Below are positions 1-64,000 of a stretch of 64,000 bases of DNA, in pieces. The stretch's first letter is position 1. Each line of letters opens with the position of its first letter. The stretch covers positions 1,426,001 through 1,490,000 of the forward strand of contig JARGXX010000004.1 of assembly GCA_030374765.1 (NCBI GenBank). Reading direction: 5' to 3'. The notes under the pieces were generated by a model. The model saw only the letters and a list, made by a program, of their open reading frames with translations. It was not told the DNA's origin and searched no databases. Position numbers and translations under genes: made by a program. Origin of the DNA: Agarophyton chilense. Taxonomy: Eukaryota; Rhodophyta; Florideophyceae; Gracilariales; Gracilariaceae.

Positions 1-1378
1 TCAATGCGGTCTCCTCGCGTGATTTTCCACTCCTTGCCCTTACAGCCTTCGACTTCAGGTGTGATGTCGAATGCGGGTTATGTATCCTCCGCTGGGATCA
101 ATCGAGCGCCGTCTCGTCGGGCTCAACGCAGCTATCCACATCTCACGGACTTTGTGGGACGAGACCCTCTCGACGAATCTGACCTCTTCGCGCAGGCTCC
201 CTGCTTCGACCCAGTCGCTCTTCGCGATGACGCGTTGATCAGCCGGTACGTCTTCAGCGGTTACATTCTAGATGGACTTCCTTATGCGGATATCCGCAGC
301 CACAATTGGCTTACTCACCGTGCTTTGCCAGATATCGTGGTTGCCGCCGACGAATGGCGCGGCTTACGCGATGTACGCGATGCGGCACTCTGCTTTCGCC
401 GGCCCCTGCTCCGTGCGGACTTCCACTTCCCTAACAAGAGAGACATTACTTATTGAGATTTTACTCGTTGGGAACGACGTACGAGATCCCGCTTGGGGTA
501 CCTGCTTCCATACCAAATGATCGAGATTGATGGAGTTAGGCGGGATGCTCGCGTCGGGAGGTATGTCGCGCTGCCAGAACAATGGGCGGAGATCGAGAGC
601 CCTCGTGGATGTCCGGTGGAGCATCCTCCTACCATAACCTATATCCGTTCCGCGTTGATTAACGACCCGTTCTCGGGATACTGGACGGTCGTGTTCTCCG
701 AGTTCATTGCTAAGATCGCAGCGTATATCCTCTGCGATGCATACGATACCTATCGTGTTCGGTACATGTCGCCAATAGCGCGGAGATATGCGAGACAACT
801 CGATCTTTCCTTTGTGTTGGGGTCACGTGCCAATTATGACGAATTCCTACTCTTGGTGAACTAGATCGACAGTACCGACCGGCATGGGGTTCCATTGGAG
901 CAATCAGCTAGAAGCACCAACGGTGCGTCATCGAGATCACTCGCCGGGACGCACTGCTATTGCTGGAGATTTTGTATGGTACAATCCCTGGACCAGCCAG
1001 ATAATCAAGCCCGATCAGGCTCGTGACCTTCGTGCGAATCCTAGGGAGTTCCCTTAAAATCAGCGTTCTGGATATTTGTACCAGTCCACACCTTCCGAGT
1101 TTGCAGATCAGGAGTATGAAGAAGCTGCAGGTGCTGATGCAGAACTCGATTTCGAGGATGAAGCTGAACTATTCCGTACTGCGCCAGTAACGGCTGGTTC
1201 GCCACCAACGGCTACGACATCGGGTGTCAATCCGTCGATGGGATACTATCATAGGTTCGCCCAACAACCGAGCGATGCGGAAGATCCCTTTTTGGCACCG
1301 TTGAGACAATTCCTCTTAGACGCGGGTTTCCCAAATCACATCTGCAAGGCGATCGTGCTGCGCTTATCGGCATGCTGA
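1..1378 (+). pseudogene. antisense ORF of Gypsy A (aORF-A), partial and broken
   Basis: Coding remnant on the strand opposite to Gypsy A pol. The N-terminus lies outside the window. Frame 1 is open to TGA at 454-456 and continues in the same frame to TAG at 862-864. After a frameshift, frame 2 carries SPGRTAIAGDFVWYNPW around 938-988, a TAA at 1055-1057, and an acidic C-terminal part ending at 1378. It matches aORF-C at 36.8-38.7 kb in several blocks: LLRADF/IIRAEF, GYLLPYQ/GFFVPYQ, INDPFSGYW/IEDPHSGLW, AAYIL/AAYVL, RQLDL, and AGDF..NPW. No known family is recognised. The conservation with C, B and this copy having different breaks, suggests a once-coding passenger gene of these retrotransposons. 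Confidence 0.7.
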
Positions 1379-1550
1379 ATCATCATACCAGCGGGTAAGT
1401 TCTCTGACAGACTTTAGATGTCGTCAAAACCCTCGAGGCGATAATATAAACCAAATTCTTGTGTTTCCGTGACTTCACATTTCCCTAAGTACTTCTTCTC
1501 GAGTCTTCTCGTCTTCTTCTCTCACATCCTTCTTCTGAAGAGAAAGGGGA

Positions 1551-1832
1551 TTAGCAGCCGCTCCGCGAAATCGCGTCTAGAAAGCCCACTATCGCGGCGT
1601 CGATCTCCGCAGGGAGTGGTACTCGAATGCGACGATGATAACGCACAACCTGCGAGCGCGGGATATGAGTTATAGGTTCCCATGTATCCACTTCCGGAGG
1701 AAACCCGTACCAACGGCTACAATACAGTAGTATGTGGTTGTCTACGTCTTCGCCATGATCGATGATGCGATCTATGACATATTCCTGGGCATTTCCCAAC
1801 GTTTCGTCGGATGGCGAGAGGGTTCGGTTCAC
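1551..1832 (-). pseudogene. chromodomain at the end of Gypsy A pol
   Basis: An open 93-residue stretch contains a chromodomain: EYVIDRIIDH, then a SRWYGFPP segment with the aromatic-cage Trp, then VDTWEP and HIPRSQVVRYHRR. Chromodomains at the integrase C-terminus mark the chromovirus branch of Ty3/Gypsy and are thought to target insertion to modified chromatin. It follows the pol remnant after a broken linker (about 1900-2600) and converges with aORF-A, whose end is at 1378. The equivalent domains of elements B and C are at 8098-8502 and 38945-39120. Confidence 0.8.
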
Positions 1833-1937
1833 TGGCTTATACCGTCTGACAAACTAATGCGTTGAATCCTGACGGGATATGACAACGTTGTTGTTTCCTT
1901 GAACCTTTCGAGAGGGCGCTTGGTAACTCCCTATATC

Positions 1938-4584
1938 TTAAGGTTGAACCTGTGTGGTCTGTTGGGACAGCTGAGGGCCTTCTTGTGCCTCTTTAGCGTC
2001 GTTCTCGGCTTCTGATTGCACAGTCGTCGGGTCTAAGGCAATCCGTTTTTCTTCACGTTTCTTGTTCTGTCTGTCCTTCTGAGGGTTCTGAGCCAAACTG
2101 GGCTTCTTCACCGAGGGTTCGGCCGGGTATGCATCCACCCCCAATGGAGGTTTAGCTTCATCTTCGCTTTCTTCTCTTCGGTCGGCTGCCAAGCGCAATC
2201 GCTCAGTAAGTGGCGTTCCACTTGACGGTTCAACTTGAACGGGTGATGGCGTGTGTGCACCCGCTTCTGGACCGGATATAATTGGATCAATTTTAAAAAT
2301 TTCTTTCCTATCGTCAGGTACTGTGGTCGTACCAGAGTGCTGGCTCTTGCCACGGTGCTTATTCATATTTTCGGAGAATTTTCATTGGATGCCAATGTAC
2401 TGCCGCGCAGCGGGAGATCACGAGTCGTGTCCGCGCCGTGTGCCACGGGAGGCGGATCGTCTGATTCGACGGGTAGCACCCGTTCCTGCCGATAAACAGC
2501 GCTTTCTTTCCCAGTTTCCTGGGGTTAAGAGTTCTCTGAGGCGGTTTCAACGCGATCGCGCGAAAATCGTTCAACGTCTTCTCCTGTCTTCAGGACTACT
2601 GTGTCATCGGTGAGCTCCATTACCTTGAAAGGTCCGGATGATACCGGTAGCGATTTGTAACGTGGTCCATCCTGCTTTTCAGGTCGTTCCATGCGAACAA
2701 ACGCGTATCATTCTACCCAGAGGTCTGACATCTGCCTTCGCCATCGGGCGTCCGAATTACATTTGTAACGCGCTTGCGTTTTTGCATATTCTCGAGCGGC
2801 TTGCTCTGTCCTTAACCTCAGGTCGTTTCTCCACTTCAGATGGCTCTACGTCGGTGTCGGTTTGTCTTCCTCGACTTCGTCCAACCTAATAGGTAGTGAA
2901 GGTAGGCTACCTGATATCACGAGATCAAAAGGAGCCCCCTTTGTAGATGTATGCACTTGTGTGTTGTACGCATAACAGAGTGTTTCTGTGTACATGTCCC
3001 ACTCCTTCGGGTGATCCGCGATGTAATGCCAAAGAGCGGCTAATAACGTATGGTTGTAACGTCCCACCTGACCATCACACTGTGGGTGGTAGGTTGTGGC
3101 AAACACGTTCTTGATGCCCATTATTCGGCAAACGTTCTGAAAGAATTTAGCAACAAACTGCTTTCCAATATCTGATAGCAGAACTTCCGGCGGTCCGTAC
3201 ACATACATCCAGTGTTTAATGAAAGCCTGAGCTATTACCGAGGCGGTTAGCCTCTTCAACGGTACAGTCCGTACAATTTTTTAAAATCAATCCGTAATTT
3301 CAAATAGGTAGCGATACCCTTGATTGGAACGATTTGGCTCTCCAAGTATGTCGATGCTGACGAATTGTACAGGCGCCTTCGCCGGGAATAGGGACATCTT
3401 TTTCCTCCTCTTATAGAGTTTCACGCGATTCATCGCACACGTTCGGCATAGCTTTACCGTAGCACTGCAGTCCATTGCCAACGTTGGCCAATAGAAGTCC
3501 CTTTTTAGGGTCATAAACAACTTTGTTCTTCCTGGGTGTCCAGATAGCTTTTCATAATGGGCCAAGTAGAGCACACGACTCTTCAACGCGTGCGGAACCA
3601 CGATCTGATCATGCTTCTCGAAATGTCTGAGCATTATACCTCGTGACTCGAGCGAAAAGGGCTGATCCTCGCCCCTGTTATGACGACAGCGTATCGTTGC
3701 ACAGAAGTTATCTGTGAGTTGCTCATTGAAGAGCTCAGCGATCGAGATACACTCGAGTTGATCAGAAGGTTCAGTTCCATGGGTTGCCATGAGAGGGTCC
3801 ACTCGGGAGTAATCCTTTTCATTTTCCTGATCTTCAAGTTGCGTTTCATCTTTGTTCATCTCCATTGAGAAACACGGTATATCTTCATCGATTTCTCCTT
3901 GGGTTTCCCTTCAAGTTTCCAATCGCGATAAAGCGTCGGCTTGTATGTTAACCAGTTCCTTCTTATATTTAACTTCTAAATTGAATTCAGATAGGCGTAA
4001 GCGCCAACGTCTTAATCTCCCGGAGGGATCTGTTTTTGATAATAACCATCGTAGGGATGAATGATCCGTATGGATGGTAAACGTTTCTCCCTGGAGATAG
4101 GGTCGTGAAGTAGTCAGCGCCCACACTACCGCAAGGCATTCCTTTTCTGATACTGAGTAATTCTTATTTGCAGCGTTCAGCGTTCGTGACCAGTAACCGA
4201 TTGGTTTCCTCTGACCGTCCGGATGAGTCTGAAAAAGGGCACATCCTACCTGATACTTGCCGGAGTCAGTATCCAAAGAATAGGGTAGGTTGGGTTTGGG
4301 CAATGCCAAGATTGGTGCTGTGACTAGTTTTGTCTTTAAAGTCTTGAAGGCTTCGTGATCGGCGGGTCCGAATTTTTCGAGCTTAACAGGCTGTCCTTTA
4401 CGGAACAATGCGTTCAATATAGCTGCAATATGATAGTAGTGCGGTATGAATCGTCCATAGACGGTACACAATCCAAGGAAGGGTCGCAATTGATTCTGTG
4501 TTGACGGTGGTTGCGATGCTCAGACTGCCGCTGTCTGAGCTTCATGAATTGCAAGCTGACCAGGCCTAATTATGTGGCCCAAGT
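1938..4584 (-). pseudogene. pol: Gypsy A pol remnant: RT end, RNase H, integrase, GPY/F
   Basis: Read right to left. The RT tail (LGHIIRPGQ, 4490-4584) is interrupted by a stop. RNase H at 3911-4489 has ENVYGRFIPHY-like thumb sequence, KPIGYWSRTLN, NYSVSEKECLAV, FTIHTDHSSLRWLL and QADALSRL. Integrase is in two frames (3287-3865 and 2846-3259): zinc-binding HYEKLSGHPG...CRTCA, first catalytic Asp in FVSIDILGE, second in LSDIGKQF (altered from the usual DNG), and Glu position in a GQVGRYNHTL segment where the usual Glu is replaced by Gly-Arg. A GPY/F-like segment (ELTDDTVVLKTG...RFSRDRVE) lies at about 2545-2625. Glu loss, frame breaks and the missing 5' half show that it is inactive. Confidence 0.85.
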
Positions 4585-5251
4585 TGTAGTACCCGCTCTA
4601 ACGGAGAGAGCAGACACCTGCGACAGCGTTCGGACTGCCGATGGGTCGCTTGCGGCGAAGGAAAAGGGGTGGTAGAGCTACATCACCAGCGAGCTGGAAG
4701 TGGGGTGTAAGGCCACTACTCGCCAGCGAGGGTGAACAGTGCAACTGTAAAACGTTGATGGAACGTAGGTATGAGACGGCTCGTGAAGTGGTTGGGGGCT
4801 GACTATCTATTATAGCTCGTCCGGATCTCCGGTTAAGGAATCCTAAGCGAGGAACAGAATAGTCGTGATGCCCATGTTGTCTCCTTTACTTGGAGTCGGC
4901 GCTCACCTCTGGTAGACTATATACTGTGTACCAGGGTGAGTGCCCAAATAAATATATAAATAATACCCAGTGGTCAGCCACTTAGCCAAACCACTGTATG
5001 GGTATGGTCCCTAATGGACGTCTAGCTACGAAGGGTAGTAAAGCCTGCCACGTGGATCGCCAATACATGCGCCGTTGCAAGCCAGTACACTCGTGATACC
5101 ACGTGTTCCACTAATGTACCCTGCCTCCTGGCATCCTACGCGGTGTGCCGTTTCATATCACAAGTTTGATGACATCACTCACTTATGAGTTCCAACCGCG
5201 ACTTCGCAAAAAATCATCCTATCGGATTCCCCGACATAGTAGAATACTACA
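4585..5251. repeat. LTR of family X, copy 1 (667 bp)
   Basis: Starts TGTAGTA and ends ATACTACA, giving TG...CA termini inside a short inverted repeat. It is the reverse complement of the solo LTR at 59289-59955, of the same length and similar throughout by eye, and of the more diverged copy at 13521-14236. The flanks are RT of minus-strand Gypsy A on the left and RT of plus-strand Gypsy B on the right. Flanking pentamers are CAAGT and TCCAA, so there is no target duplication. This suggests recombination or deletion after insertion. Confidence 0.8.
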
Positions 5252-8010
5252 TCCAACACCCATACCGTACAGGCCTGAAGGGTAGGGAAATTATCGCCGA
5301 CCGGATGAACAAAATGGGCAAAGCTCACGTCAGAGAGCCTGTGCCTCCTAATCAATCCGAATGGGCAAGTCCCCTTGTCCTTGCGACTAAAAAAGATGGC
5401 TCCGTCAGGTTCTGTGTTGACTACAGGAAGCTGAACGCAGTAAACAAGAGGTACTCATACCCGATATCCCGTATGGATGACTGTCTAGATTTCTGAGGTG
5501 AAACTGCCGTATTTACAACACTGGACGCTAACTCCGGACATTGGCAGATCCCTTTGGCCGAATATGCGAGAGCGCTGACAACCTTCACCACCTATTAAGG
5601 TCTGTTCAGATTTACTCGTATGCCCTTTGGGTTAAAGAATGCACCAGCAGCCTTACAACGGGTAATGGACATCATACTGTCCAAATTCAAATGGAAATTC
5701 GCCCTGGTCTATTTTGATGACGTATTCATATTCTCACGGACCGTTAAGGAACACCTTCGCAACGTGGAGACGATGCTAACAATCCCACAGGACGCTGTAG
5801 TGACAACGAAACTATGCAATTGCACCTTCTTCCAAGTCTTGGTGGACTATCTCTGTCACGTTGTCCTCCCAAGAAATCTAAAGAAAGCCACACGGACCAC
5901 GAAAGAGATTCTCCAGGCTAAACCTCCCAGACCTCACACGGAACTACGATCCTTCGTGGGCTTGTGCAATGTTTACACACGTTTTGTCCAATAGTTTGCT
6001 AAAATGTCGTCCCCTCTCAACGAAATGCTGAAGATGGGAACACCTTCGGAATTTGAGGCCCTTACCGAAGACCAGTACGAAGCATTTCAGACCCTAAAGG
6101 ACAAATTACTGAACCCACCTATACTGGCTTTACCAAAAGCCAATAAGCCCTTTGTGCTGGACACAGACGCCTCTGATGTCCAAGTGAGATGTACACTGCT
6201 ACAGGAACAAGAGTCACCGAAGGACTATCGACCTATTGGATACTGGAGAATAACGCTCACCAGCGCGGAGCGAAACTACAGTACTACCGAAAAGGAATTT
6301 CTAGCCATCTTATTTTCCGTATTGACACTCCTTCCGTACTTCGAGGGAACTAAGTTTACCATTAGGACAGACCACGATTCATTCCGCTGGCTACTCAATA
6401 TGACCGATGCATCAAGTCGCCTCGATCGTCGGCGCCTCAGGCTGTCCGAATATAACTACGAGATAACCTATAGGCCAGGCATCAAGCACCAGGCAGCAGA
6501 TGCCCTCTCGCAAATCATTACCGACGGAACTGATGACACGCCATTGGGCGACCTCAATTCTACTCCCTTCGCAGATGATGGACCTCAGAATAATACGGAA
6601 ATGGATGACCTTATTGGTATGGTCGAAGTGGATGATCCTGAGGTAAAGGAAAACGAAGTATACCTCTTGGACTGGGAGACATTACCACCTAATTCGACAA
6701 TACCTCAGGTTAATGCGATAACCCCAGAAGAAAAAGAGCTCCTCCCTATAATTATTGAGGAGCTGCTACGAGCGCAGGTCGAAAAAGAGTACTGCAAGGA
6801 ACCGGCCCAGTTGGTAAGAGCCTCTGGATGCTTATTCGACTACGACCGATTCGAACTATTATGTCGCCGCTCTCCAGTGGATAGCGCACTCCAACGGAGT
6901 AGTACCAAGGTCACTAAGGGCGCGATTCCTATACCTCGCCCATTTCCCTCGCTTGGCTGGTCACCCTGGAGGCCGACGAATGTACCAGACCCTAAGACAG
7001 TTCTTCTACTGGCCAATAATGGCGCAGGACCTACTGCAAACCGCACGGAACTGTACTTCGTGCGCACAAATCCGAGGGTCTCGCGCCAACCATCAAACCA
7101 AATTGAAGCTCTTCCCCGCCGCAGGTCCGATGGAATTTGTCACAATGGATATACTTCGGCCTTTACCTAAGTCGTCCCATGGAAATCGAGTTGTCTTGGT
7201 AATAACCGGTAGGTTTACCAAACTTACCAGAGCCCTACCCCTAGGGAAGACAACAACCACGGATGTCGCCACGGCCTTCTTGTCCCACTTAGTATATCCA
7301 TATGGCATGCCACTCTACCTCCTTAGGGATAATGACAGCCAGTTTGTATCCAAATTCTTCTCACACGTTTGCGCTACCTTTGGTATCAAGCATGTGACAA
7401 CCACGGCGTACCACCCGCCAAACCATGGCCAAGCCGAACGCTTCAACCGCACCCTTCTGGACCGATTGGCTCACTACGTATCGGAGCACCGATTGGTCTG
7501 GGACGACTACGTTGAGCCACTGATTTATGCCTACAAGACGCAAGTGCACGTTTCCATGGGGACAATACTTTTCGACCTAACGCTAACGAGATCGCCACCG
7601 CCGATTGCTGTTGACCTTCAGGAGTCTATTACACCCCGGGACATAACCGAAGGAATGACTCTTACGCAGGGGAAGCGCTACTCGCGCCGACGCATCGACC
7701 GCATTATTCAATCGGCTAGAGCTGTACTGAACAAAGCCCAACGGCGCTACAAGGTCAATGTCGACAAAGCCTTCTGGAAAACATCTACCTTTGGGAAAGG
7801 AGAATTATTTTACCTGGACCGGCACTGAAGGACAGTGATGAACTCTAGGACACTACGCGGAAGCTATTACCCCGCTCTACAGGACCATACAAACTCCTTA
7901 AAGCCAATCAACACACCATTATGTTACGAATTGACGGCCTACAAGACACCGTATCTATTGGCCGGGTGACACGAGCCCCCAGCTCTCCCGAATAACCAAA
8001 GTCTTAGCTC
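5252..8010 (+). pseudogene. pol: Gypsy B pol: RT, RNase H, integrase
   Basis: RT runs from QHPYRTG through WASPLVLATKKDGSVRFCVD, TTLDANSGHWQ and MPFGLKNAPAALQR to the catalytic box YFDDVFIF. Stops occur near 5494, 5596 and 5992. The RNase H frame 6004-7170 has VLDTDASD, YWRITL, NYSTTEKEFLAI, IRTDHDSFRWLL and AADALSQ. A frameshift near 6930 moves to frame 6953-7828 with integrase: HPGGRRMYQ...CTSCA zinc finger, catalytic Asp in FVTMDIL, Asp in LLRDNDSQF and Glu in GQAERFNRTL. All three DDE residues are present. After the stop at 7828 a GPY/F-like stretch continues broken to about 8010. The N-terminal cut and the shifts make autonomous activity unlikely. Confidence 0.9.
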
Positions 8011-8097
8011 CCTGGTCCAACGATATAACTACGAACTCAGGTCGACGCTCAAGTCCCCACACCCCCTAAGGCAGTTCCAGCGGACCCGAATAGCCCC

Positions 8098-8502
8098 ATG
8101 GACCCGATGGTCTGTGGAAATGACAATGACCCATCTCTCCCGACCGACTCCGATGAATTCGCCTTGCTGGACCACACTCACCTTCCGGAGAATGAACAAC
8201 AACCGGAATACGTGATTGAGCGCATCATCTCCGCTGGTCGGGAAGAGGATGGAACTATGCGCTATCGCGTCTGTTGGTTCGGCCACACCCCTGAGGAAGA
8301 CACTTGGCAAGAGCCTCAAACCATTCCGACTAATTTTATCGCCTGCTATTGGCGCAAAATCGGCAGCACAGAGCGCTTCCTTCATAAGGGGGCAACCATG
8401 GGCCCGGATAATACCAAAACGCTTCCCAAATCGCCTCCCGACACGACAATTCGCCGTAGCGCCCGCATCAGGGAACAAAGTCAGTCCTCAGGCGCCACCT
8501 GA
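8098..8502 (+). pseudogene. chromodomain tail of Gypsy B pol
   Basis: An open 134-codon stretch starting with ATG, but probably the downstream end of pol. The chromodomain core reads EYVIERIISAG, YRVCWFGHTPEEDTW and QTIPTNFIACYWRK, with the Trp of the aromatic cage and the EDTW motif. It ends in a basic tail with RRSARIREQS. The next recognisable coding sequence, aORF-B, is on the other strand and begins to be readable from 8642, so the two genes converge as in elements A and C. Confidence 0.8.
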
Positions 8503-8641
8503 GGAAGACCTGAGACAATCTCAAGGTTTGGAAGTCGTCCTGAGGCACGCACGTTTGAGGAATACAGGAGCAACTTTGGGAAAGCACCAGCATTACTTTA
8601 TTTGACTATCTAGCAGAGGCCTAACAGCCCTCGCCATGACC

Positions 8642-11290
8642 TCAAGGTTTGCGAAAGCGCTCCGAACACCAACAGGACTCATTGTGGCGGCCCAAGAGTA
8701 ACTCTGTCGTCTTCATTGGAACCTGGCGGAGCGAAACCGGGACAGGGTCACCGGGGCAGTCTACTGTACCGATAGGACCGGCCCGAGAGAGCCGAGCTCG
8801 CTTTTTCGGCGGAGATTCACTTGCCGAACTCTTGTCACCATCGAAAGCCTCCCGGTCGCTCAAATTTAGATTATCCCGGGCATCCAAGTCGGCAGTAACT
8901 CTCTGGGACATCATGTGTGCATTCTGCTGCAGTAGATGGACCATAGCGGTCTTCAGATTTTGACCTTATTGGACAACCGCGGCGTAGCGCGCCGAGCGAC
9001 GCGCCCAGGAGCAAACTTTCCTCAAGACTGTCGCAATGTCCATCGGGGCAGGAATACCAACGATACGGCAGATATGACGGAGATCCGTGGCTGCAGCCTT
9101 GGCCGAAGTAGGAAAATGCGAAAATGGAGAGGACAGAGCGATTTCGACGCCCCCAGTGGACGTTTGAGGCAGATCATCACCTACAGGACTTTCGGCCTCG
9201 ATAGTGACCTCGCCAAGAGAGATGTCCACTTGGGCGACGGGCGGCTCATATGAGAGTTCATCCTGAGGAGCAGCGCCCGGAGGAGCTGGAGGAGGGGAAG
9301 CGATCGGAAAGACAACAGAGGATTCGACCGGAGGGTTGACGCCCTCCACGGGTAGGACGAAGGGATCTTCCCTGAAGTATTCTCAATCGGACACACCAGC
9401 TGGAACGAACGGCGTGGCATCCACATCAGGCTCTAAGCATAGGGGATCGAAACCAATGGCCTTCGGGTAATAGTCGGGCACATGACGCCTCGGAATGTCC
9501 GATGGTTGATTCTCCAAAGGCTTGTCGGGATAGGAACAAGCGTCGTCCCGGCCCTGCGGATGCAGCGGACTCGGCGTGAACGAGTCGGTATCGTAGTCAT
9601 ACCAAAGGAATACGGGAGTCTCGCCCGACTTCACCTGTAAAAGATGATCCAAAAAGGCCTCGGCCTCCGCGACGGCTAGCTGGGTCTCATGGACGATATT
9701 CTAGATGCCCAGGATGCTTAGGAAACGGATCATGATGTCCGGAAGCGGGATTAGACGACCTAGAGGAAGGGGAATGTTCTCGTTATGCCATACCCTGCAA
9801 TCATCCGAACGGGCATTACCACGCCCTCCGTACTTCGCGGTATCCAGGAAGACCATAAGGGACATCACGTCGAACTCAACGAAGAGTACCTGCCAGGACA
9901 GTCAAGATCTTCGGCCATTGTCATCGCCCGTGCGTTGGGACGAACGATACGCCACTACGGACGGCGTGGGAACCAAAAAGAGCTGCGAGATAAGCCAGTA
10001 CAGCCCCCATTGGTTCTCATCCATGTGAGGAAGCGAGAGATATAACGGAGGACGTTTGTCTGCGCTCATGTCGTGAAACTCCACCTGGGGCCAACAGAAG
10101 AAGAACTACAAAGATTGACTCAAACGACCATCGGGCTCATGCATCTCGTTCCATTAGACTCTATTGGACATCCAAAACACGCTGCCATACGGCGGTCGGA
10201 AGCAATGAGCGCCAAAAGGTTGTTATCCTTCGAAGGATATCTCACATGAGGCGAGATGAAGTTCGCGTATAGGTCGGAGAGGAGTTTGTTCACCCTGAAC
10301 TGGTACTAGGCTTCCTTTTCGCAGCGAACGTACGGCATATTTGCTTGGATGGGGGTGCGACAGCGCGTCGCCGAACGCGGATCCACAGGACAATGCAACC
10401 AACGGTTATATCACAAGACTCTGCGCGCGTTCTTACTGCCCCTCCGGAAATTGGGGATGTTGGCGAACTTCCGCGCGTCGATATACATATGACAGAACCT
10501 CTGGTATTCTTCCACAGATAACGGCAGAACGGCATGACGCACTGCCCGTGGATTTCGTCCGATGGTATGGTCAAAGCGGTCCCCGTGGCCCTCATAAGCC
10601 ACTTTGAATGCTGAAGAGCTCCCGGCTTGGTTGTTTAAAGTAATGGTGCCGCTGAACACAGGTTGGTCCACCGGGAAACGGATAGGAAAAACCGACGGAA
10701 GGGAAAAGGTCCAGAGGGAGAATAGCATATCCCACAGGCTTATAAGGCGAGTTCGGCATCGCGCGCGACCAATGGAAAAGTACCACGATGGGAAGACGAG
10801 GTGACGGAGTTGACCTGAACGGAATGACGGCCGTAAACCACGGTGGACGAAGCGCGGAGGGTCGCTAAAGGAAGAACGGAAACTAAGGAAGGCCCCAATG
10901 ACCGTCAGAGGAGGAGAAGACAATGAACCGCCTCGGCAACGCAACGCGAGGAATGCGCTGGCGATGCACCTCTGGCCAGCGCTCACGGCGCGTGGGAGTT
11001 TCAGTCCTTAGGTAAAGTAATTTCCCTCCGGCGCAAATGGTCAGCTCACGTTACCCAGCCTCCCCGCAGTCGAAGACGAAGCGACGTCCCGTCGCGCCCA
11101 ATGGTACCGAGAGCGACGAAGTGCTCGCGTCTCCTGGGTCAATCATGAGGCCATCTGGACTTCGCCGTGACGGCCGAATCCTAAGGAGGGAGGTATGTGA
11201 AGAAGAAACGATACGGGTGGAGCCCTGTAAACCGCCAGACCCTGAGGGAACTGACAGATGCCACGTAGACTGGCCGACCTCAGCTGGACT
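8642..11290 (-). pseudogene. antisense ORF of Gypsy B (aORF-B), decayed
   Basis: Minus-strand coding remnant downstream of Gypsy B pol, with many stops and shifts. Matching blocks to aORF-A and aORF-C, read right to left: PVFSGTI near 10670 (A has YVFSGYI), RPPLYLSLPHMDENQWGLYW near 10020 (C has PPVVSYLGSFLIEDPHSGLW), AVAEAEAFLDHLLQ near 9670 (C has NNADEAQELIEIIRRF), SGETPVFLWYDYD near 9610 (C has LAGDFIFFNPW), and a C-terminal part ending in a Ser-rich tail with a basic KKRARL cluster near 8800. The order of the blocks is the same in all copies. No family is recognised. Upstream of about 10990 the reading is uncertain. Confidence 0.55.
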
Positions 11291-11291
11291 G

Positions 11292-11600
11292 ATGTAGATT
11301 ATTCATTTATTTCAATTAGTGTAATAGATTAGCATTACAGTGCCAGAGAGATGCCAGCGCCTCGCCATTACTATTTACTTGGCTCGAGTGACGCTTCTCC
11401 CTTAGAGTAAGGTAAGCACTGTTAGGATACTAAATAACCCCCTTTGGTATATTAGTCCCACCAATTAGTATTCAAGCCATAGTTTCCGTAGCTCCAACCT
11501 GTAGGACTACGCAGTAAACGCCAGCCCATTGCACCAAGTAATCTGGGAGTGCCGCCGTCAAGGATTCGAACCTTAGGACCCGCTCTACCACGCTACTACC
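11292..11600. repeat. possible partial 3' LTR of Gypsy B
   Basis: AT-richer, non-coding stretch between the start of aORF-B and the 3' remnant of Gypsy D, beginning TGTAGATTATTC. Position is the main argument: in element C the LTR begins just upstream of the aORF start. No second copy is present in the window to prove it. Confidence 0.3.
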
Positions 11601-11625
11601 GGTCGAGACCAGTACGCTGACCCAC
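11549..11625 (-). other. tRNA-like remnant with box B
   Basis: On the minus strand a T-arm reads TAAGG-TTCGAAT-CCTTG with five paired bases and contains an exact pol III box B, GGTTCGAATCC. It is followed by ACGGCGGCA, which looks like an acceptor 3' strand. A box A-like TAGCGTGGTAGAGC lies only about 10 bases upstream, so no normal anticodon arm fits and no matching 5' acceptor strand is seen. Best read as a tRNA-derived fragment or SINE-like piece rather than a working tRNA. Confidence 0.3.
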
Positions 11626-13520
11626 CAGTCCTTTCGTTACACCCCCGCTAAGACGAGAGCACGTGTCACGCAAGAAATATATTGTTTTGCTGCTCATTGA
11701 GGAGCTCCGTGCACGAGATTTGCTCGAGTCGATCTTAAGGGTCAGTATCTGCCAATGCAAGAATGGAGTCTGCATCCGAACAATCATAAAGTGTTTCTTG
11801 TTGTTCTTCTTTCGAAGATTATGAGTGGTCATCCATGTAAAAGAATGGTATTTCTTTATAGATTTCTTCTTCGGTTTGGCCCCAATGTTTTGAGTCGGGA
11901 TAGAGCATCGGCGTGGAAATTAGCTAGTATCTTCGACTTGGAAATTTGCTAGTTCTTTCTTGTACTTCGTTTCGAAACCAAGTTCAGAAAGACGTGAAAT
12001 CCATCGTGTGAGACGACCGGAGGGGTCTGTGTTTGACAGTATCCATTGTAGAGACGAATGATCCGTCTTGACGGTAAAGAGTTATCCTTGTAGATATAGT
12101 CTAAAAATGGTTAGAGCCCAGACGACTGCAAGGCATTCTTTTTCTGAAACGGAATACTTTTTTCCAGCTTTGTTCACAGATTTTGACCAGCAACCAATGG
12201 GTTCACTTTTACCATACGGTGTGTTTGGAAAAGTGAACACCATACCTGGTAAGAACTAGAGTCGATATCAACTGAATATGGTAAATTGAGGACGGGTAGC
12301 GCTAGGACTGGAGCTTTAGTAATTCTTTGCTTCAGCTTTTCAAACGCTTTTCATTCAGCTGATACGAATGGTTTAAGCTATACTAGGTGTCTTTTACGCA
12401 AAAATTCGATGAGCGATGCCGCTGTTTGTGTGTATCGCAGCAAAAAGCATCTGTAGACATTAGATAAGTCAAGAAAAGAGCACAATTACATCTGTGTAGA
12501 CGGAAGTTGAGCCTCGTGGATAGCTGCTTTTTGTGCTTCCTGAAGATCAAGCTTCCCCGGCTTGATCACGTGTCCCAAATACCTGAAGGTGCCAGCGAAC
12601 AGTCCGACCTTCTTAAAATTCAAGGTGACACCTGCAGTTTGTACTGCTTTGAAGATCTCCTACAAAAGCCGGAAATTGCTTCCACAACTTGGGAAAAGAT
12701 AATGCCATCGTCTAAATTGACTAAACAAGTCTTCGACTTAAAGCTTGGCAGCGAAATTTCCAGAGTAAACTGGAAAGTAGCTGGTGCGTCGGTTGAACCA
12801 AACGGCATCCTCTTGAAACGGTTGAGTCCGGCTTGACACGAGAACGCGGTTTTGTTCTGGTTTTCTTCCGCTACGGACAACTGCCAATAGCCAGGGTTAG
12901 CGTCCAACGGGGTGAACACGTTTGATTGTGCTTAATTGTCAATATATTCGTCCATTCGGAGCAACGGGTACGTATCTTTTAACAGTAGTTGCGTTCAGTT
13001 TTCAAAACTCGATTCAGAATCATAAAGAAACATTGGCTTTTGGAATCAAAACTGCAGTTGACGCCCAAGAGAATTGAGCTGCTTCTTTGACTGCTTCTTC
13101 CAGCATCTTGATGATATCTTCCCCCTGAATTTGACGAGTTCGAGGTCGCGATCTGTAGGGTGGTTAAAAGATGGGTGGAGATCGTGGAACAGGATTGATA
13201 TAATGGTTTATATTGGAGATCTCTCCTATCCTCTTACTACATATGGAAACATACGTCTTAAGCATTAACTTGATATTGATTCTGTAGTGGTCCGACACAT
13301 GGGCTAAATCTAGCTCATCAAGCAAGCTCTCTGGATCTTTTGCGGATGGCAATTGATTTCCAGACGGAGTTTGAGTATCTTCTTCTTTGTCACCGACATG
13401 GGTCAATCCCAATACGTCTGCAGTAGAGAAATGAGTACAGATCACCGTTTTTGGGTAAGGAAAAGCTATTACAACAACCTGATTCCTCGGTATATGATAA
13501 TGGGCTTCTGTGAAGTTATT
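11600..13520 (-). pseudogene. Ty3/Gypsy D pol remnant: linker, RT, RNase H
   Basis: Minus-strand fragment of the same lineage as element A (RNase H tail KYKKELANFQ against KYKKELVNIQ in A). From right to left: protease-RT linker (13164-13520; IPRNQVV, STADVLGLTHVGDKEED), RT beginning (FSWASTAVLIPKAN near 13040), RT core 12620-12919 (TPLDANPGYWQLSV, RMPFGSTDAPATFQ, and NLDDGI where YLDD is expected), then a broken RNase H to about 11600. Gag, protease and integrase are absent. It is cut on the right by LTR X copy 2. Confidence 0.75.
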
Positions 13521-14236
13521 TGTAGTATTCTGTTTCGCCGGCCAAATCGATGGGATAATTTATCGCGAAGTCGCGGTTGAATCGCTGAAGTGAGCAGTGT
13601 GCTCAATAGGATGATGTGACTCGGCGATCTGCACAAGGTTGCCTAGAGGCTGGATGTATTAGTAGAAGATGGTTTGGCAATGTTCCAGTGGCTTGCTACG
13701 GCACACGCATTGGCAACCCTTCTTAGAAGAATGACATATTGACAACGCCATATTTAGTGGCGATCCACGAGTCAGGTTTTACTACCGTTTATAGTTAGAA
13801 GTCCGTTAGGGACCATACACGTACAGTGATTTTGCTTTGTAACTGACTACTGGGTATGATTTACGTACTTTTTCGAACCTCATCATGGTACACGGTATGT
13901 AGGGTACCAGAGATGAGCTCAGTCTCCAAGGTAAAGGAGGGAACATGGTTATCATGACTCTTCTGTTACAGCCTGAGGACTCCTTAACCGGAGATCGGGA
14001 GAAGCTATAATAAAGAGTCAGCCCATAACAACTTCTCGAGCTACATCGTTTACTTCTTTCTATTCGCCTTATAAATTGTACTGTTCACCCTTGCTGGGGA
14101 GCAGTGGCCTTAAAACCTAATTTTGGCTCGCTGGTGTTGTAGCTTTAGCACCCTTTTCCCCTTCGCCTCAAGTACCATATCGGCAGTTTGATCACTGTCA
14201 TATGTGTTTGCTCTTACAGAAAGAGCTGATACTACA
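13521..14236. repeat. LTR of family X, copy 2 (716 bp, diverged)
   Basis: Begins TGTAGTATTCTG and ends GATACTACA, in the same orientation as the copy at 59289-59955 but visibly more diverged and slightly longer. Conserved blocks include GTGGCGATCCACG, CTCCTTAACCGGAGATC and GCTCGCTGGTGTTGTAGCT. Flanking pentamers TTATT and CAGAC do not match. As at copy 1, the left flank is a minus-strand Gypsy and the right flank a plus-strand Gypsy. Confidence 0.75.
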
Positions 14237-15650
14237 CAGACTTTGGAGGATCGAAAATGGCTCAATCTGGATCCCAAATTATTTTGAAGGCCTTCAGCTG
14301 CAACTTTTCATCTTCGTTCATACAGGTGCAGCAAGGGAGCAAGGTCGTCTCTCTACTGCTAACATCCTGAGGATTCATTTTCCATGGAAGACTAAGAAAG
14401 ACGATGTTCACACATTTGCGCAGTCTTTTGTATATAGCATATCGACAACTGGCAGCCAGAATGTCCCACAACGTTTTGTTCGTCTGTGCATGGAATAGCT
14501 CCCAATGATTTTCTTCAGTTTGATAACATTCAGATTGGACCGAGCAGAACCGGCAAAAAGCACATCTTGATGTTTCGACTCCAATGATTTAGATTGAAAA
14601 TGGCTTTTCGCCTTTGCCACCACAGGACCCTAAAACGCTGCCTAAGCTCTTGTCGATTTATGTGCTGCGTTTGCCGTTCCCAACCTCATATCTGATGGCC
14701 CAACGCATCTTCGGAACGACACAATCAAAATTCTCAGCAAAGCTCTACACGAAGCACATTATTTAAGCCTTTTGTACACGCCCTGAAGCAACGGGTCCAT
14801 TCAGAGTCCTTAAAAAAAATCCTTCGCGCATTTAGATAAATCACCTCAGATCTACAAATAAACTTCAAGTAATGGACAGAGTTGGTGCCGTTTGTACAAA
14901 TTATCCTTAACAATACTCCCTCTAGACATCGCATGAAAACGGCCCCCGCCCAAGATTTCTTATTAATGAAGCCCAGCCTACCAATTTCTTCATATATTAG
15001 TTCACTCACTCAGAACATCGTTTCCATTACTCAAGTGGTCCAAGAAAGAGTTGCAGCCGCCGAGGTACTTGAACAGTCATGGGCAAAACTACACCCACTG
15101 GTGCAACGGACTTTGTGTAGGAATATAAAAACCTCAAGAACAAATTCATCAAAGGAGCATATTCCCAACTTTAATGAGAGAGGGTTTGATAAGGTCTCTC
15201 TCAATGAGTTTCATGCAGGCAAGAACTTGGTTTTGCGTTGTTGTGGACCCCGTTGAGCTAATAGGGCAATACCTCATTACTTGTTTTCGGTAGAAGACGT
15301 CCACCGGTGTCAGCTCAACGATTCTCATGAACATTCATTGGATACTGAAGCAATCATGTCACACGAAATAGCATCGGAAACGGGAATTGCCATTGCCCGA
15401 TTGATTAAGTAGTCCGGTCTAACAAGGGACTTATGTTAAAAGTACTTTGAAAACGACTGAGCGCTAGAGAAGATACACTGGAGCCGCTCCGGCGAATTTA
15501 AAAACACGTCGCAGTTATGTTGAACCGCCATCTGCGTCTTGGTAACATGCCATCGGACTTGCGTAACGACACCCGCTCCGAACTTGGGTTTTGAATGAGG
15601 GAAGTGTAGCCGTTTTAGGCTCTGCTTCTTCACACGGAACCAGAAGAGGT
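14237..15650 (+). pseudogene. Ty3/Gypsy E integrase remnant
   Basis: Plus-strand integrase pieces with many stops: a zinc-binding-like segment with IHFPWKTKKDDVHTFAQS (about 14370-14420), a DDE-like part with FLQFDY and GPSRTGKKHIL near 14500-14580, the end of the core at 14882-15060 (PFVQIILNNTPSRHR, APAQDFL), and a C-terminal YLFSVEDVHRCQLN segment near 15280. The wording differs from elements A-D, so this is another Gypsy lineage. RT and RNase H are not present. Confidence 0.6.
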
Positions 15651-17470
15651 TCTGTCAAGTAAAACACGTAACTTAGTAGAAATGTAGTAGATGTGTTCTA
15701 GAACGGGGTCTGGCCCAATCAGTAAACCTTGTTGCGGTACTTAATCCCTCAAGTAAACCAGAGACATCGAACCTCATCCTACTCTATGAAACATTTTGCG
15801 TACTTCGCCACACAAGTGGAGTATTTGGCCGCATCAACCATCGATAATAGCAAAATGGAAAAATGTTGTTTCCTACACGCAAACGAATTATCCATATTCT
15901 ATCAGCAAGTGAAGAAATCAAGACACACTTTTCGCAGTAAAAAGTTGGATCTCGGACTTTTTCAAAGCTCAAGTCTCTATAAATGCTATGACGCATTCCT
16001 TGGCAAGCTTCTTTATGCTTGAATGCCACTCTTTGCTTCGTGATCGCATGTTCCACGACGAGCGCAGTGTTTATGTCGAAAATCCACGACACTTCGTTTG
16101 AAACCGCAAATGAAAAACAAAAGCACATCAAACGGAAACTGACGGTCTCGGTTTAATTGGCAACAAAAAAATTCGCTTGCATGAGAACTCTCATCTTTTG
16201 CGCCGGGTCCAGTGTTTTTCAACAAAGTACTTGTGTTCATTAAGAACCATTCCCTAGCGGCTTTTTTCATAATCGTAGTGGCTTCTAGATAATTCATCTT
16301 TTTTGATGAGCGGCGTAATAAAGCAGAAAATTTTTTTGATTTGGATCGCGTTTTTTCGTCACGCACGCTATAAATAATGATTTTCGAAAAACGTGTTCAT
16401 AGCGAAATGTCGCCTGCCATTGTTTTCTCTATGCGATAGCTTTTTAAAGTATTGTTTTGGATTTTTACCGCCTTTTTTTTCTGGTGGAATCTGTCTTTGG
16501 CGCCATCAATGAGTGGGAAAAATTATCACCTGAAAAATCTAGGCTTGGCCAAGGTAAAAGCCAACGTGGTACATTGATGCTCGGAGGCGGAGGGTGTCGC
16601 TGCCGTAATGAGACGAGAAATGGAACGAGTGTCACTTGGTTGCACGCGCAGAGTTGAAACCTACCGTAGAGCTCCACGAATCTTCCAGGATGCGTCGTGC
16701 AATAATTTAAGTTTTTTTATTATTGCTATTTCGAGCGCGCCGTCAAAGTATATTTATTTGATCGATTTGGACAGTAGCAAGCCCAAGAAGCCGCCGTAGA
16801 TTTCCTCTCGATCGCAAACCAGCTACCATAAGAAGTCGCGTATGTCATCATGGGCAGCCAATCTCTTGCTTTCTTCTCCATTTTGCCTTTTAGCTGTTTT
16901 TTATTCCCTTGTCCACCAACCCTAAGAGCAGCCCTCTCTTCTAGACTATGCTGTGTGCAAAATGCTCGTAGAACTGCTTGAAAATGACCGAGTTCTGGTC
17001 TGCCACCTAACCTCTACAAGAATAAACGATCTGTAGTCTACTGTAAGACATCGCGGACAATATTTCCCTCTTGCACGCCTTAAAATAGAGCCAGTGAGCA
17101 AACGGCACTACACTGTTGAAGAAATGTCTTGTTACGCTCCAAAGCGCTACGATCGCTATATACAGAGAGTTATGTTTGTATTATTATTAGAAACTTCCAT
17201 AGAAGTATTTGTGAGGCGTGTGGAACGCACGAGCGACACGCGCGCTGCATCGTGTGTATAAATGTAAGCGAAGCGCGTCGGTTCTACATTTTCACTCAAT
17301 TAATATAGTAATTAAGCTATTATTTGGACGTAACGCTGTAGAAAGAAGATTTACTTAGAGCCACAAATTCAGTACGAAACGCAAAGGCATTTTGCGTTGA
17401 GTAAGGCGCGCAATAAGGACAGGTTGGCCGGTACCGGACCGGAAGCCGCACCAATTCTCGCGCCGGCCTT
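15651..17470. other. no confident gene; possible minus-strand Gypsy scrap
   Basis: AT-rich, broken in all frames. On the minus strand at 15784-16131 a stretch (ITKQRVAFKH, RDLSFEKV) faintly resembles the C-terminal end of a Gypsy integrase, too weak to call. 17210-17330 has a TATAAATG box and a GC-rich GCGACACGCGCGC block that could be a promoter or an old LTR edge. Confidence 0.3.
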
Positions 17471-17483
17471 CCTCCAAATTGTC

Positions 17484-17492
17484 TATATAAGG
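17484..17492 (+). promoter_or_regulatory. candidate TATA box of the split-start gene
   Basis: TATATAAGG lies in GC-rich sequence about 320 bases upstream of a canonical 5' splice site. The intervening leader is pyrimidine-rich and includes a run of about 15 C (17551-17565). Spacing and composition fit a pol II core promoter. No transcript data support it. Confidence 0.45.
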
Positions 17493-17804
17493 ACGACCTC
17501 GGTGGGCTCCGACCAACTCTCGTCAAGTCGGCTTGAAAAAAGCGGCTCAACCCCCCCCCCCCCCCACCCCTCCGCACCTTTGGCACCAAAGCTTTCTTTT
17601 AGCACAGTCTGTGCCTCTCTCGCCACCAACTCTCTTCTTTTTCTTTCTTTCCTTGGGCGTTTGGTCCCCTTTCTACTGCGACCGCCCCGATCTTTTCTGC
17701 GAACCCCTCACTCACGTGGGACAGTTTAGCAACTCCTGTTGATAACAGAACCGCGTGATACGGCGTAGAGTTCACACTCTACGGCCATTTGGCATTCGTT
17801 CAAG

Positions 17805-18315
17805 AGTAAGTGTCCTTCACTCCTCTTTTGATATTGTCTCCAAGTACTGACTTTTGTCTGTCTTGAATATAGTGCCGACGTCTTCAATTTCTTCGAGCGA
17901 ATATTCAACTGTGCAACGTTCCAATTCGGAAGTGGAAGCCGTCAGCGTCACCCAGAAAGCCACATCCCTCACCGACTCCTCACCATCTACCGAACCCCTT
18001 AGCAACTAGCGCGGCCGCCACATCCTTCGAGTCGTTACTCAGCGGGAGAAGCGTCGCCGCCGTCCTCCATCTCGTAAACACTCCCAGAAGCGATGTGCCG
18101 TTTACAGCATCAACGTGCAGGGCCAGCGCCAATTAGAGGTGAACCAAGGCGGTCGTAATCACCAAAACGCACTACGATGCGCTTATTACAAAGACACCGG
18201 CGTTTGGTGCCGTGCTTGCAATATCAAGAGCCCCAAAGCCCACGATCTCCGAGCTCATTATAAAAGTCTTCGTCATCGTGCGGGCGTCAGAAAGAAGAGC
18301 AATACTATTTTCTAG
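17805..18315 (+). pseudogene. candidate spliced zinc-finger gene with in-frame TAG
   Basis: A 67-bp intron (17806-17872) is predicted: donor GTAAGT, branch-like TACTGAC at 17845-17851, pyrimidine-rich tract, acceptor ATATAG. Splicing joins A at 17805 to TG at 17873, creating the start codon, with A at -3. The frame reads MPTSSISSSEYS... for 45 residues to TAG at 18007-18009, then stays open to TAG at 18313-18315, 148 codons in all. The second part is basic and has WCRACNIKSPKAHDL...LRH, which fits C-x2-C-x12-H-x5-H, the U1/matrin-type finger that binds RNA. Either the gene is a pseudogene, the TAG is read through, or the two parts are separate. It could be a retrotransposon gag-like gene. Confidence 0.45.
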
Positions 18316-19097
18316 AACGTTTGCGATATATATATCCAGTCTTCAAATCGTATTATAGGCCTTTATACATTTCATTTATTACAGCACATCTTTGTACCTT
18401 TGCCTCTGTCTGCCACATATATATTGGTCATTTTATCATTCGAACCCTCTACCAAGTACACTCCTTCTTTCTGTTGTCTTTCTTTGACTTCTTCTCTTTG
18501 ACCTATCCTGAGCTGGTACTCTCGAGAGCATATCTACTACTTGTGTCCCCTTGTGTTGTAGCCACCCGCGTTGTGTCCCCTGACTAAATTTGAACGTGTA
18601 TGACGTTTACAGTATTGATGCAGAGAGCAAAAAGACGCTCTCCATCGACACAATATATCTTTATAATCTACTCTTCCACCTCTTCACCCGTAACAGGCAA
18701 TCTAATTCTAGAGATTCGTTGAGCAGCGATTTCGAACATCGACGTTTCACACAGGCAGAGACGGGTCCCAAAACGGATCTTTTTTCTACTGGGTTACGGA
18801 AAATATATACGGCAGATATGCCTGCCCATAGGTGTACAGTATTTTAGTAGATCACATGGTTGTCGTACAGTTCGAGAAACCCATTTATAGCAACCTCCTT
18901 GTTTGTTGATGTATTCCATTTTTTCCTATTTCCCTCCACCTGATAACTTTTAACTTTTAACGAATACAACTTAAACACTTGAGACGCTATTAATAAAGCT
19001 TTTCTGGCTCACTACAATGTCAATAACCCTACATACAAAACGCCCCCCCGAAATCTAATTAAAGTCAACGACAGTATTCTTTCCTCTGAACAACCGC
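18316..19097. other. AT-rich spacer, no gene seen
   Basis: Short open frames only, of biased composition (Leu/Phe/Ser-rich from pyrimidine tracts). No domain or repeat is recognised. Confidence 0.5.
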
Positions 19098-20150
19098 GTG
19101 CGCATTTTGAATAAAACGAAAGCTGTAACTTCTTTCTCCTCAACAATTACTTCTACTTCGAAGTCCAGAAGCATGAGAATGGGCTATGGAACACCTGTGA
19201 CATATAAAGAAAACGGTATAAAACTTGCCGGTACATTTCATTGCTGTTCTCGAAGAAAAATTGCGGTGGCTATGGGACGCTCTCCTATTGTGGTCCAAAA
19301 CTTTTTCAAAGATTCTGAAAACTACAACAAACGCTATAAAGGCTCTAACAACAAAAAATGAGTTTGACAGCTAAAAGAGCTCTACTGTGCTCGGCTTCCA
19401 ACGCAACTAGCTCAGTACGAGGGCTTCGTAATGATCTCTTTCTGTGGATTTCTGTCAGACGCATGCGACAAGTGCGGCATGATGATCCAAATTCTATTTA
19501 AAAAAGATCAAGAGAGGTCCAGCAATGACTATAATGCATAAAAATAAAAAGCTTATGCGGGCTGGAGGGAAGGTGTTTTGTCTTTACCGAAATGGAAGAA
19601 AACTATTCTTTCCCACGAAAAAAATTCAATTTAGATGGACTAGATGAATTTTTCCACTATTCGTACGATAAAAGAAAGAAAGAGATTTCTTTTTCCAAGC
19701 GATAAAATTGAAGGGATTCTGTTATGTTATAGGCTGCTTGTTCTTATTATGGTTAATTAATCTGGTCTGGTGCCCCCGTATGGACTCTATGAAGTAGTTC
19801 AAGGTGTTGCAGAAAGAATTGCTACCATTAGCGGCATAAAAAAAAGAACTAATGTTTTATTTTCTGCAAGACGGGGCTTCTATACATTGTTGAGTGTATA
19901 ATACGAAGTGTTTGGCTAATCATAATGTTGATGTTTTGCATTGTTCGGCCTATAAATTCAACCTGAACATTATGGAAAACAATAGGGGTGTTTTAGCATA
20001 CCGAGTTTACGCCAATCGGCGACAATTTCAAAATGTTGGAATGCTTCTGGATTTGGTGACTTAAAGTTGGAAAAAGTTGATTGATGAGTTTATACAAACA
20101 CTTTAAACCTCTATTTAGGAGCGCTGTATCCTAGTGGTAGAGAAAAAGGG
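19098..20150 (+). pseudogene. Tc1/mariner transposase pseudogene (DD34E type)
   Basis: Plus-strand decayed transposase. The N-terminal helix-turn-helix part reads AGTFHCCSRRKIAVAMGRSP. A middle block has KKFNLDGLDEFFHYSYD (about 19618-19670). The C-terminal catalytic part near 19860 reads FLQDGASIH...NVDVLHCSAYKFNLNIMEN. From the Asp in QDGASIH to the Glu in IMEN there are 34 residues, the DD34E spacing of Tc1 elements. A VYANRRQFQNV...ELLDLV-like tail with LDLVT and SWKKLIDEFIQ follows. At least four stops and several shifts make it inactive. Terminal inverted repeats were not located. Confidence 0.75.
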
Positions 20151-20428
20151 TGATATAACTAATTATTGAATCAAATAAATATGGTTCTTTGTTATGGCCT
20201 TTATTAAGATTTCGCGACAGGTTTCAGAATTATTTTAATATTGAAAAAATTGTGGGTTAAGTCTGGTTCTTGAAAGCTTTGAATCTAATCTTTTATGTTG
20301 TTCTAACTACGGAATACGATAAAAGTCCCATTTGCCGTCTTTGGTGGGCAGTAAGGACAAATATGGTGGTGGCATGATCCAGATCTTTCCCAATGTCACA
20401 CCGTTCATTCTTGCAGCCGTTACGCGGC

Positions 20429-21189
20429 TGAGATAGAATTAAAAGGTTGTATCGGGTTTTAACAAAACTCCGTAGTCGTCTCCTCCAGTCATTTTATTTA
20501 TATGGAAAACGATAGAGCTTTCACAGGGGAGGGCAATCATGAAACTGAAGATCACGATAGATCGCCGTTCTTTTTCTACGCATTTTCCTATGCAGGTCAG
20601 TTTCTAAAATGATTATCAAACTGCGTATGCACAAATGTACCTGCATATTCCGTTGATTCCTTGTACATCTATCCATGTATGGGTCTGTGCTGAATTTACA
20701 CACTGGGGGGTTAGGGGTTTAGGGTTAAGGGGTTTACAGTTTAGAGTTTAGAGTTTAGCGGTTTAGGGGATGGGGCGTGTGTGGGAACGGACGGGAAGAG
20801 AGGGCAGGGGGTTTAGGGGTTTTGGGTTAGAGAGTTGTTTTCGTTGGGGGGGAAGGGGGTGCTAGTGCTATATAAATGGCTGTGTATATCGATTGTGAAC
20901 TATATTGTGTCGGTAAAACGGTTTTTAGTTTTTGTTGTAGGTAGTAACAGTTTTTTTAATTTTTCTGGTATTCGTCTACGATGTTTCTAGTTTTTTTAAA
21001 AGTCAATAACAGTTTTCTAGTATTTCTAAGGTACAGCTACTAGTTTTTGATACGTTCTCTTCAGAAAATCGTAAAACCCGAACAGGGCTTTTGTGTAAAT
21101 CAAGTCCATGCTCCAATACATTAGACGTCAGGATCCAAGAGAACATGAAATATGTACTAGTCATACTTGTGTAGTGACACATCTTCTAC
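20429..21189 (-). repeat. 3' LTR of Copia 2 with about 410-bp insert
   Basis: 20429-20700 and about 21115-21189 match the right LTR (30778-31157) in order. The segment between them is absent from the right copy and begins with telomere-like repeats. Confidence 0.65.
20704..20860 (+). repeat. interstitial telomere-like TTTAGGG tract
   Basis: Degenerate G-rich repeats: GGGGTTTAGGGTTAAGGGG, several GTTTAGAG and GGTTTAGGGG units, then a GGGAAGAGAGGGCAGGGGG stretch. The unit is closest to TTTAGGG. It lies inside the Copia 2 left LTR and is missing from the right LTR. Confidence 0.6.
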
Positions 21190-21289
21190 TGCCCCTCTTG
21201 TTTGGTTCGGATCCACTGCGATGCAAACACCCAACGAATAAATATATTTGAAAAACAACTATTTCCCCAGCGATTTTTCCAAAACATCA

Positions 21290-21720
21290 GAAACTGTATT
21301 CTGTGTGGGAATTTATTGAACCACAATGTGATATTTCTGAATTAGAACCATTACATGGTTTCCATGTATTTCCACATGCTTTGCTCCTCTTATACCATTT
21401 TGGGTCCATGCAATTGAGACTTGATTGTCCTGATAAAGTTTTTGCTGGCTGCATCTGGGGCAAACATAGATGTTTCAGCAAATCTCGCATCCAGACAACC
21501 GTTTCGCAGGCTTAACTTATGGCGATGAACTTGGCTTCGGAGGTGGATAAAGAAGATACACACTTCTTTAATGACTTCCATGCCACAGTAGTCTCTCAAA
21601 GTTTCACAATAATGCCGGTGGTTGACCTACGTGATACAACGTCACTGCCTCAATCCAAATATGAAAATACTTGTAGTCTACCCGGTGTTCCATCGAAGCG
21701 TAGACCATATCTTAAAAGTT
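21290..21720 (-). pseudogene. Copia 2 RNase H, 3' part of split pol
   Basis: Minus-strand reading from 21720: LLRYGLRFDGT, VFSYLD-stop-GSDVVSRRSTTG, VSSLSTSEAKFIAIS and ETVVWMRDLLKHL. These are the usual Copia RNase H landmarks (D-x-D-W region, RRST-G, S-x-x-EAE-x). Its upstream RT lies beyond 27.1 kb, so Copia 1 split the gene. It contains a stop at the D-x-D position and further breaks. Confidence 0.75.
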
Positions 21721-22035
21721 TGTGATAACAAACAACCTGTAACGTAACAATGAGAGTGATGTATCGAACAAACGGTAGTGTAAGGTAGTAGCAGTTTAAC
21801 ATTGATCGATCTCCTTCTTATGAGATCAAGCACCGTGGGTAAGCTATATGTATTATTCTAGAGTATCTATGTAGTCTACGATGGTTCCGAATGCGGAAGC
21901 ACTTCCAATCAGGTGAGCACCCTTTGAATAGCAAGATATCCGAAAGGGCCGCAGCCCAAACGAGATGCATATGCGTCTAAAACGGCTTCGTAACCATCCC
22001 AAAGAGGTGACAGCAACTGCAGCTCTTGATATTCA
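21721..22035 (-). repeat. 3' LTR of Copia 1 (315 bp, shortened)
   Basis: Begins TGTGATAAC and ends ATATTCA on the plus strand. It matches the right LTR except that about 265 bp present there (26560-26824) are absent. On the minus strand a purine tract AAGAAAAAGAAG directly precedes it, as expected for a polypurine primer. Confidence 0.75.
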
Positions 22036-22057
22036 CTTCTTTTTCTTGTTTGGGTAG

Positions 22058-22540
22058 CTAGCCAAGGAAGACGTTGGAACTGCGCGACTGAGCCTCCGGG
22101 AAACTCAACGGAAGCCTGCTGCTGAACATCAAAAGCTGTAAAGTCTGGCTTAACGGGCTATCCGTTTTTGTCAATGGATCCCTAAGGTTCGTCTTTCCGG
22201 GTATCCAAACCATGCGACTTATGTTCCGTGTTTCAAAGACATATCTTATCTCAGTAACATCGCCTCGGATACTCTTGTCGGTAGGACTGCGAAATGTCGA
22301 CAAAGAGTCATACAGATCCTTAAAGTCAACGCACATAACAAGATCTACTTCAAGGTTCAGTAAACAACTGTAGGCCTTCGTCAACAACTTCCCTTCATCT
22401 ATTCCCATATTTTCTGCCAAAGTCTCAGCTGCTCCAACAGAGCGAACTGGTCTTTTGGATTTCGTAGAAGACCAGTTGAGGGTGTGGAAGAAAGAACCAG
22501 ATTGGAGCTCTCCAATAATCAATCCAGCAATAAATCCCAA
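22058..22540 (-). pseudogene. Copia 1 RNase H
   Basis: An open 160-residue frame with RNase H-like organisation at the end of Copia pol: KSKRPVRSVGAAETLA (the usual S-x-x-EAE position), DEGKLLTKAYSCLL, VDFKDLYDSLS, SPTDKSIRGDVTEIRYVF and WIPGKTNLRDPLTK, which corresponds to the Copia consensus ending in ADxLTK. It is separated from RT by a broken stretch at 22541-22709 and followed by the purine tract and LTR. Confidence 0.75.
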
Positions 22541-22709
22541 TTGTTTAGACTCTCACGGTTGACTAGCATCGGCGAACACTAGCAAAGATAGATGGTAGCG
22601 CTTTGAATCATTTGGTCTCTTGAACTGGATCGTACTTCCCAATTTTCTTCAGTGAACGAAGAAGGTTCGTTTGGGTGATCAGATGATTTACAGTAGGGCT
22701 AGGGATTTT

Positions 22710-23737
22710 CTACTGAAGAACACTTGAAACCAATGAACAGAATGGGCTTGCAGCTACTCCAATCCATCCCAAAGAGCCATTCAGTGACCTGAATTCTGAA
22801 TACTCCAGTTCATTGAGAGGTGAATCATCCTGTTTACGACGCATAAAGGTGAGCGGGAAGGCCTCGAGAGCCTGAAGTTTTTCTTCCCCTTGCATATTAA
22901 TCGTAAAATCTGGGTTCTGCGTGATTAATAGACCAAAAAACGTAAACGTACCGGGACCGTAAAAGATTTTTCCTAGTTCGTACGGGTTTCCAACTTCCTT
23001 CACAAGAGCGTTGAGAGCCGTCATTGTTCCAGAAAAGAGAATGTCATCGACAAGCTTAACTGCAACAGCCTGTAGTGCATCTTTGGCGCGAATGTAAAAC
23101 AGTTGAGGAACGTAAGCGAGCAGCGAAATTCTCAAGTCCTTGAAAAAGGTGTCACTGTGCTCTTGCCACTTGGCACTAGCTTTAACGAGACCATAAGAAG
23201 CAGCTAAAAGTAACCAGTAGAAGTATCGGCTCGTGCATTCGCGCGGAGGTACTACATAAAAATCCCTCTTCGCTTCACCAGTTTGTAGAAACGCGGATTT
23301 CACATCGACTTTCACAAGGGCCCATTTGAACAAACAAGAAATGGACAGCAAAATCGAAAGCCAACAGGAGGGCATGTAGCAGACTATGTGCGAAGATTGT
23401 GTTTCTCTTTGTCCTTGTTTCCATGCGGGGCAATTCTGGCCTTCATGATCAGTGACCCATCGTCGAGAGACTTCACTTTGTACAACACATGGCTCGAAAT
23501 AATATTCGCATCGCTTGGAATCTTTGAGACATGAATTTCCTTCATTGTTCTCTTAAATGAAATCTCTTCTTTCGAATACGCGTTGTGTATGACATAGGCA
23601 GGTAGACCTTGAGCATGGTTGGAAAGAAACTCCTTGTGCTGAAACTCCTGAAAGTAGAGCTTGACCTCATCCTTCTCATGGCTAGTGAGTTCCATTCCGG
23701 GAGATAGTTGAATCTCATTCGAATTTACTGTATTCAA
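22710..23737 (-). pseudogene. Copia 1 reverse transcriptase
   Basis: Two frames (23384-23737 and 22710-23375) give the RT: LYKVKSLDDGSLIMKARIAPHG, then VKVDVKSAFLQTGEA...FYVVPP, YGLVKASAKWQ, and the catalytic box VKLVDDILFSG with two Asp, then FFGLLITQ and LNGSLGWIGVAA. These are the classic Copia RT landmarks, in order. A break at about 23380 separates the first and second parts, otherwise the domain is complete. Confidence 0.85.
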
Positions 23738-24088
23738 ACCAGACCCTGGAGCACCTCTCCAAGTCTCATCATGGAGGTCAAGCGTTTTCTGTTCTCCATC
23801 GTCATAGTTGAGTTCTTACCGGTCTCCATCTTCAATATGGCTCACCACTGTACCTGTAAAGAATTTGTCATCCAATGGCCAATAAACTTCAATGGTGCCA
23901 CCAACATTAGGCATCAAGGGAAGATTTGTATCTGAAGAAGTGCCATGAATCTGAAGGGGGCTGGAGAAATCTGCATCAAATGATGCGGGGTTCGGAAGGG
24001 TCTGGTCCAGAACTTGATTGGCATCAGGGGAAACAAGCTCATTGTCAATGTTCAGTTGCAGTTGCGAATCGAGTTCATCGATCGATTC

Positions 24089-25169
24089 CTATACAGAATT
24101 TGCATGGGAGTTGTCTTCAAGCTCAAGACGTTTGTATTCTACAGCAGCACGAAATTGACGTCCATTCCTCACAGGAACAGTAACAGTACGACTGGTATGG
24201 TCATACTCAAGAACAGGTCCACCATTTGTCCATTTACCCCGCTTGTCATTACCTGTTTTGACAAATACTTCCACCATGTCTCCGACAGACACTGGCAACT
24301 CGGCTAAAGACTTTGAGCGCAGAATGAGTGAAATCTTACGCCTAGCGTGGAGCGCTTGCTGGGCGTGGACAATATATTCAGGAATAGTGTCTAGAGGTGC
24401 TGGACACGAGAGGTCGAGTGTAACCTTTAGCAAGTTCATGCGCGGACATTAGGTTGTTTCCATATAAGTCATTCGAGATGCGTACGGCTTTCTGTACAAG
24501 CAGGGAAGGATTCAAAACATCCATTGTAGAGTTCGAATGTTTCAGACGTAAATAGATGTCACGGATAATACGGTGCTTGGACTCAATGACACTTTTGTTG
24601 TGGGCTCTGAGGGGTAACGGTCCTGTATCAACGCCATATCCAGAAAGATACTTCTCAAACTCTACAGTCTTGAACACTGGATCATACAATACCTTTCCTG
24701 GAGGCCAGAAGGGTGAAATCTACTGAGAATCAAATGAAACAATTGCGGAAGACATGGTTGTATCTGGCACCACATTGCCAACCGAGTAGCGCGAGACAGT
24801 ATCCATTGCATGGAACACTATCTCTTTATCCAGAGAAAAGGGATCCACGCAAACGACCATGTTAAAATCCCTTGGCAACGAGATCAAAGAGACTTTCCTG
24901 GCTGATTTCGGTTTTGAAGTGACACGGAAACTGGGACATGTTTCTAGCACATCATGCAGATAATTCTGTACATCGGTATCCCAAAGATTGTTACGATCGA
25001 GTAACAGCTTCATATCCGTGTAGGGAGAGTGTCCACAGACGTGTTTGTGAACTTTGTCTACAATAGACTTCTTCTGAGACCAGCAACGGATGGTGCTGTT
25101 CATTGCCTCTGGAATTTGGACATTCGCACATAATCGTGCTTGGCTAGAGGGGACAGAATCAGAGTTCAA
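24089..25169 (-). pseudogene. Copia 1 integrase
   Basis: Zinc-binding part HKHVCGHSPYTDMKLLL...CPSF, first catalytic Asp in MVVCVDPFSL, second in VLYDPVF, Glu in VIESKHRIIRDI. A stop at 24720-24722 and a frameshift near 24400 split it. The C-terminal part (24089-24439) has VGDMVEVFVKTGNDKRGKW and an SH3-like fold pattern typical of the DNA-binding end. The Copia order places this upstream of RT. Confidence 0.8.
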
Positions 25170-25199
25170 TTCCGAAAAAGAGCTGTACTGAATGTAGCA

Positions 25200-25699
25200 A
25201 TGGATATCGTGATCAACGAGTTGAATAAAAAATACAGCATCTGGGCTGGTCGGTAGTGTAACAGATTTTATTCAATATGCAGAATGTTGCAAAGACTAGT
25301 AACATTTCGTCCAACAACTCACTGCGACGAGCCCTCTATGATGAGATGGTGGATGTGGACAGGCATTCTTGATGTCGAGAAAGCGGTCATTAAGGCAGAT
25401 CCAATGATGCGCTTCGGTTCACTGGCATGTTCTCCTGATCCATATTGCCATTTGGGCCGGTCTGCTACAACATCATGGAGCGCATCAAAAGTTCCAGAAC
25501 ATCTGGGAAGCAGAAAAGGTTGAACCATTTTGAACTTCTCGAGTCCAATACCCCTGTAGGCCGCTGCGTCGTCCAGTAACGGTCTAAAATTATTGAGAAC
25601 AGAATCATCTGATCCAGTAACGTGAGCCATGTGGAAAGTTATGGTCTTGTTCTTCCCTGATCTTTCATTACCTTTCGCAGGATTTGAAGTCGTCTTCAA
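25200..25699 (-). pseudogene. Copia 1 protease (retropepsin-like)
   Basis: The open part is 25319-25699 and continues past a stop at 25319-25321. The active-site region reads FRPLLDDAAAYRGIGL, so the usual D-[ST]-G-A is LDDAA. HIHHLIIEGSSQ followed after the stop by VVGRNVT fits the second half, where ILG is common in retropepsins. The unusual site may be a lineage feature or a lesion. Confidence 0.6.
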
Positions 25700-25732
25700 A
25701 GAGCCATCTTCGTTGTGCTCAGAAACCCAATT

Positions 25733-26500
25733 TCACATCTGTTTGCACATACAAAACTTACTCTTGGAATTCAGATCCGCCAATTGTTTAGCAATGAAAG
25801 TGCGCTTCTTACGTCCAAATGAGCTGGTACTTCCAGAACTAGCCTGTACTGAACGTTGCAAAGAACTTTCTGAACCTTTAGGCCGATCGCATTGCCGAAT
25901 AAGTGAAGCCATGTATGAATATGACAAGGACTTCAGGCATTCATCAGTCGTAGAAGAGGCATCAAACGATTCATCACGAGGTGCGGAAGCGGCGAGAACC
26001 GATATTCGCTGATTCGGACCAACGGAAGCATTTTCCATCAACATGAAAGCAACCAATGCGTCTGGAAGTTTTGGCTTGCTGGAATGGGAGTTGAACTTGG
26101 ACCCTTGGGCCTCGATTCGTGACTCGAAGTTCTTGAAAGTCTCTGTTGAACCACGCTTGGTGTTCAGTAGATCCAGAAAGTCACTATAAACTGCACTTAC
26201 GACGGCCAGAGCGTCACGTTTGTGAAGAGCATTAACGATTTCTTCAACGCCATCACTTTTCTGAATCGTCGAAGAGGGTATTATCATACAAAAATCACTT
26301 GCGCGACCAAACAACTGTGAGATTAGCATGATTCCCTGAAGTTCTTTCGGTATCTCGCTCGAGTTTGAATCAGGTAGTCTATCATGTAACGAATTCCAGA
26401 GCGTTACGGAACGAGCTTATTGGTCTTGGTCGCCTTTCCCGTCAGTTCAAGGAACATGGCGGATATCCCACGAAAATTACGGCCGAGAAGGTAAATCTGA
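25733..26500 (-). pseudogene. Copia 1 gag
   Basis: The open part 25733-26329 codes 198 residues with a gag-like helical region (HKRDALAVVSAVYSDFLDLL, ESRIEAQGSKFNSH, LPDALVAFMLMENA) and a basic C-terminus FGRKKRTFIAKQLADLN. It ends with CMCKQM-stop-NWVSEHNEDG, resembling a degenerate zinc knuckle (C-x2-C...H). No ATG is clear at the N-terminus; reading upstream to 26500 is broken. Confidence 0.6.
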
Positions 26501-26533
26501 AGCGCCGGTGGCTGGGCCCATAACTAAAAACGC

Positions 26534-27115
26534 TGTGATAACAAACAACCTGTAACGTGTTGCCCGATCTAGACGTTTGGCCCCGACGGTCCAAGATGGA
26601 CGTTTGGCCACTGTTGTCTGATACGGACGTTTGGCTTCTACACTGCGCTCAATTACGAGCACTGGTACGGTGCAGCACTACATTTTGGATTTTTGGTGAC
26701 TAGAAGGCAGGAGGCCAAGTAGCTAGAACGAGTAGTACTTAAGACCATAGCAGCGCGACACCGCAACAGTAAAACGTCGGTAGCTTTGACGAACCAACTT
26801 CTGCATCTACGATAAGATAACGTAACAATGAGAGTGATGTATCGAACAAACGGTAGCGTAGTGTAGTAGCAGTTTAACTTCGATCGATCTCGTTCTTGTG
26901 AGATCAAGCATCATGGGTAAGCTATATATAGTATTCTATAGTATTTATGTAGTCTACGATGGTTCCAAATGTGGAAGAACTTCCAATCAGGTGAGCCTCC
27001 TTTAAATAGCGGGATATCCGAAAGGGCCGCAGCCCCAACGAGATGCATATGCGTCTAAAACGGCTTCGTAACCATCCCAAAGAGGTGACAGCAACTGTAG
27101 CTCTTGATAATGTCA
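26534..27115 (-). repeat. 5' LTR of Copia 1 (582 bp)
   Basis: Plus-strand start TGTGATAAC and end AATGTCA. It contains the full set of blocks of the left LTR plus about 265 bp not found there, including three GACGTTTGGC units spaced exactly 27 bp apart (26572, 26599, 26626). CTGGGCCCA at 26512-26520 may be the tRNA primer site, although it sits 13 bases from the LTR edge. Confidence 0.75.
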
Positions 27116-27295
27116 CTCATTTCCTCGCTAGTATCGTAAAATATGCTTTCCAGCCTGGAAATACCACATTAAATGAATACAAAATGCCTGAGAAACAATC
27201 GTTACTTCATTAAAAATGTCCGAACGTGTGCCAGTTGATATAAACAGCAAACATACCAGGCGTTCCTGATATATTCTCTGATTAAATGCATCATG

Positions 27296-28406
27296 TCAAC
27301 ACTTCGAGTAGTCACAGCACTTTACCATTGGTACCAAAACCGGCCTGTAGTTTTCCATACCGAGCCGTCCAATCACGGCAGAAATGTAATCTTTCTGCTG
27401 AAGGAAAGCACTGTTTTCTCTTCTCAGAAATATAATATCTAGAAATTGGGAAAAACAACCCATATATTTGGCATCGAGAAACCTTGAAAATCGTTTCACG
27501 CCAGCTTCTAAATTATGTGATCGGGGTGAAGTGATGATAATATCATCGACATAGATCAATAGCCATGTATCGTGCGTGAAATAGACGCACTCATCAAAAA
27601 GCAGAGGTGTGAACCTCATGTTGCGCATGAATTCCTTCCACTTCTCATGCAACTTGCGAGGAGCTTTTCTAATCCATGAAAGGTCTTACGAAGTTTGAGA
27701 ACTTCTTCGGGACGACAAATGTTCAAACCTCTAGGCGGCAAATTGTACACAGTCTCTTCAATGTTTCCATGTAGGAATGCATTCTTAATTTACATCTGTT
27801 CAATAGAGGATCCCTTCTGAACTGCTATTCCAATAACCAGTCTCACCGTATTGAAGTCCTTCACGGGCGCATATGTTCGATGTACAAAACCCTTCATATA
27901 TCCTCGGACGGAAAGGCGAACATTTTAGCGCACAGTAATACCATCAGAATTTGTCTTTCGAAGGAAGACAAACGCCTCTCAATGTGTTTCACATCTGTAG
28001 TGCGAGGTATTCCAACCCATGTCCGATGACCACGCAATGACGTAAGTTCTTCATCATTTGCAGATTTACACTGTACAGCATCACGATGCAAAAGGTCTTC
28101 GTTCACAATAGATAAATCACGGTAAGGTTGCTGCACAGCCATGTTTGCTGTTTCTGGTTTAAATTGTTTCAGAGCATTGCGTACACGTCTGAGATACCTG
28201 CTGTTCTCATGACTCATTTCGTCTTTCTTTTCTTTGTTATAAACATAGCCATCTCGAGCAGTGCGATATGTTGATGGCTTCTCACGGTAATGAGTAATAA
28301 ATTCCTTAATTTCATTATCGATATTGTTTCCAGTCTCGTTACCGTGCACAGCACCTTCAGATATTTCATCGTACGTCTTCTCTGCAATATTCAATTCCTT
28401 CTTCAA
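27296..28406 (-). pseudogene. Copia 2 reverse transcriptase
   Basis: Read right to left: a linker ending DAVQCKSANDEELTSLRGHRTWVGI (27894-28406), then HRTYAPVKDFNTVRLVIGIA, IKNAFLHGNIEETVYNLPPRG and LKLRKTFHGLE (27660-27900), and the catalytic box LLIYVDDIIITS (27296-27652). These are canonical Copia RT motifs. Stops and shifts occur near 27790, 27660 and 27894. The 3' end runs into Copia 1 at 27115. Confidence 0.85.
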
Positions 28407-28949
28407 ACAGTTTTCAGATACATGTCTCCGTGAGCTCCTGCGTCTGTGAACTTAATCATCTTCATAGTTTTCAGTAATCCATTCCCGTCACGAAAATGAT
28501 TCTTCATCTATCACGACATCTCTGGATAACACAACCGTTCCACTCTCACGTAGCTTCACTTTGTATTGACTGTTATCAATGCAACCAATCACAATACCTT
28601 CTCGATTCTAAGAATAAATCCTATTTCGTTTCTCTTTAGGTATGTGAACCCAAGCATGACTTCCGAAAATACGTAGGCGATCAATGAGAGGTTTCTTCCC
28701 AGTAAATAGCTAAAAGCTCGTTACATATTTGTTTGTTGGACAGAGAACCCGGTTTCGAATACCGGCAGCATGTACAACTGCCTCTTCCCAAACGAAAAGA
28801 GGAAAACCAGCGTGGCATACGAATGAGCGAGCATATTCTACCATCGTACAATTTGTACGCTCGGAAACTCCATTCTCATTCGTTGCATACGCTAAACCAG
28901 TTCTTCATCCGATTTCTTTCTGCTGCAAATAATATCGTAGAGCCTCGTA

Positions 28950-29341
28950 CTAGCTTCCTCGATCGCTCTGAAGCTGTTGGATTCGACAATTTGCTTTTCT
29001 ATTCATCCAAGGTTCAAACGCCTTGAACGCTACAGATACCTTGCTTTTCTTCTCGATTGGGTGAATCACTACGTAGCCCGAGAATTCATCCTTAAAGGAA
29101 TCAAAGAACTTCAATCCTCCAGCGGAAACTGTGTTCATCGGTTCACGAGAATCTGAATGAATGAATTGTCCAACACTTCCGGTTCGAGCTGTGTTCTTGT
29201 GCAGCCGACCCTTAGTCCGCTTTGCTTTGACGTACATGAAACGAACATCTTTCGAGAAAGTATTCGACCGGAAAAGTTGGATTTAGTCTGAGCTGTACAA
29301 TCTGTGCACGTCGAAACGACCATCACGGCGAAGTCTTGCAT
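28950..29341 (-). pseudogene. Copia 2 integrase
   Basis: The frame 28950-29237 has IHSDSREPMNTVSAGGLKFFDSF with the first catalytic Asp, FSGYVVIHPIEKKSKV, and LQSDRGS with the second Asp (the usual DNG is DRG). The overlapping 29135-29341 frame holds a Cys-containing C-T-D-C segment of the zinc-binding part. The Glu part and C-terminus at 28.4-28.95 kb are broken. Typical of Copia integrase, dead. Confidence 0.8.
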
Positions 29342-29604
29342 TCCAAAGAGACTCGATTATCTTTGCTGAGGCCACCCGAACTGTTTCGCACCGTTCACTC
29401 TGCGTAAGGGAATCATCAATAACACAGACGACTTATCTCTCTTAGGGTGGATAATGATGGAGCCATTTTTCTTCTGGAACAACCATGTTGGCCAATTAGA
29501 AATCGCATACCTTCAGTACGCAGTGCAGATCACGATATCAGTGCATCGCGAATTTCTGGAACTAACAGCATATCACGAAGATGCACAACGTGGTGGAACA
29601 CACC

Positions 29605-29817
29605 CTACCCTTCTCTTACACTAGTGTACAGCGTTGCGTCGACTTCAACTTCAGCAAAGACAGTCCTAGAAGCACCAAGAACAACAGTTTTCCTTGGGAT
29701 ACTTCGAAGTTTTTCTAACAATGACCTTTCATTGACAATATGCTGACTGGCCCCCGAATCTAGCAAAAGCTTCTTTCCACTAGGAACATGATTAATCTTC
29801 TTTGACATAAACAGCAA
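29605..29817 (-). pseudogene. Copia 2 protease
   Basis: A 70-residue open piece with the active-site motif KKLLLDSGASQHIVN, the typical Copia LDSGAS-H pattern, with the catalytic Asp intact, then VVLGASRTVFAEVEV. It continues leftward broken toward integrase. Confidence 0.8.
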
Positions 29818-30760
29818 TGCCTGATATGCCCGATTTTCCTGACCTTCATGATCATTCTATTCAGACACACTTCTGTACTGTCCTTTCCATTGTTTCTCTG
29901 GACAATTTATGGCTATATGAACTTACTAGCAACAATAGTAGCAGGTTTTCCAGTCTTTTCGTCGATGTTTTTCCTTCGGCTGTCTGGTACTTTCGAAAAC
30001 CTACAATAAACTCCCCGTTCTTCCGGACACACTGGAATCAGTTGAAGCAAACTGTTTCTCTTTATACTTTCGTAGCATCCGAGATGGCAAAATTTTATAG
30101 GAAAGCCTTTTGCCAATTGTTTTTACAGCTGTGACCGTTCCACCGTAGCTTGAAATGCTCTTTTAGCCGAAGGATGCTAGAAACATTGCAACTTGGAGTT
30201 CTTCGTCAAGAGCAGTTTCCATTCCTGCTAATCTGTTGAAGATTTCTTATAACTCCTCAATGTAATCTTGCACAAGCTGCCCTACATATTTCAAGCGAGC
30301 TAATTTTGTTTGAAGCTGCATTGTTTTTACAATGTTAAAAAATTATATAACGATCATGAAGTTTCCTGTTGAAGTTTTCTCCACATGAGAAACGGATTGT
30401 GTTGATCACCTAATCAAAAAAGTACAGGTTTGTCTCCTAACGCTCTCATTAAAACTGCTCTTGCTTTGGAAACCACAACCTTCCAATCATCATTCAATTC
30501 ATCTCCTGCAGCACCCACGACGTCTACAGTAACGTAGCCCAACACATCTTCAACTTGAGGATTAGCCTCAGTACGTTCTTTTCACAGCAGGAAGTCTTCC
30601 ACAGAGTGTCTGTATAACTTATGAATACGTTTCCAGTCTTTCAGCATAAACAGGCTTCTCGTAGTATAACAGAATTGAACAACTTGAAACTATACGGATC
30701 AAGAAAGGAAGAGTTCACAAAAAACCAAATGATGCAAAACATATACAGAAAAGAGGTCGG
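29818..30760 (-). pseudogene. Copia 2 gag remnant with zinc knuckle
   Basis: Broken in all frames. Near 29890-29960 a knuckle can be read as CYYC followed after stops by VHIAINCPEKQW, which fits C-x2-C-x4-H-x4-C with lesions. Between there and 30.76 kb the minus strand is coding-like only in short bits. A primer-site candidate and the 5' LTR follow. Confidence 0.45.
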
Positions 30761-30768
30761 TCAGCGTT

Positions 30769-30777
30769 CTGGGCCCA
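30769..30777 (-). other. candidate primer binding site of Copia 2
   Basis: On the minus strand TGGGCCCAG follows the LTR end with no gap. A primer site starting TGG pairs with the CCA end of a tRNA. The same nine bases occur near the 5' LTR of Copia 1. Confidence 0.4.
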
Positions 30778-31157
30778 TGACCAGATAGAAGTAAAAGGCT
30801 GTAGGAGAGCTGATTAGACTCTGTAGTCCTCTTTCCCTTTCAGTCCATTTATATGGAGAACGATAAAACTTTTAGAGGGGAGAGCTATCATGGTACTGTA
30901 GATCATGTTAGAACGCCTTTTCTTTTCTACACATTTCCATATGCCAATCAGTTTCGAAAATATTTATGAAACTACATATGCACAAATATACCTTCGTATT
31001 CCGTTGAATCCTTGTAGATCTATCCACTTGTGGGACTGTGCTGTACTTACATCACATCCCTTCGCGCAATTCATCCATACTTCGATACAGTAGATGTCAG
31101 GCTCCAAGATGACATGCAATAGATCCTAGTTAAACTTGAGTAGTGACACATCTTCAA
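30778..31157 (-). repeat. 5' LTR of Copia 2 (about 380 bp)
   Basis: Shares ordered blocks with 20429-20700 and 21115-21189. The plus-strand edges read TGACCAGATAG and CACATCTTCA. It lacks the telomere-like insert of the left copy. Confidence 0.65.
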
Positions 31158-31159
31158 CC

Positions 31160-32510
31160 GGCTGACAACACCGCCGTGGTTACGAGTAGTGAGATTGCCT
31201 ACCTCGGAACACTCGACTCATGTAAGACGGTTCTGTTATTTTCCGGAAGAGGTTTGGTGTCGATATTGAGGTGTTGAAGCACTGGGATGCCAACGATTAG
31301 GTCTTCGCATGCAAATTCATCTTTCGCGACCGAGAACGTGACGTTGTCCAAAGCGAGCGGCCCAAAAACCAAATGAAGAATCTTTCTCGGTATCGGAAAT
31401 TTGTGGAAGAAGAAGAAAACTGTGCGCCTTGGCCAGACTTCAGTGAAACTTGAATCCGGACATATTCAATGGCACCGAGTTTTCTATTGCCTTTGAGCGC
31501 CATTCGCTCTGTGAGTTGACAAGACGTAAGACTGTTACTGCTGCCTTCATCACGCCGTCCAATACCATCAACTGTAGACAATTCATGTGAGACTGTGATT
31601 AGACATGCTGAACTATCAAGATATACCGTTTGCTATTGAGTCAGCTGCTGATTTCCTAAATGACGAAAACTAAGCTTTCCGGTGACGCAAATATGTAATA
31701 TGGTACCAGATGAATGGCTACAAGTCCACGTCGACATAACATTTTTCAATTTTCGAATGCAGTTGCTGTATGCCTTGCTGTACTTTCCAAATCGGTTGAA
31801 TATGTTAACTCTTGCACTGTTCACACCTGACCTTTTGAACGTTTCTCGTAGGAGTACTGTCAACTGGCGGCATGTTGTCGCCTGAGCTCGATCCGTACAG
31901 AACGTGGAACGAGCTCGAATATCCGCAGTATGTATCAACTGGCTGGGCACCGATGCCACTCCGCGAGGGGCTGTCCTCTGACATCAGGGTACTGCAAGAC
32001 TACATATCTTCTATTCAACACCATACTTATTTCGTATTATGTAAGGTTAAAGTATTTTATCTATCTGTACTGTACTCTCAATCAATAATTTGAATTATGC
32101 AGTCACTTAGTACGAATTCTTCTCCCAGAACTGGGATAGAATAATCGTGTGGCCAAGGACGTCCGTCATTAATTGAGGCCTTCATATGAAGTACTCTGGT
32201 TCGCCCTTTCTGCTTGGAAAAGGACGAAAGTTCTTAGAGAAGAACGAGTGTATAAACTCATAATAAAGGCAACTCATTCGGGAGAGAAAAATGGGCATGG
32301 AGTCTTGCCCTTACTTTTGCCACACTCGCCGCCCTCATCCTCCGTCAACCTTTCCCTTTATCTATCCATTTCCTCTATCCAATTTCCCCTACTTTCACCT
32401 TAGCGAACAGTACTGTTTGCTTCCAGCTTTTTTCCTTCTGTAACATCTTTTGGCTGAAAGTTATTGCAATTATAGGCCAATTCGAACCCAGTCCGAGCAG
32501 GACCTTGGAT
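31160..32510. other. no confident gene; possible retroelement scraps
   Basis: On the minus strand near 31600-31640 LDSSACLITVSHELS resembles an aspartic protease site (LDSGA) and could be an old Gypsy protease. A purine- and pyrimidine-rich spacer follows to 32.5 kb. Nothing else is recognised. Confidence 0.3.
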
Positions 32511-32512
32511 TT

Positions 32513-32637
32513 TGTGACGAGGAAGCTATAGCTCGGTATAATCGGGACTGCGTGGACAGGGGGCTTGTATATGTAAGATATCGGCTACAGTCTTGTGGAA
32601 CGTATCGTCGGTGTCTGCGATCTGGCTAAAGCGAGGT
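32513..32637 (-). repeat. short LTR-like repeat of Copia 3, left copy
   Basis: About 120 bp starting TGTGACGAGGAAGCT, with GGGACTGCG and GGCTTGTATATGTA blocks, shared with 48258-48377 and 61316-61430. It directly follows the RNase H end of Copia 3, the expected place of a 3' LTR. Confidence 0.55.
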
Positions 32638-32639
32638 CT

Positions 32640-33146
32640 TTTATCAGTGTGAGAAGGATGTGCGGTCTGAAAGTCGCCAAAAAGCTGAATAGAGGCCTCT
32701 GAGGGTGGAGAGATGATGTTCAGCTTTATGCAAAGGTTGAGGAATTGGGACTTCTTCAGCGGATTTGTTGAGAAGTCGGCTGCTATGGTGGAGCTTGGGA
32801 CATGTTCTATGGAGATGCATTGTTATTTTACAAGGTGTTGGAAGTGATGGAAGCATAGATCTATATTTTTTCGTTCCCTGGTGGGGGCGGTGTTCTTAGC
32901 GACTTGAATGGCAGACATATTGTCGACGAGTAGATTGGTCTGTTGTGTATGAGCGACACTCAGGTCTATGAGGAATCGTGAGACGCATACGGTTTGTTGG
33001 GCTGCAGAGGAAGTGGCTAGATATTCGGCTTCGCAGGTGGAAAGAGCCACAGTTTGCCGTTTTTCTGATTGACATAATCGGGCTGGAAGTGGGGAGATGA
33101 ATAATGCCACTGTACGATTTTCAGTCAGGTGAATTTGCCAACCCAA
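32640..33146 (-). pseudogene. Copia 3 RNase H
   Basis: The open part 32823-33146 has QTVALSTCEAEYLATSSAAQ (the S-x-x-EAEY signature), LLVDNMSAIQVAKN with Asp-Asn, and TRERKNIDLCFHHFQHLV. After a stop the frame goes on with IEHVPSSTIAADFSTNPLKK, the Copia tail. The domain is well preserved compared with the rest of the element. Confidence 0.85.
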
Positions 33147-33149
33147 CGT

Positions 33150-33912
33150 CTGCGTAGGAAACTTGAGGCTGATATGGAGATCGTTTGTAGAATATTACGC
33201 GTGCTTCTGTTCCTGGGACATATTTGAAAAGATACCGGAGCTGTCTCCAGTGTATTTAGTTGTTAGTGGGCATAGCTGTGGCTAACCGGCTGACTGGATG
33301 GAAGATATAGGAGCGAGTAGATTCCGCAATACACAGGAGTTAGTCCACTGTTTGCTTGAAGTTTTATGCGTTTTATCTGAACAGTAGAGTGGATTGTTTG
33401 TCGAAACCAGTGGTTCAAGTGTTGACAAAGTGTGTTAGTCTCGGGTTGCACTGAGGTAAGTTATGTTTATGGAGGATGCTCCGGATTCTATGGTGTCTTG
33501 CTATTTGTACAGATCCGTTCTGATATCGCAGATTGCACCAGTTCAGGACTAGTTTGGGTTCGCCGAAGCATTTCATGTTATATCGTGTTTGTAACGCTAT
33601 GTAGAGGTCTTCGATTTAGAGTCTTGGATGGGAATGCCACGAGGAAATCGTCGATTGTGATGGAGATGAAGATGTACAGCACACTGTTTCGTTTGAGGAA
33701 GAGGCAAGGATCATTGTGTCTTTGATTGTAGGCTTTGGATTAAAGGAATTGAGAGAGTCCCTTGAAGTAACTGTGTGATGCAGGGAGTGTGCCACAGAGG
33801 TTCCCGACAAGTTTGCCGCAGGTACAGAAGTGTTTGAACGATCCACCGAAGCGCGGAAGTTGACAGACATATATATGGGAGGTGTGGTGGTACGTTTCAT
33901 GTAAGAAAGCAT
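33150..33912 (-). pseudogene. Copia 3 RT remnant
   Basis: Broken in all three minus frames. Pieces reading FLKRNSVLYIFISITIDDFLVAF (33640-33720) match the Copia YVDDxL box region, with the box read as TIDDFL, and PGTEARVIFYKR, YADVGLANSPD (33140-33220) match the RT-RNase H junction with its usual YSDADWA. No continuous frame. Confidence 0.6.
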
Positions 33913-34434
33913 ATTAAATGACGAACTATTACATAATCAGATTGTGAGTGGCAACGAGATACATTACTATGCGGAAAGATGGGCGTTCTGCAGCTTAGGT
34001 GGTTAATTTGTTCGGGTCAAAATGTACGAAAGGTTTCATTCTGTCCCCTCGGATTGTGCAGTGAGCAAGATATAGATCCTGCGTTTGTACTGGTATGTCA
34101 TTTTCAGTGGAATGCGTTTGGCGTGGGGGGGAAATTCCAAATCGGGGGTCTATTCAATTCTTCCAGTATTATCAAGGGTAACTAATTCTGTGATGTAGAT
34201 TACTGCTTATTATGTGGCGTCCGGGTATTGGTGGGCATGGGGAAGGGATGTTGGTGGTGGAGTGTTAGTATCTACATTGAGTGGGACCGGTTGTTTGAGA
34301 TGGGCGGCAGCATGAAAGGCGCGGTTATCGTGATAGATGGGGTCAAGCTGGTGGTAGTTGTAGAACAACGCGTGCGCGTATAACCGGTCGGGGCACCGTT
34401 CATATGGCACCCGATATATCGGGGACGATGTCAT
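33913..34434 (-). pseudogene. Copia 3 pol linker remnant
   Basis: The open part 34210-34434 is rich in Pro, His and Thr (VPLNVDTNTPPPTS), like the variable linker between integrase and RT in Copia pol. It is placed between the two domains. No catalytic motif. Confidence 0.4.
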
Positions 34435-34439
34435 CTATT

Positions 34440-35050
34440 TTTTCAGTATTATTAGTTTTTGGTAATTTAGACACCTTAGAAGGTATGTTAGTTAAGTCTG
34501 TACAGTAGTACGGTAGTGGACAGATGGACGTGCAAGGCTGGGGTTACACACATGATACGTGTACAGACTAGGGTTGGTTTGCACTACTATAGTCTACACG
34601 TGAAGTTCACTGTCTAGAAATGACTGAAGCGATGGCTTCACGGCCATCGCTACCACCAAATAAATGGCAACCGAGTGCTTGGCTCTAGATTATGTCTCCT
34701 ACGCGAGTCTCCATCTCTTAACGGAAGGAACCGCGACCGGTTTGGCTAATCAATCCCCTCGGGAAGCCCAGGCGTCACTGTACCGTTGTTATTGATGTGT
34801 TTCTTTCTTTTGTTGGGTTTCCTGTGTTTAGGACAGTACACCGCCCCTTTATAGGTTTGTTTTTGCCCGTCTTTGTTTCGCTTATCCTGTGTGCATACCC
34901 ATTTCATAGGTCTGTACGCGTGGTTGTGCGTCCTATTTCGCCCTACGTTTTCGCCCTACATTTCTCTGTTGTCTACGGAATATCCTTGTCCTTGGATCGC
35001 CCTTTGATTCTTCCCCTCATTCTGGTTTCATCACCTTTGTAGGAATTACC
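34440..35050. repeat. unexplained insert of about 600 bp in Copia 3 pol
   Basis: Between the linker and integrase of Copia 3 lies non-coding sequence with a T-rich right half and a palindromic-looking GCGATGGC...GCCATCGC hairpin near 34630-34650. It has no Copia similarity. Size and position fit a solo LTR or small non-autonomous element, but I could not find clear ends. Confidence 0.35.
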
Positions 35051-35057
35051 TGAACCA

Positions 35058-35894
35058 CTATGGTCTTACACCCACGCATTGGTGGCACGAATGCCCGTTC
35101 AATGAGTTACCTATCTTCACGAGAGCGGAACTCGAACGCCCGAGAGGTATTTCCCCGTCTGGGATTGCTCTACAGTAGTATGATTGAAAGTCGATTGTTC
35201 GAAGTCGTTGGTAGTTGTTGGTGCGGAGGTTGAGTCCAATTGTGTGGGTCGTTGATATATTGTGCATAAAACGTGCTGGATCTACACATGCTTCGGGTTT
35301 CTTCTTGAATTGCTGGTAATTCGGGATAGTACCCAGCTGTCCGAAGGCAAATAGTTTCGGTATTTGAAAGGCTTGATTGTACCAGGATTGGAATGGAGGT
35401 GTGCCAGTGGTGTCGTATATTCTGATGTTGTACTTATATAGGGCGTCTTTCATAAGCGTCTTCCCAGAAGGAATGGTCAAGATTTGAATGGTGTAAGGCT
35501 GCACGTGTGGCAGTGACAATTGTTCGGTTTATACGTTTGACCATGGAGTTTTCTTGTGGTTAATGCGAGGTATTTGAGTGATTGTGGATCCCTTGGGAGT
35601 TGCAGAAAATGTTCGTTTTGTTGCTTTGGAATTCTTTGGCGTTATCGGTCCGGTCTATGGTCGGGGTGCGGTGGTGTTTTTTTGTAATGAAGGACATGGT
35701 TGTTCGTTGGACTTATGAGTGGATGGAGAAAAAGAGGGCATCTATGTATGTGGCGAAGTGGAGGTTGCCGTGCCGTAACGGGGGTTTGAATGGTCTACAG
35801 GCGTTACTGCTGATATAGGAGCCGACGGGGTATTGGTGTTTCGTAGGTTTGTGAGAGTGAGGGGTTTGTTGAGCGGGAGGACATGTAGAGCAGG
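35058..35894 (-). pseudogene. Copia 3 integrase
   Basis: Read right to left: CSTCPPAQQTPHSHKP (end of the zinc finger), NLHFATYIDALFFSIHS, IDRTDNAKEFQSN with the second catalytic Asp, and QENSMVKRINRTIVTATRAA where the usual Glu (NGVxER) is replaced by Lys-Arg context. The open frame 35058-35519 covers the C-terminal end (TGTPPFQSWYNQ, LFAFGQLGTIPN, FMHNIS, RTIDFQS). The zinc finger N-terminal half is on the other side of Gypsy C. Confidence 0.75.
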
Positions 35895-36803
35895 TGAGCT
35901 TGGGGCGGGGGGCGGAGGGGGGGGGGGCTTGGAGCGGAGATACCACGAAGATGTTCGGGATCTTCCTCTCTTGAGAGACACGCCTCAGACGGAGGAGTCG
36001 CGTCCCAGCGGAGCACAGAAACAGAGCCACTCTGGAAAGGCACGACGAAGTCTGGTGTAAGACCGAGGCCAATCCGGCGGGATATACCTAGAGTGTTTAG
36101 GTGAGCACGGCACAGTCCGGGGTGTGACCAATCAAAGGCGGAGCGGTATCACGGCGATTGTCGGAAAAGAAGCGAGGAAACACTTGTATGAGGTGGACGA
36201 ACGAGGTGAGTGAGGCGGCCACTCACGAGAGCCAAAAAGGAGAACAAGAGAAAAACGGGGGCGAAACCCTATACGGGAGCGAGACTACGACAAGTGTCGG
36301 CGATTAAATATGAACCCACGGTGGTGGTAGCACTCTGGTCGACAGAGGAGTGGATGAACTAACGTGCCACGAGCGCTCAAGCAGTATGCGGTGAAGACGC
36401 GCCGAAGGCGAAAAGTTCAGAGCCAAGACTCCCTCCTTGGTATCTCCCAAGAGGGTCTTTACTGGGGAGCAGTGCTCAACCTCCTAAGTAGTGTGGCGCG
36501 CGGCCCCTGACAGTGGGCGCGCGTCCGAAAAATAGACACTAAATAGCGATAGCGTAGATAAATAAATACTAAAAATCACTAAATAATACTAACCATTAGG
36601 TAGAATCCGGGCCATGTGTGGCACGCCCCGCAGTCTAGCGTCGGCATCCGTGCAGTCCACGTGTTTCACCAGTGTGCACTTCCAGTCCTAACCGGCCGTC
36701 GGCTCTCCATAGCGGTATAGCTTGTCATAGACCAAGCTAGTCCTCAAGCGAGCGAAGTCTATTAGTCCTGGGAAGAAACCCCCTTGAAGGGCATTGCACT
36801 TCA
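35895..36803 (-). repeat. 3' LTR of Gypsy C
   Basis: TGAG...TTCA, about 909 bp. From 35928 it matches the right LTR with scattered substitutions over its whole length. The outermost 33 bp (35895-35927) are a G-rich run not matching the right copy. The inner edge lies 35 bases upstream of the aORF-C start codon. Confidence 0.85.
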
Positions 36804-36838
36804 TATCCCTCTCCTTAGGTGACGAACACGCCGTCGAC

Positions 36839-38707
36839 ATGGCGGGGAGGCAACGGTCCAACCGGCATAAAAGCGAGCCGTGTAACGCGTCCAGCGACCA
36901 CTCGACTATCGAAGGCAGAGCTGCACAACCGAACGACAAACGCACCAACGCGGTAACCACTCCTCGAACTTCGAGCGCTCTTCCGCCTCGTACGTCAACT
37001 TCCCGCGACCACATTCCGATACCTCGGCGACCAGTACTCCCGATTAACGGTGGTAACAATCCCCGCCGGGGTTACTTCTCCGGTTTCCATTCAGCTCCTT
37101 CTCCGCGGGAGAGTGCCTCGTCAACCGCGCAGAGCCGATCCCGGTGTCCCGTTGAAGCTTCAAGCCACATCACTCCTGCGGAGAACATCCCGCCCACTTA
37201 CGACGAACTCGTCGGGATAAACCCGCGTCAACATGCGGTGATTCTCCGGAGAGCTCCGTGGTTCCATCTGACAGCGGTCTTCGACAAAGAACTCGTGGCG
37301 TTGTATGCTGATGGCAATGCGCGTCTCCCGGGCGAGCTGCCGGCTTTGATCACCACTTCGTGGGGCTGGCGACGCCGTGTGGCGGTTCCCGTTCACGAGA
37401 TTCTGCGGCGAAGGCGCGAGTCGGCGGAAGAAGCGCATTGTTTATTCGTCCGCACCGGCCACTCACGGATCAACCGGGCAAACTTTCAATACCCCATCCC
37501 CGACGAGTTCGGCTTCGACCTACGGATGTACCGGACGCAGGGTGAGATCGCCTATTGTGACCGCCTTGCGGCGTTGGAAACTTACGCATGGCGCGGCCAA
37601 CCACGAGCGCGTCAAGAAGCGATCTGCTGGGTCCGTCCGATCATTCGTGCTGAGTTCCGTCACCTTCGTCGTGAGTCCCGATATCGGTGGTTACACAACT
37701 TTATCTGCGAGGAGCGTCGGGGCAGATCCCGCTTTGGGTTCTTTGTCCCTTATCAGAACACGGAGATAAACCGGATTAGTCCCTTCTATCAGTTTGGGCT
37801 ATACGTTCCCCTGCCTGGGTGGTGTTCCTCCGTCGAGGTGTGCCGGGGATGTTACGCGGAGGTGCCTCCAGTCGTCTCCTATCTGGGCTCGTTTCTCATC
37901 GAGGATCCGCACTCCGGCTTATGGTCCGTGATCCTAACCGAATGGGCAGTCCGCGCCGCGGCGTACGTCTTGTGGGAAGCCTAAGACCAGTATCGACTGT
38001 GGTATCTTCCTCCGCGTTTGGGTGGTTACATCCGGTAGCTGGACCTTCAACTCCCTCTTGGAGGTGTCAATAACGCTGATGAAGCTCAGGAGCTCATCGA
38101 AATCATTAGGCGTTTCGACTGGGCTGTCGTGCCTGTCCGGCAGAGCGGTCGTGGCCAAGAAGCCGGTGGGGCTGATCGGTCTCCGGGGCGTCGCACGCCG
38201 TTGGCGGGAGATTTCATCTTCTTTAACCCATGGGAGCATCAAGAGATCTCCGAGGCGGAGGCGTCGGCACTATGGATGGCTCCGCGAGGCATACCATTCG
38301 GGCACCCCGTAGGGTTTGTCAATTCGGATGACTTCTACTACGCCTATGGCGGTGATGATCTCCTGGAGGAGGCGGGCGAATACCGGGGCGACGAGGTCAT
38401 GGAAGAAGTGGGAGACCCCGAAGGTGTTGATACTACGGCGCAGCCGGCGCAGGGAGGGACTCAGGCAGGTGCGGTCATCGATCCAGTGGCCGCGGCGTTG
38501 CCGGACGAACCGGAAGTTATCGAGGTTCCCATACGCCCAGAGGCGGTCGTGATCTCCCAGTTGCTTCGGGGTGCTGGACTGAACGTGCAAGGGGCTAGTG
38601 GCGACATCGGTACGATGAGAGACGCCCTCGTGGCACGCCTCACCGGCGGGGGTAACTCCGCTAGCGATTCGGCTGGCGCGCACGGCAATCCGGGTTCTTC
38701 CAACTAA
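36839..38707 (+). pseudogene. antisense ORF of Gypsy C (aORF-C), two stops
   Basis: Plus-strand frame starting with ATG at 36839, GACATGG context, 36 bp inside the 3' LTR. It is interrupted only by TAA at 37982-37984 and TAG at 38036-38038, staying in one frame for 623 codons to TAA at 38705. N-terminal 110 residues: Ser/Thr/Arg/Pro-rich, disordered. Middle: Trp/Arg-rich globular part (WFHLTAVFDKELVAL, TSWGWRRRVAVP, WVRPIIRAEFRHLRR, GFFVPYQNTEI, FLIEDPHSGLWSVILTEWA). C-terminal: LAGDFIFFNPW, an acidic segment (YGGDDLLEEAGE), then QLLRGAGLN. At both stops aORF-A has sense codons (Tyr, Gln). No zinc finger, DDE or envelope pattern is seen. Family unknown. Confidence 0.75.
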
Positions 38708-38920
38708 TCTCTTTTGGTTTTGGGTACTATATCCCGCTGTGCGGTAGTGTGTGCAGCAACTTCGAAAATAGTAAACTGCTTCCGTCTATGACGTATTTGT
38801 TTTCTTTCTTCTCTTCCACTTCTTCTGAGTGTCCTTCTCCAGGTCTTCTGTACATCTTCTCCTTCTTCCAAAGGTCCTTATCCAGATCTTCTGTTCCTTT
38901 ATCCCCATCGGGTGTCTTCT

Positions 38921-39285
38921 TATCCCACTTGGGCTTGGTCTATGGTAGCCCGTAAAGCTGTGACAGTACGACGATGATACTGTACCGCCTTTGAACGAGG
39001 TAGGTGCTCTATCGGTTCGTCTGAATCCCATTCGGGGCCGTACCCGTACTAACGGACCAAGTACTGGATATACCCCTTTGAGTGGCAGGAGTGCTCCAAA
39101 ATGCGTACGACCACGAACTCTTGTCGGTACACTTCCCGGCCATCCCGTATGACGGTGTCGCTATTTCCGGGTGGTACCCATCCTGAGCCAGGGGGTACCA
39201 AAGTGATCACGCGTTGGGCGGCTTCGCTCCGGTCGATCCGTGTAGCGCGCCAGGCAGTTCTCGGCGGAGTGGAACGTCGACCCAA
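38921..39285 (-). pseudogene. chromodomain tail of Gypsy C pol
   Basis: Minus-strand frame reading EFVVVRILEHSCHSKG, YIQYLVR, TAG at 39049-39051, then YGYGPEWDSDEPIEHLPRS and AVQYHRR to a stop near 38921. In element A the residue at the stop is the aromatic-cage Trp (SRWYGF), so TGG became TAG. The pol reading ends about 210 bp from the aORF-C stop, tail to tail. Confidence 0.8.
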
Positions 39286-39312
39286 CTTCGGTGGTTTATC
39301 TTTCCCAAGTGC

Positions 39313-42300
39313 CTAATTTGCTTCCGAGTTTCTCACTCCGGTTGGAAGGCCCAAACCGGTGGGTAACCCGGGTGGTCGTTCCGCTAATCGGCGTGGTGAA
39401 GCTCGCTTCGGCGGTGAGATTGGATGGGGCGGTGGCGCATTGTCGCAGCTCTCTGTCCCACGGCGAGGTTCCGTGTAGTCACGTGAGCGTTCCAATGGCT
39501 GGCTGTCCGGCGTCGGCGCCGTGGAGGTATCCGCCTCTCTGTGCGGGGTACTTGGCGGTGCGTCGTCCACTCGTACAGTATCAGGCTGCAGTGCATCGAG
39601 CGCATTTGCATTCCGTATTGCACGTGTGGTGACACCTCGGCGAGTGTTGGTGGCGTTATCCGCAGCTGCGTTCTGAGGCTTGGATAGCGACTGCGTCGAG
39701 TCGTGCAGGACGTCGGTAACAGGCATCCCTGATGGGCGAAGAATGAAACGCGACGGTGCGGCGTTTCCAGCGACGGTATCGACCGGATTACGACGGCTGT
39801 CGGGCGTCTCCCCCTCCTTAGACGATGCACCAGAGTTGGTGTCCGTCGGGTGGACTGGGAAGGAGTGACAAATGCGCGACACGATTCTTTGCGGGTTGGG
39901 CGCCGCGGATGCGGAAGGTCAGAAAAACCCCGAGATGGGTGTGGTAAGGCGTAGGGACGCGGGTGGACCTGGGGTAAGGGGGTCGAGGAACCCGTTTCAA
40001 CGGAAGCAGTAACACCAGTAGGTTGTGAGGTTAACGGCGGAGGAGCCGATACCACGCGATCGCTGGAGATGCGTTCGTGATTACCAGCGAGGTCAACAAC
40101 GACAGTGTCGGAAGCCACCGAAATAACCCGAAAGGGGCCGTCGGCAACGGGTGACAGCTTGTGGCGTTTCTCCTTCTCTAGGTTCCAATACTCCTTGCGG
40201 ATGAATACATAACCGTCGGGGGCGAGACGTGGCGGCGAGCGAGGGGCTTTGGTATCAAAGTCACGCTTGTAAGCGGTTTCGGCTCGGCCCATTGAACGCC
40301 GTGCGGCGGGAAGGAGCTTCGTGAGCCAAGTTTTCCACGCTTCACGGTAAGCAGTCGGTGACGGAAAGGTATCCAGCGTGGGCTGTGGTTCCTGCACCAC
40401 GGGCGGTGGGGTACGGGACAGTACCAGCTCGAAGGGCGGTAATCCAGTTGTCCTGTGCACCTGCGTATTGTACGCAAAGGTGAGCGCATCAGTGAACAAG
40501 TCCCAATCTTTGGGGTGGTCAGCAACGTATGAACGGAGTGTCGCAAGTAATGTCCGGTTGAACCGTTCGGCCTGCCCATTAGTTTAGGGGTGGTTAGTGG
40601 TCGTGAACAGGTTCTTAATATCCAAGATGCGACATACATCCTCGAAGAAACGAGAGGCGAACTGTCTCCCGTTATCGGAGAGGAGGTTGACCGGTGGACC
40701 GTAGACGAACACCAAGTGTAGGACGAAGGCTTGAGTCACGCTCATAGCGGAGATCTCCCGTAACGGTACGGTCCGGACCAGCTTGGAGAAGCGATCCATA
40801 ATTACGAGTAAGAACTTGTAATTCCGCTTAGTGGTAAAGAAAGGACCGAGTATATTGATGGCCACAAACTTCAATGGAGCGCGAGCTGGAAACAGCTTCA
40901 ACTTCGTCGCATGACGGCGGAGTTTGACACGGTTCCGAGCGCAATCGGTACAAAACCGCACCGTTGCGTAGCAGTCCACTGCCATGGCAGGCCAGTAGAA
41001 GTTACTGCGTAGGGTGAGGTAAAGTTTCCGTCCCCCGACGTGGCCACTCAGTTTGGAGTAGTGCGACAACCGCGAGACTCTCGACTGGAGGTTATGTGGT
41101 ACCACCATTTGTGGGGTCCGTACAAGGTATCCGGCGTCATTCACCTGAAAGGGGAGAGTACCTCCTCCATTGAGTTGAGCGCGGACCTTCGCGCATAACG
41201 GGTCAGCGAATTGCTCCCGTATCATCTCCTCTGGAGTAATAGGCACGAAGTTCCCTGGTAAGGGTTTCTCGGAATCTTCCGAGAGGAAAACGTCGTCCAA
41301 TTCGGAACCGGAATCTGAAGAGTCCGTGTCTCGTTCCTCGTCCTCGATGGTAGCGTCGTCGCCATTCACTGCAAAGCAGGGTGTTTCATCGTCTTTGACG
41401 GGTAGTGCTTCGCCATTAGTGACCAAGCGGGAGAGAGCATCGGATTGGGTGTTGCACGATCCTTTTCGGTACTGCACGTCAAAGTCAAATTCCGCTAGAC
41501 GGAGACGCCAACGCATCAAGCAGCCTGAAGGCTCCGAGATGGAGAGTAGCCATCGAAGTGATGCGTGGTCCGTAAAAACGGTGAAATGATTACCCATGAG
41601 ATAGGGGCGCAACGTTTGTAATTCCCACACTACTGCAAGACATTCCTTCTCCGAGACGGAGTAATTCTTCTCGTGGACGTTTAGCGATCGGGACCAGTAC
41701 CCTACGGGGCGTCTTTCCCCATTGGGTGCAGTTTGAAACAGTGAACAACCTACTTAGTAGTCGCTGGCTTCCGTATCTACGGTGAAGGGCCTTCCAGGCT
41801 TGGGCAACGAGAGGATCGGGGCGGAGACGACAGAATCCTTAAGAGAGTTGAAAGATTCCGTTTGAACGGGGGTTAAGGGGTCCAGTTTTGGTGGTTGGCC
41901 TTTCCGCGAAAGCGCGTTTAACCTTGCAGCCTTGTCTGCAAAGTGAGGGATGAATCGTCGGTAGACGTTTGCGAGTCCCATAAAGGAACGAAGCTCGGTT
42001 TGCGTCCGCGGTTCTTTAGCCTCTTTAAGTGACTTAATACGAGTCTCCTCGATTGTAACACGTCCTGGACGGATAACATGGACGAGATACTTCACGGTGT
42101 TTGTGAAGAAGTCACATTTCTTCAACTTAAGAGTGATACCCGCATCTCGAAGCGTGGTCATGATATCCCTCACATGAGTGAGATGTTTGTCCAGGTTATC
42201 TGAGAAGACGATTATGTCATCCAGGTAGACCAGGCAGGTACGCCATTTGAAGCGGGCCAATAGGATGTCGATGGCTCGCTGGAAAGTAGCGGGGGCGTTG

Positions 42301-42389
42301 GTAAGACCAAAAGGCATCCGTTTAAAACGGTAGAGACCGGAGTGACACGCGAAAGCGGTTTTATCCTGGTCTTGATTCCTTACCGGAAC
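39313..42389 (-). pseudogene. pol: Gypsy C pol: RT end, RNase H, integrase, GPY/F, linker
   Basis: RT part 41754-42317: MPFGLTNAPATFQR, box VYLDDIIVFSD, YLVHVIRPG, LRSFMGLANVYRRF. RNase H 41000-41750: VDTEASDY-stop, YSVSEKECLAVVWELQ, VFTDHASLRWLL, TQSDALSRL. Integrase: HYSKLSGHVG...CTDCA zinc finger; first catalytic position FVAINIL with Asn for Asp at 40854-40856; LLSDNGRQF; GQAERFNRTL. Stops: 41754 and 40584. GPY/F-like segment VADGPFRVISV...HERISSDRVV near 40060-40170. The Pro/Ser-rich linker shifts frame near 39890. Apart from these lesions the domains are complete. Confidence 0.9.
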
Positions 42390-43913
42390 TTACCAGTATC
42401 CCCGATTGGCGTCCAGGGTTGTAAAGACGGTGGCGGTGCCCAGCGAGTCAATGTACTCGTCCATTCCTGGGATTGGATACACGTCCTTGACGGTGACGGC
42501 ATTCAACCGACGGTAGTCGACGCAAAACCTCCAGGAACTATCCTGCTTTGGAGCCAGTACTACTGGAGAAGCCCACGGCGACTGAGCCGGTTCAATGACT
42601 CCTGTTCGAAGCATTTTATCCACTTGTGATTTTTCCTCCGCGCGTGCGGCGGGTCCGGCACGGTATGGGTGCTGAGAGATGGGTCGGGTGTCCGGTAGCA
42701 GATCAATCCGGTGTTCTGTAGTGGCAATCTCACCAAGGGACCCGTCCCACATAGTGGTGAAGTCCCTCAACAGTTCTCGCAATCGATGGCGGTATGAATC
42801 CAGGAAGTGGCTGAGATCCAGGTCCTCGAGTCCTTGGACTGGATTGGGGCGGTCACCACTCGTTGAAACTGGCTGCGTCCCTGAAGTTACAGGTTGAACC
42901 CCGGGTACCGGTGATGAGACGGGTTCCGGGCTGTCCCCCTCCTTAGAGTGAACGAGTCCGAGAACGTCAACTGCGGTCAGCTTTGTCGGCACCATATCGA
43001 TGGGGTGCGGCATGACGGACCCTATCACTTGGTTCTTCACCAGATACTGGGGTACAGTCCCTAGATTGACGATCAGCACTTGAAACGGTTGGTTTGGCTC
43101 CCCATGGACGATTCCGTTCGCAATTGCGAGGCTGTGCCTGTCATACAGTGACGACAATGGTTGCAAGACCCGGAGTCCGTATTGACGGGAGGTTACTTTC
43201 ACCATCATTTGGGACTCAGGCGGGACGCACAACGACGCTGCGACGCAGAGCTTATTAGATTCACGGTTATCCGGTCCAGGTTCCTGTGCTGCTGGTAGCG
43301 GGACATGTTTCTTCGTGGCACGCCTAAGCGGACGACGAACGATCGGAGTGGACGATCCATCCTCCAGCTCGACACGCCGTTGGCGGGGGAAGATCGCTTT
43401 GACGAAGCGATCGCCAGAGACGCAACCCAAGATGACGGGGGCAGCTAATTTCCGACATACGACGAAGTCGAGTTTCACCACGCGAGCGCCAACGCGGACT
43501 ACCAGTTCTATGAACCCCACCGTATCCAACGGTTTGTTGTTCGAGTCAGCTACCTCCGGGACGTGGCAGCGGCGGATCCTAGACTGCAAAACAAGCGGTG
43601 ACACTTTCTCCACGACAAAGTTCGGACCGGCACCGGTGTTTAAGACAGTAAGGTGTCGCAACATGAACTGGGGTGAAAGGCCAAGGTCAGCATAGACCTT
43701 GTAGTTTCTCTTGGCCATCACCAGAACTCTAACCGGGAACCGGTTATGGGAAACACGTTTCCACGGAGGACGCAGAACACTAAAGTGTTCCGAGTTCACG
43801 TCATTGACGGCCTCTTTCCTTGAAAGGATTTTGACCGGCGAGCGAGGCTTGGACGCATCGGGCGCCGTCGATCTCGACTCTGAGGGCGCCCCTCCTTGAG
43901 AGAAGACTCCCAC
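42390..43913 (-). pseudogene. pol: Gypsy C pol: protease and RT beginning
   Basis: An open frame of 507 residues. The protease site reads VLNTGAGPNFV at about residues 90-100: the catalytic Asp of DTGA is Asn (codon 43638-43640), and VILGCVSGDRFV gives the second half (ILG). A Pro-rich linker (VSSPVPGVQPVTSG) leads to RT: QHPYRAG, WASPVVLAPKQDSSWRFCVDYRR, TTLDANRGYW, then TAA at 42390-42392 where element D has Gln. The frame covers the whole protease-RT junction with no shift. Confidence 0.9.
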
Positions 43914-44065
43914 ATTTAGTTTTTCTGGGCCTGCTCCGCCGGAGGCGGCTGCTCAGGACGTTGAGCGGGCAACGCCTGGGCATCAGGTCCAGAAGGTACC
44001 GCAGAAGCGGTGGGGTGACCGACCACGTCGGTGACACTGGAATCCGGTGCAGGTACGACCCGAGC

Positions 44066-45975
44066 TCAGGGAAGCAAGACGTGACGTGGAACATCCGTTT
44101 GAGCACGGATACACGATGCTATCGGGACAGCTGCTTTGTCCTCCGGGGATACGGCCTCGTAATTGACTACGACTTGTGCCCAATCTCGGAGAGACAACAC
44201 AAATTGTGGAGAAGTATGGCCTGGTTTGTAGCAGAGATGACAAATCAGGCCAGAAGCCAGTGCTGGGTGGCGAGACTCGGCGAATTTTACCGCCGGGCGG
44301 GTATCTCTCCAACCAGGACGCGAAAAGCGGACATTAGCACTTCCGTGTGGGACGCGTGACGCACGAACGCGACCATTATCCGCATAGATTAGAGTGTCAT
44401 CCTCAATCACGTATTGTGATTCGTCCAAGGTTGAGGGTAACTCCGTTGTCAGGATGGAATGAACGTCGCTATGGGCTAGCTGCACGTTATCATAATCCCT
44501 TCGAGAGGCCTGTTCGTCGATCATCGAAGCTGACGGGGTACCCGGTTGTAACATCAACGCTTTTGCGGAACTAGCCCTGGATCCAGGAGTGCGTGCGCGC
44601 AGGGCTTCACCCTCTGCGCGAGCGAACTGCACTAGTTCCAAATACGTGGCTTTAGGTCTATCTTCTCGGCTTCGAGCAACAAGAGTCCGGATCACCGGGT
44701 CCAAACCATCGACAAACATGCTACAACGCTCTTCGTCGGGGAAAACATTGCCAAAGCGATGGAAGGTTTTGTTAAGGCGCGACGAATAATCGGTTTTCGA
44801 CTCGCCTGGACGTTGGCGAGTGTCCCGCAGGGCTAGTATAGCCTGCTGAATGGCGGAATTAGTAGCATACGACCGCAGGAGGATTGAACTGCTTCAGGCC
44901 AGCATGTGACCCCTCCTTCGGAGGGGCGTGATGAACTTCTGACAGAGTGATACTGGTCTTCTGCAAGCTTACGTAGGAAGTACGGTAAGGCAATGTAGGC
45001 CTGTCCCTCGTTCATTCCAAGGATGTCAGCTTCCGCGACAAAGCGTGCCAAGAAATCCAACACCAATATTGGGTCTTCTCCAGAAAACAACTGGTTGCGA
45101 AGTGAGAGCTGCATTCGCTGAATGCATTCCTTCACTCTTCCCGTACCACGGGGTGTACGATCCAAAGAGGAGTTCTCCAAACGGTAGTACCGGTATAATG
45201 AGAGCTTCTTAAAGAGAAAATTGGTTGGTTTCAGCTCCTTCAAACCTGTGTGCTTCCTTCCCTTCGTGCGGGCGCAGATCACACCATGGGTGGCTGTTGA
45301 CCGCTTACAGCGTGAGGAACGCTCACGGCGAGCTACTTCCACCTATGAATCGGAAGAGTCGGAATCCGAGGATGAGGAGTCTGACGGTTCGGGATCCGTG
45401 TTTCTTCGCTTCCTTCGAGCCTGGCGGTTCTCTTCCTTACTTCCCTTGTGGGATACTGCAACCGGCTCGGCCGGATCATCCCCCGACATTAGGGTTTGTT
45501 CCAACGTCTCGAGACGGCTTTGGACGCGCGAGAACTTGTCCGCGACGTCCTTGACAAAGGCCGAGGGTCCACCAAGGGACTCTAGAATCGAGTTCACAAC
45601 CGCACGGAGGACACGGAGGTCCTTAGAAAAATCCTGCGTAATAGTGTCATTTACCTTCTTGCGAAGGGAATCGAACTCCTCTCCAAGGATGACTTGAGCT
45701 TCCCGCATAGAACCGAGTTGCTCTTCCACAGCTGCAAAGCTGGGATGGAGAGTGACGTCCCTAGCAGGGGAGGGCATCTGGGCGGCGGCAGACGCCGGTC
45801 CTGCTCCACTTGCTGGGGGTGTCAAATCAGAGACGGGAGGTCTCGGGGTCCTTCCACCTGGTACGCCAGTCGATCCACCGGTATGAGACCGTGAACGGAC
45901 CGGAATACGGGATGGTTGCGATGGTTCCGGTGCACCGGTTTTATTCCGCGTCCTCGGGCGGTCTTTGGACGACAT
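44066..45975 (-). pseudogene. gag: Gypsy C gag
   Basis: ATG at 45973-45975. N-terminal 70 residues: Pro/Ser/Thr-rich. Residues about 75-175: coiled-coil-like (VEEQLGSMREAQVILGEEF, SRVQSRLETLEQTL). Then an Arg/Lys and Ser/Asp-rich stretch and TAG at 45343-45345. It continues in the same frame to 44833 (a capsid-like LDFLARFVAEADIL), then shifts near 44880 to the frame ending at 44066 (AIQQAILALRDTRQ, FRFGNVF-like, MFVDGLDPVIRTLVAR). The zinc knuckle reads CHLCYKPGHTSPQF: C-x2-C-x4-H-x4-C with the last Cys replaced by Phe. Confidence 0.85.
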
Positions 45976-46122
45976 GAGATCAGTATCCGTTACACGTGAG
46001 TATCCAAACCCGATCGGCTAGTGGGGCCAAGAAACATCCTCAAAGAGGGCAACTGAGATCAACCTCAATTTTTGAGTCCTCTTTCCGATTAATTGTATCT
46101 GAGTGTGTCCGACTCAAACTTC

Positions 46123-47027
46123 TGAGTCGGGAGACCAGTTTGTAGGACAACGCTTGGAGCGGAGATACCACGAAGATGTTAGGGATCTTCCTCTCTTGAG
46201 AGACACGCCTCAGGCGGAGGAGACGCGTCCCAGCGGAGCACAGAAACAGAGCCACTCTGGAAAGGCACGACGAAGTCGAGTGTAAGACCGAGGCCAATCC
46301 GGCGGGATATACCTAGAGTGTTTAGGTGAGCACGGCACAGCCCGGGGTGTGACCAATCCTAGGCGGAGCGGTATCACGGCGATTGTCGGAAAAGGAGCCA
46401 GGAAACACTCGTATGAGGTGGATGAGCGAGGTGAGTGAGGCGGCCACTCACGAGAGCCAAAACGGAGAACAAGAGAAAAACGGGGGCGAAACCCTACACA
46501 GGGGCGAGACTACGACAAGTGTTGGCGATTATATATGAACCCACGGTGGTGGTAGCACTCTGGTCGACAGAAGGGTGGATGAAGTAACGTGCCACGGGCG
46601 CTCACGCAGTATGCGGTGAGGACGCGCCGAAGGCGAAAAGTTCAGAGCCAAGACTCCCTCCTTGGTATCTCCCATGAGGGTCTTTACTGGGGAGCAGTGC
46701 TCAACCTCCTAAGTAGTGTGGCGCACGGCCCCTGAAAGTGGGCGCGCGTCCGAAAAATAGACACTAAATAGCGATAGCGTAGCTAAATAAATACTAAAAA
46801 TTACTAAATAATACTAACCATTAGGTAGAATCCGGGCCACGTGTGGCACGCCGTGCCCTCGAGCGTCGGCATCCGTGCAGTCCACGTGTTCCACCAGTGT
46901 GCACTTCCGGTCTTAACCCGCCGTCAGCACGCAATAGCGGTATAGCTTGTCATAGACCAAGCTAGTTCTCCAGCGAGCTAAATCTCTAAGTCCGGGGAGG
47001 AAACCCCTTGAAGGGCATTGTCCTTCA
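46123..47027 (-). repeat. 5' LTR of Gypsy C
   Basis: TGAGTCGGG...TCCTTCA, 905 bp. It matches the left LTR from the CTTGGAGCGG block onward. The inner edge is at a perfect inverted repeat CCGACTCA-AACTTC-TGAGTCGG (46109-46130). Confidence 0.85.
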
Positions 47028-48259
47028 GGTAGGGTGGAACGGCGTCGGAGTGGGCGGCAATGGCTTGGTTCAAACGGGGTGCTGGTGGTTCGTCCTTGGA
47101 ATTTGCTGAAGTGTGGTTGAATGTCGGGTGGCGCGTGTACCGAAATTGTTCATTTATATGGTCGGAAGGGAAGTTCATGAACTGTTTCTGAAATGAGCAG
47201 AGCCTGACTGGTGCTTAGATTTGAGCAGGGGTTTGCGGCAGGAATGGTGCATTTGGTGCGTAACACCATTTGGATGGTTCTATGTTTTCAGAATAGTAGA
47301 CTTAGCGTGTGGAGGAATTGGGCCTGTTAGATATAGTGTAAAGCGTGGAGGAGTTTGAGTGACCATGTCTTGTGATTGGATTCGATTGTAGTTGTGGGTA
47401 AAGTCTTTGACAGAGTCAGAGTGGACTGCCAGTAGCCGGCACCCAATTTCTCTAGTGTCTTGAATTAACCGTAGGTCGTCAATGAGGTATTTAACCGACA
47501 TGGATTCGTATGTGATATTTAGGTGTTGAGCTGCAATTATTCGTGCATGTAGGGTAAAGTTCTTTTAACGTAGTCTTTGATAGGGATTTTAGAAGTGTAT
47601 TCTAAATTTTCCGCTTCAGATTTTAGGTATTTTCGGTTGGCCATTGTGTTTTTTAGTATTATTTTCATAATCACTTATTGCAGATCTTTGGGTGTCGGGT
47701 CCGTTCCAATATTCAAAAGATTCAATATTTTTGGCGGAACGGTGGATAGTAAAGACGCGCAACATATCTATGTGTTTAATTTCTGAGCCTGTCTAGGGTC
47801 TGCAGATTGATAGGGGTTGGAGGATACATGAGCAAGTAAATCCATGATTGTTGCACTAGAATCAAGCGCCATTTTCCAGGAAATTGGATTGTTGCCTTCT
47901 AATGTTGGTATATGTAAATTTCCGACCGTGTTGAACGAATTTTGGTTGTCGTGTGTGTTGTTTTCGGGTGGGAAAGTATCGGATATCGGATGCTGTAAGA
48001 TGGGCTCTTCCTAAAGGATGTTTCACAATATGTGAATTGGCGGTTTGATCATGTTGACGCCTGTCGATTTGGTTTCGAAGATTTTGAGGCTCCGTGGTGA
48101 GAAATGAATTGTGGGGAGTGTAGAGGTTTGACAAGAGAGTACAGGAAAGAAAGGGAAACAAGTTGCGTTGCGTTTGAATGGAGGGGGATACGACGAGATA
48201 GAGGGTTGTGATGTGGACGAGAAGGGGGCGGGTTTTTGCAGTTGTAGCGTAGGGCTCAT
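47028..48259 (-). pseudogene. Copia 3 gag and upstream part
   Basis: Minus-strand remnants between Gypsy C and the right short repeat. A candidate start ATG at 48257-48259 (MSPTLQLQKPAPFSS) directly follows the repeat. Pieces of gag-like sequence follow at 47862-48161 and 47280-47501 (MSVKYLIDDLRLIQDTREIG). FHPT at the left edge would join CSTCPP across the Gypsy C insertion, in frame, restoring a Cys-x2-Cys pair of the integrase zinc finger. No protease site is clear. Confidence 0.4.
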
Positions 48260-48377
48260 AATCTGTTACGAGGAATCTCTAGCTCGGTTTACTCACTCGG
48301 GACTGCGTCGACGGACGGCTTGTATATGTACGGTCTCGGCTAGAAGCATGTGGCACGTGTCGTCCGTGTATGAAGTC
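48258..48377 (-). repeat. short LTR-like repeat of Copia 3, right copy
   Basis: Matches 32513-32637 and 61316-61430, with GGCATGTGGCACGTGTC-like core and GGGACTGCGTCGACGG. Confidence 0.55.
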
Positions 48378-48790
48378 TGACCGGTTTTCATGAACGATAT
48401 AGACATGGAGGTGGAAAACGAACTTTGCTTCCTCCCTTTCAACTGCAGTCCGCGCAAAATGAAACGCAATAACAACTTTCAATTACTTTTGCTGTAGGCC
48501 AAACACCTTGAACCCAGTCCAACACACCTATCCAGAGGGTTTCTATTCGTAGTGTCCAACACTTTATTTGGTTCCCTACTGCACCATTTCAATATCTTAA
48601 TGTCAGAGGAAACAAAGAACCGTATAAACACACAATTAAAAACCGCGAAATAACAGCGCGCACATATTAATGACGAGTTTAGTTCAATACTTTATCAGTA
48701 CTTTGTATCATCTCCTTTGGAATCGAGAACAGCCAACAGACTTCATTTCGTACTGTCGTATAGTTCCAACAAACAGGAAGTCTCAGTTCT
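48378..48790. other. spacer, no gene seen
   Basis: AT-rich sequence between Copia 3 and the minus-strand Tc1/mariner remnant. No domain or repeat is recognised. Confidence 0.5.
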
Positions 48791-49620
48791 TTACCATCTT
48801 TCCTTACTTTTCCTCTTCAATTCTTCGACATCGTCGAACTGCTTATAACCAGAACAAACTTTCCTAGCCATCTCTCTCAAAAGGTTTTTAGTTTTTTTCA
48901 GATCTACAGACTTTACTGGACATGATAGTATCTGAAAATTGTGATCTACTAGCCAATCACAGCTATAGTTTGCCGTATGAACTAAGGCCTTTTGTTGCTG
49001 AAATATATAAAATAATGTTTCTTCAAATAGTTCAGCAACAAAAGGTAGCAAACAGCGCTGCAAATTGTAGCAATACTTCTCGAAATTCTAAATATCACCC
49101 GCAACCACAAACGACGAGATTCTATAAAATGACGTAGCTCCCCATCCCAAACAACGACCGAATGTTCACCATTTTGTTGTGTTGAAAGCGAGGCTGGTCC
49201 TGTCTCAGATCGTGGCAGTAGTACGCCAGACCATCTAGACCATCTAACTAAAACTTCTTCTCATAAGAAAACACAAATTTATCCAGTAGTGATCTCCCTT
49301 AGTGAAGGGACAGTGCGCATTTAAGGCGTTTCTTTTTGTGCCCTTCACTAATTTTTGGGGCCTTAAATATTTTTTTGCAACGAAGATGGGGTGTGAACCG
49401 CACTATCTGCTCCAGGCGTCGAACACCTTTTTCTAATTCAGGACAGGTCTTGGAAGCATACCCGCTGTGCAATTCTGTAGATGTTGGTTGAATGAGTAGC
49501 CTTTTATCGTTTTCGGATATCTTCAATACATTTTTCGGCATTGTACGGAGATTAGTGCTGTTATGGGGCTTTAGGAATCGCAATACGGTAGAAGGAGCTA
49601 TTTTTATTGTTCTGCAATGT
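48791..49620 (-). pseudogene. second Tc1/mariner transposase pseudogene
   Basis: Minus-strand. Frame 49299-49583 holds a helix-turn-helix-like part (RLLIQPTSTELHS, ELEKGVRRLEQIV). Near 49250 SYEKKF-stop-LDGLDGLAYYCHDLRQD gives the usual FNLDGPDG...YWHD block. Frame 48791-49063 has QQKALVHTANYSCDWLVDHN with the catalytic Asp of QQDNA lost, SCPVKSVDLKKTKNLLREM in place of WPxxSPDLNPIENLWG, and a FDDVEELKRKSKERW tail. Its wording differs from the 19-20 kb copy, so it is another family. Confidence 0.7.
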
Positions 49621-51632
49621 CTCTGATCGGCATTGGTTCAACGCGAAGGGCCGTAATCTATCTCTTTTCATATTTAGAAAGATGCAAAGATGGTGGCATA
49701 AGCAATGTACTTAGCTGTTATTGGTGTTCATGACGCGAAAGCAGTAATTGCATAGATTACTTCTACGTCTTTGGGTATAATTGAGCAAGGTGTTTATCGA
49801 GAATTTATAAAACAAATGTTTGTGCGCGTTGAATTTCTGCAGGCTTTTTCGGTCCTTTATTGATGAAGAGCACATTGAGAGAAATGGCGCATTGAGCGGA
49901 GGACAAAATGAAATACACCGTCTAAGTGAATAAACTGCTTTTATGTGAGTAGATTCTTGTTTTTATTGGAGAAAGTCTTGCATGGTACGATGCAATTTAG
50001 TGGGCTTGCGTTTCAATATTAGGGGACTGTAGATAGTGTACGACTCCTTCTGGTAGAGGTCGTTTTTGACCTGGAAGTAGTAGCACTGCGACGGTTAGTG
50101 CGTTCAGGAGTTGTTATGCTCTTCCGAGACGGTACACCATTATCGACAAACCGGAATGCTTTTGAATCTTTCGGAGCGTGTGCCATAAAGTTTTTGAAAT
50201 TGTTGACCACCCACGACCACACCTGGGATGCGTAGGTGCATCTCAAAGCAGGGTGCTGCGGAACTGGGATGAAATAGCGCAACTGCAGCCCAGAGTGGAC
50301 TGTAGTCTGGATTGAGATGCGGGCGTTTGGACTGCGTAGGACTTCGAAGTAGACAGCTGCTGGACGACAGCGACACCTACGCAGCGCACGCATCATAGAA
50401 AACCCAGAAGCGCAACCCACGAGCTGGTACTGGAGCACCACAGACTACTATATAATAAAGAATACCAGACTCTGCTAAAGAGTCCGGGGGCATCCGACAC
50501 AGCGCGGAACTTCTCTTGGTGCCCAAACTTTTGCTTCACGTGCGACGAGCGCGAATCGCGACACGTCAACAGAAATCCTCGCAACAGTCGTAGTTTGTGG
50601 ACTCTAAACCATCACCGAGTCGGTCGCGAAGTAGCGTAGGCTTAACAGCGGATAAGATATGATAAGCAGCAACCTTATGGTTGCTCTCAAGTATCTATTT
50701 TAAACCGTGTCGACGATGTAGTTTGTGATAGAAAAGAAATATTGTTTCCATGGGTGATTGTGCAGATTTGTCTATCATGTCCATTACCAGATCGATACGA
50801 ACAATAGAGTCCAAATAATCTAAAGTTACTGTAACTTAAGAATCCTCTGCCTTTTTGTTAAAAGAAGTGTGTAAAACGGTATCAGTTAGGTTGTCATAAT
50901 CATCTTCACCCTGGGTAAGTCAAGGCTCGAAGCGGAGTCCAAAAATACTGGATCAATACAGAATTTGAGATTAACCGGACGGATTGGTTACGTCGTAGTT
51001 CTACCCGATGCGATCAGTTGACTTGCACGAGCAATAATCTTCTTGCCGTACTGATCGTACTTACGAAGGAACACCTGAACGGTCTCAGCGTCTCCGCAAA
51101 CCAGCGTTGAGTGATTAATCTGAGTGATGAAGAAAAATGCAGCGTTCATCTCAAACGCTGAGGTTTGGGACTTTTATTTTGATCGAGCGAGATAGGCGTT
51201 TTCTTTAGTGAGCGTAAGAATGACCTGGTGGTTAAGCAACTTTCTGATCAATCTGAAGAAATAGTAGTGATTATTGTATCAGGTTCAGGGAACAAAGATA
51301 GGGGAAGTTGACCGTTAGTTCGATGGTTTACTTCCGACTGTAGCAGACGGTAGCTATTTACCCTTCGTAGCATATAATTTATTCGTACGATTTCAGAGTT
51401 GCTTTCTCTCTCTCTTAGAGGCACGCTCAGCCACCAGTTCGATATAATAGTTCAAAGAGTAAACCTAGTGGTTATGTCGAAAGGAAACGCATCTGCATCT
51501 GTCACACCTAAACCGATATGGTATCTACTGTAAAAACGCATTATCGGTTACACTTGTTTAAAAGCCCGCCGTCTCCACCCAATTCAACCATTTCTTTGCA
51601 GCGCCTTACCGCTTTGGGCAGCTTAATCAGAC
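49621..51632. other. no confident gene
   Basis: AT-rich. A minus-strand open frame at 50019-50441 (140 codons; SWVVNNFKNFMAHAP, basic tail RSKTTSTRRSRTL) has a better composition than its surroundings but no recognised domain. It could be a retroelement scrap. Confidence 0.3.
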
Positions 51633-51929
51633 GTGGAAAGGTTGTCTGAAGAGAAAGCTTTACATGCACCAAACCCGCATTTACCTTATCTCTTCAAAAA
51701 CACATTTTCTTCCAACCCACCATCAAAAAAGCCAAACGTCGATCGTCGCGATGGAATCGGTCCGACTGATGCACAATTTGAATTTGAGATTAAGTTTGAC
51801 GACGTTGATGCTTTGAATGTTATGTCACATCATCATGTAGTCAGTAAGGTGAAAAAGACTTTCATTTTGCGTGAAGACGGAATTGGTGCGAGCGCGTTTC
51901 TTTGGCTTTCACGATCCTCGTCAGGTTAA
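51633..51929 (+). CDS. hypothetical small ORF, 98 aa
   Basis: Starts with no confirmed ATG (the first codon may not be ATG; an internal Met is present). Composition is protein-like, with FEFEIKFDDVDALNVMSHHHVVSK in the middle and a charged N-terminus. No domain, signal or neighbour that would give a role. It may be an exon or chance. Confidence 0.2.
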   Translation: MERLSEEKALHAPNPHLPYLFKNTFSSNPPSKKPNVDRRDGIGPTDAQFEFEIKFDDVDALNVMSHHHVVSKVKKTFILREDGIGASAFLWLSRSSSG

Positions 51930-53258
51930 CAGCAATTCAGAGCGTCATACAACATCCCTAACGATTACAAAACTAATACCCTTTCTCTTGAATGTGGGGA
52001 AACGCATGACCGGGACGAGCCTTTCCTTTTAAAAAAAAACACATACAATATGCCCCGAATTTGGACGCATTCTTATGCAAAAACCCTGAAACTATTCTCC
52101 AATGAGAAGGAAGTGGGGACATTGAATGTTGACATCAAAAGATAGATATATTTCAAGAAAACCTCATCTCATACAAAACCTGTTCTGAGGCGTAGGTATT
52201 TTAAAAAAAGCATCGCTCAAACATTTATGTCATATTTCAAAAACTTGCGATTTAGATAAAATGGCTAAAAAGATGTACTCTTTTTATTTCCGAGAGATCA
52301 GTAAGTTTCAAAATATCCATATTTTTTCGAATAAGAATCGAACCTCGAGTATAATTTGGAATGATTTCGGGTTAAAGGATATCCCAGAAAATCTGGCAAT
52401 ATATAGTTGCAGAAGAGAAGAGAAATACTGTTGGTTTTAATTGTCATGCAAATGATGACATTGCCGGAGAGGACAAGACTAAGATAAATTCAGGCGAGTA
52501 TTGTCCTTATTTACATAATTCAAAGAGAGGAGGCATTCCTCTTCAAAAACCTCTGGATTGAGGAGTTTTCGTTTTCTGTGCTGAAAAAAAAGGTTTCTCT
52601 GTCGAAATGTTAATTCTACATCAAACGAATCGTTGCGAGCTTTCCTTGCTATAATCAGGGGCCATGTACAAACGAAAAATGTTTGCTCGCAGAATTCAAT
52701 CCCGGAGCCTCCTTTTTACATCTACTTTACTTCACGTCTTCCCTGGAAATGCAACCGGTTTTGTTTTACAAAATGTGACCCTCAACACTCTGTTAAATCC
52801 AGTCCAGTCGTTTAGTACCTTCTTCTCGATATTCTACCGTCTACAACCTTTTGTTTCGATAGTGTGGTTTGTAGGATCAGAAAACTACTTATTTATACAC
52901 TGCTGTACAAATGAAATCAGAACACAGTATTAGAGTAAATCAGGCTTCCCGGAAGACTCTGCTTTCACTTTGAACTTAGTTGACGACAACACAAGAAGCA
53001 ACAACGGAGCTACTTCACTTATTATCAAATTACAAGTTGTCATGTCTTATGCACTGCTATTTCTCCTGTTTAAAAATGATGAAGTATTTCTCGAGCATTG
53101 GCGCGTCGTTGAAGCACAGCAATTATTCTCAACCTCGAACCTATTCGGGACGGCATAAAAACGTCGCAACAAATTTTTGGCTCTCAATTCCGGTTCGAAG
53201 CCTTCCCAAATCAGCTGAAGCTTCGATCTAGTACTCGCCTGTTGGTACCACATCCAAA
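51930..53258. other. spacer upstream of the secreted-protein gene
   Basis: AT-rich, short frames only. The last few hundred bases should contain the promoter of the gene starting at 53259, but I see no clear TATA box. Confidence 0.4.
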
Positions 53259-53957
53259 ATGAAGACCTTCATGTTCCTGTTCACCCTTTCTGTCATATTC
53301 TTCCAGTCGAGGTCACAGGCGCCAGATTCTGTCGGTCGCGGGGCGATAAATCTTCGACCTCTTCCTCCAGCACCCTCAAGGAACACCGGACAAAGGCCAG
53401 GAATTTTCGTTCTATTTCCCAGACGAACCCCGAGACCAGCCGTGATAAACATGAGCCCAGGACCAGTGGAAGTAAGCATAGGACCCTGGTCTATGGGCTC
53501 ACAGGTTGATGTTCTTCCCTCCCCAGAAGGTTTGGTTCAACCTTTTGGTTCATTGCCAATGGTCTCTTTTCCAATTGGTTCACCCACCATTGAACCATTG
53601 CCACAAATGATGGTTTCTGGCACTATTCAGGAGCCGATCATCTCTGTTCTTCCCGAAACAATGGATAATACTGAAGCTTTCCCCATGGCTGCGGTGTTTC
53701 CTGTTGGGTTGAGCTCTCCCGTCGCATCTCCGTCTGTGTCCGAGTTTTCAGGACCAGAAATTGAGAGCACAGAACCACTCGCAAGCGAAGGCTCTGTGTC
53801 ATTCCCGCCGGAATTCATTTCTTCAGAGACGCCAGAATTACTTTCCAACTCATTCGGCTTTATATCATCGCCAAGTGATACCAATCTAGAGCCCACAAAC
53901 AGTGAAGAACCCGAATTTTCAGAAGAGCCATTTCCTTCTCCGGTCTTTGGCTTCTGA
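53259..53957 (+). CDS. secreted Pro/Ser/Glu-rich protein, 232 aa
   Basis: ATG in AAAATGA context, no breaks. Residues 1-19 (MKTFMFLFTLSVIFFQSRS) form a typical signal peptide, with cleavage likely after SRS. The mature part is low in complexity: Pro-rich with RR pairs at first (LPPAPSRNTGQRPG, FPRRTPRPAV), then Pro/Val/Met-rich, then a very acidic Ser/Glu/Pro C-terminus (EEPEFSEEPFPSP) ending in VFGF. No Cys after the signal. No membrane anchor. This suggests an extracellular matrix or cell-wall protein, inferred only from composition. One of the few intact genes here. The next gene starts 840 bp downstream on the same strand. Confidence 0.7.
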   Translation: MKTFMFLFTLSVIFFQSRSQAPDSVGRGAINLRPLPPAPSRNTGQRPGIFVLFPRRTPRPAVINMSPGPVEVSIGPWSMGSQVDVLPSPEGLVQPFGSLPMVSFPIGSPTIEPLPQMMVSGTIQEPIISVLPETMDNTEAFPMAAVFPVGLSSPVASPSVSEFSGPEIESTEPLASEGSVSFPPEFISSETPELLSNSFGFISSPSDTNLEPTNSEEPEFSEEPFPSPVFGF

Positions 53958-54793
53958 GCAAACCAAATGAGTTTAATGTCCATTGTCCGTTGCTTCATAA
54001 ATGTCTTTCCACGGAGTATTTTTCCCTTCTTACAATAAATTGAGTGATCCTGAAACATACGTGCCGTTCAAACTTCTTTGGGTGCAAAAACAGTGGTTGC
54101 ACTATAAAAAACCGTTTTGGAGCTGTGCGTGAAACAGAACTATCTTTCAAAAAAATAACCAGTTTCGAACAGCGCCGCGGTCGAATAGACAGTACAGTAG
54201 GAGGAAAAGAATATGTCACTCATTCTGCAAGAGAGCGCAGGCGTGCGACGCGAGTGCTACAGCACTAAACTTTCTACCCTCGTACAGTAGTGATCTTATT
54301 TCAGAATCTTTTTTTCTATAAGATCCGTCAGAAAAACAATTTAAAAAGAGCGAAAGTTTCGGAATTTTTGCTGAAGTACACCTGTAATTTTGGATGACTG
54401 CGATAGTTGGCACAACTATCATACAACGCACCAAGGAGGGCACTCGTGCTGGTGGTCAACAATGCTTTGGTATCGTCGTACACCCGAAAGACAGCTGCCT
54501 TATCGCTGAACACACGCTGGGAATCGTGCCACGACAAAAGTGGGCTTCACTTTGTTCCTGCGCTGTGCCGCAAGACGCAGTTGGGGATGTTGCGCGGCCA
54601 ACCGTAACGCATGGATTGGTTCCTTCATCGGGTCTTCTTCATTCGATTTGACTCGTATTTTTGTTTCTGAGCTACAAGAACCATTTTCTACCGAGTCGAC
54701 CTGGCCAGGGGAGCTCATTTCAGGAATTTCGTCCAATCACCGCCAGTTCAAGACCCCGTGCTCAACGCCGTCACAAATAGGAAACCGTCATCA

Positions 54794-56284
54794 ATGGCCT
54801 TTGCTAACAAAGGTGCCGCCTCGGCAATGTCTCGATGGTGTTCCCATTGCCGTCCAATCACGTATTCTAACAATCTTTTCTCTGCACTTGGTGCTCATCA
54901 CCTTCTTCACTTTGGCGGCGGCATTGAACGGAGTTCGCGAGATTTACTCGAGTCCGCACAAAATCAACAAGGAATGCATTCCGTTGCTTTATATTGCTTG
55001 TGGCTTGCGCTTTCTGTTCTGATTCGCGCTCCTTTCATGACATTTTTGACTGTGGCGTTGATAACCAATGAAGCGTGGCGCGTGATGGAACAGACGTTGT
55101 ACATCTTTTTCTACATATTCTCCTTTGGGATGTTTAACTTCACCCGTATGAACTCATTTTATGCCACATTTATGCGTCTGGTCGAAACCATGTTCGGTAA
55201 ACTCTGGCACGACAGTGAAATTTGTCTTGTCACTTCCAAACACAAGTGTTCTCTTTGTAAGTCTCACGGTTGTAAACAAGGATCATGCTACACTTTCGAA
55301 AAAGGGTGGTTGTTCGACCAGTTGCATATCTCATGTGAATGTTTCAAACGTCACGTATCGAAACGAATGGAACTAAGTATTGAGCAAGATGATTGCAAGA
55401 CCTGTTTTGAGCAAGCCGATCGTATCACGCAGGGAAAATACTTGTTTCGCAGTTCTTCCTTGGAAAAATATGCAGAAGATGGGTGTGGGGTTTTCGATGA
55501 CAAAGTCATAGAACGATACTACGATATGGAACGCTCTATGTGGGTTTCGGTCTCTCTGCAGACGCACTACCGCCTTAATTTCAAGCTTCCCGAGATCAAG
55601 TTCGGCAGAAACGACTTGGACGAACTTATTACTGTTCCAATTTCATCACCGGAGCCACTATTTCGAATGCCCGAGCTTCGATACAACTTTCTCAAAAGCA
55701 GGAGCAGAGTTGAAGCAGCTGAAGATATCGTATACACTCCAATCATTTTCGTGAAGCGATCGCTTTCCCTCATAGTTGCAGTTCTTGCTGTAAGAATGGC
55801 TTCCAAGACATTTCACGAAGAAATTACTCTTTCAATTACGGCCATCGCTGCACTTATTGTAGCTTACTTAATCAATATGCTTCGAGAGAGAGTATCTATA
55901 GCCGAGCTGGGCGGTACTACCAGCCGCGTTTCCAGAATGCTTGCAATCGATTCCTTGTCCTCTGCCTCTAATCTCATAAGATACAACAACGAAGATACCG
56001 GCTGGAGTAGACACATTGGATACGGAGGTATCAAGGTTGGAAAGATTGACGTCTTGGAAAATATGCTACACAATCGAGCAATTGTTATGGGAAACAAAGT
56101 AGTTGGTTTGTCTCGAGAGGGTGTCAGCATATTCATCGCTGACGTAGTGTACTCTGGTGCAGATGATAATAGCTCACCAGGGGGAACAGAAATGAGAGTA
56201 GTTAAATGGCGAAAAGGTGATCAGTCAGAAATCATTGAAGCAACACGGCATGAAGTGGCTCCCTTGTCTCATTTTGTGGCGTAG
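54794..56284 (+). CDS. multi-pass membrane protein, unknown family
   Basis: First ATG of the long frame is at 54794, giving 496 residues. Hydrophobic segments: VALYCLWLALSVLI with PFMTFLTVALI (about 64-90), LYIFFYIFSFGMFNF (about 101-116), SLIVAVLAVRMA (about 336-348) and ITLSITAIAALIVAYLINML (about 356-375). Between the second and third lies a Cys-rich loop (CSLCKSHGCKQGSC, CECFKRH, CKTCFEQAD). The C-terminal 120 residues are soluble with two Gly-rich turns (IGYGGIKVGK, GADDNSSPGG). The first 60 residues look like a shadow of another frame (54540-55022) that has a better hydrophobic segment, so the true N-terminus may use that frame. No known family is recognised. Host gene is likely. Confidence 0.65.
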   Translation: MAFANKGAASAMSRWCSHCRPITYSNNLFSALGAHHLLHFGGGIERSSRDLLESAQNQQGMHSVALYCLWLALSVLIRAPFMTFLTVALITNEAWRVMEQTLYIFFYIFSFGMFNFTRMNSFYATFMRLVETMFGKLWHDSEICLVTSKHKCSLCKSHGCKQGSCYTFEKGWLFDQLHISCECFKRHVSKRMELSIEQDDCKTCFEQADRITQGKYLFRSSSLEKYAEDGCGVFDDKVIERYYDMERSMWVSVSLQTHYRLNFKLPEIKFGRNDLDELITVPISSPEPLFRMPELRYNFLKSRSRVEAAEDIVYTPIIFVKRSLSLIVAVLAVRMASKTFHEEITLSITAIAALIVAYLINMLRERVSIAELGGTTSRVSRMLAIDSLSSASNLIRYNNEDTGWSRHIGYGGIKVGKIDVLENMLHNRAIVMGNKVVGLSREGVSIFIADVVYSGADDNSSPGGTEMRVVKWRKGDQSEIIEATRHEVAPLSHFVA

Positions 56285-56289
56285 CTACG

Positions 56290-56553
56290 ATGACGCGACA
56301 CATATTATCTGTTTTCTTCTCTTGCAAATTACCTTCGGTGCATGCTCACATCAACCTTCCTTCATATCGAATAGATAGAAAAAACGGCAGACATTGGTGG
56401 ATTCTGTGCAATTCGTACTTGGCTCATTGGTTAAGATTTAGGCTTCCCACAGGAATGTCGTGGACGTATGCCGAGCTCTTGCAAACCTTTTTGTACCTAT
56501 CTATGTACCTCTACCCAGAATATGGCTTACCTTGCTTTTTTGTTACCGCCTGA
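56290..56553 (+). CDS. hypothetical small ORF, 87 aa
   Basis: ATG at 56290, six bases after the stop of the membrane-protein frame. Protein-like composition with several Trp, Tyr and Leu but no domain. It could be downstream exon sequence, a decayed C-terminal part of the neighbour, or chance. Confidence 0.25.
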   Translation: MTRHILSVFFSCKLPSVHAHINLPSYRIDRKNGRHWWILCNSYLAHWLRFRLPTGMSWTYAELLQTFLYLSMYLYPEYGLPCFFVTA

Positions 56554-56780
56554 AAGTCGTCTTTTGGTGTGAAAAATCACGACTTCCAACATGTGAACAA
56601 GCGCAATGACTTTCACGCGATCTTTTCAGTGAGCTGCGCCGAACACCGCGGTCAGCTTCAAGGCCCTCGAACTGTCGTAGATATATCTGCTTCAGGCGCT
56701 GGTTCTAATCAAACAAATTGAAAAAGTTAGTTCCTTTTCCTCTGCTGTTCATTCCGCCAGTCTCACACACAGCTGCAGCA

Positions 56781-57119
56781 ATGAGAAGGAAGTGCAACGG
56801 CGCGAGATTAGAGGACGCCGACACGTGTGCTGCCGCGAGCCAACGGCCTGCCGTGGCACTCGGCCAGGCACACATGTGACGTGTGTGTCTGCGGATCAGT
56901 GCCGTGCCACACATGAGTGCTGCGGACGCCTCCTTCGGCGACACGTGTGCATCAGCCAACCAATGGCGTGATTTGGCACTCGAGCGGGCGGAGAGTGCTG
57001 CGGAGGACACGTGTCAATCAGCCGACCAATGGTATGCCGTTGCACTTAGTGGTGAGTTATCTATGAACGAAAGAAGCTCTAAGAACAAGATTACTAGTGT
57101 ACTAGAAGTTTTTTACTAA
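56781..57119 (+). repeat. degenerate tandem repeat coding DTC-x-SA-x-QW units
   Basis: Four imperfect units start near 56820, 56879, 56941 and 57006, about 59-65 bp apart, each with ACGTGT. On the plus strand they read ADTCAAASQ, VTCVSADQC, GDTCASANQW and EDTCQSADQW, the last two followed by RDLALERAES and YAVALSGELS. Unit 1 is in a different frame from units 3 and 4. The last two units lie in an open frame to 57119. Confidence 0.5.
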
Positions 57120-57261
57120 GAAAAAATCTGGTAAATCTAAAAGCCGGTATTTCAGCTGTCGTATTCCAAAACAACAGCTTGCTAGCAATTTATACTGGTG
57201 GTTCAAAGAGTGAGCGCGACACACCGAATCCAATCACGAGATTTGCTACCTAACGTAGACC

Positions 57262-58500
57262 ATGGACGACAACAATATCATACGCATGATGCTTATACAA
57301 CAGACTGCAGCCGTTTCAACACGCACGTCTCAACTTCTAGCCCATTCCTCTTCCCTTCATGCCACGCATTACATGCAAAAACTGGACGATATATTGTGTT
57401 TAGACAAAGACCTCTTAGGCCCGGGTCCGATACACACTGCCGGTGGCCAGGCGATGGAAACATACTCGCAAAAAAAGCACATAACGTTCTATGTGTGCGT
57501 AAAAAAAGGAAGATCCCGACACAGGTCTTTTTTATAAACTCATACACCTTATTTGTGAGTAGTTTGACGGTTTTTTAGATTTCTTGCGCCTCAAAAGTAA
57601 AGGAGCCTATTAATATGCATTATAAGCTAAGATATGATGCAAACAGCATGCGGCGAAATCAGAAGCGCAGATTACAGAAAAAAGATATTCTCTTTCTCTT
57701 CCCATTTGTTTTAGTGGTACCAAACGAGGGCGTTTTTGCAAAGAACAGGCAGCGATGATGCTAGACGTATCTTTTGGTACTGTTTCTAACTACTTCTACC
57801 ATGCTTCTTTTGGCGTTCTGAAGGCATTACGTGCAGTTAAATCTTCTCTCATTCGTTGGACTGATAAAGATAAACGGAAGGAGATGGGGTTAATCGTAAT
57901 CCGCTTCCCGCAGTGCGTGTTTTCCCTAGATGGTAAGGATCCAAATAGATTCAGGCCCGGCGACGACCATTACCAAGAACGCGTATACGACAGTTACAAT
58001 GACAAACAAGTGTTTGCTCTTTTTGTGTATTGCAACCTATTCAGCCGCGTTATTCGTCCTTATATCACGTTCAAAAGGGCAGAAAGCGACATTATGCTCT
58101 ATTCAGACTCTCATGTGTACAAAAATCGCGACGCACACATCTCCGAAAGGCAGCTCGGTATGGCGGACATGGGCTTCGCTGGTGACGGGGACCTGGTGGT
58201 GCCCTTCAAGGCCAACGAAAGCACTGAGTGGCACTTCATGGGCGCACAAAACCGCGGAAAAAAGAAGTAAAAGACGGTGAATGAGTGGGGAATATAAGCA
58301 ATCAGAATAGATTCTTTCTCGGGAAATGGGCGCTGGAAAAACGCCTGTTTGCTACAGCGTTCACTACGGCTGCGGGGATAGCTAACTGGCACTTGGAAAG
58401 ACGTTGCTACGCCTTGCAGACGCTTGGAGAGATACCATAAGAAGCTGGAACGGAATGAAAGCAGTGATGAGTATTTTACTGCGAAAAAGAGCCTCAAACA
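57262..58500 (+). pseudogene. PIF/Harbinger transposase, degraded
   Basis: A possible start ATG is at 57262 in ACCATGG (MDDNNIIRMMLIQQTAA). After breaks, 57690-58270 is open: a helix-turn-helix-like part (GRFCKEQAAMMLDVSFGTVSNYFYHAS), then FPQCVFSLDGKDPNRF with the first Asp, FKRAESDIMLYSDS with the second Asp region, and LGMADMGFAGDGDL with the third acidic position, a DDE_Tnp_4 pattern. TAA follows at 58268. The C-terminal part is out of frame. The Gly-rich and GD-x-GY signatures are altered (GFAGD). Inactive. Confidence 0.65.
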
Positions 58501-58642
58501 CGATCCCTCCGCACCCTGGCTCCACCACCTTCATCCCCCCTCAAGTAGCGTAAAACCGCGACACGTACATGTAGAGACATGAAAACTCTTCGGCACGCTG
58601 CAGCTCCCCCCCAGACCGAGCTGGGCTTCGCCCGAACCCTCT

Positions 58643-60217
58643 TTACTCTTTAGAAGCAGGCGGCGTGTTGGTCGATGCCGCATTTTTGCCGATTGGCTTC
58701 CTGCTGAAGAGGGATAGGTTCATTTCCAGCGACTCCGTTTCTAACGAAACACGCAGCGGAGTAGTCGGTTCCAGATTTACAACTTTGTACCGCACTGCGT
58801 AAATGGAGAGAAACGCTCCAAACTTCTCACACTGGCGTGCCGCTGTTTTCAGGCTCGCTGCCGCGGCGTTTGCAATCATTATCTGTGCCTTCAAGTTTTG
58901 CACGTCCGTTGTACGGCGCTATTCATTCAGACGCATATTCGACTGCTCTCGCTCCCGTTTCTGGTTCGCGTACTCAGCGTTTCTCTTTTTGATGCAGTGC
59001 TGCTTCTCTTTACGAGACTCTCGCTGGCGGGACATGGCCTTTTCCGCGTCCTCATCCGTCCATTCGTTACGTGGTTTCGCCTGGTGCTTTTACTCGATCG
59101 CGGCTTGGTCTAGGATGTGCTGTGCGTCCCCGTCTTTATACCCGGAACGTACAGCAGCCATTGGAGTGTCATCGTCGTCGTCAGAGCCAGGTTCCGCAAT
59201 CTTCACGGCTTCGGAGAGCTTCAGGACTGTTGATTCAATATATTGCAAGTGCCGCTTCTGTGTTTTTGCCATGTACCACCGACGCCAGTGTAGTATTCTA
59301 CTATGTCGGGGAATCCGATAGGATGATTTTTCGCGAAGTCGCGGTTGGAACTCATAAGTGAGTGATGTCATCAAACTTGTGATATGAAACGGCACACCGC
59401 GAAGAATGCCAGGAGGCAGGGTACATTAGTGGAACACGTGGTATCACGGGTGGAGTGGTTTGCAACGGCGCATGTAGTGGCGATCCACGTGGCAGGTTTT
59501 ACTACCCTTTGTAGCTAGACGTCCATTAGGGACCATACCCATACAGTGGTTTGGCTAAGTGGCTGACCACTGGGTATTAGTTATATATTTATTTGGGCAC
59601 TCACCCTGGCACACAGTATATGGTGCACCAGAGATGAGCGCCCACTCCAAGTAAAGGAGACAACATGGACATCCTGACTATTCTGTTCCTCGCTTAGGAT
59701 TCCTTAACCGGAGATCCGGACGAGCTATAGTAGATAGTCAGCCCCCAACCACTTCACGAGCCGTCTCGTACCTACGTTCCCTCAACGTTTTACAGTTGCA
59801 CTGTTCACCCTCGCTGGCGAGTAGTTGCCTTACACCCCACTTCCAGCTCGCTGGTGTTGTAGCTCTACCACCCCTTTTACTTCGCCGCAAGCGACCCATC
59901 GGCAGTCCGAACGCTGTTGCAGGTGTCTGCTCTCTCCGTTAGAGCGGATACTACAGCCAGAAAATTCCATAATCCTTTACCTGCGAGGCGATCACATCAT
60001 TCGTGATGTGACGGGTACGGAAAGCCTGCGAGACTTGTTGGCAAGTAGCTTTCAGCTTCTTCATTTTCTGGAGTGGAGTATCGCAGGCCATGAGCTGCCT
60101 GATGATCCACTCCTTTTCGATCTTGTTGCAAACGAAACGGCCATCTTTCTCTGCCGTCTTCACTGAGGCCGCGCATTTGCCAGCTGGAGAAACTGAGGCG
60201 GTTGCAAGGAATGCCAT
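58643..60217 (-). pseudogene. Harbinger Myb/SANT-like gene, interrupted by solo LTR
   Basis: ATG at 60215-60217 in a good context (ACCATGG). 87 residues are open to the LTR at 59955. Removing the LTR and one copy of its duplication rejoins the frame exactly (DYGIFW to RRWYMAKTQKRHLQ). The domain reads KEWIIRQLMACD, VSQAFRTRH, IASQVKDYGIFWRRW: a Myb/SANT-like pattern. Then an Asp-rich segment (EPGSDDDDDTP), a stop TAA at 59090-59092, a long Lys/Arg/Glu coiled coil (NAEYANQKRERE), a TAG near 58923, and an Ala-rich helix to 58643. The same frame throughout. Its partner is the transposase on the other strand; in PIF/Harbinger the Myb-like protein helps nuclear import and binding of transposon ends. 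Confidence 0.7.
59289..59955. repeat. solo LTR of family X with 5-bp target duplication
   Basis: 667 bp, TGTAGTAT...ATACTACA. Flanked by GCCAG at 59284-59288 and 59956-59960, a perfect 5-bp duplication. No internal retrotransposon sequence remains, so it formed by LTR-LTR recombination. It interrupts the Myb/SANT-like gene. LTR plus one duplication is 672 bp, a multiple of three. Confidence 0.92.
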
Positions 60218-60300
60218 GGTGAAGGGTATAGGTGCATGTGCTGCAATGCCGATGCTAACCTCTGTTGGGGGGAACCTTGAGACTGCGCGCGTGTAGAACT

Positions 60301-61315
60301 GTTTTGGTTTCCCGCCAGAAACAGTGGGATTTCCAGCTCACAGGATCGTAGCCCGTTTGCTATATTTTCCCGTATCTTTGAATATCAGAAATGGTAACAC
60401 TACTGAATTGCGTAGTTAAAGCGACGAGATTGTGTTTAGCTAAAATAGAACACAAATCACACAATTTTTCCTTTGTTAAAACCCTCTATTAGCCGTTATA
60501 AATGAAGTATTTCTTCGTCATGGTTTAGACCCTCATTTCCAGCGCATTTGTTATTCTGAAAAAAGGGCAACAATCGGATTAGCTTTGTTTCGTGTCACAT
60601 GTATCCTGCCGTTTATTTGAGGTGCATTTTGAGGAGGCGAAGGCGGAGGCGAGGGCGAAGTCGATCACACTCTGAAGCGCATCGAAAATGGATCTCATGC
60701 TTGCCGTTCTTTCCTATCAACAGATGACACAAACTGCCTTGCATACAGACATGCTATGCAACAGGGCTTTGCTACGTCATCAAGGGCAAATGTGTTCAGG
60801 TTAGCATGCATCTGGGCTTCATTCACGCGACGCATGTTTTGTTGTTGTCGCAAGGAAATGGATGCGTTTTGCATATTTGATGTATGAGCTCGGATAAATC
60901 TGACAAAAAGCACCAATTGCTCCCGTGTACATTGGCTCAGCTGTTGAGGTGTTATGCTCAGTCTAACAGCCGCTGCCAATCGCGCAATGAGAAGGTACTG
61001 TGCCGGTGCAGGTCGTGGCAGTACAAACAAAAGTAAGTATTTAGTAGATGCCGTCGAGGCCTGTTGCTAAAACCTTGCATATTTGTAATTTAGGCCAAAA
61101 AACAAGAATTGTATGTTTGCTAATTAAAAACAGGACGTTCCGAAAGCGGCCCTTTGTCCCGAAACAAGGTCAATTTTCTCTTATTTAGAAAGGGCTATAA
61201 TAATATCTAAGTTTTCTATATTATTCGCATTTCAGATGGTTTTCGCAACCATATCTGGCCCAAAAAATCTATTTCTTGCACACAAGTTTTAGATTTAGCT
61301 CTATTTCCAGCTATA
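60301..61315. other. no confident gene
   Basis: AT-rich. A minus-strand open frame at 60695-61030 lacks an ATG start; it reads TPQQLSQCTREQLVLFVRFI and NLNTFALDDVAKPC and could be an exon or gene scrap. Nothing recognised. Confidence 0.35.
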
Positions 61316-61430
61316 TGTGACGAGGAAGCTCTAGTTAGGTTTCCTCAGGACTTTGGCGACGGGCGGCTTGTCTACGGACAATCTCGACTACAGGCATGTG
61401 GCACGTGTCATCCGTGTGTGTTGTTTGGTT
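61316..61430. repeat. third copy of the Copia 3 short repeat
   Basis: Starts TGTGACGAGGAAGCT and has GGCATGTGGCACGTGTC. Matches 32513-32637 and 48258-48377. No Copia sequence is next to it, so it is probably a solo short LTR. Confidence 0.55.
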
Positions 61431-62870
61431 TAACCAAAATCCGTTAGGCCCGTTCTACACAAGCACCAGACACGTCGCATACTGTAGATTCTCTCCAGAT
61501 TACTGTCGATTTCCCATTTCCGAGGACAGTAAACATACTGTGCTCATTGTGGGTCTCGTAATGCGTACAGTGTTCCAGCATTGCTGGAACACACGTTTAT
61601 GGAGTGCCAGCAGGATCTTCACTCTGTATTTCACCGCTGGCGTCGAAAGGGATGATGGCGCATTAGGAAAAATAATATAGTCGTTATAATTTTATTGGTT
61701 AGTGTGCTGCTTTAATCGCTGCTAGCAGCAATTAGAGTAACCTAGAAGCACATAGTAGTAACTATCGAGTAGTAATGCGTTTTAGCTCCTTTTTCGAGGT
61801 TCTAGATCTCTATAAAAAGGGCGCTGATGTCTCCGAGTTCTTTCTCGGACGACTTCAACCAACAATTAACACCCAACAACCTTATTTTCCTTTGGCTTCA
61901 AGCACTTCAACTTTATCAAAAGGTGAGGCATTTGCCGCCTGGGGTCCAGTGAGGCGACTGCCACTGGAAGAGCAACCCCATACATTATAAAAAATCTGTG
62001 AGGCGTTTGACGCAGTACAGGGGTCCAGTGAGGCGTTAGCCGCTGGGCGGAGCACTCCCTGTCAGCCCACTGCACCGGTTGAAGCGCCCTCGGCGTGGAC
62101 GGGAGACGGTCTGTGTGCACCAACGGTACTGGGTCTGTCTAGAGAGCCCCCACCGAGTGAAAAGCCTGTGACGGTCGTAAAGACTTGGTGGCGATCTGGG
62201 ATCTACTACTGGACGGGAAGCTGCCGCAAGTGGTGCCGCGTAACCTTTCCCGCAAAAGGCCAGCTTCGGGTATAGAGTGAAAACATATCCTTTTGTTATT
62301 ACCTCTCCTCGGGAAGCCTTGTAGGGATTGTACACGCCTGCTTCTGGATAACGCAGAAATGGGAAGGCTGTAGAAATCGTTACACATCCGGAGTGTCTGA
62401 CCGGAAGCCAGGGTGTCTGACCCCTAGTGACTATTGATAGGAGTCTTTGGTTCCGTTGTTTTAAGATGTTTAAGAAGATTATTTCGAAATATTTATATCT
62501 CATTTCATCTATCTGGGCAGTTCAGTAACGGAAGAGGCTTTATTACGGCGAAGTTTACTGTAACGTCAAGCCCACAGCGTCACACCAATGATGGCGCCCA
62601 CACTCATTTTTTCAAAACTCCCTGCTATTTGGGTTCGCTTCGATAGCGACCCTAGACAACCCATAATTGAGAATGTGCCTTTCTCTGCCTTTGCGGCTGG
62701 TGAAGGGCATCCTGAGCGGATTTATGGTTCTACAATAATCGCTGCCCTTCTGCTAACGCCTTTATCATAACGAACAATATCAAATCTTCTGGAAGGCTGT
62801 ACTCTCCCAATCGTGTTGGAAAACATATGAGACAGAAACAACGCTAGTGATTGTCGCAGTCATGCCTACA
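61431..62870. other. unexplained GC-rich block, no gene
   Basis: 61920-62430 is GC-rich against its surroundings and has repeated words: GTCCAGTGAGGCG twice and GTGTCTGACC twice. Open frames on both strands look like composition effects. A non-coding RNA, SINE or LTR fragment is possible. I can assign none. Confidence 0.3.
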
Positions 62871-62879
62871 ACTGAACAA

Positions 62880-64000
62880 CGTTGTTAGCTCAATGCAACT
62901 ATTGCAACCCTGGCTGTTTTGGATGACGACATCTGCAGTGCTGTGGTGGCCACTGCGCAAAACTCAATTAGTATAATGACTCCAATTATCTTCTATTGGC
63001 AGTGTCTTCGCCACGGATTACATTAACGGAAATGGTCGAGAGAAGGCAACGACCAAGACTGATTCTTTCGGTATGCTACGAGCCATAAGTTTCTGCATTC
63101 TGCACCTTGGAGCGGAATGTTTCGCATCTCCCACCATATGTCCTTTATAATTTCGCACAGCCCAAAGAGGCAGATCGAAAGAACTGCAACGCGATTTCGA
63201 AACCCACTGCGCGCTGAACTCAGACAAGCTGCCTTTTTCTTATATGTTGGTGGTTCTACGTTTGCGAAGGCTGTTTTTTAGTTAGTAATTGGGAAGATTA
63301 CAGTATTTGTGTCAATACCCGAGGTAGCGAGAGCAATATGCACACAGTATTCGAACGATGTGCAGTTGTTTATGGAAGAAACCAATGTAGCAAAGGCTAT
63401 GAAGGGATTTCAAGATAGAAAAGGCCTTCCGTATGGCGTGGTGGCAGCCGACGGAATGCTTTCTTACTGCCAACAAAAAATTCATCTACGCCGACATCGG
63501 GCGCCCAGGAGTTCTGGGTGACTCTACAATATATGATCGTTCGTCTTTGAAACGAAACATAGATGAGGGCCTAGGGCTTGGAGCCCAGATTACGGTTCTC
63601 CGTTTAGCTGATATAGCTATTCGGCCATATTTATTGGGAGACTGTGCTTTTACGCTCAATATGAACATGTTAAAGACAACCACCGTCACAGAGCAGGTCG
63701 TAAACCCTGTCTTAAAACACTGGGATTCTATAGCAATCCAAACTCGAAAGCCAGTAGAATGTGCGTTTGATTAGCTCAAGCACCGTTCCATGGCTCTGAA
63801 AGACGGACTAAGGATACAATATGAAGATGAAATCGCTGCCGTATGCCTTTCGTATAGAGTTTGACACAACATATCAATTGATGACGGAGAGTTCGAGGAT
63901 TTCTTCCTGCTGCAAAACGAGGTTCAAGAATGGGACGAAACAATGTCTGCAGATACGGCAGCTGGAAAGTGTCAACTCGACGCGTTGCTTTATTACGTCC
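62880..64000 (+). pseudogene. second PIF/Harbinger transposase, partial
   Basis: Plus-strand, runs off the window. N-terminal part near 63220-63350 (LYVGGSTFAKAVF, SIPEVARAICTQYS) corresponds to the helix-turn-helix part. KGLPYGVVAADG gives the first Asp of the DDE domain. A frame change around the A-run at 63475-63480 and a likely loss of about 50 codons lead to KFIYADIGRPGVLGDSTIYDRSSL (second Asp region), then PYLLGDCAF (third acidic position). TAG at 63772, and a C-terminal VECAFD, HNISIDDGEFED pattern follows with one more stop. A different family from the 57-kb copy. Confidence 0.7.

Follow-up and report, generated by a model that had tools for sequence, protein, structure and literature searches.

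A lysine-poor antisense reading frame as a candidate accessory gene in chromoviruses of the red alga Agarophyton chilense

We identified a family of antisense reading frames (aORFs) in Gypsy chromoviruses of Agarophyton chilense, which we regard as probable protein-coding accessory genes: antisense, started from the long terminal repeat (LTR), and encoding a soluble, trans-acting helper whose lysine desert would work against ubiquitylation. Antisense accessory ORFs of LTR retrotransposons are described in PMC7264820 as known since the 1990s, with a first citation in 1997, and as being of unknown function. The open-access literature searched listed no antisense ORF from a red-algal retroelement. 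The aORF family adds red algae and chromoviruses to this field, with hundreds of copies, many of them open, in several diverged lineages. It was recognized in a stretch of 64,000 nucleotides (hereafter the window; all coordinates refer to it), which holds three copies. Since all three are broken, the case for the gene rests on the other genomic copies.

The antisense gene in the window and its relatives

The first-pass annotation had proposed that three elements, A, B and C, carry one and the same gene downstream of the chromodomain, on the opposite strand. The convergent layout was confirmed for all window copies, and the identity of the gene was confirmed by tblastn for A and C and by profile comparison for B. 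Element C is the copy for which both LTRs and pol were located. Its 3′ LTR (35929-36803, minus strand) is followed by a 35-nt gap (36804-36838), within which lies the complement of a purine-rich tract (TATCCCTCTCCTTAGG), and then by the aORF (36839-38707, plus strand; 622 codons and a stop, three lysines), which runs from a conserved start ATG at 36839 to a stop at 38705-38707. The remaining parts lie on the minus strand: a chromodomain (approximately 38974-39120, placed from the translation and containing an in-frame stop), a pol region broken into several frames (39384-43913; PR/RT-start frame, RT, RNase H and integrase), gag frames assigned by position (44066-45975) and the 5′ LTR (46152-47027). 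The Pfam scan of the gag frames covered 45343-45975 and gave no match over the cut-off there. The two LTRs are 94% identical over 877 aligned columns with one gap, and no clear target-site duplication was seen. The aORF, antisense to gag-pol, takes up the whole interval between the polypurine tract and the chromodomain. In-frame stops at 37982 and 38036 interrupt the window copy; a 637-codon open frame at another locus (L006) aligns end to end with 36794-38704 (plus strand) at 86% identity.

The aORF of element A (1-1392, plus strand) was found by tblastn; longer matches at locus L023 show that it begins ahead of base 1, outside the window, and ends at about 1392. The C protein matches it at 355-939 in frame +1 and at 935-1078 in frame +2 (E = 6e-43), with 42.5% identity over 200 residues, and the gene is broken by in-frame stops, one at 454 and one near 862, as well as by a frame change near 935. 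Convergent to it on the minus strand are the chromodomain region (1569-1850; L023 2604-2885) and the integrase, RNase H and 3′ part of RT (2495-4582); gag and the 5′ part of RT were not found. Element B has a pol fragment (5254-7828, plus strand; start of the RT region, RT, RNase H and integrase), a chromodomain (8209-8352, plus strand) that scores 22.0 bits, slightly below the Pfam cut-off of 25.1, and an aORF region (8645-10986, minus strand) broken into several frames. All three window aORFs are pseudogenes.

Searches of the window by tblastn with the C protein, P0001 or P0002 did not detect B at E <= 0.01, and its relationship emerged only when profiles were compared and checked against shuffled controls. 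A profile of six B relatives, compared by hhalign with a profile of 29 relatives of A, C and D (alignment A4), gave a probability of 95.5, an E-value of 1.4e-8 and a score of 73.6, above every control (maxima of 27.1 in 100 column shuffles, 37.6 in 100 block shuffles and 14.3 on reversal); B is therefore homologous but remote. The match between the proteins survives proper alignment, but the block quoted for B does not. MDENQWGLYW does not fall on the I-x-[DE]-x-x-x-G-[LY]-W block of A and C, whose counterpart in the profile alignment is LMGDDNDRSSW, and B shows no clear form of the AGDF/NPW block seen in A and C.

Across the genome the family comprises at least three lineages, A, C and D, with B as a remote fourth. 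Lineage D, which is not among the window copies, is the closest to the Gracilariopsis chorda protein; A. chilense and G. chorda are the named sources of homologues. Lineages A, C and D together occupy at least 326 places (at least 150 A-type, 105 C-type and 71 D-type), and the three sets are separate by identity, C and D copies being just 43-48% identical to the A query. Stop-to-stop frames of 611 codons occur in A, of 638 in D and of 658-667 in C. Among the matches listed, the matched stretch was free of internal stops at 52 of 71 D-type places, some of which are exact duplicates, and at 26 of 105 C-type places, where the query covered the first 396 codons only and the window C copy, with its later stops, is accordingly counted among the 26. 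No phage relatives of P0002 were found, and a search of IMG/VR gave 20 pattern matches, none of which was confirmed.

Position relative to pol and the 3′ LTR

Copies elsewhere in the genome likewise adjoin Gypsy pol. Chromodomain or pol sequence lies on the strand opposite to the aORF at 44 of 45 A, C and D loci, equivalent to 38 of 39 distinct places since six D places were fetched twice, and in no case on the same strand; the exception, L007, has neither in its flank. Among the matches listed, 60 of 105 C-type aORF places pair with an opposite-strand integrase, 57 of these 60 at a start offset of 3.2-3.8 kb, and a single pair has both on the same strand. Conversely, 60 of 116 C-type integrases pair with a C-type aORF among the matches listed on both sides. 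The carrier elements fit chromoviruses in their RT-RNase H-integrase order and in the chromodomain at the integrase C-terminus. Beside the aORF, PF00385 scores above its cut-off of 25.1 in a relative of A (L051, 28.5 bits) and a relative of C (L005, 27.1 bits). In D (L032), the Pfam matches were RT, RNase H and integrase, with none for Chromo at E <= 0.01, and tblastn with the other lineages was the only search to show a chromodomain in D.

The start codon of the aORF lies close to the 3′ LTR. The distance of 35 nt was measured in the window C copy, the only one in which LTR edges were measured; those of D and A are inferred from a common LTR-adjacent motif. The distance between this motif and the ATG is 28 nt for 7 of 8 C loci, 17 nt for the A locus L051 and 39-40 nt for 24 of 28 D loci, which correspond to 19 of 22 distinct places; the exact motif is absent from all six other readable A loci. 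A guessed position for the D 5′ LTR was discarded, as the 701 bases there hold no such repeat. Given the 35 nt in C, an antisense LTR promoter is the simplest expression model, and a start codon set against the 3′ LTR predicts one; the aORF mRNA would then begin within the 3′ LTR, on the antisense strand.

Selection on the frame and exclusion of lysine

It had been suggested that the aORF is a function under selection in this lineage, and codon evidence from the other genomic copies supports this. In D, pairwise dN/dS is 0.58 (120 pairs of 16 copies) and 0.52 on gap-free columns; these copies come from 16 of 20 fetched 8-kb loci, with L037, L039, L040 and L049 omitted because their start differed or their frame was cut. 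The other five frames give 1.02, 1.06, 0.91, 0.92 and 0.65, the last of these being the -1 frame, which nevertheless contains 18.5 stops per sequence. Variants private to one D copy are spread flat over the three codon positions (84, 84, 89), unlike those shared by at least two copies (12, 13, 29; Fisher p = 0.013). A similar tendency is seen among eight C copies (76, 68, 90 private versus 16, 15, 31 shared). The accompanying comparison with pol retained 10, 18 and 11 of 20 loci after filtering for coverage. Between A sublineages dN/dS is 0.15-0.16 at a dS of 2.1-2.3, near saturation (4 of 13 A loci: L051, L054-L056), and the B pair gives 0.43. The ratios are thus not near 1, and C, D and P0002, which are 45-62% identical to one another, retain the frame. 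The aORF is under protein-level purifying selection while the elements replicate.

These data also bear on whether the aORF is a captured host gene, a passenger without a role for the element. Capture of genes by retroelements is known, and the G. chorda protein is annotated as hypothetical. However, the gene occurs in hundreds of copies, in four lineages and at a fixed place, and this together with selection during replication speaks for a benefit to the element; moreover, protein searches that scored 8000 candidates each matched only Gracilariopsis, Agarophyton and one further entry. We therefore consider a mere passenger improbable.

The predicted products of C, of most D copies and of the G. 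chorda homologue have only 1-3 lysines in about 600 residues. The longest lysine-free runs reach 610 residues in P0002, 487 and 608 in C, 160 in A L051 and 289-590 in 17 D rows, 8 of which reach 584-590. By the definition given in PMC10665810 (an unbroken stretch of at least 150 residues, or of 50% of the length, free of lysine), P0002, C, D and A L051 are lysine deserts. These counts draw on 16 D copies and on rows of alignment A4 (17 D rows and 2 of its C rows). The desert does not extend to the entire family: it is partial in A (4-8 lysines in about 610 residues, fewer than expected) and absent in B (11-12, not poor relative to composition). Within D, 3 of 17 rows have 4-7 lysines, and E>K makes up 2 of 23 shared nonsynonymous variants.

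Low lysine could be a composition effect of GC-rich, strand-biased sequence with no link to ubiquitin. The C and D aORFs are indeed 60-64% GC with 10-11% arginine, and PMC10665810 places up to 10% of eukaryotic proteins within its definition of a lysine desert. Composition nevertheless predicts about 9-12 lysines, against 2-3 observed in C and 1-2 in seven D copies (Poisson 4e-4 for one lysine or fewer at an expectation of 10.2). Lysine in D pol is about 4%, and D gag and pol, at 57-61% GC, keep 3.4-4.3%; pol of the same elements has no comparable loss. Asparagine, encoded by AAY, is normal: four copies drawn from C and D, and likewise A L056, have 1-4 AAR codons versus 16-23 AAY, and A L055 has 8 versus 15. 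Lysine arises in 8 of 188 new mutations, with 3.8% expected, so mutation does not avoid it, and this 8 of 188 compares with 0 of 426, 1 of 598 and 1 of 598 states. A composition effect is thus unlikely, and the data support exclusion of lysine by selection, with new lysines almost never fixed. Cysteine and tryptophan are likewise rarer in fixed differences than in new mutations, and part of the lysine signal could therefore be ordinary constraint.

Possible role and comparison with known systems

We consider a structural or Env-like product very unlikely: the size is suitable and env-like genes sit between pol and the 3′ LTR, but the aORF strand is opposite to that of pol, A, C, D and P0002 lack a transmembrane-like stretch, their Kyte-Doolittle values staying at or below 1.5 in every 19-residue window (B has a more hydrophobic stretch at 1.73-1.89), and neither Pfam (searched up to E 5 or 10, without a UBL, UBA, RING or any further domain) nor PDB sequence searches (nothing better than E 0.4) gave a match. 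The PDB sequence matches to CCDC81 (E 0.4) and RPB4 chains (E 0.67-1.1) were judged to be chance. The idea that an antisense transcript or dsRNA regulates the element, the open frame being incidental, is largely refuted and the least probable: PMC7264820 discusses antisense RNA regulation for such elements, a convergent layout would give overlapping transcripts, and 14 of the 20 fetched 8-kb D loci have a 394-417-codon open frame on the complementary strand, but selection acts at codon level in the aORF frame, that frame is kept between diverged proteins, and it is difficult to account for the exclusion of AAR beside normal AAY in one frame unless a protein is made. The long complementary-strand frame of D was also rejected as the true coding strand, since dN/dS read in register (frame -0) is 0.91.

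The accessory-protein reading we favour can be extended to a role. The product would be a soluble trans-acting helper, regulatory or anti-silencing, and neither an envelope nor an enzyme of the known pol set. It would act inside the cell, probably in the nucleus, although NLS-like runs are limited to C (RRRR) and B (KKRAR) and thus lend nuclear action weak support. The lysine desert may shield it from ubiquitylation, allowing a long life or work beside ubiquitin ligases. Among retroviral accessory proteins, Vif, Vpu and Vpr act on the host ubiquitin system. By analogy, a more specific version, which we hold to be doubtful, is that the 3′-LTR-driven antisense gene encodes a lysine-free adaptor that would turn this system on a silencing or restriction factor while being spared itself. 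A lysine desert kept by selection predicts a link to ubiquitin or protein stability, and with the start codon at the 3′ LTR it makes the analogy with retroviral accessory genes testable outside retroviruses.

Plant Gypsy aORF-3R genes (Grande gene23, RIRE2, Retand ORF4/TRP28) resemble the aORF, as described in PMC7264820 and PMC11963269, in being antisense, in occupying the interval from pol to the 3′ LTR and in being kept across copies. Retand elements are described as non-chromovirus (PMC11963269), unlike the red-algal carriers with their chromodomain above the Pfam cut-off in L051 and L005. TRP28 (PF04195) had no match over its cut-off of 26.2 in the genome search (best 20.2 bits), and as the aORF has no Pfam match either, identity with TRP28 was rejected. 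The likeness to Grande and Retand drawn in the first-pass annotation is therefore limited to layout; Grande and RIRE2 are not known to be chromoviruses either. Grande gene23 is described as having its own promoter upstream of the gene, in contrast to the C aORF with its ATG beside the LTR. HBZ of HTLV-1, which is small and has a bZIP, is likewise an antisense gene at the 3′ end, and for the aORF a candidate promoter is suggested by ATG-LTR geometry. Retroviral antisense genes of the HBZ type are expressed, according to PMC10186651 and PMC7264820, from antisense promoters in the 3′ LTR. The antisense ORF of Boty, a Botrytis/Sclerotinia Gypsy element named in PMC7264820, is a further case outside plants, differing in its fungal host.

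As to lysine, the Retand paper (PMC11963269) does not use the word. Lysine-desert proteins of the ubiquitin-proteasome system include BAG6, RAD23A, UBQLN, San1 and Slx5. As characterized in PMC10169902, such proteins share with the aORF an arginine content that is not depleted and a desert kept between diverged relatives; the aORF differs in being encoded by a retroelement and in having no detected UBL, UBA or RING, and its ubiquitin link is putative.

AlphaFold 2 (AF2) run on 29 sequences gave no usable whole-protein fold (mean pLDDT 34.6). The C-terminal 57 residues are predicted to form a helical hairpin (pLDDT 65), for which comparison with PDB structures returned a single, meaningless row and no usable match; interpretations of the C-terminal motif as SAP-like or UBA-like were dropped as unsupported. 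The ninth tenth of the protein is an acidic stretch in A, C, D and P0002, with a net charge of -10 to -16.

An antisense gene family of red-algal chromoviruses

The aORF, an antisense gene lying between the chromodomain and the 3' LTR, is a genuine, selected accessory gene family of red-algal chromoviruses, and its gene arrangement is a variant of a known layout. Among the three chromodomain Gypsy elements of the window (A, B and C), C is the best preserved, with LTRs at about 35929-36803 and about 46152-47027 (94% identity over 877 aligned columns), gag-pol on the minus strand, a chromodomain (near 38974-39120) and, at 36839-38707, a plus-strand aORF. This copy has two in-frame stops; copies elsewhere in the genome (an 80-Mb assembly of 135 contigs, the window being positions 1426001-1490000 of contig C4) are uninterrupted over 611-667 codons.

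The first-pass annotation had proposed that A, B and C carry the same gene, and our comparisons agree. The A and C aORFs match at E 6e-43, and the B aORF is a remote homologue of those of A, C and a fourth lineage, D (hhalign score 73.6, against at most 27.1 in 100 column shuffles and at most 37.6 in 100 block shuffles). D was not found within the window and shares 57-71% identity with the Gracilariopsis chorda protein BWQ96_03215 (P0002). The other named homologues are Agarophyton chilense proteins P0003-P0008, including C-type P0003 and P0004, 88-90% identical to a C copy, and B-type proteins at 58-75% identity. These homologues point to a red alga at or near A. chilense as the probable source. 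No relation to the plant TRP28 proteins, and no known family or fold for the product, was found.

The proposed convergent layout also held beyond the window. At 44 of the 45 A, C and D loci examined (39 distinct places, six D places having been fetched twice), a chromodomain or pol adjoins the aORF on the opposite strand, and at none on the same strand; the sole exception, L007, showed neither. The B aORF showed this linkage both in the window and at locus L053, and no chromodomain was seen within the short flanks of six other B loci. Among the matches listed, which include 116 C-type integrases, 60 of 105 C-type aORF places form opposite-strand pairs with an integrase, 57 of these being offset by 3.2-3.8 kb, and one same-strand pair occurs.

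Behind the B aORF and on its strand, a different Gypsy element has left decayed PR/RT/RNase H fragments (11600-13517, minus), which we regard as no part of element B. A repeat of about 640-670 bases occurs at 4585-5251, between truncated elements A and B, and at 13521-14157 and 59289-59955; the first copy (inverted) and the third are 96% identical.

Selection on the reading frame

Across 16 D copies, dN/dS was 0.58 in the aORF frame (0.52 on gap-free columns), 0.91-1.06 in four other frames, and 0.65 in the -1 frame, which has 18.5 stops per sequence. It was 0.15-0.16 between A sublineages, at dS above 2, and 0.43 for one B pair. D variants private to one copy, which are mostly post-insertion changes, are spread evenly over the three codon positions (84, 84, 89), whereas shared variants show a third-position excess (12, 13, 29; Fisher p = 0.013 against private). 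At the codon level the trend is the same but weaker (90 synonymous against 188 nonsynonymous private variants, 22 against 23 shared ones; p = 0.042), and the eight C copies lean likewise, with no significance test applied (private 76, 68, 90; shared 16, 15, 31). As a yardstick, the pol pieces of D loci gave a comparable shift in RNase H-integrase (10 loci; private 50, 27, 46; shared 1, 2, 9) and weak shifts in RT (18 loci; 24, 26, 34; 5, 6, 9) and PR (11 loci; 44, 27, 55; 5, 6, 11). The aORF is therefore under protein-level selection in replicating lineages, as had been suggested, and decays once inserted. It also evolves faster than pol, since D and C share 43-46% identity in the aORF, against 65-67% in RNase H-integrase (full-length matches) and 75-81% in RT, in the same subset of D loci.

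In 14 of the 20 D loci retrieved as 8-kb pieces (L031, L032, L034-L036, L038-L044, L048, L049), the strand opposite the aORF holds an open frame of 394-417 codons, which looks incidental because dN/dS in its register is 0.91.

Protein character and the lysine desert

The A, C, D and P0002 proteins begin with a part that looks serine- and proline-rich by eye. Their core, some 350 residues long, has invariant W, Y and R positions. They also share an acidic stretch, which in B L053 occurs earlier in the sequence, and they end in a brief conserved segment, FL...G[LF]......GD, predicted with modest confidence to form a helical hairpin. The B-lineage product has a PPKKRAR run resembling a classical nuclear localisation signal (L053:472-2265, minus, near residue 555; window 8645-8965, minus), with PPKKRAP in P0006 and PPKKRAQ in P0007 as counterparts.

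Lysine is scarce: 2-3 per 620 residues in two open C copies, 1-2 in 13 of 17 D rows (3, 4, 6 and 7 in the others), 1 in 617 in P0002 and 2 in 488 in the protein P0001, where base composition predicts about 9-12; gag and pol pieces contain 2.3-7.8%. Dinucleotide avoidance is not the cause, because in four C and D copies the coding frame has 1-3 AAR but 19-23 AAY codons (AAR 3-18 in other frames). Among the 188 nonsynonymous singletons that represent new mutations in D, 8 produce lysine (3.8% expected under neutrality), whereas lysine makes up 0/426 differing states between D and P0002, 1/598 between D and C and 1/598 between C and P0002 (the first two give Fisher p about 7e-5; the comparisons are non-independent), and 30/440 in pol of C and D. 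On the contrary side, E>K accounts for 2 of the 23 variants shared among D copies, and fixed differences are also poorer in Cys and Trp. One lysine, Lys 7 near the start, persists in P0002 and 15 of 17 D rows. Lysines number 4-8 in A and 11-12 in B, which places the origin of the desert, or its tightening, on the branch that holds C, D and the G. chorda protein.

Under the definition given in PMC10665810, the C, D and P0002 proteins qualify as lysine deserts. PMC10169902 associates such deserts with ubiquitin-proteasome system proteins, some of which were more ubiquitylated when lysines were added; by analogy, a ubiquitin-related meaning may extend to the aORF protein.

The 3' LTR edge and neighbouring elements

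In C, the ATG lies 35 nt from the LTR edge, leaving almost no space for an internal promoter; the gap contains the complement of a purine-rich tract. That motif stands a constant 28 nt from the ATG at 7 of 8 C loci and 39-40 nt from it at 24 of 28 D loci (19 of 22 once duplicates are merged), the remainder having point changes. At A locus L051 it stands 17 nt away; it was not matched exactly in six other A loci (L023-L025, L027-L029), several of which have a variant without the corresponding ATG, suggesting that translation in part of lineage A may start further in. The C aORF would most simply be driven from the 3' LTR by an antisense promoter, with transcription beginning inside the LTR, as described for retroviral antisense genes in PMC10186651 and PMC7264820. 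Together, LTR adjacency and the lysine desert open aORF function to testing.

Further frames resemble those of other mobile elements. A 171-residue frame at 57755-58270 (plus) is a candidate Harbinger-type DDE transposase, and a frame adjoining a D element (L038:6815-7999, plus) a candidate piggyBac-like transposase, both by eye. Broken frames at 21740-28406 (minus) resemble a Ty1/copia element, and a 292-base sequence is directly repeated there, at 21740 and 26818 (92%).
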